Of a stretch of 64,000 nucleotides of DNA, positions 1 through 64,000 are shown piece after piece. A model generated the notes under the pieces. It was not told the origin of the DNA, did no database searches, and saw only the letters and a list, made by a program, of their open reading frames with translations. The DNA comes from Tetrahymena thermophila SB210 (Eukaryota; Ciliophora; Oligohymenophorea; Hymenostomatida; Tetrahymenidae): contig NW_002476559.1 of NCBI RefSeq assembly GCF_000189635.1, forward strand, positions 1,488,001-1,552,000, read 5' to 3'. Every line of letters begins with the position of its first letter. Within the stretch, counting starts at the first letter, position 1. Both the position numbers and the translations under genes were made by a program.

Positions 1-947
1 CATTTTTAACTTTAAACTATTTTAAAATTAAAAGCTAAAATGTAAGTATAAATATTTAAAAATATTATTCAAAATTATGAAAAATAAAATGCAAAAATAG
101 TACTTAAACAGTTAATATAAATAAATAAATCAAAATATTAAATAAAAAATTTAAAATAATTTATTATCTGAATATTTAAAAAAATATATTTTGGAATAGG
201 CGTATATATATATATATATGATTTTAAAAGTGTTTAAGTAGCATTTTTGATTTGGTTCGAATATTTGTAACTTAAATTTATACTCAAATTAGTAAATAAA
301 CGATTTTATAGTTGATATTTTTTAAATTAAATTTTAAATATCAAATATAAAATATTTACAACCTTAAATCATTCTAAGATATTTCATATCTATAAAATTA
401 GAATCTAAAATATACATATAAAAAATTAGATGGTATAAGTATGAAGGTGTGTATCTGTGTGTGTGTGTGTTTGTGTGATGATATTAGAGTTTTTAATAAC
501 AATTTTAATTTGCTACTTAAATATTTTAAAATTAAATGTAAATCAAAAACATTAATTAATAAAGCTTAGAGATAGATAATATATAGATAGATTCTACTAA
601 ATTTGACATTATAAAAAAATATTTTGCAAAAATAAATATGAAAATAAATGCATGCCTACCATTCATAAAAACTTTAAAATGAAAAAGAATAAAAGAATCT
701 TATCTTATCTATTAATTAAAATCTAAACATTAAGCAAAAGAAGAGTTGAAAATGAATGAATGAATGAATGCTTTAAGTAATTAAATGGCTAGTTGATTGA
801 TTAATTAGGTGATAATTTTTAATTTAAGCTGAACGTTAATGTACTAAGGTAAAACAATTAATAACTTAAATTATTAGAAAATATTTGATATATAAAAAAT
901 ATAAACAATAGATAATTATTCTAAATAACATTTTATTTATTTATTGA
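1..947. other. AT-rich intergenic DNA downstream of STI1
   Basis: No coding region was recognised on either strand. The stretch holds only low-complexity sequence: a TA run near 207-220, a TG-rich run near 452-478 and a short GAAT repeat near 751-770. It would include the 3' flank of the minus-strand STI1 gene, whose stop codon is at 948. Confidence 0.6.
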
Positions 948-3459
948 TCAACCCATTCTTAAGATACCAGCTTCAACTAGCTTAGCAATTTTAGGAGCAA
1001 GGGTGGGATCGCTTAAAATCTTGGTTGCTTCTTTAGGATCTTATTGAAGTGATCTAAGGGCGTTTTAAACTTCAGGAGTTCTTAAGATTTATTAGATTTC
1101 GGGATCAGCCATGGCGTGTGCAGCTCTTTCTTATTGTTCCTTTTCATCACCACCTCCCATGTAAGCTTACATTCTTGTTCTTTCTAAGAGTTCCTTTAAT
1201 TCTTGGTTATCAGGTTAAATCTTCAAACCTTTTTCATAGACACCCAAAGCCTTGTGGAATTCCTTCATTGCAGTATGGCATTGACCCTTCTTGATGTAAG
1301 CCTTGATGTAGTTAGGATCAATTTCAAGGCACTTATCTAAATCTTTCAAACCACTAGGGAATTCCATTAACTTTTAATAGCAAATACCTCTGTTGCAGTA
1401 ATACTTAGCTTCAGTAGGGTTTCTCTTGATACATTCGTTATATTCTTATAAAGCTTGAGGGAACTTACCATCAGTGAAGAATGCCTTAGCTTTTTTTATT
1501 TAAAAAATTATTTAATCATTAATTATTCATTTTTTTTTTTTTTTCCATAATAAATCTTTAATTTTTTATTAAATCATCCAAATTAAATTTATTTATTTAT
1601 TTTAGAATATTTTTTTTACCTTTTTCATTATGTTCTTCAGCCAAAGCAGGGTTAATGTATGCTTTAGCATCAGCTTCTTTTTTGATCTTTTCAATTTGCT
1701 TCATTTCAAGCTTGACCTTAGGGTTGTTGTCTTCCAACATAGACTTGTCATACCAGTATAATGAGTCAGCATACTTTTCTTGCTTAGCGAGGATGGAAGC
1801 CTTTCTGGCAAAGATCTTGGCAATCTTTTAGAAATCTTTAATGTTGTTGTCTTGAGCGACTTTCAAGGCGAGTTCAACAGTTTCTAAAGCAGCATCATAG
1901 TTCTTTTGTTCAATGTAGACTGCAGCTTTATTGTTGTAATAAAGAATTTCAGTGGGTTATAACTCGATAGCTTTGTTGTAGCATTCCAAAGCCTTGTCGA
2001 AGTTTCTACTCTTGTAGTACTCATTACCTTCATTCTTCACCTTTTCATGTTCGGGGAGATTGGAAGTAGGAGCAGGAGCATGAGCTGGCTTTTTTTATTC
2101 TTCCTTCTTTGGGGCAGGTTTAGGAGCTTCTTATTTTGCATTATTAGTGAAGGGTTCAGGAATTTCTTCTTCCATCTTGAAGTCATCTTGAGCTTGATTA
2201 GTAGTAGAAGTTGTTGTGTGTTCTTTAGTTTCAGGCTTTTGTTCTTCTGCATTCTTCTTGTCTTAGAAATTGAAGTTAGCACCTTAGCCGAAAGCACCAC
2301 CACCGAAATCAGAAAGAAGAAGATTGAAAGCTTCACCCAAACGAGGATCTTATTACATCAAGACTGAGAACATTTGAGGGCTCTTCTTAAGCATTTCTAA
2401 TTTAGTCATGAAAGAAGGGTCTTTCAACCATTCTGCAGTTCTGGGATTAGCAGCAAGCTTCATCATAATTTATGTGGCAATGCTATCAAATTAACCACCA
2501 CTTCCACCAGCAGATTCTTTATTTATAATAATAATAATTTTTTTAGAATTTGTATTTTTAAGAACGAATAAGCATGTAATTTTTTATAGAATTATAAAGA
2601 ATATCTTTTTTTGTATTATGCTATTTATTATGTGTGTGTGTGTGTTTGTGTTTGATAGTTATAATAAGATTTGTAGATCTATCAAATTGTTATTTAAATT
2701 TTAGATTATTTAATTTATGAGTTGCTTTAAAATATTTAATATTTGCTATCATATTAAAAAAAAACCACATGATGCTTTTACAAAGTTTGTAATTTTAATA
2801 TTATTGGTGATAATGCATTAGTGTGTCTAAGCTTAATTCACTCATCCATTCATAGCAAAATGGATAGCTTGAATAATTCAAATTATTTATTTATTTACCT
2901 TCTTTAAGTTCTTCTTCAACTTTTTAGAGTCTTTCTTTCAAAATGGCGTTGTTAGGTTCGATTTCTAAACCTTTTTTGAAGGTAGCAACAGCTTCGGATA
3001 GCTTACCGAGTTCATATTCGGCATGACCTATTTATTTATTGATAAAAATCATGATTACTTACTTTCATAACACTTTAAATTTTTAATTCAAAATTAGAAT
3101 GATAGAAAATCAACTTCCTATTAAAGTTTGTTTTTAGAAAAATGAATTCTCATTATTCTGATTGGCTTTTAATAGGAACTAAATATAATAATATAAGGTT
3201 TTATTGAGCTTTATTTACCTTTTCTTTAATAACCCTTGGCCCAGTCTGGCTTTATTGAAATGCACTAGACGGCATCAGCGAGAGCTTCATCAAGCTTATT
3301 GAGAGAAGCATAGGCACCACTTCTGTTGGAATAAAAAACGTGGTCGTTTGGGTTAATTTCAATAGCCTTGGTGAAGGCATCAATGGCATCTTAGAAACGG
3401 TTTTCTTAGAAGGCCTTGTTTCCTTCATTTTTGAAAGCAGTAGCTTGTTCGAGAGACAT
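948..3459 (-). CDS. STI1: STI1/Hop co-chaperone (TPR and DP domains)
   Basis: This is the Hsp70-Hsp90 organising protein, a cytosolic adaptor that passes client proteins from Hsp70 to Hsp90. Four exons are joined by introns at 3028-3218, 2517-2898 and 1490-1619, giving 603 codons including the stop (602 aa), a normal length for the family. The start is MSLEQATAFKNEGNKAF, a typical first TPR. Domains in order: TPR1 (about 1-115), a DP/STI1 domain (about 124-195, with NPRTAEWLKDPSFM), a charged Gln-rich linker, TPR2A (from about 275), TPR2B (from about 415) and a final DP domain (about 545-602) ending KLVEAGILRMG then TGA. Glutamine is often encoded by TAA or TAG. The summed exon length is exactly in frame, which supports the splice sites. 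Lengths and boundaries are read by eye; the family assignment is established knowledge. Confidence 0.95.
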
Positions 3460-4683
3460 TTATTTAATTTGGTGAAATTACTTTGATATTTTAATATATT
3501 TTTTACTTTTTCAAAAATTAATTAATTAAATTATAATTATCTCAAAAAGAGGAATCACTTTATATATATAATTAATTAATTATAACAAGAAATTTAAAGT
3601 TTCTGATGCAATTCCTATAGAATTTTTAGAAATCAAACTAAAATACTATCAATTATTTATTTATTTGTTTATTTAATTAATCAATTAATTAAAACAGATA
3701 CATTCCAATTATTTAATTAATATCTTTCTAATAAAATAAAAGCTTTTTTTTGTTTGTTTGTTTATTTATTATGTATTATGTAGCTATTCTGAAGCTAAGG
3801 CAGAATATCTTTCTTATTTCTATTTAAAACTAATAATTAAATAAGTAAATAAATACATAGATAGTTAGTTAGATAGATAGATAAATAAATAGAGAGACAA
3901 TTAGTTTTTTAATTTCAAAGTCAAAGTTCTAATATTCTAAACTTCTTTCTATTATCAATTAATTTTTTCTTTTGTTCTAATCTAATACGAACATTCTAGA
4001 CAATCTTATTTATTATATTTAATCAACTCTGATCACAATTTTACTAAAGTTCTATCCGTCTATTCAATTCTTTTGTTCTCCATTTACAACATTCTACTTA
4101 AATTAGAATTTTTAATCAATTTTTATTAATTCTGATCCCTAAATTGAATTTTTAGAATTTTCAAAGAATAAATTAAATCTAGCTTAAAAATCTATAAAAA
4201 TCTTATTTTATAGTCTCATTTTATTTTTCTATATTTTCTTATCTATCTGCCTATCTAATTTTTTTAAATACCTTATAAATATATCAAGGTTAAAATCTAT
4301 AAATAAATCTTTGTACATGACTGTATATTTTCGTTTAAATAATCATTAAAATATTAAGCTTTTAGCTTGCTTAATACTCGAAAATATCAATTTTTTCTAT
4401 GGATTTAAGATTTTTCTTTAAAAAAAAAATGGTTTATTCATATCAATATGAATAATAAATAGAAGAATGAATTCCAAATAATTTTAGTAAAATTAAACAA
4501 TATTTTTTGAATAAAAGAAAGCTAACTAACTTATTTTACAAGCAATCAATCATGTTAGGTGATAAAAAAATAAAAATGTAAAGTTGAACAAATACATTTA
4601 CAAAAGACTATTAAGCCAAATAAATTAATTTAAAAAGATATAATTTATTTAACTACTTAATAACCTAAAAATAAAGAATAAAA
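3460..4683. other. Intergenic DNA between divergent STI1 and LRR genes
   Basis: No gene was seen on either strand. It lies between two divergent starts, so it should carry both promoters. It contains short tetranucleotide runs of the GATA/AATA type around 3840-3890. No clear perfect heat-shock element was found next to the STI1 start. Confidence 0.5.
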
Positions 4684-6109
4684 ATGTCAAATTAAATATC
4701 TTATTTTAAGACTGTGGAAAATGTGAATTTAAATTAATTCCTAATTATAAATGTTCAAAATTTTATTTATTTCTAAAAAACAGTTTGAAAAATCATCATT
4801 TTCATCCCATAATAAGCTTCAGCTTGATTTTGAGTAATAATTCAAAAAAACAAATAAATAGCTTGTTTTAAATTTTAATAGTTTTTTAAAGCTTTAAATT
4901 ACTTAGATTAACCAATTGCTTTAAAAAAGCTATTAGATTATGAATGAATAAAAATGTAATGCCTTTTGTTCTTCTTTATCAAATTGTACAAATATTTCAT
5001 CTTTAACTCTTTAGATTGGGTACATATTGACTTACTTAAATACATAAATGATTTTAACAATAAAAAATAACTTTTAAAAAAAAACTAAGGTGTAATAGAG
5101 TTGATGATTAAAAGGCATCTTAAATCGGAGCTGCTTTAGCAAACTGCAAAAATCTAAGAAAGTTAACTGTTTGGCTAAGGTAATACCAAATATTTCTTAA
5201 TTCATTCATTAAAATATAAGTGCTAATTTATTGATTTGAAGTATTTCATATTTGGATAAAATTAAAAAAAAAATTAAATAAATAAATATTTCTTGGAATC
5301 TAACAAGTTTTAAAGTTATAATATGATAGATTCCTAAGGTATATCTAATTTTGGCTTTTCTTTAATAGGTTGTAACAATTTAACTGAATTATCTCTAGCC
5401 CTTGCGTAAATAATATAAATTTTATATTTTATCTGATAAAAATAAGTAATTTCTTAATAAAAAAAGAGAGAATAAAATTGGTTCAGAAGGTGCATCTAAT
5501 TTAGGAGAAGCTTTATCAAGCTACAAACATTTAGAGATTTTAACTGTTAATCTTTTGTAAATTCATCATATATGATTATTTTAAGAAATTTATTTCCATT
5601 ATTAATTTTTCATGTCTTTATGAAACAAAATTTATTATTATCAAGTTCAGTATTAAAGTTAACAATAATCATTTTTTATAAGCTAAAATAATATATTGGA
5701 ATAAGGAGCATCTAAGCTTATTGAAGCTCTAACAAATAGCATAAGTCTTAAATCTTTAACTCTGGGTTTAAAGTAATTTACTAAATTTTTATTTTAATTA
5801 ATTTATTAATTTTGAAGAATTGAATTAATTAATTAATTTCGTGATTTTTAAAATTCTAAAAGTGGAAACAAAATTTAAACTTAAAATTCATCTGGCTTAG
5901 TTACTCATTTGGCCAGATTTAAAAGGCTCTAACATTTATCAATAGATTTAAGGTAAATATTAAGTTAAATATTTAAATTTTTAAGTAATCATAAATAACT
6001 CTTATTTTTTATTAGAAAAAATAATATTGATTTGTCCTAGGAAAAATAAATGAAGAGAAATATTAAAAAAATACTTAAATTAGTATAATAACACATTACT
6101 TTTTACTGA
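4684..6109 (+). CDS. Small LRR protein, one repeat per 90-nt exon
   Basis: This is a leucine-rich-repeat protein of about 240 residues with the ribonuclease-inhibitor-like pattern (E-G-A-S-x-L-x-x-A-L-x-x-C-x-x-L-x-x-L-x-L-x-L). Six internal exons are each exactly 90 nt (4930-5019, 5090-5179, 5316-5405, 5467-5556, 5683-5772, 5863-5952), all flanked by phase-2 introns. The last exon (6016-6109) encodes a basic tail ending KILKLVQQHITFY before TGA. Module examples are EGASNLGEALSSYKHLEIL and QKASQIGAALANCKNL. The start is uncertain: ATG 4684 with an intron at 4723-4783, or ATG 4751 without it; both reach the exon ending at 4833 in frame. No signal peptide or membrane segment is evident. The partner is unknown. 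It resembles the gene at 60.2-62.6 kb in architecture and C-terminus. Confidence 0.75.
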
Positions 6110-6861
6110 TGCTTGCTTGCTAGCTAGATATTTTAAGTGTTAATAAATGCTATTTTTATTATCATTATTTGTGTTACTATTAACTCTTCTCACCAATTAT
6201 TTTTGTTTGTTTTAATTTATTTTACAATGAAATAATTAATTACCTCATTATCCATTCATTCATACATTAATACTCTGTCTACTTTTAAGTTTTATAGCAT
6301 CTTTAAATTAGAATTTTTATTGGAATTATTTATGTTAACCAAAAAAGTTTATTATAGATGTTTAACCAAAAATAAATTGAATTCATAATATTCGCTGAAT
6401 TAAATTTTCTGAACTCTCATTTAAGTTAAAAAAATTTACTTTAAACAGATAAATTAACAATTTGTTCCCAATATTTGTTTAATTATTTATTTATTATTTG
6501 CCAAATAAATAAAATATTTTAGATAAATTAAATTAAATAAAATTAGCATTTATCGTATTTTAAAATAAAAAATATAGATTTGTTTGTTTAATTGTTTCTA
6601 TTTTTGAAATCAAAAAAAATATTCAATTATTATGTAAAATTTAACTAGTGAAATCAGAAATTAATCAATTTATCAATCAATCAATCAATCAAAAAAAATT
6701 TATTTTTGTAAGGATTTAATTAATATTTAAAAGATACTTTTTGTTGTAAAACTAACTAATAAATACAATTAAGTAGTTAATATAGATTTACTAGATAAAA
6801 AAGAGCTATTTTAGCTGTTAAAAGTCATTAAAAGCCAGAAATAAATAAAAGGGAAGGAAGG
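6110..6861. other. Intergenic AT-rich DNA
   Basis: Nothing coding was recognised. It is low-complexity A/T sequence with a short TCAA tetranucleotide run near 6670-6690, lying between the LRR gene and the DHHC gene. Confidence 0.5.
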
Positions 6862-8278
6862 ATGTTCAAATATCTTTTTTAGAAATGCATGAAATTCATT
6901 GGAATTACTCTAATAATATTCTTCTTGCTGTTATACATTATGATATTTTACTCATATATTTATGATTTATGCTAGATTTACTATATATATTTTGAGAAAA
7001 GCTTAGCTGTAGGCTTGTTAATGCTTATTGTTGGCTATTATTTGGGATTTTGTATCATCTTTAATTATGCTATGGGAATATTTGTTCATCCAGGTAAAAG
7101 TAATGTTAAAAGGCATAGGAATTATCAACTAAATGGTTTAGATGAAAGTGATGAGGATGACGATCCTAACAATTTTGTAAATATTTAAGATACTAGACCT
7201 AAGATATGTCGTAAATGCAATGATTTCAAGCCTTTAAGAGCTCACCACTGCAGCATTTGCAATGAATGTATTTATAAAATGGATCACCACTGCCCGTGGC
7301 TAGATAACTGCGTAGGATATGAGAATCATAGATATTTCCTTTCTTTTATTTTTTATTTGATGGTTTCTACATTCTATTTAAGCTGTTTGTTTTTCTATAT
7401 TGATCATCACTCTGCTGGATTTAGAGAAGCAAAGCGTGTACAAACTAAAATTTTCCCAGTTGTGTAGCTCCTCTGTTACGTTTTATCATTTGTATTATTA
7501 GCATTTAATGGATGGAATTGGTATCTTGCTATGAAAGGATATACAGCTGTTGAATTTTGGGGTAGTCGTTCAGACGGAAAAGAACCTTCTGATTATGCCT
7601 TTTAATACCCAACCATATCATAAAATCTATATCATATATTTGGAACCTACAGTTACTTTAAAATGCTACTTCCCAGTATACGAGCTTTACCCCATGATGG
7701 TAACTTATTTATTTATTTTTTTGACGCCCCTAAAAATATTTAAAATCAGTAATTTAAAATCAAGCTATTATTAAATTTTACGTTTTTGATGAGTGATTTA
7801 ATTGCAAATACTTACCAATTTAATAAATTTTTTACAATAATTTTATAAGCAAGTCTAGATTAATAAACAATCTTTTGGATAATAGTTTTAGTTAATAATA
7901 ATTCCATTTTAGTTACTGTTTTAAAACAAACAAATAAATAAATAATTTATTTATTGATTGATTTATTGATTGATTGAATGGATTGTTGGAAAGTTTTTAA
8001 GATAAATAGTGAATAAATTTTAAATAATTATTGAAATGTAAATATAATAAAAAGGTACTAAATGGGAATGTCTGAGTCAATAGCAAAGACAAACTAATAT
8101 TAAACCAGATATTGAAGAATAGTATTAAGCTAGAAATAGGTAAACTTAAAAATATTAAGACGAAGTTGAGGACGAAGAAGAAGAGTAAAAATTTAACTCG
8201 TTTGAGAGAAACAACATTAAAGATAGAAAAATTTAGTATTAAGGAAACAGTGATGATGATATGGAAGATGGATTATGA
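6862..8278 (+). CDS. DHHC-type protein S-palmitoyltransferase
   Basis: This is an integral membrane enzyme that transfers palmitate from acyl-CoA to cysteines of substrate proteins. Two exons (6862-7699 and 8055-8278, intron 355 bp) give 354 codons including the stop. Two hydrophobic segments near the N-terminus (about 12-33 and 45-75) precede the cysteine-rich domain. That domain has paired Cys/His ligands ([16 protein letters not shown]) and the catalytic DHHC motif in [19 protein letters not shown]. Two more membrane segments follow. A TTxE-like motif is present as TAVE just after the fourth segment. The second exon continues TKWEC and ends in an acidic, Gln-rich cytosolic tail ([11 protein letters not shown]). 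All catalytic residues look intact. The topology of four membrane segments with the DHHC loop in the cytosol is standard for the family; the substrate cannot be told from the sequence. Confidence 0.95.
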
Positions 8279-8591
8279 TTTATTTAAAAAAATATTATTT
8301 GTAAATAAATGTATGCAAATTAATTTAGATTTATTTTTGATAACTAACTAACTAACTACTTTGTTTGATAATTTTATAGAAATATTATTTATATATTTAT
8401 AAAGATCTACCAATTAATGTAGTCAATCACCAATTCATAATATTAGCTATTTTTATGCTGATAGACAATCAGAAATAAACTTAATTCTTGATTAATTATA
8501 AATCACAAAAAAATTTCAAAATTAATCTATAGTAGGTGTTTTTGAAAGAAATAACCAAAAAAGTAGGTAATTAAGTACTAAAACAAAACAA

Positions 8592-9740
8592 ATGGCTGAA
8601 AGAAAAGTTCTAATTAAGTATTATCCTCCTGATTTTGATCCTTCAAAATTAATCAAGAATAAGCGTCCTTTAGACAAATAGGATAATGTTCGTATGATGC
8701 TTCCGATGACGTAAATAAATAAATAATTAATTATAAATTTGATTTAATTTTGCAATATAATTTTTATGATTTATTTATTTTTAAAATGTTTTTAAAATAT
8801 AGAGTTCGTTGCAACACTTGTGGAAATTATCTTTATATAGGAACTAAATTTAATATGAGAAAAGAAACAGTTTAAAATGAAAGTTATTTGGGAATAAGAA
8901 TTTATCGTTTTTATTTTAAGTGCACTCACTGCTATAGTGAACTTACATTCAAAACAGATCCCAAAAATCATGACTACGTTGCTGAATTTGGAGGTAATAA
9001 AAACTTTCTATTGCAAGAATATTTGAAATTAAATTTTATTCAAATAAATATTTATTTAGCTACCCGTAATTATGAAGCATCGCGTGATAACGAAAAGGCT
9101 GAAGAAGTTCTTAAAAAATTGAGAGAAAACGATGAAGAAGTAATTTAATTTTTATATAAATATCTTGCTTTTATTTGCAAATGCTTATAAAGAAAAATCA
9201 ATTTTTATTAAAGAATTTAATTTTAATGAATTAATTTAGGGTAATGCAATGAAATTCTTGGAAAACAGAACAAACGATAGCAGAAAAGAGCTAGAAATAT
9301 TAGATGCTTTGGATGAGATTAGACACAACAGTAAGAAAATGCTGTATGTTACACCAGAGGAGCTAATTAAGTTAACAATTTAGAACTAAATAGAGCAAAA
9401 TATATATGAAGAGCTAGATGATGATGAGCAATCAAAACTAGAAGAGTTCCTGTAAAGTCAAAGAACTAAACGTATAAAAGATTATAATGATGACTCAACT
9501 AATGATACTTTAAGCACTGTCAGCTTTTTGGCAAGTGATTAAAATGAAAAGTAAGATGACCGTAAAAAATAATTTAAACATGTATTCACTGTTAAAAAAA
9601 TATAAAAAATTTCAGAAACAGAATCTAAAGTAAAATCTATTAATAATGGCGAAGTCTCCAACGAGGCAAAGAGCAATGATAATAAATAAAATAATCTGTA
9701 ATCCATTCTTAATTATTCTAGTGACAGTGATTAAGAATGA
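8592..9740 (+). CDS. YJU2: Pre-mRNA splicing factor YJU2/CWC16 (CCDC94-like)
   Basis: YJU2 is a spliceosomal step-one factor that joins the activated spliceosome and promotes the first transesterification. Four exons are separated by introns at 8711-8802 (92 bp), 8994-9059 (66 bp) and 9140-9239 (100 bp), giving 297 codons including the stop. The protein starts [20 protein letters not shown], diagnostic of the YJU2 branch. The zinc-binding cysteines are visible as CNTC and CTHC, about 50 residues apart. Conserved blocks [22 protein letters not shown] and [19 protein letters not shown] follow, then [19 protein letters not shown]. The C-terminal third is Ser-, Asp- and Lys-rich and probably disordered. 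The 66-nt intron is a multiple of three and contains no TGA, so an unspliced reading stays open; splicing is needed to restore the conserved EFGATRNY block. Confidence 0.95.
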
Positions 9741-10425
9741 ATGAAATTAAAAATTAACTTATCTATAAAATTTTAATGTTTATCATTGAATATTGAGTGT
9801 GAGTAGTTTAGCTATATTGAATGCGAGTATTAAGCTAATATTAATTAATAAATTAGATGCTAAACATTATTTGATAAAATATAAATTGAATAATAAATTA
9901 TCCAATTAAATATGTTGAAAAAAAAATCTCTTTTTATTATTTTCCAAAATAAATATCCACAAGTAAATTAATTATATATTAAAATAAATAAATAAATTAG
10001 TTTTTTGTGTGATATATTTATTTGAGTTTAGAAGGTTAGGTCAAATAATTCCTTTTCTAAAGAAATAATTAATGATCTTTACTACTTTTACTACTGATTT
10101 AAATAATTTAAACTGTTGAAGTATTCGTTTTAATTTATTGATTAATTAGAATTTCTTTTTAATAAGAATTTATATTAAGAGTAAAGATAGATCGATTTTA
10201 AATGAAATCTCTTTTTAATTATTATTTGATTAATTATTTTTTGTGTATTTGTTTAAATTCTAATTAATTAAATTAGAGTGTGTTTGACTGAAGGTTAATT
10301 AAGTTTTATAAACATTTAATTTAGCGGAATAATTCGTCGGAAATCAATATAAAAAAAGATACAAACTACTATAGTGAATTTATTAAGAAAGAAAGAAAGA
10401 TTGAAAATTAATTAGAGTTATAGAA
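9741..10425. other. Intergenic AT-rich DNA
   Basis: This is the 3' flank of YJU2 and the 5' flank of the importin-like gene. No coding potential or structured element was recognised. Confidence 0.5.
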
Positions 10426-12626
10426 ATGGACACTTAAGGTATTTATTTATTAGAAATATAGCAAACTAGTAAGTAGCTGGAGCATATGTTTTTAAATTTA
10501 AAACTAAAGCAAATGAAAGTGAAGACATACACAGACTCATCTACTTTAAAAAGGAATAGTTCTAAAATTAAGCGAGAAAATAATGTAATTACTTCAATAA
10601 TGATTCAATCTCAAAAATAGCAAAACAATTTATAATTTTTTGCTTTTAAAGCGATAAAAAATGGATTAAAAATGATTTTTTTTATTAGATAGAGATTAAA
10701 TATTTTAGAAAAAAAGAGTTAAGATGATGGCTTAGGAACTTTTTACAAAATAGGAGCATTTTATGAACTTCTAAGAAGAAAAAAAAATTTAATATGAAAA
10801 CATTTAGGAAGATTAAATAATTTGCAATAACATAAAGAAGTTGAAGTCTTAGGACTTAGATTAAATCAGATAGGCACTTTAATACTTCAAAAGCTAGGCT
10901 CTTAAAGGTAATTTAAACCATCATATTAATTAATAAATAGTTATTATTACTTGTAATTATATAGCTGCAAAGTAAGATGTTGAATTAAACACGATTAGAT
11001 TGATGGTAGATTCTAATATAATTTATGAACTCATTGATTTGTTTAACACTACAAAGGATTTATAAGGAAAATATCTCCTCCCTAATGACATTGCAGTAAT
11101 TCACAACATTTGCTATTAATTAAATTTATTTCGCATCCAAATAAATAAATGATATATTTATTATTTTTTGTTAGGCAGATGGACTCTATGTTCTAGCAAT
11201 AATAGCTTCAGGCGATGATTAATTTACAAATTCAATTATTAATAAAAACGGATTGACAATATTCAAAGATTACACTTTCTAGATAGATAATGACCCTTTG
11301 CTTTAGTCTTCTGCTTATTTAGGTTTAGTTAATTTATGCAGCTTAGATAGGAAAGAAGTTCGTAAACATCTTAAAAGTATTGGAGTTATAGAGCATCTAT
11401 AAACAATAGTAGGTAACTAAATAAATAAATAACTAACTAACTAACTAACTCACCACTTTAAAATAAATTAAAAGTTCTATTCAAAAAATAATAAATTAAA
11501 AAAAATGATTTCTTATCATCGATTTTTAAAATTTAAAATGAATTTAAAAAACTTAGTTAACTAATTATAAAAAAGCGAACAACATTAATAGATTAGGCTA
11601 AGAAGATTATAGACAGATGATTGAAAACGGAGTCTGGCTTGTGAGCGTTTTGTGCTTCGATCCGCCTGAAACTGAAGCAGAATTTAACTAGCTTTTTAAC
11701 ACTCTTCCACTATTAATATCTTGCTTGAATACAGGAAATATTAAAATTATCAAGGATGTCATTTGGATTATTGATATTTGTCTCACTCAAATACCATAGA
11801 AGAAATCTACAACTATTCAAGCAGACCCCTAATTTAGTTAAAAGCTCATTAGTCTTGGGCTTAGTGAAGCTTTCTAAAAAACTGTGAAGTAAATTTTTAT
11901 CAAATTTATTTTTTTGCTCTTTTTTTATTTTTTAACAAATAAATAAAATGAAAATTTTTTAATTTTTAATTGATTGAAAATATTTAAAAATGTTAAATTA
12001 ATTTTAATTATTTGTTGAATAGAATTGAAAACAAGAAGATAGCAGCACAAACTTTTAGAGGACTTAACAAATTAATGAAATTGAGCACACCAAATTAAAT
12101 AGAATAAATATATAGTCCTGAATAAATAAAATACATATTGCCAGTTTTGAAAAGCAAATTAATTCATAATCAATACTATGCTATAAATTACCTAAATGAA
12201 GTTTGTTACTAGAGTAAATTTAAAGATTTTCTTCAATATGATGACATTTTAAAGCAACTTATGCTCATTATTGAACAAAAATAATCTGATAAGTTTACTC
12301 AGCTTATCCTGCAGAGCATATTAAAAATTCTTGAATAAGGCGATGAGTTTGATATAAAAAGGGTATTTGATACAGGGTTATTATCGGTATTAGAAACAAC
12401 TCTTGTATACTCAGAAGATGGAGAAAAAAGTGCTCCTTAGAATATTATTCTTTCTCTTTAAATTCTTCTTATAGCTTATTAGATAGCCATTTCAAATCAG
12501 CAATACCTAATAAAACTATAAAGAATGTCACTTGAAAGGCTATTAAACAGCCTACAAACTCACCCCTTAGATAACATCTATCAATTGAATCTTTAAATCC
12601 TTGAGAAATACTATGAAGAAGCTTGA
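10426..12626 (+). CDS. Divergent importin-alpha-like armadillo protein
   Basis: This is probably a karyopherin-alpha relative: an adaptor that binds nuclear-localisation signals and importin-beta. Seven exons can be joined (10426-10438, about 10462-10584, 10689-10907, 10965-11095, 11175-11412, 11576-11888, 12023-12626), totalling 547 codons including the stop, the usual family length. The N-terminus is basic and resembles an importin-beta-binding region (FKFKTKANESEDIHRLIYFK followed by a KKR stretch). The rest is helical, with ARM-like pieces such as LYVLAIIASGDD and KDVIWIIDICL that align loosely with importin-alpha repeats. The usual Trp/Asn pattern of the binding groove is poorly kept. 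The first exon is the weakest point: it needs an unusually short intron, 23 nt (10439-10461) or 35 nt (10439-10473). Another ARM-repeat family remains possible. Confidence 0.68.
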
Positions 12627-13770
12627 TTATTTTTTTTAACTATAATTAATTGAATTATTTTTTCCTTCCTAAATGATATATATTTAAATCTAATATAAAA
12701 TAAAATTCTATGTAAAAAATATGTAATTAATTAATTTATTAAAAAAAAACTTAATTAAGAAGTATTTTTAATTTAAAGTTAAAATTTTTTAAAGTTCTAA
12801 ATTATTAAGTTGTTCTTGATAATAAAGATTATGTTGTTGTGACCAATCAATGATAGTGAAGGTTAATTAATTTTTTATATCAAAATTAGTAATTAACTAA
12901 CTACCTTAAATATTCTAATTAAAATCTAATATTATTTTGATTATCAAAATTTCTAATTAAATCTTAAAATCAGGCGCCTCAGATAAATAAAAATTTTATT
13001 ATGTTTTTAGATTTAGAATATTTTACAATCTAATAAAAGAATATATTTATAAACATTTAAATTATATAAGAATTTTATTTTCAAAGGCTAGTAATCCTTG
13101 ACTTCAATCAACATTTTAAGTAAGTATTCAAGCAAGAATACAAATTCTATATAAAATATTTTAACAATTAGAATATATTTTAATTTATTCTATTATTCAT
13201 GGTTAGTTAGTTAGTTAGTTAGGAAATTCATCTTTTTAAGTTGATATTTAAGTTTAAAAATTCTATTATTCTTTATGAATTAGAATATTTTAGAATTATA
13301 TAAAAGAATATGTTTAAATAAATCTGTTTATTTTAAAATTTAATTCACAATTTTTTTAGATGTTTTATTTAATAACATTTTCCAATATTAGAATATCTTT
13401 ACTTTTTAGTAAGAGTAATATGTTTGTTTTTATACTTTTACTTAAATAATTTTATTAAATTAATTTTATTATTGAGTGATTAAGAGATAAATACTTTATT
13501 TATCTACATTTTTAAAATAAATAAATAAATAAATAATACATACATACAGAAAGAAAGAAGCAAGGAAGTTTTTAAATTTTTAAACTTTCAAATAAATGAT
13601 AAAGTGAAAATTTTTATATGATGATTTTATAATATTTATTAGAATATTAATAATAATAGTTATTATTAAATATATTTTGAATATTCTATTATGGTTCTTT
13701 ATATTTAAAGGTATTTTAATTATATTTTATAATTAATTAATCAAAATAAAACATCTATCTAATAAATAAA
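12627..13770. other. Duplicated 5' flank of family Y copy 1
   Basis: No gene was seen. From about 12970 the sequence resembles the flank near 23430-24660 upstream of the 24.7-kb copy. Shared landmarks are a GATAAATAAAAATT run, repeated TTAGAATATTTTA motifs and a block of about 190 bp just before the ATG. The conserved flank shows that upstream DNA was duplicated together with the gene. Confidence 0.6.
13639..13688. promoter_or_regulatory. Palindromic upstream element, family Y copy 1
   Basis: This is an imperfect inverted repeat: the left arm TTAGAATATTAATAAT is mirrored by a right arm ending GAATATTCTA. It lies about 85 bp before the ATG. Related palindromes at comparable positions precede the 24.7-kb copy, the 27.9-kb relic and the 33.3-kb copy. 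A regulatory role is inference from conservation and position only. Confidence 0.4.
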
Positions 13771-15083
13771 ATGAAAGAAACATAAAATATATAAACGTAA
13801 ATACAGAATTTAAATAGAGAGAAGGAAAATCTCTTAAAAAAGCTTGCTGAAGAAACCCAAAAGCTAACTTAGTATAACACTGAAAAATAAAATTTAAAGA
13901 ATTAAATTAGCACTATAAACTGTCAACTATCACAAGAAAAAAGCAAACTAAGCAACCTTACATCTTAATTAGAGACAGAAAAGAAAAATCTAAATTAATA
14001 ACTAACAACAGAGAAAGATAAAGTTACAAATTTAACAAAGTAACTTGATGACTAAAAGATAACACTAACAGATTAAACTGACAATTTTAAATCTGAATTG
14101 GCTCAACTAAATGAGAAATTAAGTAATCTAAAAAAGGATTCCGAAGACTAAAAAAAAAATCTCACTGAGCAAATTACTAACACAAATAATAACCTACTCA
14201 AGTTAGAAATAGAGAAAGCCGTTAAGTTGACAAACGAGTTTGAAGGTGAAAAGAAAAATCTAAACTAAACCCTGTAAACAGCTCAAAAAGAATTAGAAGT
14301 TCTAACATCTGAAAAAAATACCAGAGTTGAGAAAAATAAACAAACAGAAGAATAATATGTTCATTTAATAAATCAGTTGAAAAATTCAAATGAAGAATTA
14401 AATAAATAATTATCAGAGATGAAATAAAATCTACAAGAAAAAAATGAGGATTTAAATTTAGCTAATAAAAAACTATCAGAATAAGAATAAGAGATCTTAA
14501 ATCTATAACTGCAAAAAGAAAAAATCATCAACTTTATAAAAAAAAAAAAATAGATTTATTTTAATCTTTAATAATAATTTCATGATGGAGAAAGCTAAAA
14601 TAAAATGCTTTAATCCACATTAGATGATTCTTTAAGATAATAAAATTAATTTAAGCAAGAAATCATCCAATTATAAGAACAAATTCAAGCACTCACTGAA
14701 GAAAACTAAAGATTCTAGAATCAACTTTAAGTAGTATCTAGAGAAATGCAAAGCATCTAAAAATTCCAAACTATGTATTGACTTTTATGCAAAAATTAGC
14801 AGCTTATTAGTATTGACACACAATTCAATTCTTGCTTATTCTACTTTAGCAGTAATAGTAATAAGTTTTAGAAAATAATACATTAACTACAAAATCATAT
14901 CTTCGAATAATACGAAATATTTAAAGAATAACCTTTTGAAAATAAAGAAGGTGTTTATATTGTCTGTCTAAAAAGTATAGAAAAGTATAGTTAATAAAAA
15001 CTTGCCCAATTATGCAAGAACTTTGAATATTAGTATGAGCTAAACTAATTTGATTTTAATAGTCTCTAAAGATAAAAGATTGA
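13771..15083 (+). pseudogene. Family Y copy 1: deleted and locally inverted
   Basis: This is a rearranged paralogue of the coiled-coil/pseudo-GTPase/HSP20-like genes. The coiled-coil part is open from ATG 13771 to TGA 14779-14781 (336 aa), rich in Leu, Lys, Glu and Gln with long heptad-like stretches. Compared with the copy at 24662, about 1.1 kb covering the whole GTPase-like domain is missing after 14772. Next to that gap, 14781-14852 is the reverse complement of the sequence found at about 26720-26787 of the other copy. After 14852 the HSP20-like end resumes in the original orientation and in the same frame, running to a TGA at 15081-15083 that a one-base loss puts out of frame. The TGA at the inversion junction truncates the product. 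A coiled-coil-only protein could still be made, but the GTPase-like and HSP20-like parts are not expressed as a unit. Confidence 0.8.
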
Positions 15084-15946
15084 TAAATATATAAATAAAT
15101 AAACAAATATATTAATTCGCATATATAAATAGCTCTTTGCTATTTTATGTTTTTTTTTTTTTTTTTGTATTTATTACATTTGTTTATCATAAATTTTAAA
15201 ATAATTAAAATTATAAAAACGAGGGTATAGAGGAATATTTAAACATTTAAAAAGGAGGTTAATAAATAAATAATTTTTATCAATAGCAGAATTTGGTATA
15301 GATTTATCAGTGTTTTGGTATTTTTTAGATAACATTATATTTAAAAATTCATCAGTGATAATTATTATTATGATTTATTTTTTTTGTTGTTATTGCAAGA
15401 GTGAAGATTTCTTATATCTGAATTATTTAAATTTTGATCTGAAATACCTATTTTTATAAGTCCACTGTTGCTTATATGAGTATTTATTATTAAACATAAA
15501 ACATTTATTTTCTAAATTCTTAAATTTTTTTTATAAAGGAAAAAATATAAATGGTTGTAAATTGAAGGAAATAAAAGATTCTTAAATTCTAATCAAATAT
15601 ACATTTTTATTTCTTAAAATTAGTTTTAATTTACTCTATCTAATAATTTAAAAGACAGATATTTTTATTTAGTTTAAACTTTTAAGATGTTTAAGTATTT
15701 TAAATTAACTTTAAGAATTTATTTTTTCAAAACAAAAATATTATTTTTTCTAATTAATTATCCATTTAAGGAGCAGTGTGTAAAATAATCAAAAATAAAA
15801 ACAAAGATATAATTTTGTATTTATAAACAAAATAGAATTTATAAATTTAGGACCCACTTCAATCATATTCCTAATCATTAAAGTTAGAATAGTAATAAAG
15901 GTATAAAATTGCTTATAAAAGCACTTTAAATATATTTTATTTATTT
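15084..15946. other. Tail-to-tail spacer between family Y copy 1 and family X copy 1
   Basis: This is AT-rich DNA between two convergent genes. Part of it (about 15770-15946) resembles the 3' flank of the other complete X gene near 45040-45213. No gene was recognised. Confidence 0.5.
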
Positions 15947-18900
15947 TCATAGTTATATTTTTTGGTCTTACTCGATTTCTTCATTATAGAAGTAGTTTGT
16001 ATTATTATTATTATTTTGAATAGTATCTTCACGGAAAATAGTCTTAACAAAATATGAATTCTTAGGACTCTAATTATTTAATTATAAAGAAATGGAATTT
16101 TATCTTATCTACTTTGGGCTTAAAAAGTATTTTTAATTTACACCTTCTTCATTAGGAATTAATTAACTTGAAGATTTGTTCATTATAGGTGATAATATAT
16201 TTAAGTATAAATTGGAATTTAAATTTTATTATTTTTCAGTGCATGGAGAAATCTAAAGTCTAATTTATTTAATTAAAAAATCTTTCTTATTATATAAGTT
16301 TAAAACATATTCGCCAATATCTTTATTTTCCGCTTTTCCTTAAATTAAAATGACTGAGTTAGTAATATCTAAACTCTAGATCCATGATGGAAGTTCTTAG
16401 TTTTAGTGGAATTCTTTTTCAACTAACTCTTCATAGTTGTGTTTAAAACAGCAGTATATTTCTCTTTAAATAGGACGGTATGATCTTATACTTTTAATGT
16501 CATGATACTCTGTTTCTATACATTCACCTCTGACTTTTGGGACCATCCCTTTACCGTCTAATGTAAATCCTAATGCAATGGCCTCTATTACCTACTTTAT
16601 AAATGGAATTAGTTATAAAGATTACTTTTTCTTTTCTTCTCTATCTTCACAATTTTAGAATGTATCTTAGAATATTTAATTAAAACAATTCTCAAAAAAT
16701 TATATTATAGGAAATTAATCTTAGTGAATATTTTTAGGCTAAGCAATGATCTAAACATATTTTTTATACCAATCTATTTCTAGATAACCTTCTTAAAGAG
16801 CAACATTCTTAAGGAAGCTTAAAATTTGTTAGCTAATTTGATGAAGTTCAGAGAATTAAAAAGCAGCTAAACCTACAATAGCTCTAGAGATCATAGACTA
16901 AGAGTTTTTTAGTTGTGCTTCTGTAGTAAAATTTTTTTCCTTAAAATTTTATTAATAATGTTCTCTAACTGATTCTAGGATAAATGAATTATTTAAGCTC
17001 CCATCCTAGTTAAAATATAAACTACTGCTTATGGTACTTTTTCTACTTTTTTAAATTTAATTTCTAGGTGACTCTTTATTCTGTTTTACTTTTGATATGC
17101 TCCTCAAATAGCTTTGAGTGAATTTATTCTAAAGTTTCTAAAACGTTTCTTATCTCTTCCTAAAAACTGGCGTGCACTTAATTGTAGAAGCAGCCATATC
17201 TTATTTGCTTTAGCTCATAGAATGGTTATCCATATCTTTTTGTTCTAAAATCTAATTTAGCTCCTTTAACACTTGATCTTTGTTTAATTTTTTAAAATAG
17301 CTTTTCCATATGTTTTAAGCAATTTCTACTTTGTTTCCCAGCAGTGGTATTTGCAGTAAAATTTCATTACCAGATTAAATTTAAATTTTAGTTGTACTAT
17401 AATTATTTTTTCTGAAGCGGTTATACATTAATGATTTATATTTCCACAATCCTAGAATCCCTAAGATTGGACTCATAATCTAAAACATATATAAAAGAAT
17501 ATACGAAAAAGGTATAAGATCAAAATGCATCTCAAAGTAATCTATCGCGTATGTGTAGCCATCTGTCACATTAATCATAATTCTTGCTACTGTTTGAAAC
17601 TAAGAAGAGCTAACAGAACCAAAGAAATTTCTCTATTCTTGCTAGAAAACAAGCCAATATTATTAAGGTAAGGTTTAATATTCATCTTTTATGAAAATTT
17701 TAGCAGTATAATGTAAGGCACGCCCATCAGGATTCAAAAAAACCTCTGGATTGAAAGTGTAGCTGAAAGACTCCATAATATATAATTGTGAATTCGAAAA
17801 TTTCAAGGCAAAGTCATCTCTTAAGCTCAAAGAAGGATTATTAGAGATCGGTTGGTTTAGCTTAATAATATACTTATGAGAGGCTGTTATAGTTTTAGTT
17901 ATTACATAGTTAACAGAGTCATTAATTGTTATTGTTAATTTTATTAATTAAGGATTAACAAAATTTGCTATCCGTATTCCACTATTAATAACAGAGTTTA
18001 TTGAAGCTACATCTCCTTATAGTTAAATCTTGGTATTCTCAGCATTTAAGTAGATCAACACTCCACTGTACTAGTAAGGAATAAAGCATCCCTATGAACT
18101 ATCTATATCCAAAGAAATTTAAAGTTAACTACTTATTGTCTAGATAGAGGGGGCAACACTTTCGTCATCTATGTTTACTTATAAAGAGCTTTCTACTAAA
18201 AAATTAATTGGATAATAATTATTCCTTTAAGATAGAATATAAAAGATATAATCAATTATATTTTATTAATATTTATTTTACAAGAGGTCATTTATAACTT
18301 CTTAAGAAGTCTAAACAACAAAATAGTCGTGAGTAATTAAATTTGCTAATATACAATCAACAAATATTTATTGCGATTATTACTATGTAATGCTCAAATA
18401 ACTGTTAATAAAATCAGTTTTACTCAACTTTTAAGACACTGAAAATACAAATTGTTGTTATGAAATTTATAGCTAATTGTCATATTGAGTCGAATTTATC
18501 TAGTTTGTCTAATTGCTATTTAGTTGATTTGCTGAACTAGTCTGAAGAGAATTCTTATCCAGTTAAAGAATCAATGATTAGCTAGCTTAAGAATAAGAAG
18601 CCCAATATGGGAGATCTTGCATATTAAAGTCAGAATAATAGAAAACATTATTAATATAAGCTTAGTTTGAAGGATAAACTTAGTTTAGATTAATTTAAAT
18701 TTTTTAGCCTACTTTAAATATTGTGCCTATTTTTAATAAGGTATTCATTTCAATTTCTCCTTCCGAAACCAACTAGATGTCCAAGTCAAAATTTATGCTG
18801 GGGAAAAGATTTAATCTAATAACTGAGGTTGCTAAACCAAGATATGCAACTGTTTTATCAGAATTGGCACATATATTCAATCCTCCATCAATATTTTAGT

Positions 18901-21648
18901 AGTTGAAGACTTGCAAAATATTAGGGTTTTTTACATCCCTCAAATCAATAAGCTATAATTAACCTCTGTATCTAGCTGTGCATAGTAAGAAAGTCTCATT
19001 ATATATAATTGAACATTCTTTTACAGATCCCTAAGTTCTCAAAGATACTAAAATCATGGGAGAAGCTGGCTAACTGACATCAATGATCTTGAGACCAAAT
19101 TACGCATCAGCAAAAACTATTAATGGTTTTGTTTAGAAGACTCGAATCTTTTTATTATAAATATTTATTTTTTTTACTTTTAAATATTAAATATTTTTTA
19201 TTAAAATATTTAAATAAAATAAATTATTAACTTTTGATTTCCTCAAAAAAAAAGTAAAAATTAATAAATTAAAAAAATTTAAAGAGTTTATTATAATTAA
19301 TTAAGGGAGTTGGGGAAGGAGTTATTTTGTATTTTTATGAGTTAATATTAGGAAAAATAATTTTTGTGGAAATTAAAATTAAGGAAGTACATATTTATTT
19401 CATAGTAATTCATCAATAATAGTATAAATCACATTTAAAAATACATGGAATATGTTTTTAAAAATAAAATGGTATTTATCAATATTTGCTTTTTTATTAA
19501 ATATTAATGTAATATATTTTTTTTGGATATTATAATTAAATTTAGATTTAATTTTTAAAAATATAAGTATCTTTAAATGTAAGTTCTTTTTTAAATAAAA
19601 ATGAAGTGTTCATTTTTGAGGGTTTGATATATTTAATATTGACTTATAAATTAAATAAAAAAAATATGTTATTTAATTAAAAATTAATGAAAGCCAAAAA
19701 AAGCTGACTCAATTAAAAAATTAATTAATTCTTTTTGAAAATAAGATAAGCACCGTCAATTAAACTTTTTAAGATTTTATTAAATGGCTTTTTATTTACT
19801 GGACGTAAGTTAACAGTAATTATAAATTTTGTTATTTGAATTGGACAAAGTCGAAAAAAAATTATTGATTTTTGAAAGAATAGGTGATTTTTCTAAATAA
19901 TTTAAAAAAATAATAATTACATTTTGTCCTCCATAAGTAGTAATATAAGATAAAATAATAGGGTTGGTAAAATTATGGACATCATAAATGACTAATCCTT
20001 AACCATTATATGACGCATAAATGTATTACTCAGTTGCATCCATACTCAAATCTTAGCATTTAGAACTAATAGGTAAATCTTAATATTTAGAAGCAATTAT
20101 CTATGGCGCAGATAAATTAGAAATATCCACAATGACAACTCCTTGAGAATCCCCTGCAACAATAATTTTTTTTAGATCCTTTGTGATGTAGGCAGAACGA
20201 ATTTAATTTCCTGTAGATATAGATAAAGTGGAAATTTATTAAGGATTTTTGATGTCCGATATATCATAGAAATAAAGGTGATTATCTCTTCCAATAACTA
20301 AATTATTGTCTTTATTAAATATCTTAGCTAATTTGAGATTAGTGGTAAAGTTGGGGGGATTTATATTCTAAACTTAAAGCAAAGTATGGCTATTAGGATC
20401 TTCTTTAAAGATATACACTCCTTCTGTTCCTTTGGCAGACAGTAGATAATTCTTATATGGAGTGTATTAACAGCTATAGGCGTATTACAAAGCACTTATA
20501 AATTTATCATAAACTATTATTTGGGGAATGTTCACAACTGAAGGTAGAATTTAATTGTAATTTGTTTCTTTGATTTAATAAATTTAAATATCATCTTGTG
20601 TTGAAACATAAAGCAAATCACTTGTCTTGGATATCATAAATTAATATAAATAATTAAATATATTAATTTATTAAAAAAGTTAAGCACTTAACGGACTGTA
20701 ATTAATCTACACTATCTGGATGTACAAATAGTTGATATTAATCAATATATACTAGTAGTCTTAAGAAACTATTGATTATAAGTATGTGTCTATTGATGAA
20801 AATAATTGCGTTATTTTTAGGTCATTACAATTTCCAGATTATATGAATGCAGATAAGTCTACTCCAGATATGACTTACTCACTAGTTTAAACTAATAAAA
20901 ATTAACTATTTACTATTTTGTTAAGAGTAGGAGCCTTTGAAAGGGTTATTGAACATTTATCAGCAAAAAGAAGTTATTTATTTGAAGCTTAATAATCTTA
21001 TATATTATTAAATTAAAGTAAGCGCAAACTACTATCAGCAAGGAATATAATATTAATACTGAAATCTATTGTTATCATAGAAGTGCTAGATTTAGCAGGA
21101 ATAGTGAAAATAAAATTAATTTGATCAGCATTCTAAATGTCATAAACATCTACTGCTAATTTATTGACTAAAAATAGCCTATTTATACCTTAGTAATAAA
21201 AAAAGCTATTTGTTGCTCCTGAATTCTGCTTTGGAATCTGAGATTTAGTAACAATCTAACTTAAATGCGGATTTTAAATCTAAAAAAGATAAAGGTTGTT
21301 TGCGTCAACGACCCATAAGTTCTGTGTCTTACTCTGAATATACATTTATTAAACCTAAATTTTGGCAGGAAAACTGTACAGATTGACTTCATGGTTTTCA
21401 GAATTTAGGCAAGAAAATTGTAACCCACATTAGACGCTATAAATCACGCAGCAATTCTAGAATGGTGGCTCTAAGCACTACTATAAAGTAACACCTTTAT
21501 TACCTTAGCAAATATCAAGTTAAGACTTGCTTGCAATGGGTGATGATGCAAACCATAGTGTACCTTAATAGCTCAACTAGCAATTTACTATCAAAATATT
21601 TAAACTTATTTAAAAAACTCTTCTAAAAATTGATTTATTTAGAAACAT
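15947..21648 (-). CDS. Family X copy 1: LVIVD-repeat, cadherin-like membrane protein
   Basis: This is a large type I membrane protein of 1642 residues in two exons (19921-21648 and 15947-19147; intron 773 bp). The N-terminus (MFLNKSIFRRVFQISLNILI) looks like a signal peptide or anchor. A Cys-containing extracellular part follows, with beta-propeller-like LVIVD repeats: GVVIVDISNLSAPQI (near 511), GLVIYDVHNFTNPIIL (near 557), GLKIIDVSQPASPMI (near 595) and LIDLRDVKNP (near 640). At about 1015-1115 lies a dystroglycan-type cadherin-like domain (NPDGRALHYTAKI, then RIMINVTDGYTYAIDY). A single membrane helix (about 1121-1146) comes next, then a cytosolic tail of about 500 residues with no recognised domain. 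LVIVD repeats and CADG domains are known in surface proteins; adhesion or sensing at the cell surface is inference. The exon junction lies inside the propeller and is phase 0. The whole frame lacks TGA until the end. Confidence 0.85.
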
Positions 21649-23400
21649 CTACTTATTATTTTTTATTTCTTTAGGTGATTAGAAAATTATGATTACTTTT
21701 ACTTTATATTTTTATATTTCTCCTTCTTAAATTAAGGATTAATTATACTTAAATTCAAAGTCAGTGGCTATTATCATCAATCAAATAAATTAATATAAAA
21801 TTCATGTGTTTTAAACAAATTAAGTAAAAACATTATAAATTAATTTAAATTCAATAATATAAACAGAAAATTTTATTTATTATTATAAAAAAAGAAATAA
21901 AAAAACTTTAAATAAATAAAATAAAAGAAATTGCTTTTCAGAGCAATTTTCAGCTTTAAATAGTTTCTGTTATAAAATAAGTAAAAGTTTAATAGTCAAT
22001 AAGCTTTTCTTGTAAAAGAAAAATTGATCTTAAATAGCAGGGAAATAAAAGTTTTTAATTTACTTTATTAATGATTTAAATTATTTTAAACAAACTGTTT
22101 ACTTCAAATAAAAAAATTTCAGGTATATTTTGAGTTTCTGTTTGATATAATTTTTTATGAGACAAGATAAATTGAAAAGAATTTTTTCAATTCAAAAAAT
22201 TATATTCATCATCGCCCTCTATCTAATAAATAAATTATTAACTGAAATTAAAAAATAAAGAAACAAATAAATTTGTTTGCTAGAACTAAATAAAGCAAGC
22301 AGTAAGCTCTATTTATTTGCCAAAAAAACCAAAATTTAAAAGAAATAAAATATTTACTTAAAATATAGATTTATTTTTATTATTAAGTAATTTTTTTTAT
22401 AAAATAATTTTTGCATGAAAAGTAATTTATGTTATACCAGATAAAGTATAATTGAAATAAAAGAGTAAAGTGAATAAATTAAAATCTTTCTAAATAAATG
22501 TTAAAGTATAAAAGCTAAAAAAATATTTAGTTTTATAACTATTTTAAGCAGACAAGTTTCAGTTTTTTTAAAAAATTCTCTTTCTAAAACTAAATAAGAA
22601 CACGAATATTTGAAAAGTATATCTTCCATTAAGAGATTAGAGATTTATTGATTAACTTGCTAGATTGATTGAAATTAATTTACTAATTAAGTTATTTTAA
22701 CATACATAAAATTCTTTTGATTAATAATAAGCTTATAATAAAAATAATAAATATTAGTAAGCTTTTATTGTTTTTAATTCATTCTCATACAATAGAAATA
22801 TAATAATCCTTAGTCCTATATAAAAATAATAAAGCTTAATTTTTATAAATAGAATTTATGTATGATCGATCATTCTAATTAAAACAATCAACTTACCTAT
22901 TTTTGATATACTAAACAATAAAGTCGAACTGTAGAAAATATTATTTATATTTAATATCATAAAAATAATTTATTAAAACATTTTTTATTTAATAAAATTT
23001 TTGAATTACCAAATAAAAGAGCTTTCAAATGCAGATATTAATCTACAAAATATTTATCTCTTACTAGAGAAATAATTATCAGAGAATAACAATATATTTT
23101 GATAATTTTTTTTATAACTAACAATCATTTTGTTGATAAGATAAACAAATTTTTTTATATTAATAATTTTATTTTTGATTTTCTTAGCAATAATGAAAAT
23201 TTGATTTTATTAACAATGATCTTTTTTTGTTCTTGATGTTGGATATGATTAATTTTATTTAAGCTAATAATTTTTTAATTTTATTCAAAATAAAATAATT
23301 ATATTTTTTTTAAAGTTTTAAATGAAATATCTTTAGATATTTTTAATATCATTAAATCAAAATTTTTTTGAATTTGCTGGTTGCGAGTTAATGAAATTTT
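21649..23400. repeat. Duplicated upstream flank of family X genes
   Basis: No gene was found. Sequence around 21900-22700 resembles 43130-43900 and 50880-51650, upstream of the other two X copies. An example is the shared stretch containing TTGCTTTTCAGAGCAATTTT near 21931 and 43163. At least 1 kb of 5' flank was therefore copied with each X gene. Confidence 0.6.
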
Positions 23401-24661
23401 ACAGTAATAATATTTGCATCTTAAGATCAAGTACCTAAGATAAATAAAAATTCTAATTTGTTTTTAGATTTAGAATATTTTACAATTTAGTAAAAGAATA
23501 TATTAATAATAATTTGAAATTATATATGAATTTTATTTATTTTCAAAGTCTAATAAGCAAGCAAGTCTGTCTTGGCCTCAATCAACAATTTAAGTTAGTA
23601 TTCAAGAATAAAAATACTACAATGTTTTAACTATTAGAATATATTTTAGTTTATTCTACTATTTATGGATAGCAAATTAATCTTTTTAAGTTGCTATTTA
23701 AGCTTAAAAATTCTATTATTCTTTAAGAATTAATTAGAATATTTTAGAATAGAATAAAAGAATTTGTTTAAATAAATATATTTATTTTACAATTTAATTC
23801 ACAATTTTTTTAAGTTTATGTTTAGTTTAATAAACATAAAACATTATATTTCGAATTTTATAATATCTTTATGTGATGTTTGATTTTATACTTTTATTTA
23901 AATAATTTTCCTTTAATTAATTGTATGTATTACTGAGTGAGTGATTGAAAGATAAATAAATACTTTCTTTAGCTACTTTAAACAAAATAATAAAATTAAT
24001 AATATAGACAGAAAAAAGGAAGTTTATTAAATTTTTAATTTCAAATGAAATGAATTATAAACTGACAAATCTTATCTGATTTTAGAATATTTATTAGAAT
24101 ATTAATAATTTTTAAAAATTCTTTTATGAATCAGCATGTTTTAGAATAGAATAAAAGAATTTGTTTAAATAATGTATTTATTTAAATTTTAATTCACAAT
24201 TTTTGTTGATGTTTTATTTATTTATTTGATAAATTTTAAATATTTTTTTTAGAATATTAATAACTTTACATTAAAGTAATAGAAATATTAAAATAGTTGC
24301 TGCTAAAACAAAGTGATATTTCTTTTTATACTTTTATTTAAATATTTTTCAATAAATAATTAACTGTATTATTGAGTGTTTGGGAGATAAATAAATACTT
24401 TATTTAGTTACATTTTTAAAGAAAATACAAAAAGTATTACATACAGAGAAAAATGGAAGTTTTTTCATTTTTAAACTTTTAAATGAATTATAAAGTGACA
24501 ATTCTTATCAAATGATGTCATAAAATTTATTAGAATATTAATAATAATTGATATTATTAATTATATGCTGAATATTCTATTATTGTTCTTTATATTTAGA
24601 GGTATTTTAATTAAATTTTATAATTAATTAATCAAACTAAAATTTCTACCTAATTAATAAA
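23401..24661. other. Duplicated 5' flank of family Y copy 2
   Basis: This is non-coding sequence homologous to 12970-13770. It contains several TTAGAATATTTTA-type motifs followed by AGAATAAAAGAAT, which recur at 13.0-13.3, 23.5-24.2 and 32.4 kb. A palindromic element lies at 24529-24578. No open gene was recognised. Confidence 0.55.
24529..24578. promoter_or_regulatory. Palindromic upstream element, family Y copy 2
   Basis: The left arm TTAGAATATTAATAATAATT and the right arm ending TGAATATTCTA are reverse complements at their outer ends. It occupies the same position relative to the ATG as the element at 13639-13688. Its function is inferred. Confidence 0.4.
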
Positions 24662-27028
24662 ATGGAAGACAGTGAAATTCTAGAAACTCAAATAGTGGAT
24701 TTAACTCAACAGAAGAAAAATCTTGAAAAAAAGCTTGCCGAAGAAACCCAAAAGCTAACTTAGAGTAATGCTGATAAATAAAATTTAAACAATTAAGTTA
24801 GCACTTTAAATTGTCAACTATCACAAGAAAAAAACAAAGTAAGTAACCTTACTACCTAATTAGAGACAGATAAGAAAAATCTTAATTAATAACTAACAAC
24901 AGAGAAAGATAAAAATACAAATTTAACTAAATAGCTTGATGACTTAAGGAAAGAATTAACTGATTAAACTAACAATCTTAAATCTGAATTAGCTCAGCAA
25001 AAAGAGAAAACAAAGGTATCTGAAGACTAAAACAAAACTCTCACCGAGTAAATTACTAACGCAAATAACCTACTCGCATTAGAAAAAGATAATTAAGTTA
25101 AGTTGAAAAACGGGTTTGAGGATGAAAAGAAAAGTCTAAACTAAACTGTGTAAAAAACTCAAAAAGAATTAGAAGTTCTAAAATCTGAAAATAAAACCAT
25201 GAAAAATTCAATTGAAGAATTAAATAAATAATTATCTGAGATGAAATAAAATCTACAAGAAAAAATTGAGGGTTTAGATTTAGCTAATAAAAAACTATCA
25301 GAATAAGAATAAGAGATCTTAAATCTAAAACTGCAAAAAGAAAAAATCATCAAATCTATAAAAAAAAAAAAGTAGATTTATTTTAATCTTGAATAAAAAT
25401 TTAATGATGGATAAAGCTAAAATAAAAAACTTTAATCCACATTAGATGATTCTTTAAGATAATAAAATTAATTTAAACAAGAAATCATCCAATTTTAAGA
25501 ACGAATTCAAGCACTCACTGAAGAAAACAAAAGATTCTAGAATCAACTTTAAGTAGTATCTAAAGAACCGCAAAGTATCTAACAATTTTAAACTACTTCT
25601 TACGACTAGCAATTAAACTTAACCGATCTCTTTAAGAAAAAACCATAAATCAAAGATTTTTTCAACTTTTAATATGAAGAAAGTGAGTAAAATGTAACAG
25701 TAAGCTTATTATCATACTCAAAAGGATCATCCTACATCCTAAGCTAAATCTTAGAAAAGAATATCACTAAATAAAAAAATAATGACAATAGCATATTCAT
25801 CCATAATCACAAAGTTAACGAATTGCAAAGTTCGCTGTTTCTCAACACTAAAAAAATGGGATAACCAATTACTTGCTATAAAAAAAATGAACACAATAAC
25901 TAATCATTAAAAATGAAACATTAGTATTTTGATTAATAAGAAATATAAAATCAACAAATGATCCAAAGTTTCTTAATTGATCTGGTGTCAAATATAAGTG
26001 ACGTCTAAATCCTTGTTGTAAATGAAGTTACTGAGCAAGAATAAAATTTGATAATGAAACTTAAATCAGATTTTTTGCAAAACAAGTATGCAAAAAATGA
26101 TAAATAACTTATTATCATCCATTTACTTACATAGTATGATGAAGAACAAATTGAGGAATATTCTCAAAATATTCAAGGTTTCTTTAAATTAACTGAAAAA
26201 TATCACTAAAACAATAAGTACTTCAAAGATCAAGATTATAAAAATATATCTCATTTTGTCATAGGTAATGAATATCTACAAGAAAAAGAAAAGTATTTTA
26301 CTTTTCCAATCTATAAAATAAAGTAGATGATTTTCGAAGAAATGTTCATTGATGGATACTCTATTTATGATAGAATTTAAGAATTCTTAAACAAATATTA
26401 CTCCTTTTATGTTCAAATCGATAACTAAGATGATATCAAGCGTCAATATCTGGAATAATAACCTTTATTAAAAAATGACAGAAATTAAATAATGATGAGT
26501 TCAAATTAGAATGATTAAGATAACATTTGTGAAAACAATTAAATTAAGGAACTGTTTATAAGAAAAGATAACAATCTAATTCTGAATGAAGAATTATATG
26601 ATTTTTTGGAAGTCAAAAATTACAATTATAAACTTCAATAGAAAACCATAACTGAAGTAAATTACAGACTAGAAGTCTCCAACGATTAATAATAGCTCTT
26701 AGTAATTATCGAAATTCCTGCTAAAGTCGAATAAGCGAAAATTGAATTGTGTGTCAATACTAATAAGCTGCTAATTTTTGCCTAAAAGTTAATACCTAAT
26801 AGTAATAAGTTTTAGAAAATAATATATTAACTACAAAATCATATCTTCTAATACTACGAAATATTTAAAGAACAACCTTTTTAAAATAAAGATGGTGCTT
26901 ATATTGTCTGTCTAAAAAGAATAGAAAAGTATAGTTAATAAAAACTTGCCCAATTATGCAAGAACTTTGAATATTAGTTTTAGCTAAACTAATTTGATTT
27001 TAACAGTTCTCAATAGATAAAAGATTGA
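24662..27028 (+). CDS. Family Y copy 2: coiled coil, degenerate GTPase, HSP20-like
   Basis: This is an intronless reading of 789 codons including the stop (788 aa). Residues 1 to about 310 form a long coiled coil rich in Glu, Lys, Gln, Asn and Leu. Residues about 320-570 match, by pattern, the P-loop GTPase family that is abundant in ciliates. The phosphate-binding loop is SYSKGSSYILSQIL where GKS/T is expected, the G3-like site reads LNTKKMGQPI where DTAG would be expected, and the G4-like site is IIIHLLTQYD where HNxxN-type motifs occur. The segment SDVQILVVNEVTEQEQNLIM fits the conserved switch-distal helix. Residues about 654-780 resemble an HSP20/alpha-crystallin sandwich (LLVIIEIPAKVEQ, KLLIFAQK). 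The three degenerate motifs argue against GTP hydrolysis. The role is unknown; a chaperone or scaffold role is only a guess. Confidence 0.8.
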
Positions 27029-27383
27029 TAAATAAATTTATAAATAAATAAACAAATATATTCTCATATATAGATAGATAGATAGCTCTTTACTATTAAT
27101 GTATTTTTTTGTTTTTTATTATTTGTCCTTTGATTTAGTTAATGAAATCTGTATTAAAAATTATTATTTTTGAGCACATGAAATTTTTTTTTCTGCTTAT
27201 ATAATATTTGCACCTTAAGATGAAGTACCTAAAATAAATAAAGATTCTTTTATATTTTTAGATTTAGAATATTTTGCAACTTAGATAAGGGCAAATCATT
27301 AAATTCTAAATTTTTATTTCATTATAAAATCTTTTCCTCATTAGGGAGAAAAATATACTCTTGTTTATTATGTTAAATAGAAT

Positions 27384-27520
27384 GTTTTCAGATATTGCTA
27401 CATAATTAAATGTCAATATGTGAATCTTGAAGAAGAGGCTAATTGGTATAGCTCAATTTCTCATTCTATTCTTAAGATTTATCGCAATAAGGCAATAAGC
27501 GGGGAGAATCTATCTCTGTA
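27384..27520 (+). repeat. Coding-like duplicated fragment, copy 1
   Basis: This segment is less AT-rich than its surroundings and occurs again at 32559-32690. Read on the plus strand, both copies give the same peptide (VNLEEEANWYSSISHSILKI) without a stop. They diverge just after it, where this copy carries a short insertion. No start, stop or full domain is present. It may be a relic of a transposase or other gene; identity is not established. Confidence 0.45.
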
Positions 27521-27738
27521 ATATTAGAATATCTTTATAATTTAGTAATAGAAATATTAAAACAATTGCTGCTTAGGCTAAGAGATGCTTATTTTTATTC
27601 TTTTATTTAAATTATTGATCATCTCTTTAGCTACATTTTAAAAAAATAAGTAATACAGACAGACTTACATAAAAAATGAATTTATTAAGTTTTAAAATTT
27701 CAATGATTGATAAACTGACAATTAATTTTTATCTGATG

Positions 27739-27818
27739 TTAGAATATTTGAAAATGTTAGAATAATAATAATAGTAAAAATAGTATCAGCAATTATTTAA
27801 TATTAGTTGAATATTCTA
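27739..27818. promoter_or_regulatory. Degenerate palindromic element before the Y relic
   Basis: The outer arms TTAGAATATT and GAATATTCTA are kept, but the loop is longer than in the other copies. It precedes a decayed gene, consistent with duplication of the upstream DNA followed by decay. Confidence 0.35.
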
Positions 27819-27886
27819 AAATGATTCTATATATTTAGAAGTATTTAATTATATAATCAAAATAAAATAACCAACTAATAAATCAA

Positions 27887-28527
27887 ATAGAAGAAACAAA
27901 AAAATTATATCTCGAATCCACACTTTAAATCTAGAGAGGCAAATATCTAAAAAAAGTTAACCAAATAAACCCAAATGAAGCAGCAAGAAGATCAGATTAA
28001 CTACGAAGTATAATTTTATTTGTTAAAAGCTCAACTAAGACTCTAAAATAAGAAAATAAAGGATTTTACTATTGAATTAGAGACAGAAAAGAGTAATCTA
28101 AATTAATAGCTAACAACAGAGAAAATAAAATTTACAAATCTAACCTAATATTTAGAATACTAAAAAAACTAACTGATTAAATTGAAAACCTTAAATCTTA
28201 ATATAAGCTCAACAATAAGAGAAAATAAACAATATTAGAAAGCAATCCGATAACTAAATAAAGATTCTCAATGAGTAAATTACTAATGTAAATAAACTAC
28301 CCGTGCTAGAAATAGAAAAAGTAAGCAATATGACAAAAGAATCAGAAGGATAAAAAAAAATTCACACTGAGTTAATTTTTAAAGCAATTAAGCTAATCAA
28401 ATTAAAAAAAGAGAAAGTAAGAAATCCGACAAAACAATCCGAAGACTAAATAAAGTAAATAAACTACTTGTGTCAGGATAAGAGAAAGTTGTTAACATAA
28501 TTAAAGAATTTAAGGATAAATATCAGA
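27887..28527 (+). pseudogene. Decayed 5' relic of a family Y gene
   Basis: This is similar to the first several hundred bases of the other Y genes: the same start context followed by coiled-coil codons. The start codon has become ATA (27887-27889), an in-frame TGA appears near 28070, and the coiled-coil frame shifts repeatedly. The GTPase-like and HSP20-like parts are absent; the sequence runs into non-coding repeats at about 28530. It is a clear pseudogene fragment. Confidence 0.75.
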
Positions 28528-28542
28528 ATTTTTCAAAGCTAA

Positions 28543-29120
28543 TAAATTTAAGTTTTTAAGTTAAATTCTTTTATATATGAATTTGATTATTTTAATAGAA
28601 TAAAATAATATATTTAAATAAATATTGTTAATAAATAAAAAATTGAAATTTTCCTTTTCTCATTGAGTTTATTTATATTCTAATTAAATTTAATAGAATT
28701 TAAGGATTAGAATGAGTTTTAATTTAGTAAAATAATATACTTAAATAAATATTTTTTAAAAATTTATTATTTGAAGTTCCATCAGAATATTTCAAACCAA
28801 ATAAATTTAATTTTATAAGTTAAATTCTTTTATAGATGAATTAGATTATTTTAGAATAAATAGAATAATATATTTAAATAAATATTGTTTTTTAATGAAA
28901 AATTTAAATTTTCCTATATTCTTTGAGCTTATATTCTATATTAATTATTTTATTTAATATGTTTTAAGGATTTGAATGTGTTTTATGTCAGTAAAATAAT
29001 AAATAAATACATACATAAAAATAAATAAATATTTTTAAACAATTCATTATTTGATTTCATCATAATTTTCCAAAGCAAATAAATTTAAACTTTAAGTTAC
29101 TTTTTTCTACGAATTAGATT
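28543..29120. repeat. Tandem non-coding repeat, unit about 260 bp
   Basis: Landmark sequences such as AAGTTAAATTCTTTTATA followed by GAATT recur at about 28559, 28818 and, weaker, 29093, giving a unit of roughly 260-275 bp in three diverged copies. Each unit also carries TTTGAAGTTCCATCAG-like and TATTTAAATAAATATT-like blocks. Related units occur at 36410-37330 upstream of the 37.6-kb gene. Confidence 0.6.
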
Positions 29121-29214
29121 ATTTTAGAATAGAATAAAATAAATTATTTTAAATAGTATTTTTTAATAAAAATTAATAAATATGTTCTTTTTTTCTATTC
29201 TATTTTTAAATATA

Positions 29215-29345
29215 TTCTAAATATTCTAATTTTTTATTAAATATCATCTTAATATTCTAATTTTTTATTAAATATCTTCTTAATATTCTAAATTTTTATT
29301 AAATATTTACTTAATATTCTAATTTTTTATTAAATATTTGCCAAA
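29215..29345. repeat. Tandem repeat, unit about 32 bp
   Basis: About four copies of a unit containing AATATTCTAATTTTTTATTA followed by AATATC lie head to tail, just upstream of the 29.4-kb gene. A similar shorter array lies at about 37420-37505 before the 37.6-kb gene. Confidence 0.65.
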
Positions 29346-29430
29346 TAATCTAAAATATCTCTTTATATTTCGAAGCATTTTAATTAAATTTAATTATTAA
29401 TTAATCAAAATTAAATAAAATAACAACCTA

Positions 29431-31914
29431 ATGAATAAAATAGAAGATTTAAGAGAATCACTAAATAAAAAAATAGATTCACTAAATGCAGAGAATGCTA
29501 ACCTCTAAAAAAAGCTTGAAGACACCTAAAAGTTTACAATTGAAAAAACCAATTTAAACAATTAAATTAACTCTCTAAATAGTCAATTAACACAAGAAAA
29601 AAACAAGGTAAAAGATCTTACCACTTAATTGGAATCAGAAAAAAAAAATTTAACTACTGAGAAAGGTAAAGTAAACTCTCTGACAAAGAAATCTGAAGAA
29701 GAAAAGAAAATTCTAACTAACTAAATTACTAACCTTAATGCTGAACTTGCACAATAAAAAGAGAAAGTAAATAATTTGACTAAGCAATTAGAAGACTAAA
29801 AGAAAGCTCTTAATAACTAAATTAATAGTCTAAACAACTAACTGGTGTAAGAAAAAGAAAAAATTGATAATTTGAATTAAGAGGCCTTGGATGAAAAGAA
29901 AACTCTGTTTTCAGTTCAAAAAGAATTGGAAGTTGTAAAATCTGAAAAAAATACTCTGATTGAGAAAAATAAACAATTTTAGAAAAACTAATAAGACTAA
30001 TATGATAATTTAAATGCAGAATTAAAAAAAGAAAAATAAGAATTTAACAATCTGCAAAAGGAGATGTAGAATTAACTTAAACAAAAAGATGAGTTATTAG
30101 ATGCTGCCAATAAAACTTTATCAGAAATAAAAAAAGAAAACTAAAATTTAAACAGTTAGAAAGATAAAATTCTCGAATCAATAAAATTAAAATCATCAAA
30201 ATATAAACAACTTAAATAAAAATGTCATGATACATAAAGTTAAAATGATAAACTTTAATAGTCATTAGATGATTTGTCTAGATAATCCCAAGAATTTAAA
30301 TAATAAGTCATTTAATAGTAAGAAAGAATTAAATTAATCATAGAAGAAAACGAAAGATTCTAGAATCAACTTTAAGTGGTATCTCGAGGACCATAAAGTA
30401 TCAAAGAATTTTAGACTGTTTCTTATAACCAGTAAATAAACTTATCTGATCTCTTTATGGATAAACCAAAAATCAAAGATTTTTTCAAATTTTAATATGA
30501 AGAAGGCATGTAAAAAAAAACAGTAAGCTTATTGTCATACTCAAAAGGTTCATCCTAAATCCTAAGCTAGATTTTAAAAAAGAATATCACTAAACAAAAA
30601 AACAATGAAAATGACCTCTTCATCTATAATCACGAAGTTAACAAAAAACAAAGTTCCCTATTTCTTAACACTAAAAAAATGGGATAACCAATTACTTGCT
30701 ATAAAAGAAGTGAAAACAATCAATCATTACATTTCGATGAAAAAGAAATACAAAATCGCTTAATGATTCAAAATTTCTTAATTGACTTGATTTCAAATAT
30801 TAGCGACATCTAAATCTTAATTGTAAATGAAGTTACTGAGCAAGAGTAAAATTTGATAATGAAACTAAAATAGGACTTTTTGTTAAGCAAACAAATAAAT
30901 GATTAAAAATAACTAATTATCATCCATTTACTTACAAAGTATGATGAAAAGTAAATTGAGTAATATTCAGAAAAAATCCAAGGCTTCTTTAAATTAACTG
31001 AAATATATTAGGAAAACAATTAATACTTCAAAGATTAAGAGTGCAAAAATGTATCTCATTTTATTGTAGGTAATGAACATCTATAAGAAAAAGAAAAATA
31101 TTTCGATTTTCCTATCAATAAAATAAGGAGGATAATTTTTGAAGAAGTGTTTATTGATGGATACTCTCTCTATGATAGAATTTAGGAATTCTTAAATTAA
31201 TATTATACATTTTATGTTCGAATCTCCTAGAAGGAAACTGATACTTAGCGCTAAATGATTGGGTAAGGCTAAGAAGAGTAGTTCTTAAAGTAGAAAGATC
31301 AAGACAAATCGTATGAATTTTCCAGCAATTAAGATATTTAAAGCAATTAATAAATTTAAGGCAATTAAGAAATTTAAAAACATTAAGAAATTTAAAGCAA
31401 TTAAGAAATTTAAAACAATTTAGAAATTATTCCTGATAGCGATTAAATTATAAAATTATTTATTCAAAATGAAAACGATTTAATTCTGGATGAAGAGTTA
31501 TATAAGTTTTAGGAAGTCAAAAACTACAATTATAAACTTCAAAAGAAAGCTATATCTGAAGTGAATTACGATTTAATCCCCTCCAAAGATGAATTGTTGA
31601 TTACAGTAATTATTGAAATTCCTGCTAAAGTTGAATAAGTAAAAATTGAATTGACTCTTAATACTAATAAGCTGCTAATTTTTGCATAAAAGCAAATACC
31701 TAACAGCAATAAGTTTTAACAAATAACATATTAACTACAAAATCATATCTTCTAATTCTACCAGATATGCAAAAAAAAACCTTTTGAAAATAAAGATGGT
31801 GTTTATTTTATTAATCTAAAAAGAATGACCAAGTATAATAAAAAAAAACTTGTAAATCTATGTAAAGATTTTGAAACTTAGTATTAACTAAAATAGCTTT
31901 ATCACAATAGTTGA
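29431..31914 (+). CDS. Family Y copy 3: coiled coil, degenerate GTPase, HSP20-like
   Basis: This is an intronless frame of 828 codons including the stop (827 aa), starting MNKIEDLRESLNKKIDSLNA. The coiled coil occupies about 1-340. The GTPase-like domain (about 345-600) has SYSKGSSQILSQIL in place of the P-loop lysine motif, LNTKKMGQPITCY, and IIIHLLTKYDEKQIEQY. A Gln/Asn/Ile-rich linker built from an 18-nt repeat covers about 631-666. The HSP20-like end (from about 696) contains LITVIIEIPAKVEQ and KLLIFAQK and ends in TGA 31912-31914. From about 30496 to 31600 it is nearly identical to the 37.6-kb copy, with one difference seen. The rest is more diverged, which points to gene conversion or a very recent exchange. 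Confidence 0.8.
31324..31428 (+). repeat. 18-nt coding repeat (Gln-rich linker) in copy 3
   Basis: Nearly six units of 18 nt, of the form AGCAATTAAGAAATTTAA, encode SNQEIQ-type hexapeptides in which every Gln is TAA. It lies between the GTPase-like and HSP20-like domains. The same array, apparently identical, is at 39467-39571. Confidence 0.8.
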
Positions 31915-33005
31915 AAACTTATTCAATTTATATATAGATTAACAAATGAATAAATAAATAAATAAATTCCCTTATATTACTAAGTATTTGTTTTTAATAT
32001 CCTATATATTGTAGTTCATTGAAAATTATTTGATTTGAATCTTATTAACTTACTTATTAATTTTTTTAATTTAATTTATCAATAATTCTAAAAATTTTTT
32101 TTTATAATCGAGAATCTAAAAAAAGAAATTTATCGATAAATTTTATAAAATAATTTTTCTTACCAATAATTTGAAAAAAATAGCTTGCTCATAGATATTA
32201 AATCTTACTAATATTTTATTTATATTAAGCTTAAAATACTTTATGAAAATCGTTATCAGCAAAGATAAAATATTATTGCTAAGAAGTCATCATTAAGATC
32301 ACTGATTAGTATTGATTTAAATTTTGAATAAAAATTGTTTTTTTTGAGATCATGAAATTTTTTTTTCTGCTAATTTAATATCTGCACCTTAAGATCAAGT
32401 ACCTAAGATAAATAAAAATTCTTTTATATTTTTAGATTTAGAATATTTTACAACTTAGATTAGGGGTAAATCATTAAATTCTAAATTTTTATTAAATTAT
32501 AAACTCTTTTCCTGATTAGAGAGAACAATATACTCTTGTATAAATAGTTATATAGAATGTTTTCAGATATTACTACATAATTAAGTACCAATCTGTGAAT
32601 CTTGAAGAAGAGGCTAATTGGTATTCTTCAATTTCTCATTCTATTCTTAAGATTTATCGCAATCAGTGGGGAGAATCTGGCTCTGTATGTATATTAGGCT
32701 GTGTAAAATTTAATGATTCTAATATGATAGGATATTTATAATTATTTTTATAGACAGAATATAAATTAGGAAGAAATAGAGGATTTCCTCTTTTAAATAT
32801 TAGAATTAATATCTTTTCAATTTAGTAATAGAAATATTAAAACAATTGCTACTTAGACTAAGAGATGTTTATTTTTATACTTTTATATCATCTCTTTAGC
32901 TACATTTAAAAAAATATAAAATAAGTAATACATAGAGAGAGAGAGAAAAAAAAATAAATTTATTAAGTTTTAAAATTTCAAATGAATGATAATTTTTATC
33001 TGATA
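31915..33005. other. Intergenic DNA with duplicated motifs
   Basis: This contains flank sequence shared with 27200-27300 (a GATAAATAAAAATTCTTTTA run near 32407), the second copy of the coding-like fragment at 32559-32690, and a short GA run near 32935-32946. No gene was recognised. Confidence 0.5.
32559..32690 (+). repeat. Coding-like duplicated fragment, copy 2
   Basis: This is the second copy of the fragment at 27384. It reads open on the plus strand, with VNLEEEANWYSS followed by a segment ending RNQWGESGSV. The pattern H-S-x-x-x-I-x-x-x-W-G faintly recalls the end of ISXO2-like DDE transposases, but this is too short and diverged to claim. Confidence 0.4.
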
Positions 33006-33097
33006 TTAGAATATTTAAAAATATTAGAATAATAATAAGAATAATAACATTAATAAAAATAATACCAGCTATTATGAAATATATGTTGAATATTCTA
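33006..33097. promoter_or_regulatory. Palindromic upstream element, family Y copy 4
   Basis: The outer arms TTAGAATATT and GAATATTCTA are conserved around an enlarged loop. The position matches the elements upstream of the other copies. Confidence 0.35.
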
Positions 33098-33263
33098 AAA
33101 TGGTTCTATATATTTAGAGGTATTTAATTAAATTTTATCATTAAATAATCAAAATAAAATAACCAACTAATAAATCAACTAGAGAAACAAAAAAAATTAG
33201 ATCTCAAATACAGACTAGACTTTAAATCTAGAGATCTAAAAAAAGTTTACCAAAGAACCCCAA

Positions 33264-35903
33264 ATGAATCAACAAGCAAATAAGATTAACTACGAATAAT
33301 ATTTAGAATAATAATATGAATTTCTTATTACTGAATTATAGACAGATTACAGTAAGCTAAATTAATAGCTAACAGCAGAAAAAAGAATATGCACAAATCT
33401 AACTGATTAAATTGAAAACCTTAAATCTTAATTATCTCAACAATAAGAGAAAACAAACAATCTTAAAAAGCAATCTGAAGACTAAATAAAGACTCTCAAT
33501 GAGTAAATTATTAATATAAATAATCTACTCGTGCTAGAAAAAGAAAAAGCAAGCAATATGAAAAAACAATCCGAAGACTAAAAAAAAACTCTCACTGAGT
33601 AAATTTCTAAAACAAATGAGCTACTCAAGTTAGAAAAAGAGAAAGTGAGCAATCTAATAAAGCAATCTGAAGACTAAAAAAAAACTTTGACTGAGTAAAT
33701 TACTAAGGCTGATAACCTACTCATATTAGAAAAAGAGAAAGTAAGTAATTTGACAAAGCAATCTGAAGACTAAAAAAAAACTTTCACTGATTAGATTTCT
33801 AAAGCAAATGAGCTACTCATGTTAGAAAAAGTGAAAGTAAGTAATCTGACAAAGTAATCAGAAGACTAAATAATAGCTCTTAATGAATAAATTACTCAAG
33901 TAAATAAACTACTTGTGTTAGAATAAGAGAAAGTCGTTAATATGACGAAAGAATTTAAGGATAAAAAGACAAATCTAAAGTAAACTCTGTAAACAACTCA
34001 ATAGGAATTAGAAGTTGTAAAATCTGAAAAAAATACCATTCTTGAGAAAAATAAAAAAACAGAAGAATAATAAGTTCACTTAATAAATCAGTTGAAACAT
34101 TTAAATGAAGAATTAAAGAAATAATTATAGGAGATGACATAGAATCTAAAAGAAAAAAATGAAAAATTAAATTTAGCTGATAAATAATTATTAAATTATA
34201 ATGAAGAAATCTTATTCCTAAAATAAAAATAAACAAAAATCATAAATGCATTAAAGAAAAAATAGTAGAGTTATTAGCACCTTTAACAAAATTATAATGA
34301 TGAATAAAGTTAAAATAAATAACTTTAATCCACATTAGATGATTTTTTAAGAAAACAAAATGAGTTTAAATAAGAAATCATAGAATTGTAAGAATAAATT
34401 CAAGGAATAACAGAATAAAAGCAATTATTATAGAATCAACTTTAGGTAGTATCTGGAGAACGACAAAGCATCTAACAATTCTAAATTACTTCTTACGACT
34501 AGTAAATAAACTTAACCCATCTCTTTATGGATAAACCAAAAATCTAAGATTTTTTCAGCTTTTAATATGAAGAAAGCATGTAAGACATAACAGTAAGCTT
34601 ATTATCATACTAAAAAGGATCATCCTACATCCTAAGCTAAATATTAGAAAAGAATATTACAAAAAAAAAAAATAATGACAATAACTTATTCATCCATAAT
34701 CACAAAGTTAATGAATATCTAAGTTCGCGATTTCTTAACACTAAAAAAATGGGATTACCAATTACTTGCTATAAAAAAAATGAAAACAATAACTCATAAT
34801 AATTAACTAAAAATAAATATTTTGATGAATAAGAAAAAAAAAATCAATAAATGATTCAAAATTTCTTAATTGATTTGGTGTCAAATATAAGTGATGTCTA
34901 AATCCTTGTAGTAAATGAAGTTACTGAGCAAGAATAAAATTTGATAGCAAGACTTAAATCAGATTTTTTGCAAAATAAGTATGTTAAGGATGATAAATAA
35001 CTTATTGTCATTCATTTACTTACAGAGTATAATGAAGAATAGCTTGAAGAATATTCTCAAAAAATCCAAGGTTTCTTTAAACTAACTGAAAAACAACAGT
35101 AAAACTATAAGTACTTCAAAGATCAAGATTATAAAAGTATATCTCATTTTATCATAGGTAATGAATATCTATAGGAAAAAGAAAAGTACTTTACTTTTCC
35201 AATCAATAAAATAAAGTCGATCATTTTCGAAGAAATGATCATTGATGGATACTCTATTTATGATAGAATTTAGGAATTCTTAAACAAATATTACACCTTC
35301 TATGTTCAAATCTCTCATAAATAAAATTTTACCAAGAGCAAATAGTAGGGGTAATAATGCTCACAATAAAATGATATAAATCAAAAAATATTTAATTCAA
35401 AATATAATGATTAACATAACATTTGTGAAAGGGATTAAATGAAATTATTTATTCAAAGTGAAAACGATTTGATTCTGAATGATGAATTATATGATTTTTT
35501 GGAAGTCAAAAATTACAATTATAAACTTCAAAAGAAAACTATAACAGAAGTAAATTACAATCTAAATCTCTCGAATGATGAATAATAGCTTTAAGTAAAA
35601 ATCGAAATTCCTGCTAAAGTCTAATAAGTAGAAATTGAATTGAGTGTCAATACTAATAAGCTGCTAATTTTTGCCTAAAAATCAATACCCAATAGTAGTA
35701 AGTGTTAGTAAATAATGTATTAACTTCAAAATCATATTTTCGAGTACTACGAACTATTTAAAGAAAAACATTTTGAAAATAAAGATGGTGTTTATATTAT
35801 CACTCTAAAAAGATTAGAAAAGTATAAGTAATCTAAACTTGCCTAATTATGTAGGAACATTGAATCTTTTTATTAGCTAAACTAGTTTGATTTTAATTGT
35901 TGA
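33264..35903 (+). CDS. Family Y copy 4: longest coiled coil, degenerate GTPase, HSP20-like
   Basis: This is an open frame of 880 codons including the stop (879 aa). The ancestral start seems lost: the bases aligned to the usual ATG read CTAGAGAAAC near 33178, and a base insertion near 33258-33262 shifts the upstream frame. The first usable in-frame ATG is at 33264, inside the old coiled coil. The coiled coil is enlarged by five 96-bp repeats. The GTPase-like domain (about 425-680) has SYQKGSSYILSQILEKN, LNTKKMGLPITCY and IVIHLLTEYNEEQ. The HSP20-like part runs from about 750 to the end (LQVKIEIPAKV, KLLIFAQK). The stop is TGA 35901-35903. It may be functional with a new start, or a young pseudogene whose body has not yet decayed. 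Confidence 0.7.
33468..33947 (+). repeat. Five 96-bp coding repeats in copy 4
   Basis: Units begin at 33468, 33564, 33660, 33756 and 33852, exactly 96 bp apart. Each encodes 32 residues of the type KQSEDQKKTLTEQI followed by a LLxLEKEKVSN segment. The length of 32 is not a multiple of seven, so the heptad phase slips at each unit, giving a regular break in the coiled coil. Other Y copies have one or two such units. Confidence 0.85.
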
Positions 35904-37585
35904 AGACTCAATAAAAGATAGATTGATAAAATATAATAAACAAATATATTCTCATATATAGATAGTCCTTTAATATTTAAAAAAAATGTCTATTGCTGGT
36001 AAACAGTACATATCCATTTATTTTATTATTTTGTAATTTAGTTTTTTATTATTTATTTTAAAATTAATTAATTAAAATTATCAAAAGATGAGGGTAAAGA
36101 GGGACATTTAAAGATTAAAAAAGCATGGAAATAACAATAATTTTATAATATTGATTAAATTTATTTTTAAATATTTTTTTTCTCATATATTTACACCCCT
36201 CCCTACCTAGCATTTTCATTTATTTTTAAATATTAATTAATATCTATCTCATTTTATTGCTTTTGGGTTTAAAAATAAATTAATGGTAAACAAGGATAAC
36301 TAACTAATTACAAAGATAACTAAAAATTCTATGAAATTTTTAGAATATTTTAAATTTTATAATATTTAAATAAATATTTTAAAAAATTCATTATTTAAAG
36401 TTTTATCATAATTTTTCAAAGCTAATAAATTTAAGTTTTTAAGTTAAATTCTTTTATCAAAGAATTAGGTTATTTTAGAATTGAATAAAGTAATATATTT
36501 AAATTAATATTGTTTTTTAATAAAAAATTCAAATTTTCCTATACTCTTTGAGTTTATATTCTATATTAATAATTTTATTTAATACGTTTTAATTCAGGAA
36601 AATAATACATACATACAAATAAATATTTTTTAAAAATTAATTATATGAAGTTTCATCATAATTTTCCATAGCAAATAAATTAAAATTTTTAAGTTACTAT
36701 TTAAGTTAAAAATTCTTATTTATATATGAATTAGATTATCTTAAATATTGCTAATATAATTTTTGCACAATTATAACAATAAATTAACTAAAAATTCTAT
36801 GAAATTTTTAGAATATTTTACAATTTATTATGTGAATATATTTAAATTAATATTTTTTTGAAATTCATTATTTGAAGTTCCATCATAATTTTTCAAAGCA
36901 AATAAATTTAAGTTAAATTGTCTTATAAATGAATTAGATCATTTTAAAATAGAATAAAATAATATATTAAAATAAATATTTTTTTTTAATTAAAAATTGA
37001 AATTTTCCTATACTCTTTGAGTTTATTTTCAATATTAATAATTCTATTTAATACATTGTTTTAAGGATTAAATGAGTTTTAATTCAGTAAAATAATACAT
37101 ACATACATACATACATACATACATACATACATACATACATACATACATACATACATACATACATACAAACAAACAAATAAATAAATATTTTTAAAAATTC
37201 ATCATTTGAAGTTCCACCAGAATTTTTGAAAGCAAATAAATTTAAGTTTTTAAGTTAAATTCTTTTATATATAAATTAGAATATTTTAGAATAGAATAAA
37301 ATAATATATTTAAATAAATATTTATTTAATCAAAATTAATAATTTTGAAGAATATTCTAAATTATTATTAAATATATATGCTCTTTTTTTTCTATTCTAC
37401 TTTTAAAAAATGCTCTAAATATTCTAATTTTTTATTAAATATCTTATTAATATTCTAAATTATTATTAAATATCTACTTAATATTCTAATTTTTATTAAA
37501 TATGTTCCTAATAATCTAAAATATCTCTTTATATTTTTGAGTATTTTAATTAAATTTAATTATTAATTAATCAAAACAAAATAAA
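35904..37585. other. Non-coding, repeat-rich spacer before copy 5
   Basis: This holds four diverged copies of a repeat marked by TAAGTTAAATTCTTTTAT (near 36435, 36700, 36908 and 37245), related to the array at 28543-29120. It also holds a TACA microsatellite and an array of about 32-bp units at 37420-37505. No gene was recognised. Confidence 0.55.
37086..37168. repeat. TACA microsatellite, about 20 units
   Basis: An uninterrupted run of the tetranucleotide TACA of about 83 bp passes into CAAA and TAAA units. It is the longest perfect microsatellite in the window and is likely to vary in length between strains. Confidence 0.9.
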
Positions 37586-40057
37586 ATGAATAAATATAAA
37601 AAAAAGAAAAGAATGGAAGAGTAAAAAGCATTGCTAAATAAATAAATAGATTCACTAAATGCAGAGAAGGTTGACCTCTAAAAAAAGCTTACTGAAGACA
37701 ATTAAAAATTTACAACAGAAAAAACAAATTTAAACAATTAAATTAACTCTCTAAATAATCAATTAACACAAGAAAAAAACAAGGTAAAAGATCTTACTAC
37801 TTAATTGGAATCAGAAAAAAAAAATTTAACTACTGAGAAAGGTAAAGTAGAGAGTCTGACAAAGAAATCTTAAGAAGAAAAGAAAACTCTAACTAACTAA
37901 ATTACTAACCTTAATACTGAACTTGAACAATAAAAAGAGAAAGTAAATCATCTTGAAAAGCAAACAGAAGACTAAAAGAAAACTCTTAATAACTAAATTG
38001 ACAATCTTAATAACTAACTCTTATCAGAAAAAGAGAGAATTGCTAATTTTACAAAAGAGTTCTTGGATGAAAAGAAAATTCTGATTATCGTTTAAAAAGA
38101 ATTAGAAGTTGCAAAATCTGAAAAAAATACTCTGATTGAGAAAAATAAGCAAATTTAGAAAAACTAATAAGACTAATATGATAATTTAAATGCAGAATTA
38201 GAAAAAGTAAATTAAGAATTTAACGATCTGCAGACATAATTAGAAGATACCAAAAAAACTTTATCAGAAATTGAGAAAGAAAACTCAAAACTAAAAAGTC
38301 AAAATGATAATAGTATTGAGTAAGTAGAATTAAAATCATCAGAATATAAATAACTTGAATAAAAATGTCATGATACATAAAGTTAAAATGATAAACTTTA
38401 ATAGGCATTAGATAGAATTTCTAGAGAATGCCAAGAATTAAACTAACAAGTAATCTAATAGTAAGAAAGAATTAAATTAATCACAGAAGAAAAGGAAAGA
38501 TTCTAGAATCAACTTTAAGTGGTATCTCGAGGACCATAAAGCATCAAAGAATTTTAGACTGTTTCTTACAACCAATAAATAAACTTATCTGATCTCTTTA
38601 TGGATAAACCAAAAATCAAAGACTTTTTCAACTATTAATATGAAGAAGGCATGTAAAAAAAAACAGTAAGCTTATTGTCATACTCAAAAGGTTCATCCTA
38701 AATCCTAAGCTAGATTTTAAAAAAGAATATCACTAAACAAAAAAACAATGAAAATGACCTCTTCATCTATAATCACGAAGTTAACAAAAAACAAAGTTCC
38801 CTATTTCTTAACACTAAAAAAATGGGATAACCAATTACTTGCTATAAAAGAAGTGAAAACAATCAATCATTACATTTCGATGAAAAAGAAATACAAAATC
38901 GCTTAATGATTCAAAATTTCTTAATTGACTTGATTTCAAATATTAGCGACATCTAAATCTTAATTGTAAATGAAGTTACTGAGCAAGAGTAAAATTTGAT
39001 AATGAAACTAAAATAGGACTTTTTGTTAAGCAAACAAATAAATGATTAAAAATAACTAATTATCATCCATTTACTTACAAAGTATGATGAAAAGTAAATT
39101 GAGTAATATTCAGAAAAAATCCAAGGCTTCTTTAAATTAACTGAAATATATTAGGAAAACAATTAATACTTCAAAGATTAAGAGTGCAAAAATGTATCTC
39201 ATTTTATTGTAGGTAATGAACATCTATAAGAAAAAGAAAAATATTTCGATTTTCCTATCAATAAAATAAGGAGGATAATTTTTGAAGAAGTGTTTATTGA
39301 TGGATACTCTCTCTATGATAGAATTTAGGAATTCTTAAATTAATATTATACATTTTATGTTCGAATCTCCTAGAAGGAAACTGATACTTAGCGCTAAATG
39401 ATTGGGTAAGGCTAAGAAGAGTAGTTCTTAAAGTAGAAAGATCAAGACAAATCGTATGAATTTTCCAGCAATTAAGATATTTAAAGCAATTAATAAATTT
39501 AAGGCAATTAAGAAATTTAAAAACATTAAGAAATTTAAAGCAATTAAGAAATTTAAAACAATTTAGAAATTATTCCTGATAGCGATTAAATTATAAAATT
39601 ATTTATTCAAAATGAAAACGATTTAATTCTGGATGAAGAGTTATATAAGTTTTAGGAAGTCAAAAACTACAATTATAAACTTCAAAAGAAAGCTATATCT
39701 GAAGTGAATTACGATTTAATCCCCTCCAAAGATGAATTGTTGCTTACAGTAATTATTGAAATTCCTGCTAAAGTTGAATAAGTAAAAATTGAATTGACTC
39801 TTAATACTAATAAGCTGCTAATTTTTGCATAAAAGCAAATACCTAATAGCAATAAGTTTTAACAAATAACATATTAACTACAAAATCATATCTTCTAATT
39901 CTACAAGATATGTAAAAAATAACGTTTTGAAAATAAAGACGGTGTTTATTTTATTAATCTAAAAAGAATGACCAAGTATAATAAAAAAAAACTTGTAAAT
40001 CTATGCAAAGATTTTGAAACTCAGTATTAACTAAAATAGCTTTATCGCGATAGTTGA
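37586..40057 (+). CDS. Family Y copy 5: coiled coil, degenerate GTPase, HSP20-like
   Basis: This is an intronless frame of 824 codons including the stop (823 aa). It starts MNKYKKKKRMEEQKALLNKQ, more basic than its paralogues, then a coiled coil to about 340. The GTPase-like domain is about 345-600, with SYSKGSSQILSQIL, LNTKKMGQPITCY and IIIHLLTKYDEKQIEQY, so the P-loop lysine is again missing. The 18-nt Gln-rich linker repeat lies at 39467-39571, and the HSP20-like end starts near residue 691. The central 1.1 kb is nearly identical to copy 3 at a constant offset of 8143 bp with no indel, while the coiled-coil ends differ. It lies tail to tail with the truncated X copy at 41.2 kb. Confidence 0.8.
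39467..39571 (+). repeat. 18-nt coding repeat (Gln-rich linker) in copy 5
   Basis: This is the same array as at 31324-31428, apparently without a single difference. An intact, unchanged repeat array in two genes is further sign of a recent exchange between them. Confidence 0.8.
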
Positions 40058-40404
40058 AAACTAATTCAATTTAAATCTAGATTAACAAATAAATAAATAA
40101 ATAAATAAATTCCCCTATATTACTAAGTATTTGTTTTAAAATCCTATATATTGTAGTTCATTGAAAATTATTTGATTTGAATCTTATTAACTTACTTATT
40201 TATTTTTTTAGTTTAAAATTTTCTTTAGCTTTAATTAGTTAAAATGTATCTAAAAAAAACATATCCAGAAAATTAAATACACTTAATTTTTAAAATGACA
40301 TACCTTTTATTTTAATAGACCATCTTATCTTGAAAAATATCTTACAATGAAACAAATCTATAATTATTATTTAGACTATTAATTAATTTCTTTTTTTCTT
40401 CCTG

Positions 40405-40590
40405 AGTTCCCATATTACTTTGCATGCTCTTTTCCTACGTTTTACCATTATTACTTAATTCGATCCAATGACAGTCTACAGCAATAAATTTTATTTTTTG
40501 ATTTCTTTTTTTGCTCTTCCAGAAAGGTTAAGCCCAACGAATACACCTCTTGTAAATTGATCAATAGCTTATGCAAATCATGATTTTTTG
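40405..40590 (-). other. Coding-like remnant, possibly kinase-derived
   Basis: This is an unusually GC-richer island between the 3' end of copy 5 and the broken end of the truncated X gene. On the minus strand one frame reads EVYSLGLTFLEEQKKKSKN, which recalls the D-x-Y/F-S-L-G-x-x-x-x-E motif of protein kinase subdomain IX. All three minus frames are open over much of it, so the assignment is weak. It could mark inserted DNA at the break. Confidence 0.25.
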
Positions 40591-40804
40591 ATTGATATAA
40601 AAATAGTGTAGTTATGCAATGTGCTTAAAATTAAAAATTATATTTATCATAAAGAAATTTATATTATATGAAGGAAGTGTGATATCATTTGGATTTGATA
40701 TAGTTATTAAATATCTTTCATTGTCCAATCTTTTTGTCAAGGGTAATATATTTGTATATATAAAGTGATATTATAAAAATTTGGAATTTTCTGAATAATT
40801 AAAC

Positions 40805-41149
40805 ATAAGTTCTTTCTTAAATAAAAATGAAGTATTATTCATTTTTTTTGAGGGTTTGATATACTTAATATTTACTTATAAATTCATCAAAGCCAAAAAG
40901 CTGGCTCAATTAAAAAATTAATTAATTATTTTTGAAAATAAGATAAGTATCTGTCTATTAAATTTGTTAATATACTTTTTTAGCTTTTATTAAATAACTT
41001 TTTATTTACTAATTTTAACTTAACAGTAATTGTAAATTTTGTTATTTGAATTAGACAAAGTAGAAAAAAAAATTCTTGATTTTAAAATAATAGGTTATTT
41101 TTGAAGTAATAAAACTAAATGTAAATAAATTTAATAAAATAATAATTAC
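40805..41149 (-). other. Remaining part of the family X intron in the truncated copy
   Basis: This is homologous to the start of the single intron in the two complete X genes (about 19570-19920 and 48530-48918); all share an AAGCTGGCTCAATTAAAAAA-like stretch. Similarity stops at about 40805, where unrelated sequence begins. The splice donor at 41149 is kept, but no acceptor or second exon follows. Confidence 0.7.
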
Positions 41150-42877
41150 ATTTTGTCCTCCATAAGTAGTAATATAAGATAGAATAACAGGGTTTGTATA
41201 ATTATGGACATCATAAATGACTAATCCTTAACCATTGTATGATGCATAAATGTATTTCTCAGTTGCATCCATACTTAAATCTTAGCATTTAGAACTAATA
41301 GGTAAATCTTAATATTTAGAAGCAATTATCTATGGCGCAGATAAATTAGAAATATCCACAATGACAACTCCTTGAGAATCCCCTGCAACAATAATTTTTT
41401 TTAGATCCTTAGTGATGTAGGCAGAACGAATTTAATTTCCTGTAGATATAGATAAAGTGGAAATTTATTAAGGATTGTTGATGTTCGATATATCGTAGAA
41501 ATAAAGGTGATTATCTCTTCCAATAACTAAATTATTGTCATTATTAAATATCTTAGCTAATTTGAGATTAGTGGTAAAGTTGGGGGGATTTATATTCTAA
41601 ACTTAAAGCAAAGTATGGCTATTGGGATCTTCTTAAAAGATGTAGACTCCTTCTGTTCCTTTGGCAGACAAAAGATAATTCTTATATGGAGTGTATTAAC
41701 AGCTATAGGCGTATTACAAAGCACTTATAAATTTATCATAAACTATTATTTGGGGAATGTTCACAACTGAGGGTAGAATTTAATTGTAATTTGTTTCTTG
41801 GATTTAATAAATTTAAATATCATCTTCTGTTGAAACATAAAGCAAATCACTTGTCTTAGATATCATAAACTAATATAAATAATTTATTATATTGATTTAT
41901 TAAAAAAGTTAAGCACTTAACGGATTATAGTTAATCTACACTATCTATATGTACAAATATTTGATATTAATCAATATATACTTGTTATCTTAAGAAACTA
42001 TTGATTATAAGTATGTGTCTATCCCTGAGAATAATTGCGTCATTTTTAGGTCATTACAATTTCCAGATTATAAGAATGCAGATAAGTCTACTCCAGATAT
42101 GACTTACTCACTACTTTAAACTAATAAATATTAACTATTTACTATTTTATTTAGAATTGGAGCCTATGAAAGGGTTATTGAACATTTATCAGCAAAAAGT
42201 AGTTATTTATTTGAATCTTAATAATCTTATATATTATTAAATTAAAGTAGGCGCAAGCTACTATCAGCAAGGAATATAATATTAATACTGAAATCAATTT
42301 CTATCATAGAAGTTCTAGCTTAAGCAGGGATAGTGAAAATAAATTTAATTTGATCAGTATTCTAAATGTCATAAACATCTACTGCTAATTTATTGACTAA
42401 AAATAGCCTATTTATACCTTAGTAATAAAAAAAACTATTAGTGGCACCTGAATTCTGCTTTGGAATCTGAGATTTATTAACAACTTAACTTAAAAGTGGA
42501 TTTTAAATCTAAAAAAGATAAAGGTTGTTTGCATCAGCGACCCATAAGTTCTATGTTTTACTCTGAATATACATTTATTAAACCTAAATTTTGGCAGGAA
42601 AACTGTACAGATTGACTTCATAGTTTTGATAATTTAGGCAAGAAAATTGTAACCCACATTAGACGCTAAAAATCACGCAGCAATTCTAGAATGGTGGCTC
42701 TAAGCATTACTATAAGGTAACACCTGTATTACCTTAACAAATGTTAAGTTAAGACTTGCTTGAAATAGGTGATGATGTAAACCATAGTATACCTTAATAG
42801 CTTAGCTAGCAGCTTACTATCAAAATATTTAAATTTATTTAAAAAACTCGTCTAAAAATTGATTTATTTTGAAACAT
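41150..42877 (-). pseudogene. Family X copy 2: first exon only
   Basis: This is a single exon of 1728 nt, exactly the length of exon 1 in both complete X genes, starting MFQNKSIFRRVFQINLNILI, with the same donor site. It encodes the signal-like N-terminus and the first LVIVD propeller repeats through GLVIYDVHN and YGGQN. The spots checked contain no TGA. Exon 2, with the rest of the propeller, the cadherin-like domain, the membrane helix and the cytosolic tail, is absent. Without splicing, the reading runs on through intron sequence for well over 100 codons. A secreted, shortened product is conceivable, but a truncated duplicate is the simpler view. Its sequence is closer to the 45-50 kb copy than to the 16-21 kb copy in the places compared. 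Confidence 0.75.
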
Positions 42878-45213
42878 TTACTTATTATTTATTATTTCTA
42901 TAGCTGATTAGAAAATAAAGATTACTTTTTACTTTATATTTTTTTATATCTCCTTCTTAAATAAGGATTAATTATACTTAAATTCAAAGTCAGTCACTAT
43001 TATGATCAATCAAATAATTTAATATAAAATTCATGTATTTTAAAGAAATTAAAAAAGGCAAAACAATATAAATTAATTTCAAATCAATAATATTATCAGA
43101 AAATTTTATTTATTTATATAAAATAAGAAATAAAAAAACTATAAGTAAATAAAATAATAGATATTGCTTTTCAGAGCAATTTTTGGCTTTAATCAGTTTT
43201 TGTTTAAATAGATCATGCTTTAATAGTCTGTTGGATTTTTTGGTAAAAGAAAAATTGATCTATTTAAAATCAGAGGGAAATAAATTTTTTAATTTACTTT
43301 ATTTTTGCTTTTAATTATTTTAAACAAATTGTTTACTTTAAATAAAAAAATTTCAGGCATATTTTGAGTTTTTATTTGATTAAATTTTTTTGAGGCAAGT
43401 TAAATCTAGAAAAGTTTTTGCAATTCAAAAAATTATATTCATTATCGCCACTTTATCTAATAAATTAATTATTAACTGAAATTGCAAAATAAAAAAATTA
43501 AAAATTTTGCTTGTTAGAACTAAATAAGGCATACAGTAACCCCTATTTATTTACCTAAAAAAAAATGTTAAACTAATAAAATACTTACTTAAAATAGTGA
43601 TTAATTTTTATTATTAAGCAATTTATTTATAATATAATTTTTGTATGAAAAGTGATTTATGTTATACCAAATAAAGTATAATTCGAATATAAGATTAAAG
43701 TGAATAAATTAAATACTCTCTAAAAAAATATCAAAGTATAAAATCTAACAAAATATTTAGTTTTATAACTATTTTAAGCAAACAAGTTTCAGGTTTTTTT
43801 TTTTTAAATTCTCTTTCTAAAAATAAATAAGAACAGGAATATTTGAAAAGTATACCTTTCATTAAGAGATATTAGAGATTTATTGATTAGCTTGCTAGAG
43901 TTATTGAAAGGAATTTAGAAATTGAGTTATTTTAACATGTAAAACTTCTTTTGATTAATAATAATAAGATTATAATAAAAATAATAAATATGAGTAAGCT
44001 TTTATTGTTTTTAATTAATTTTTATACAACAAAAACACATTTTTCTTATAAATCCTTAGTCCTATATAAATATAAGAAAAATTTATTTTTCTAAATAGAA
44101 AACATGATCCTTCTAATTATAACAATGATATTGCCTATTTTTGATACTCAAAGCAATAAAGTTGGCCTGTAGATAATATTATTTTTATTTAATAGCTTCA
44201 AAAATAATTTATTAAAATATATTTTATATAAAAAAAAATTTTGAATTACCTAAAAAAGAACTATAAAATGCAGATACTAATCTAATAATCTTTCTTTTTA
44301 GATAATAAGTCAATTATTGTTTAATAATACATTTTTCAGATAGAACTAAAAAATTAAAGAAATAATATTTTAAGTAAACTCTAATACTATATCTTTTTGT
44401 ATTTTTAAGTTTAAAAATTAAAGTAAAAATTAAAATTCTACATGTAATAAAAATGTAGTAAAAATTGTATTCTTTCTTTCCTTTACAAATATGCATTATA
44501 TATTTTGCATTACATTTTTATTTTTATATATATTATTATTAATAATTGTAATTATAATTTTCAGATTTTTTCAGTTTGACTTTGTGTTTGCCTAGTTCTT
44601 CTCTCTTTCTTCATGTTTCTTTTAAGAAAAGAGTTGTAATAGAATTGCACCTATTGATAAAATGAAGTAAAAATTTCCAGAAATATTCTATTAATTAATT
44701 TCTAAGATAAAAATTCCTTGTCTGGTTTTTTTTTTGATTATCTAAAAAATAAGCAATTTAATTTAAAATTAAGATTCTTATTCTTAATTTTTTTTGAAAT
44801 GAGTAAATCCATAGATTATATTGATTTAAAATCTATTTATTGTAAATGAATGTATTTTAATTTTTTCAAAATTTAAAAGAAATAAATACAAACCTCCCTC
44901 TCAGACAAAGCTCTTAATTTTTATTTTATAAATTTGAATTTAAATTTAAGATTTGGGTTATTAAAAAAAATAATTTTTTCTTTCAAATAAAAAATCTCTT
45001 TTTAATTCAATAATGAATGGAATTTTTTTAAAAGAATTAAAAACAAAAACAATGATCAATATAATTTTTTATTTATAAGCAAAATATAATTTATAAATTT
45101 AGGGTCTTATCCTATAAAATTCCTAATCATAAAAGTTACAATTACTCATAAACATAAAAAAATTAATAAAGTTATCTATTTGTAAGCTAATTTTAAAAAT
45201 ATTTAATATATTT
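42878..45213. other. Duplicated flanks between family X copies 2 and 3
   Basis: The first half (to about 44300) resembles the upstream flanks at 21.7-23.0 and 50.7-52.1 kb. The part from about 45040 resembles the 3' flank of copy 1. A small pyrimidine-rich patch lies near 44578-44625. No gene was recognised on either strand. Confidence 0.55.
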
Positions 45214-48200
45214 TCATAATTATATTATTTCGTCTTACTCGGTTTCTTCATTGTAGTAATTAGTCGTATAGTTATTTTGAATAGAGTCTTCACGGAAAAT
45301 AGTCTTTCGAAAGTTAATATTCTAAGGACTGGAATTAGTTAATGATAAACAAATGGAATTTTACCTTATCTATTTTGGGTTTAAAAAGTATTTTTAATTT
45401 ACACTCTCTTCAATAGGAATCAATTAACTTTAAGATTTATTCATTAGAGGTGATAATACATTCAAGCATTGGTTGATAGTTTGAGAACAAGGAGAAATCT
45501 AAATTCTAATCTATTTAATTAAAAAGTTTTTCTTATTATATAAGTTCAAAACATATTCTCCGATATCTTTATTTTCTGCTTTTCCTTAAATTAAAATGAC
45601 TGAGTTAGTAATGTCTAAACTCTAGATCCATGATGGAAGTTCTTGATTCTAGTGGAATTCCTTTTCCACTAACTCTTCATAGTTATATTTGAAACAGCAG
45701 TATATTGCTCTTTAAATAGGACGGTATGATCGAATACTTTTAATGTCATGATACTCGGTTTCTATACATTCACCTCTGATTTTTGGTACCATCCCTTTAC
45801 CATCTAATGTAAATCCTAAAGCTATTGCCTCTATTACCTGCTTTATAAATGGAACAAGCTATAAAGATTACTTTTTCTTTTCTTCTTTATCTTCATACTT
45901 TTAGAATGTAGCTTAGAATATTTAATTAAAACAATCCTCGGAAAATTGTATTATAGGAAATTGATCTTAGTGAATATTTTTTGGCTAAGCAATGATCTAA
46001 ACATATCTTTTATACCAATCTATTTCTAGATATCCTTCTTAAAGAGCAACATTCTTAAGGAAGCCTAAAATTTGTTAGCTAATTTGGTGAAGTTCAGAGA
46101 ATTAAAAAGCAGCTAAACCTACAATTGCCCTAGAGATCATAGACTTAGAGTTATTTAATTGTGCTTCAGTTATAAAATCTTTTTCCTTAAAATTTTATGA
46201 ACAATGTTCTCTTACTGATTCTAGAATAAATTAATTATTTAAGCTCCCATCCTAGTTAAAATATAAACTACTGCTTATGGTACTTTTTCTACTTTTTTAA
46301 ATTTAAGATCTAGGTGAGTCTTAATTCTATTTTACTTTAGATATGCTCCTCAAATAGGTTTGAGCGAATTTATTCTAAAGTTTATAAAATGTTTCTTATT
46401 TCTTCCTAAAGACTGGCATGTGCTTAATTGTAGAAGCAGCCATATCTTATTTGCTTTAGCACATAGAATGGTTATCCATATCTTTTTTTTCTAAAATCTA
46501 ATTTAGTTCCTATAACACTTGAGCTTTGTTTACTTATTTAAAATAGCTTTTCCATATTTATTAAGCAATTTCTACATTTTTTCCAAGCAGAGGTATTTGT
46601 AGTAAAATTTCATCACCTGATTAAACTTAAATTTTAGTTGTAATGTAATTATCTTTTCTGAAGTTATTATACATTAATGATTTATATTTCCACAATCCTA
46701 GAATCCCTAAGATTGGACTCATAATCTAAAATATATATAAAAGTATATACGAAATAGGAATAAGATCAAAATGCATCTCAAAGTAATCTATCGCGTATGT
46801 GTAACCATCCGTCACATTAATCATAATTCTTGCTACTGTTTGAAACTAAGAGGAACTAACAGAACCAAAGAAATTTCTCTATTCTTGTTAAAAAACAAGC
46901 CAATATTATTAAGGCAAGGTTTAATATTCATCTTTGATGTGAATTTTAGCTGTATAATGTAAAGTACGTCCATCAGGATTCAGAAAGACCTATGGATTAA
47001 AAGTGTAGCTGAAAGATTCCAAAATATATAACTGGGAATTCGAAAATTTCAAGGCAAAGTCATCTCTTAAGCTCAAAGAAGGATTATTAGATATAGGCTG
47101 GTTTAACTTAATGAGATATTTGTGAGTGGCTGGTATAGTTTTAGTTATTACATAGTTGACAGAGTCATTAATAGTTATTGTTAATTGTATTAGTTAAGGA
47201 TTAACAAAATTTGCTACCCGAATTCCACTATTAATAACAGAGTTTATTGAAGCTACATCTCCTTATAGTTAAATCTTGTTATTCTCAGAATTTAAGTAGA
47301 TCAAAACTCCACTGTACTAGTAAGGAATAAAGCATCCCTATTTACTATCTATATCCAAAGAAATTTAAAGTTAACTACTTATTGTCTAGATAGAGGGGGC
47401 AATATTTTCGTCATCTATGTTTACTTATAAAGAGCTTTCTACTAAAAAATTTATTGGATAATAATTATTCTTTTAAGATAGGATATAATAGATATAATCA
47501 ATTATATTTTATTAATATTTATTTTGCAGAAGGGCATTTACAACTTCTTAAGAGGTCTAAACAACAAAATAGTCGTGAGTAATTAAATTAGCTAATATAC
47601 AATCAACAAATATTTATTGTGATTATTACTATGTAATGTTTAAATTACTGTTAATAAAATCTGTTTTACTCAACTTTTAAGACACTGAAAATACAAATTG
47701 TTGTTATGAAATTTATAGCTAATTGCGATATTGAGTCGAATTTATCGAGTTTGTCTAATTGCTATTTAGTTGATTTGCTGAACTAGTCTGAAGAGAATTC
47801 TTATCCAGTTAAAGAATCAATGATTAGCTAGCTTAAGAATAAGAAGCCCAATATGGGAGATCTTGCATATTAAAGTCAGAATAATAAAAAACTTTATTAA
47901 TATAAGCTTATTTTGAAGGATATACTTAGTTTAGATTAATTTAAATTTATTAGCCTACTTTAAATGTTGTGCCTACTTTCAATAAGGTATTCATTTCAAC
48001 TTCTCCTTCCGAAACCAGCTAGATGTCCATATCAAAATTTATATTTGGGAAAAGATTTAATCTAATGACTGAGGTTGTTAAACCAAGATATGCAACTGTT
48101 TTCTCAGAATTGACGCATATATTCAATCCTCCATCAATGTCTTAGTAGTTGAAGACTTGCAAAATATTAGGATTTTTTACATCCCTCAAATCAATAAGCT

Positions 48201-50646
48201 ATAATTAGCCTCTGAATCTAGCTGTGCATAGTAAGAAAGTCTCTTTATATATAAGCGAGCATTCTTTAAGAGATCCCTAAGTTCTAAAAGATACTAAAAT
48301 AAAGGGAGAAGCTGGCTAACTGACATCAATGATCTTGAGACCATATATTCCATCAGCAAAAACTATTAATGGTTTTGTTTAGAAGACTCGAATCTTTTAT
48401 TTAAAAATATTTATTTTTTGTTACTTTTTTAATATTGATTATTTTTATTAAAATGTTTAAATATAATTATTAACTTTTGATTTCCACAAAAAAAAGTAAA
48501 AATTAAAAAATTTATAAAGTTTTTTTTAAACCTAAAATCTTTCTTAAATAAAAATGAAGTAGTATTCACTTTTGAGGGTTTGATATATTTAATATTGACT
48601 AACAAATTAAATAAATAAAAAAAATATGTTATTACATCGATTAAAAATTTTTAATTTAAAGAAACTCATCAAAGCCAAAAAGCTGGCTCAATTAAAAAAT
48701 TAATTACTTCTTATTGAAGAAAAAATAAGTATCAGCTTATTAAATTTTTATCTTTGATTAAATGACTTTTTAGTTACTGGATTTAACTTAAAAGCAATTA
48801 TAAATTTTGTTATTTGAATTAGGCAAAGTAGAAAAAAAAATTCTTAATTTTTAAAAGAAGAGGTGATTTTTGAAGTAATAAAACTAAATGTAAATAAATT
48901 TAATAAAATAATAATTACATTTTGTCCTCCGTAAGTAGTAATATAAGATAGAATAACAGGGTTTGTATAATTATGGACATCATAAATGACTAATCCTTAA
49001 CCATTGTATGATGCATAAACGTATTTCTCAGTTGCATCCATACTTAAATCTGAGCATTTAGAACTAATAGGCAAATCTTAATATTTAGAGGCAATAATCT
49101 ATGGCGCAGATAAATTAGAAATATCCGCAATGACAACTCCTTGAGAATCCCCTGCAAAAATAATTTTTTTTAGATCCTTAGTGATGTAGGCAGAACGAAT
49201 TGAATTTCCTATAGATATAGATAAAGTGGAAATTTATTAAGGATTGTTGATGTTCGATATATCGTAGAAATAAAGATGATTATCTCTTCCGATAACTAAA
49301 TTATTGTCATTATTAAATGTCTTAGCTAATTTGAGATTAGTGGTAAAGTTGGGGGGATTTATATTCTAAATTAAAGACAGAGCATGGCTATAAGGATCTT
49401 CTTAAAAGATGTACACTCCTTCAGTTCCTTTGGCAGAGAGAAGATAATTTTTATATGGAGTGTATTAACAGCTATAGGCGTATTACAAAGCACTTATAAA
49501 TTTATCATAAACTATTATTTGGGGAATGTTCACAACTGAGGGTAGAATTTAATTATAATTTGTTTCTTTGATTTAGTAAATTTAAATGGCATCTTCTGTT
49601 GAAACATAAAGCAAATCAGTTGTCTTTGATATCATATATTAATATAAATTATTAAATATATTGATTTACTAAAAAAGTTAGGCACTTAACGGACTGTAAT
49701 TAATCTACACTATCTAGATGTACAAATAATTGATATTAATCAAAACATACTGACTGTCTTAAGTAACTATCGACTATGTGTATGTATCTATTGTGGAAAA
49801 TAATTGCGTTATTTTCAAGTCATGACAATTTCCAGATTACAAGAATGCAGATAAATCTATCCCAGATATGACTTACTCACTAGTTTAAATTAATAAAAAT
49901 GAACTTTTTACTATTTTATTTAGAGTCGGAGCCTTTGGAAGGGTAATTGAGCATTTATCGGCAAAAAGTAGTTGTTTATTTGAGGTTTAATAATCTTATA
50001 TATTATTAAATTAAAGTAAGCGCAAGCTACTATCAGCAAGGAACATAATATTAATACTGAAATCAATTGCTATCATGGAGATGCTAGTTTTAGCAGGGAT
50101 AGTAAAAATAAAATTAATTTGATCAGTATTCTAAATGTCATAAACATCTACTCCTAGTTTATTGACTAAAAATAGCCTATTTATACCTTAGTAATAAAAA
50201 AAGCTATTAGTTGCTCCTGATTTCTACTTTGGAATCTGAGATTTATTAACAACCTAACTTAAAAGTGGATTTTAAATCTAAAAAAGATAAAGGTTGTTTG
50301 CATCAACAACCCAAAAATTTTGTGTCTAACTCTGAATATACATTTATTAAACCTAAATGTTGGCAGGAAAACTGTACAGATTGACTTCATGGTTTTCATA
50401 ATTTAGGCAAGAAAATTGTAACCCGCATTAGGCACTAAAAATCACACAGCAGTACTAGAATGGTGGCTCTAAGCACTATTATAAAGTAACACCTTTATTA
50501 CCTTAGCAAATGTCAAGTTAAGACTTGGCTGCGATGGGTGATGATGCAAACCATAGAGTCCCTTAATAGCTCAACTAGCAGCTTACTATCAATATATTTA
50601 AATTTATTTAAAAAACTTGCCTAAAAATTGATTTATTTTGAAACAT
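45214..50646 (-). CDS. Family X copy 3: LVIVD-repeat, cadherin-like membrane protein
   Basis: This is the second complete X gene: exon 1 is 48919-50646 (1728 nt) and exon 2 is 45214-48393, with an intron of 525 bp. The total is 1636 codons including the stop (1635 aa). It starts MFQNKSIFRQVFQINLNILI, signal-like. The order of parts matches copy 1: propeller-type LVIVD repeats crossing the exon junction (YGLKIIDVSQPASPFI), a dystroglycan-type cadherin-like domain, one membrane helix near residue 1120-1145 and a cytosolic tail of about 490 residues ending in TGA 45214-45216. Compared with copy 1 the intron is 248 bp shorter while exon 1 has identical length. The kept frame over 4.9 kb and mostly codon-sized length changes suggest a working gene. 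Location at the surface or an endomembrane is inferred. Confidence 0.85.
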
Positions 50647-52321
50647 CTACTTATTATTTTCTGATTCTTAAGGTGATTAGTAAATAATTATTACTTTTTT
50701 ATTTATATTTTTTTATTTCTCCTTCTAAAATAAATGATTAATTATACTTCAATCCAAAGTCAATAACTATTTTCATCAATCAAATAATATAATATATAAT
50801 TCATCAATATTTAAATTTTTTAATTTTATTTGAAATCAATAACATAATACAAGAAAATTTATTTATTAATATAAAATAAGAAATAAAAAAGGTTTAAAGT
50901 AAATAAAATAAAAACAAATTGCTTACATAGTAATTTATGGTATTAAACAATTTCTGTTATAAAATAAATGACGTGTTAATAATCAACAGGCTTTTTTGGT
51001 AAAAGAAAAATTGATCTTTTTAATAAAATAAGTGGGAAATAAAAAATTTTAATTTACTTTATTTCTAAAAAAATAATTACTTTATTTATGCTTTAAAGCA
51101 TTTTAAACAAACTATTTGCTTCAAATAAAAAATTTCTGGCATATTTTGAGAAGTTTTTGTTTGAAATTATTACATTTTTTATGAGACAAGATAAATTAAA
51201 TAAGATTATTGCAATTCAAAAAAATTATATTCATCATCTCCCTCAATTGAATAAATAAATCGCTAACTGAAATTACAAAATAAAAAAATTAATAAATTTG
51301 CTTGCTAGAACTAAATAAAGCAAGCAGTAAGTTCTATTTATTTACCTAAAAAAACAAAATTAATATATAAGAAATAAAATATTTACTTTACTTAGAGACT
51401 AATTTCTATTTATTAACAATTTTTAAAAAAATATAAATGTCGCTTGAAAAGTTATTTATGTTATATAAAACAAAGTATAAATTGAATAAAAGAGTCAAGT
51501 GAGTGAATAAATTTAATTTAAATTCTTTCTAAAAAAACGGTAAAGTAAAAAAGCTTAAAAAATATTTAGTTTTTAACTATTTTAAGTAGACCAGCTTCTT
51601 ATTTTTTTAATAAAATTATCTTTATTATAATAAATAAGAGCTGGCTTATTTGAATTTTCATTAAAAGATTAGAGATTTATTGATTCACTTGTGAAAATGA
51701 TTGAAATTAAGTTAGAAATTTAGTTATTTAAACATACATAAAACTTCTTTTGATCAATAATAATAAGCTAAAAAAATAATAAATATTAGTAAAGTTTTAT
51801 TCTTTTTTATTTATTTTCATAAAAGAAAAACATAATTTTATTATATTATCCTTAATCCTATATAAAAGAAGAAAACTTTATTTCTGAAAGTAAGTAGAAT
51901 TCATGATCCTTCTAATTTAAACAAGAAAATTGTCTATTTTTTATATACAATGCAATTAAAGTTAGAATTTAGAAAATATTATTTTTATTCAATTACATCA
52001 AATATCATTTATTAAAACATTTTTTATTTAAAAAAGTTACTCTCAAATATTTTTAAATGCATAAAAATATTCTTAAAATTCAGATATTAATCTAACAGTA
52101 TATAGTAGATAAGGGGAATTATTGCCGGTCAACCAATATAAATAACCATAAAACCAAAAATTTAACATAAAAATTTTAGAAAAGACATTAGAATTTTAAA
52201 AATTGGATACTAAAAAATGAGTAAGTATGTATGTATGTATGATTTTGTTGTGTTAAGAAAAAAAATTTGAAAACATAGAAATATATAAAAAATAAATTTA
52301 GTATCATATGATATAGGTTTT
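50647..52321. other. Upstream flank of family X copy 3 and boundary of the array
   Basis: The part to about 52090 resembles the upstream flanks of the other X genes. After that, sequence not shared with the array begins, with a GTAT microsatellite near 52222-52240. No gene was recognised. Confidence 0.5.
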
Positions 52322-54088
52322 TCAAATTAAATATAATATAACTAATCTTTTGTGCTTTCTGATTATTTTTACTAATCCTAATTGTTAGACATTTGCTTTA
52401 AGTTTTCTAAGCTTTGGGAGATTCATAATTGAATTGACCAAGGCGTTCTCAAATTGTTACTAAAATTCTTACTTTGTTTAAAATTCTAAATTCAACTCTA
52501 TCAAATTAGAGAGGTTACTAACATTTTTAAATAATTAAACACAATGATCAATGTCTAGAGAAAAATTGTAGAAAAGAAAATCATATAATTAAATATTTAA
52601 AATTTTGAGGTTTAATAAGCTGCCTATGCTACTTGAAATATTGCTGATATTTTGAGTATCATGATTTAATGGTAATTTTATTTTTAAGTTATTTAAACTC
52701 TTTAAATAGATAAGAGAATTCCCAAAAGATTCTAAATCCTTATTTGTTACTTTCAAATATGAACTTAAACTAAAACTTTACAAATTGACTAAATATGAAA
52801 ATGTATCAAGTAAATTTTCTCCAAGGAAATAATACAAGGACCCTAATTCCAGTTCCTCCAATTAAACTAGTGAAGAAATTCCATCCATAAAACCATACTT
52901 GTCTTGATTGAATTTGTTCATCATTACCTCTAACTTAAGCTATTTGAGAGAACTTAAATTAGAAAATGTTTTACCGAATTAAATAAATTAATCCTCATTT
53001 ATATCGCAATTAGATATTATATTCAAATTCTGAAGTTTTTTACTTATTCTTAATAAATTACCTAAGTTATGGTAAGAATGTTCATACATTTTGATAAACT
53101 TTACTTCAATGTGTAATTTATTTAAATTGATTAAATTTTTAATATTTTCATCAAAAATTACTTGAAAGTCTTTTGTTTCTTCATGACAACTATTTAATAA
53201 TTTTATTTTAAATTTACTCAAATTTGTTGGGTCTGTTAATTCTGTTCCAATCATAAATTAAAACTCTTAGCGTTTCTAAAATAATATTTGGAAATTAAGC
53301 TTTTCAAGTGTTTTTAAGGTAAGTGAGGTATTTAGTAATTCATTTAATTATTATGTTAAGCTAGTATTTGTAATTTGGAATGATAACTTTAAATCACTCA
53401 AAGAATTTAAGCCAATTAAATCCTTCTAAAATTGTTAAATATTACTAATTGATAAATTATTATGATCTCTAACACTTATTCTAATCTACTTTAAATTGTT
53501 TAAGTTATAAACTCTAGGAATTACGCAATTTATTTCATTTGCCAACTAATTTTAGAATTCAAACTATAAATTCAAGTTTTCAATTTGCTAAAGATTTTAG
53601 AAAAAGTTAGCAAACTCTTTTAAAAATATATGGCTATTCTATGCGACAAATTTAAATTTGAAATTTATGCAAATAAGCTTCTGTAGCTATTCTAGTTATA
53701 TTTTAAATTAGTTTAACTATTATTCACTAATTGTTTCAGGTACATAAGAAGATAAGCATAGACACTCTAGATCCTTCAAATGAGTTAAAGATTTTCCAAG
53801 TTCAATAAAAAATTCAGAGCTTGGTATAATCTGAAGTTAAGTATCAATATCTAATTAAAGAAATTTTAATTTTTCTAAGAATTATAAATTCCTACAGAGT
53901 TCTTCAATCGAAGAATAGGAATTGAGCGCACTTTCTTTAAATTTAATACTAAAAGCAATTAGTTTTTCAAAAAATTTAACATTCTAAGCCAGAAAATCAG
54001 AGTTTTAAGAGTTCAAATAGCTATCTATTGAAAGAATATCGTAATATTTTTAATTAACTGAATATAAATCTATCTAACTTTTGTCCAT
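52322..54088 (-). CDS. Intronless LRR protein 1
   Basis: This is a single open frame of 589 codons including the stop (588 aa), starting MDKSQIDLYSVNQKYYDILS. It consists of irregular leucine-rich repeats of the type L-x-x-L-x-x-L-x-L-x-(L/F/I), for example NLNNLKQIRISVRDHNNL, LINLNKLHIEVKF and LSSLKQLKLEV. The C-terminal KIIRKHKRLVILYLI is a basic-hydrophobic cap also hinted at in its neighbours. No signal peptide, membrane helix or catalytic motif was seen. Such long, weakly conserved LRR proteins form large families in Tetrahymena; binding partners are unknown. It is the first of three tandem minus-strand genes of similar length and organisation. Confidence 0.8.
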
Positions 54089-55083
54089 GGAATTTTTAAA
54101 TTAAATATATTTTCCATCTTAAAATATTTTATTTTATTTAATTAATCTCATTTACAATTAATTATAGCACTTTTCTTTTCTTTTATTACTTAAATTAAAA
54201 ACTAATTTCAAAAAGTAAATTTTAAAAAATATTTATTTATTGCAGATAGATGCTTTTGATATTTAATTATTTTTAGGCTAAATTAATATTTTCTGAGATA
54301 AAAATATTTAACAAAGAGAAATTTGCTCATTATTAATCAGCTTTTTTATTAATAACTTTATAAATTTAATTTCAAGTCAATCTATAAAATCATATCACCA
54401 AATAAGAAAAAAATCGAAAATATTAACAAAAAGTTTGCTATACCATAAATCCTCATAAATTAAAACCATCCCTCATCTTTTTCAGACCTGATTAGAATAA
54501 TTATATGAAAAAAAATTAAACTTTTTGGTGTTAATATAATCGGGCGTTAATACATGAGATTATATGATATATTTTTTTCATAAATATTTTTTTCTTTATT
54601 TTGAATAATTTGATTTTATTTATTTCAAAATATTAAAAATTTTGTTTTTAAAGCAGTAATTTGATTATATAGGAATAATTTTATTGTTTGTTATAAATTT
54701 TAAATTTATTTGATTAAATGAATAGTGCTTTGTTGTTTTTGTTTATTCATTTTTTAGAAAACTATATAAATTTTTTTAAAATGCATTCATCCAATAAAAA
54801 TACAAAATAATCATTTTAAAAAATTTAAATTAATAGCTAAAATAATAAGTTAACATTAAACAAAAAATTTATTATATTTATTTAAATTGAAATAGATTTA
54901 TTTCATTTTATTTTTAAAAATTCTTAATTATCATTATTCAATTATATTTAGCTATGAAGAGAGACTTATTAATAAATAAAATAAAATATTTTTTAAAAGC
55001 TTATTTATTTAATTTAATAGTTAAATAGATAGAAATATAGAAGTGTGGTGAATGAGTGAGTGAGTAGATGATATTTTGTATTT
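54089..55083. other. Intergenic DNA between LRR genes 1 and 2
   Basis: AT-rich sequence without a recognised gene or repeat array; a short GAGT run lies near 55052-55064. Confidence 0.5.
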
Positions 55084-56919
55084 TCATACTATTTAAACTA
55101 ACCTTAGGTGTTTTCTTTTTAAATAAGATTTTTCAGTATTGATGTAATCATAAAATGAGTAGAATACCCTCAGCTTTTTCTGATTTTTAATAAGAGTTTA
55201 ATGTAGTTTCCTTATGATATATTATTGATGCTCAGCTTGTATGTCACTTAAGAAATAAAAACCAATTAAATCATTCAAATTAGACACTGCTTCAATAAGG
55301 TTATCTCCTTGCTCTTTATTCAAAAAAAATAAACCCTAGCCAATGTCAAGCTGCATTAAATGAATTTATAGATACTTTAATTTTTTCAAATGCTTAAAGC
55401 TCTCTTTCATTGGTTCCAAACTAAAGTTATTAGTCAATTAATTAAAGTTTAGAAAGAGAGTTTGCAAATTAATCATATATTTAAGTGATTATATTATCTA
55501 TCCTATGTTAACATATTAGCTTTCTCCGAAACATAAGTTTAATATCTTTAAATTATGAAGTCCTTAGAAACAGTCTTTTAAATTATCAATTGATTAAAAA
55601 TTTAAATTAATAATCAAGCTTAGCTAATTCAACTAATTTATATTTGATAAATTTGAGAATAAATCGTTTAAAATAATCTTTTCATCTTTAACTTTGACAG
55701 AAAGAGTTAATTCCTTCACATTGCTCATTTATGCAAGGGCCTTTTCTAAATATCTTAGGTTATCTTAGTTGTCTTCTTATTCAAACTGTAAACAAATCTT
55801 TTTAAGCTTTTTGTTATCTACAAGATAGCTTTGTAAATTTTAAAATCCATCAACTTTTAATCCAGAAATAATAATTGAAAGCTCGCTTAAATTTTGAAAG
55901 AATTTGAAATTTTGATTGAAAGCGAAGATTCTTTACTAAGGTATAAAGTATTCATTTTTTAATTAGAGTTTTAATTTTTATAAATTTGATGTTTAAGTTA
56001 GACATTCTCCAATCGAAAGAATAGTGGTAGACTAGTTTCTTAAATTTAAACTTAAGCAAATATCTAATTATTGAAGAGTTTAAATAGATATTATTGAATT
56101 GATAAAGCTGCAAATAGGTTCAAATTCTTATTTATAATAAAAGTTAACTTTAAAATTAACTATTTGCTTTAAAGCTAAGATAGAACGATTCAATTCATTA
56201 AGACAACTTTCAGTCATATTTAAATTATCATTTATTTCTATATCTAATGTGCTAAGACTATTTAAATAAGGCAAATTAAGAGACAAATACTTTATCTAAT
56301 TGTCAATATTATTAGTATAACTTGTTTCCATCAAACTTATTTATAGTGTTTCAAGGTTTTTTAATTAACAAAAGGAACTACAAATAACCCTTAGAATTAA
56401 AGGTTATTCTAAATTTTCATTTAATGTGATTTTCAAATATTTTAATTCTTTCAAGCTATTTAATCCATTGCTTAATTCATTGATATGTTCTTCTGAGAGA
56501 GTGCCTTAAGAAGCTATTGAAAGACTAAAGTAGTTTAAAAATTTAAGATATTATAATCCTTTCCCAATAGAGAAAAGTGAATTTGAAAGATCAGCTTCAG
56601 TCTATTATTTTAATATTTTTAAAGACAAATATCTTAATTCTTTTAAAAAACTAAAACTTTGAGTAAATTCGTTAAAGGCTAGATAATCAGATAAGCTATT
56701 GCTTTAGAATTAAATATTCAATCCTTATAAGTGTTACAGAAATCTAAATTATTCAAGAAAAAATTTGCATTTAGTAGAATCTAATTCACTAAGGACTGAT
56801 AAGTTAAGATGGTACTTTTAATTTTCAATCAGTTGAGTTATCTAACTTTCTTCATATTATTATTTAAGTTTAAGCACTTACTTTTCCTAATCAAACAATT
56901 ATTCGTAAGATGGGTCCAT
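55084..56919 (-). CDS. Intronless LRR protein 2
   Basis: This is a single frame of 612 codons including the stop (611 aa), starting MDPSYEQLFDQEKQVLKLKQ. Irregular leucine-rich repeats fill the protein, for example LKELRYLSLKI, LNSLKELKYLKITLNENLEQ and LPYLNSLSTLDIEIN. The last part (KNQKKLRVFYSFYDYIN) is basic and aromatic. There are many TAA and TAG glutamines. No other domain was seen. The same length class and orientation as the genes on either side suggest origin by tandem duplication, though the sequences are strongly diverged. Confidence 0.8.
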
Positions 56920-57979
56920 TAGCTTTGTCTTTTAATTTTAGAGTTTTTATTTTATTAAAATTCCTTTAATTATTTAGTTAGATAAATAACTTTTGATGAA
57001 TATTGAATAGCAAAAATAGTAGAAACTTTAAAAAACAATTAATTTAAATTTACCTTAAACAAATTTATCTTCTAGACAATTTTTATTAATTAATTATATT
57101 TAAATTTTTCTCTAAAATAAATTTAAAATAGTAAGTAATTAATTCAGAATAATTTTAATAATAAAATTTAAAATTTTTAAATTTCACTATATGGAATATA
57201 TTTTGAGTCATTCATTTTATTCAAAAAACAAATTATCCATTAAAATTTGAATTCAATTATGATTAAATATAAAACAATAAATAAATAAATAATTTTTAAA
57301 TCAATTTAAATTTTAAAAAGTAATTGTAAACAAAAAGGATTTTTTAAAAATAAATTCAAAAAATTGTTCTAATTAAATAGAATTGTTTATATAATCAGGG
57401 TCTAAAAAAATAAAAAGCCTCATGTATGTGACGGTGTTTCTTGTGCTAAATCTTAAATTTATTTTGTAAACTCATTGTATTTAATGAAAAAATATTTTCC
57501 CTTACAACATTGATTTAAAATATTTAATATAATAATAAATTTACGCAAGAAAGATATTATTTATAATAATAAAATTTTTTTGTACTCAAAAATAAAACTT
57601 GATAAAATTTACAAAAAATAATTTTTGCTAGAGATGCGATTAAGATATTAAAAGTTAATAACTTGAGTCTTTCATTTTGGCTCTGCAATAAGTTTATTTA
57701 AATGATGTTATAATAGATATTTTAATTAAGTTACTTGAAAATCTTAAGCACTGTTTTTAATAATTAACAAATCATTTTTCTTAAATATTTTTTCTTAAAA
57801 CTAGAAGGATCATTTTAAAACTAATTGTCATATTCATACATGACTATTTTGATGCTTAGCTTTTATTTATTGGTTAATAAATATCATTTTATAAGTTGAG
57901 TACCTCCTTAATCAGGATAAAATTACGGGAATGAGTATTCATTCTTTAATTTATGAAGATGAAAGTAATTATTTATTAT
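56920..57979. other. Intergenic DNA between LRR genes 2 and 3
   Basis: No gene, RNA or repeat array was recognised in this AT-rich stretch. Confidence 0.5.
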
Positions 57980-59788
57980 TCACCAATAAGTAAAATAATT
58001 AAAGAAAACTAAACTTTTCAATTTAAAAATATTATTCATAGAATGTAGTTTTGAACCTCCATTTACTGCGAGATACCTTAATTGAGTTAAATTTTGCACT
58101 ACAGCTGATAGATTTTAATATAAGAAATTATAATTGTTAAAATTAGTATCAAAATAAATATTTAAGGATTCGAGGTTAATTAGATTTGATATACCATCGA
58201 GTAAATTTTAGATATCTTCTTATCTTAGCTAGTACTCATTGTAGTGCATATAACTTATAACTCTTAAATTTAAGCTCTTTAAAGAAATTAACTATCCTAA
58301 ATTTTAGCTAATTAATTTTAATTGATCTGGAATTTCTACTATTTCCAATACAGCTTGGAGTCTTTCAACTTAAGTTAAATTTTTTAACAAAGGGGCAATA
58401 AGTTAAAAATTTTTAATTACATCATAGCTATTCGTTTATAAGATTTTGAAATCTCTCAAATTAACTAAATTTTTAAAACAGTCTTCGAAATCTTCCTAGC
58501 TAGTAACTAAATAACCTAAACCACAACACACTTCTATAATCTCCAAATTTGTTAAATTTTTAATGCTTTTAAAAAATGGTAAAATTTTACTAGCTATTTA
58601 CTATTAAATATTATTTATTGCAAATTTTATAGCTTTTAATTGATGCAAGAATTACAAATTTTCTACAAATGAAGGAGTTAAGCTTTCCATTTCTAATTTA
58701 GAAGTAAATTACTATAACTTTTAAAGATTTTAAAAGAAAACTTATTATCCGCATTCGCTCAGTTCTATCTGCTTAAAATCTAACTAAAGCTTACGAAATT
58801 GATTATATTTAGAAATATTCTAGCCAAATTTAAGAGTTGATTTCTTGCCTTTATTTACAAGCTTTAAATTTAATGTTTTCAACTAGCTAATTTCAGACAT
58901 TTTTTCACCTAAAGTAATTTCTTTATCAATTTAAGAAATGACCAAACGAGTTTCTAGTTCTTCTAAAGAAACAATCTAAAATAATCTGTCATAAAATTCG
59001 CTGAAATTTACTTATTTGAAACTCATTTGATCTATGTTTAAATAGATTTTATTTAAATTTTTCAAATATTCAAGAGAGTTTACAAAACCCTTGAGATCAA
59101 ATTCATAATTTTTGATTTTTTTATCAATAGATAGCTTTAAATGATTTAATTGAGCAAATTCAGATAAATTAAATATATTTTGAGAATAAAGAGTAGCTTT
59201 TTCTTCTTTTCCTTTTTCTACATACTTTATAATGTGAATTGACAGTTCAGTTACTTCTTTTTTAATAGAAGAGGACAAAATTTCCTTTATAAAGTTTTCT
59301 TCTTACTAGTTGTAAACATACATAGAAATATGGAATTTATTTAATATTTATAATGAATTAAATCCAGTTGTTAAATTAATTGCTCCTATTTCACTAAAAA
59401 GTTTCATATTGCCAAATTCTAAGGCCAGATCTTCTAAATTGTTTAAGTTTTACAAGCTATCACCTAATTCAATTAATATCTTACTTGAATCTCTATCTTC
59501 AATAGGTCTTTCAAGTTTTAGTTTTAATTTAGTTAATTAAGATAAATTTTTAATTTCTTTAGCCAGTAAAGATAACAAGGAGGACTCTGAAAGAGATTTA
59601 TAAGCAGTTTGTATTCCAAATTCAGTTAAATTTGATAATTTTTTTAAGTTCTAAATCAGAAATGCAAATTAATCATTTTCTAAATCCGATTGAATAAAAA
59701 CAGATTTTTCATAATTCAGATTCTTCAATATATCTTCTAAGTAGCTTTCTTTATGAGATTTAAGAAGTCTTATTTGTCTTTAACTCAT
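57980..59788 (-). CDS. Intronless LRR protein 3
   Basis: This is a single frame of 603 codons including the stop (602 aa), starting MSQRQIRLLKSHKESYLEDI. Leucine-rich repeats run throughout, for example LKKLSNLTEFGIQ, LSQLTKLKLKLERPIED and LISLKSLNLRVISYM. The end (KSLVFFNYFTYW) is short. There is no signal peptide or membrane helix. As with the other two, each repeat is of uneven length and the repeat boundary is not marked by an intron. This contrasts with the plus-strand LRR gene immediately beyond it. Confidence 0.8.
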
Positions 59789-60182
59789 TCCAATCGTATT
59801 TTAAAAAAATATAAAATTATCTTTTATTTTTTAACAAGTTTATTTTATTTAATATTTATTTACTTTCTTTGTAAAATTTGTTTATTCAAAAATTTAATTT
59901 TGGATACAATTCTTTTATTATAAATTTTTATTTATTTGTTTGATAAAAAGAAAGAAAGAAAAAAAATTAAATAAAAGAATAAAAAAAAAATGATTGTGAG
60001 AAATATTCATTCTGTATTTAATTTCTCGAATTAATAAAAGATTATGTTTTATTTAACAAATATTTTATAAAAAGTTAAAATAAGCTGATTTGTCAAAAAT
60101 ATTTTCACTCACTTATCACCACTCATGGTATTTAATATAAACTTTTTATTTTTATTGATACTAACATATATTCAAAAATTAG
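59789..60182. other. Divergent spacer between LRR gene 3 and the modular LRR gene
   Basis: This should hold the first exon and promoter of the plus-strand modular LRR gene. A possible upstream exon ends at a GT at 60128 in the right phase, but no convincing ATG in that frame was found. Confidence 0.4.
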
Positions 60183-62554
60183 GGTTGTATTACATAGCGC
60201 TGACATAGTTTCAATAATAAAATAAAAGATAGAGCAAAATACTTAGCTTTAATCTTTGGAAATTAAATTAGAGTAAAGTTAGTTTTTATTTTTTGAAATA
60301 TTTAAATAAACTTTATAAAATAAAACAAAAGATAACTTAGCATTCTTGAAGAAGGATCTTAATAGATTTTGCAAGCTATTTCATAATGCCAAAATCTTAA
60401 AAGCCTAAAACTTAATTTTTTGTAAGTTGAAATAATTACATTAAGCAAATCCTTTGGCAAATAATTTAAATATTACAATAATTTTGATTTTTATTGTATT
60501 TAATTTAAGTTAATAATTTTAAAATTATATGATTATAAATAAGCATGTGCTAGATCGGAAAATTAGGAATATAGTAAGCAGGAGAATGCATAGCTAAATT
60601 ACAAAAACTAGAAAATCTCTATTTGGATTTCGGGTAAATTTAAAAAGCAATTAAAACTTAAATAAATAAACAAACAAATAAATAAATAGATTTAATAATC
60701 TGTATCCAGATGATGTTATCAAATTTGCTTAAAATCTTTCATTTTTAGCCAAATTAAAGGAATTGAGTTTACGATTACAGTAAAAATATATCAAATTTGA
60801 TTAAAAAATAATTATTTTTATCTGAAAAGAATGAACTAAGTAGAATATAGTGGGGCTAAATCGTTATCATTAGTAATATCTCAACTATAAAACTTAACAA
60901 AAATATAAATTGATATTTAGTAAGATATTCTATTTTATTATTTCAAATTCTATATATTTTATTTAATTAGTTCTGCAAATTTAAATTCTAACGGAGCTCA
61001 CATACTTGTTTAAGGAATTAGATAATGTATCAACTTAACTGAAATAAAGTTAGATTTAAGGTTTTGTTTTATTGATTAATCTATTTTAAACAGTAATTTA
61101 TTTTTTGTTTTTAGAAAAAATAGTATTTGTGAATAAGGGGCATAGTTAATAGGATAAGAGCTTTCCTAATGTAGTTAATTAACCAAACTAAGTCTAGATT
61201 TATCGTAAAAATTATTAAGTAAAATGAATAGTTTATTGAGACATTTATATAAAATAGTGAAAACATGATTAATGAAAATGGGAGTGAGCAGCTCGGTATA
61301 CAACTTTTAAAATGCATTAAGATTCATTCCCTCCACCTTAATTTAATGTGTGTATTTTATTGTATACAATGAACTAAAATATTTTATTAACAAAAGATAA
61401 AATAAAATTGGCATAAAGGGTGCAGTTAAGTTAAGCAAATAATTGGGTTAGATGCATAACATTAAAGAGCTATCTTTAAATCTATTGTATTTTCTTATTT
61501 TTTAATCATTTTTTATTTGAATGTCAAGTTGTTAATTCTAAATTAATATGAAATTTTAATAAAAGTTAAAAAGAAGTGGATAGAGATGTTAACTTAGTAT
61601 TTGAAGTACTTGCTCAAAATATTAATTTAAAGAGTTTAAAAATAATTTTAATGTAATTAAATTATGATATCAATAATAATTTAAACTAATAAAATTTTAA
61701 AATAATTAGCAAAAATAAAATTTCAGATGAAGGTCTTTCTTTAATTAGTAAAGAGTTAACTAAATTACCTCAGCTATCACATTTTTATATTGATTTATCG
61801 TAATTTAATTTAAATTTAACAAATTTAAAATATTTTAAATAGAATTAATAAGCTAGAAAATTAAGGAATATCTGATTTAGGTAAACAAATTGTAAATTTG
61901 AAGAAGATGGTTTCCCTAACTCTTATTTTTACGTATAAAATTAATTAATTAGTCTCTATAGTTGATTTATTTTAAATTTTTTATCAAAAATAAATTAATA
62001 CATTAGCTAAAATAAATTACAAGACTTAGGAATTTAAGTACTAAGCTAAGGTATAAAAGAACTTTAAGAATTAACATATATGAATTTAGGTCTTGAGTAA
62101 ATTTACTTAAATGCTAAATAATATATAACTAATAGATAAATTATAAAACTAACAATTAAAAAGGTCAAATTATATTGAGCAAGGTATTTTATTTTTATTT
62201 GGAAATATTAGTCAGTGTTTCAGTCTCGCTAATTTTTCTTTGAACTTGTGGTAACTAAATAAATTTGGATTGAATTAATTTTAAAATCAAATACAGTAAT
62301 AATAGAATTTCAAAGGATTTTATGAGTAATACATTAAACATTTTCTTGAAAAACAGCTAAAATCTTAAATGCTTAAGTCTTAATTTAATGTAATTAATCT
62401 TATAAATGAATGATAAATAAATAAATTATATTAAATATAATTTAGATTGAATTAAAATGTAAATGTAGTTACCATTGACTAAATTAAATTTAAATGCTAT
62501 TAAAAATTGACCAAATTGGTTTTAATGACATAGCAAAGTTCATTATTTTATTGA
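60183..62554 (+). CDS. Modular LRR protein, one repeat per exon (5' end unresolved)
   Basis: Eleven consecutive LRR exons are 60183-60272, 60332-60421, 60544-60633, 60690-60779, 60971-61060, 61397-61486, 61566-61652, 61710-61799, 61843-61932, 62007-62096 and 62297-62389. Nine are 90 nt, one is 87 and one is 93. All are flanked by phase-2 introns. Each encodes one repeat, for example EEGSQQILQAISQCQNLKSL, GAHILVQGIRQCINL and DEGLSLISKELTKLPQL. The last exon (62446-62554) encodes a tail ending KLTKLVLMTQQSSLFY and TGA, which resembles the tail of the small LRR gene at 6.1 kb. At least 365 residues are encoded. One intron (after 61060) starts GTTTTG, which is unusual but still GT. The start exon was not found, so the listed start is the first supported exon. 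The function is unknown beyond a likely protein-binding scaffold. Confidence 0.75.
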
Positions 62555-63436
62555 GAAAACATAAAATGACTGCTTAGAGAATTTTAATCAATTATGATAT
62601 CTCATTTATTTTTGTTCAGAATAATACAAATTTCTCTTATACCCTTATATTTAGATAAATTAAATAAAAAAAATAAAATACTAAATACATTTTTTTAATT
62701 TGTAAGGTTTGTGTGTTTAAGCTAAAATTCAAATTAATTTACAAACAAATATGAAAGTTTAAAATAAAAATAAATCGCTTTTTTTAGTTTTAGAAAATAA
62801 CACATTTAGAATATAAGGAATATAAATAACTTGGTTTATCATTGGAAAAGTTAGTAAAATAAAACCTTAAGTTCTTTATTCGTTTCAGTTTATTGAAAAA
62901 AGCATCTTTATAATTAATTTTGAAAAATAGAAGAAAATCTTTTGTTTGTTTGTTTGTTTGTTGGCTTATCAACTTATTTTTAAAATAAAACACTCTTTTT
63001 TTATTTAAGCTCAATTAATAATTTTACTTGCAATTAAATTTTAGAGGTATTATAAATTTTATTGCATATAACAAGCCTAAACTAAATTTAAATATTCAAA
63101 ATATTAGATAAATTTAAATTAATTTTTGTGCAAAGTTAGAATAAATGTTCTTTGATATAGATATTTTTTTATCTTTCAATCTAATTATTTATTCATAAAA
63201 ATGAACATTACTTACTAAGTAATTGCTCTAAAAAGCTATTTATTTAAGTAGTAAATTAAGTAAAAAGTTAATTTATATTTCTTTAAATGTGATAGAAACA
63301 TTATTTTTAAGTATTTGAAAAAAATTATTTTTATTTTTTTTGTTACTTTTTTGGTTTATATTACTTAAAAGAAGGTGGATTTTTTAGAATTCTGTTATAT
63401 AACTTAGTTTAAAAGTTAGAATTACAGTAATACTGA
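62555..63436. other. Intergenic AT-rich DNA
   Basis: No gene was recognised. A TTTG tetranucleotide run lies near 62940-62963. Confidence 0.5.
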
Positions 63437-63643
63437 GGATAGATAACAAATGATTTTTCAATAAAAATTAGGATAATAATAGATCAAAAGTTAAAAAAGG
63501 TAAATGTTGATTCAGAAGATTATCAAAAATGTAAAATTAAATTCAAAGCAATTAGTAAGCAAAATGATATGTGTGATGTGATTACTAAGGATTTTTGTCT
63601 TAAAAAGAAGGAAAGAAAAAAGAAAAAAAACAAGAAAAGATGA
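63437..63643 (+). other. Possible Lys-rich 3' exon
   Basis: This stretch is open between a TGA near 63433-63435 and a TGA at 63641-63643. It reads VDSEDYQKCKIKFKAISKQN and ends in a Lys/Arg-rich tail. There is no ATG at its head and no recognisable domain, so it would have to be a terminal exon; it may be chance. Confidence 0.2.
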
Positions 63644-63806
63644 ATTTTATAAGATAATATATGTAATTATTAGAGTTCACTTGCTAGTAGCTTCTTAAAA
63701 TGAATGATTAATAAACGTATAAGTATATTTATAAGTGAATTAATATATCACTCAATCAAATAAATAAATAAATCGATATAGATAGAGTTTGAAAGTAAGT
63801 CTTAAA

Positions 63807-64000
63807 ATGAAAGAAAATCAAAAAATAAACAAAGAAAGAATGAAAGAAAAAAAAATTAAAGCAATTGAAGAAAAGTAAAGAATTTTATTTTTTTTACTTT
63901 TTAATTCCCAAAATGAGACAACTTCAAAAATAATCAATTTCCTTACTCAGAAATCAAACAAACAAACATCAAAATATCTTTTATTTTTAATTTCAGCTTT
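63807..64000 (+). CDS. Possible start of a gene running off the window
   Basis: ATG at 63807 opens a frame with no TGA to the window end, starting MKENQKINKERMKEKKIKAI. It is basic, then hydrophobic (RILFFLLFN). It is too short and too low in complexity to assign; chance openness is likely in a one-stop code. Confidence 0.25.

Follow-up and report, generated by a model that had tools for sequence, protein, structure and literature searches.

A tandem cluster of predicted pseudoGTPase genes in a GBP-like GTPase family of Tetrahymena thermophila

This study focused on a tandem gene cluster in a 64,000-nucleotide stretch of Tetrahymena thermophila SB210 DNA (the window). By their predicted fold and lost nucleotide motifs, the encoded proteins are pseudoGTPases that have been retained by selection, and that they form a selected pseudoGTPase branch is, taken alone, a claim held with high confidence. 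Sequence comparison and structure prediction showed that their G domain shares ancestry with that of intact members, that G1 to G4 have been lost, that the fold survives in prediction, that purifying selection acts, and that the genes have expanded in tandem. A wider reading, which we somewhat favour, is that the window genes are the pseudoGTPase branch of a ciliate family of coiled-coil, GBP-like GTPase and HSP20-like proteins, in which the G domain would serve as a nucleotide-independent docking face and the protein as a scaffold or as a modulator of active paralogs. An earlier note, made from the sequence alone, had described the cluster, and its observation as a whole was confirmed; of its interpretation, the GTPase fold (as predicted), the lost site, the expansion and the selection stood, the HSP20-like end found moderate support, and the supposedly unusual order of parts was not supported.

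The genome searched comprised 101 Mb in 445 contigs and was read with genetic code 6. Four long genes of about 790-880 aa each (g24, g29, g33 and g37) lie on the plus strand, all open with this code, and run in the order coiled coil (about 300-400 residues), middle domain, end domain. The other three are 62-76% identical to the first copy, g24, well above chance. The frames were found where the earlier note had placed them, with two starts corrected: that of g29 moves from 29182 to the homologous ATG at 29431, the listed ORF opening with a low-complexity, AT-rich lead, and that of g37 probably moves from 37586 to 37613, matching database protein P0008. The features of the four genes are as follows.

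24662 to 27028, plus strand: g24, full gene, 788 aa, with coiled coil, predicted pseudoGTPase domain and HSP20-like end
24662 to 25549, plus strand: coiled coil of g24, from periodicity and nucleotide comparison
25592 to 26419, plus strand: GBP/atlastin-like G domain of g24, without nucleotide motifs, limits from model and alignment
25706 to 25732, plus strand: former P-loop (G1) of g24, LLSYSKGSS, lysine replaced and, by alignment, the loop shortened by one residue
25844 to 25861, plus strand: former G3 site of g24, NTKKMG, from the alignment
26117 to 26131, plus strand: former G4 site of g24, IHLLT (HNL in relatives), from the alignment
26588 to 26983, plus strand: HSP20-like end of g24, a predicted beta-sandwich from the model, weak by sequence
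29431 to 31914, plus strand: g29, full gene, ORF listed from 29182
30437 to 31736, plus strand: tract of g29 97-100% identical to g37, from pairwise nucleotide comparison
33264 to 35903, plus strand: g33, full gene, 879 aa, from the ORF
33445 to 33934, plus strand: repeats inside the coiled coil of g33, about five units of 96 bp (32 residues), from repeat analysis
37586 to 40057, plus strand: g37, full gene, 823 aa (814 aa if begun at 37613), from the ORF

Among ten neighbouring ORFs compared with Pfam there was one match; the two neighbouring ORFs tried in a PDB sequence search had none, and Rfam gave 0 matches within the 64-kb window.

The middle domain was predicted, by structure prediction and structure search, to have a fold like that of GBP and atlastin, with the same order of strands and helices, so the structural check that the earlier note had proposed for this part of the protein did return a G fold. 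Alignment and profile comparison indicated that it is homologous to the G domain of intact Tetrahymena relatives. LLSY-KGSS, NTKKMG and HLL were present in all four window genes and in both T. malaccensis relatives, much as the earlier note had described for the window copies (P-loop lysine to KGSS, NTKKMG, G4-like IHLLT). In all six rows the P-loop GxxxxGK[S/T] is absent and KGSS stands instead, G2 lacks its threonine, and G3 reads NTKKMG rather than DxxG; the G1 lysine, the G3 aspartate and glycine, and the G4 asparagine are likewise gone. A conserved fold with a lost nucleotide site, as first proposed, is therefore supported by the predicted structure together with the motif loss. Searched alone against Pfam and PDB sequences, the window proteins gave coiled-coil noise or nothing of weight, and an AF2 model of the window family alone (pLDDT 34.8) was not used; the AF2 alignment was made without the T. 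thermophila relatives from the own-genome search. Judging by the motifs, the window proteins would lack the usual mode of GTP binding. Non-standard binding of guanine nucleotide has precedents, since septin classes II and III bind nucleotide despite altered G motifs (PMC10731463), and SMG9 binds GDP although its usual G4 determinant is missing (PMC5473137), but the loss of these residues from every motif in every row makes it highly improbable here.

Two broken copies adjoin the intact genes, one rearranged and one a relic, both of which the earlier note had recognised.

13771 to 14781, plus strand: copy cut short after its coiled-coil half (336 aa) by a TGA that lies in the inverted piece
14772 to 14856, minus strand: inverted 85-bp piece of the HSP20-like part, corresponding to 26714-26798 of g24 at 91.8% identity
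14853 to 15172, plus strand: leftover HSP20-like C-terminal sequence with 3' flank, corresponding to 26797-27124 at 89% identity
about 27640 to 28454, plus strand: relic with broken frames, covering 5' flank and coiled-coil half, from nucleotide comparison

The rearranged copy (13771-15172) keeps the coiled coil up to 14773, then the 85-bp inversion and the HSP20-like remnant; about 1.1 kb, comprising the G domain, the linker and the start of the HSP20-like part, has gone. Such neighbours would suit the view that the four long genes are themselves decaying pseudogenes that happen to be uninterrupted. However, all four frames are open, T. malaccensis retains the same replacements at the motifs, and, by a Nei-Gojobori count with code 6 giving per-domain values for four of the six possible pairs, dN/dS in the G domain was 0.29 (0.19-0.43) for g24/g29, 0.36 (0.23-0.57) for g24/g33 and 0.26 (0.17-0.39) for g33/g37, the G domains of g29/g37 being too alike to be informative (dS 0.02). 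Because these values lie well below 1, the dead G domain is shown, at the level of codon comparison, to be under purifying selection, and decay, already contradicted, is rejected as very improbable. The two pairs without a per-domain run gave whole-half values of 0.32 and 0.33. The coiled coil was looser than the G domain, at 0.44-0.67 in all six gene pairs, over a less certain alignment.

Conservation within the domain bears on what the old site may now do. A strict set of positions at the former G1, G3 and G4 sites, hand-chosen by the analyst, was invariant at 13 of 14, compared with 126 of 276 in the G domain (hypergeometric p 2.2e-4; six sequences, two of them almost identical), and wider blocks were invariant at 19 of 24 positions (p 5.2e-4). 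The domain has just two invariant runs of at least six residues, one of them NTKKMG. This pattern could mean that the pocket has been reused to bind something else (a different small molecule, a peptide or a protein partner), making the domain a different kind of sensor, or it could reflect folding needs alone. The sample of six, with its near-duplicate pair, weighs against reuse, as do the G2 block (4/9 invariant, p 0.66) and the G4 block taken alone (3/6, p 0.57), which are not specially conserved, and we consider a reused pocket unlikely, if worth keeping in mind.

The relationship of the cluster to intact GTPases came from the genome itself. With the window family as query, a protein search of the T. 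thermophila genome returned only the window locus and one weak match on contig C9 (36% over 73 residues, E 0.0012), a lower bound, and this match was the route to the intact-GTPase relatives. The alternative of an orphan family was dropped once C9 proved to be an intact relative. One ORF of the C9 locus encodes an intact GTPase, matching Pfam MMR_HSR1 (E 3.6e-7) and GBP (E 2.6e-5), and the ORF after it encodes a true HSP20 domain; here and at C344 the GTPase and HSP20-like ORFs are presumably exons of one gene. At least eight T. thermophila relatives lie outside the window, four at C99 (including TTHERM_00449670), two at C344, one at C9 and one at C60, with tandem clusters also at C99 and C344. 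Relatives with intact motifs, which the earlier note had suggested looking for, are thus at hand: the P-loop is kept in seven of the eight, as is DxxG, the exceptions being two different genes. The order of parts, once thought uncommon, turns out to be that of a family within Tetrahymena, because a GTPase with an HSP20-like end behind it occurs in these eight genes and in further ones of T. malaccensis and T. utriculariae; three C99 genes, read by eye, also carry a long coiled coil ahead of the GTPase.

Beyond this genome, a search with an alignment of six relatives, which scored only the 7998 candidates sharing most words, found 29 proteins, of which 13 come from Tetrahymena and 16 from other sequence collections. 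Alignment A5 contains 26 of them; excluded were P0031, a fusion with an ABC ATPase, P0035, which equals P0034 in length and score, and P0041, of 163 aa. The 26/26 motif count of A5 is biased towards intact rows because the search was seeded with intact members. Over the T. thermophila genome, PF00011 (HSP20) found C9 alone, as one candidate, and PF02263 (GBP) matched other loci, with zero matches within the window. Two homolog searches with the window family returned the same five proteins, three from the window itself and two from T. malaccensis with consecutive locus tags, and nothing from T. utriculariae or metagenomes, so these five may not show the full range of the branch.

Loss of the switch is not confined to the window. 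In the C60 gene, GYNLKDT replaces GxxxxGK[S/T] and G2 is altered, with DSEG and HNL kept, and its nearest relatives, P0020-P0022 from T. malaccensis and T. utriculariae (59-62% identical), keep the P-loop. The C99:364016 gene has kept the P-loop and lost DxxG; its T. malaccensis relatives (71% identical) read DQIG or DHIG. Because these two genes are partly broken and a quick tree requires two separate P-loop losses, switch loss is, on these alignments, a recurring trend in the family, with the window branch at its extreme.

The HSP20-like end, whose support is moderate, is the least secure part of the window proteins. Its position and predicted fold speak for it: the predicted beta-sandwich, with seven strands and block pLDDT of 61-86, sits where C9 has a true HSP20 domain, and Gly446, close to the end, is conserved in at least 90% of 32 rows. 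A GVL-like turn in this region is a mark of small heat-shock proteins. Among the Foldseek matches of the window model there is one modest match to an archaeal HSP20, hsp14.1 (rank 36, E 1.9e-3; TM by target 0.45, rmsd 15.7). By sequence the case is weak, as no window protein matched PF00011. Profile scores were 22.1 (shuffled maximum 17.0) and 21.0 (17.8) against the ends of other Tetrahymena and metagenome rows, and only 12.6 against the HSP20 part of C9, a test with little power because the other groups hardly do better (22.5 among themselves, 18.9 and 15.4 against C9). Among the 50 matches listed by VIA, which were filled by one domain, no HSP20 chain appeared, an uninformative result.

It might be argued that this end is the working part, a chaperone or aggregation sensor that the G domain and coiled coil merely space and multimerise. 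The PF00011 match of the C9 relative (E 6.9e-11) and the kept Gly446 would fit, as would dN/dS in the window genes of 0.39 (0.23-0.66), 0.50 (0.27-1.02) and 0.32 (0.20-0.53) for g24/g29, g24/g33 and g33/g37, although one of the three limits reaches 1.02. The end is, however, less conserved than the G domain (46/132 invariant positions against 126/276 in six sequences), and with the missing Pfam match and the low score against C9 we regard this view as rather improbable.

The coiled coil, also proposed earlier, is well supported: hydrophobic 3.5-residue periodicity was 3.8-5.0 in all six proteins tested (five window proteins and P0010), compared with at most 1.7 in 500 shuffled controls per protein, over stretches containing only 0-3 Pro and Gly residues. 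Over about 1.3 kb g29 and g37 are 97-100% identical; their coiled-coil blocks are mostly 79-95% identical, one falling to 55% with 33 gap columns. Synonymous divergence between them was 0.03 in the C half and 0.22 in the N half, and g24/g33 followed the same trend (0.28 and 0.79). Because the C halves are far closer than the N halves, the comparison points to recent gene conversion or a partial second duplication affecting the C halves, with the coiled coils meanwhile diverging and acquiring repeats. The local expansion envisaged in the earlier note is supported accordingly, as tandem copies with sequence exchange. In the trees, genes cluster by species, the T. malaccensis pair apart from those of T. 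thermophila, whose fork is weakly supported (84/46 in one tree; SH-aLRT 87 in a tree without g37). The place of the window branch is unsure because its stems are long (4.15 and 2.98 changes per column) and one tree carried a long-branch warning, so nothing beyond its forming a single clade is relied on.

GBP-like GTPases and pseudoGTPases are already known, and the window set is a probable pseudoGTPase branch in a GBP-like/HSP20 layout, not a new kind of protein. Its closest kin are the GTPase/HSP20-like genes of T. thermophila, T. malaccensis and T. utriculariae, which have a homologous G domain and then an HSP20-like end; those of T. thermophila mostly keep the P-loop and DxxG, whereas the window branch lacks all four motifs. 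Guanylate-binding proteins, atlastin and RNF112 of the dynamin superfamily share fold and strand/helix order with the window G domain, at 9-16% identity in the cited rows, but have neither its motif loss nor its HSP20-like end. By analogy, the nearest precedent is SMG8-SMG9, a heterodimer of GBP1/atlastin-like G domains whose assembly needs no nucleotide and whose only nucleotide-binding subunit is SMG9 (PMC5473137). SMG8, too, has a GBP/atlastin-like G domain without G motifs, but belongs to the SMG1 kinase complex; the window proteins instead carry a coiled coil and an HSP20-like end. A second precedent is offered by class I septin pseudoGTPases such as Spn7, which have lost several pocket motifs and are retained as assembly parts (PMC10731463), although in another GTPase family and in hetero-oligomers. 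The T. thermophila protein GVT1 (EAR98751) is described as a fusion of a guanylate-binding protein with an ER-Golgi vesicle tethering protein, a tether-like and probably coiled-coil part, and so resembles the window proteins in joining such a part to a GBP-like one; HSP20 has 0 occurrences in the paper that lists it (PMC3143110). In one open literature collection, with result lists partly covered, no paper was found on a pseudoGTPase in a GBP-like/HSP20 layout or on the window family.

On the reading we favour, the coiled coil would keep the window proteins together as dimers or bundles. The G domain, on the model of motif-less SMG8 with nucleotide-binding SMG9, could pair with itself or with intact members encoded elsewhere, as a docking face independent of nucleotide. 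The HSP20-like end might add a second surface for oligomerisation or client binding. Such a protein would act as a scaffold that is always 'on', or else modulate active paralogs; a scaffold or chaperone role is plausible. A bolder version, which we put forward as speculation with the odds against it, is that the GTP switch has been dismantled repeatedly and that the old pocket of the window branch now presents a new conserved binding face (KGSS/NTKKMG) on an HSP20-tailed coiled-coil scaffold partnering active paralogs, so that one genome would contain a graded series running from a working switch to a structural part.

PseudoGTPases have been known one by one in several families, and the value of this one lies in a graded series within a single genome, with intact, half-lost and fully lost sites. 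T. thermophila is easy to manipulate genetically, and because dead, half-dead and intact siblings occur together in one such organism, the role of a GTPase domain after its switch has gone is directly testable. The window set offers a natural case of a molecular switch becoming a structural part.

Partial loss of the nucleotide motifs was also seen in two relatives of the tandem coiled coil, pseudoGTPase and HSP20-like genes, on other contigs of the same genome:

G000:C60:1002000-1005500, L035, a GTPase/HSP20-like relative in which the P-loop is lost, with GYNLKDT in its place
G000:C99:363000-367000, minus strand, L034, a family relative whose coiled coil is very long and in which the P-loop is intact and DxxG is absent

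The P-loop loss at L035 is, as judged from sequence comparison, an independent loss, because the relatives of this locus in T. malaccensis and T. utriculariae retain the P-loop.

Other domain joins were present among the database relatives. Pfam searches of 32 relative rows gave a Trypsin_2 match in one and a Pkinase match in one, which by our own reading of the sequences were assigned to P0027 and P0029; the N-terminal parts of these two differ from those of the other relatives, one looking like a trypsin-like protease part and the other like a protein kinase end. In a third relative, P0031 (355 aa), the GTPase start of the family was fused to an ABC ATPase (PF00005), and its source contig, of 1194 bases, may be a chimera. 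A whole-genome search with PF00011 (HSP20), in which one candidate was scored and introns were ignored, gave a sole match, C9:533030-533290, which adjoins the GTPase on that contig, and no stand-alone small heat-shock gene was among its matches.

In the rearranged copy (window 13771-15172), the coiled-coil frame and the HSP20-like remnant are in-frame with each other, and are separated by a single TGA that lies within the inverted piece. The inversion and a deletion of about 1.1 kb share a common breakpoint, and the rearrangement may have been a germline event or may have arisen in macronuclear development.

Two features lie near the full gene g37 in the window:

37095-37175, upstream of g37, a run of 20 ATAC units that is nearly perfect
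40718-42877, minus strand, a neighbouring ORF of 719 aa with a Pfam LVIVD repeat match

The LVIVD match scored 22.7 bits against a cut-off of 20.2, and a PDB sequence search with this ORF returned no match.

The stem of the window branch was very long, at 4.15 and 2.98 changes per column in two trees, while its internal branches were short. This may reflect early fast change followed by constraint, or intermediates may be missing.
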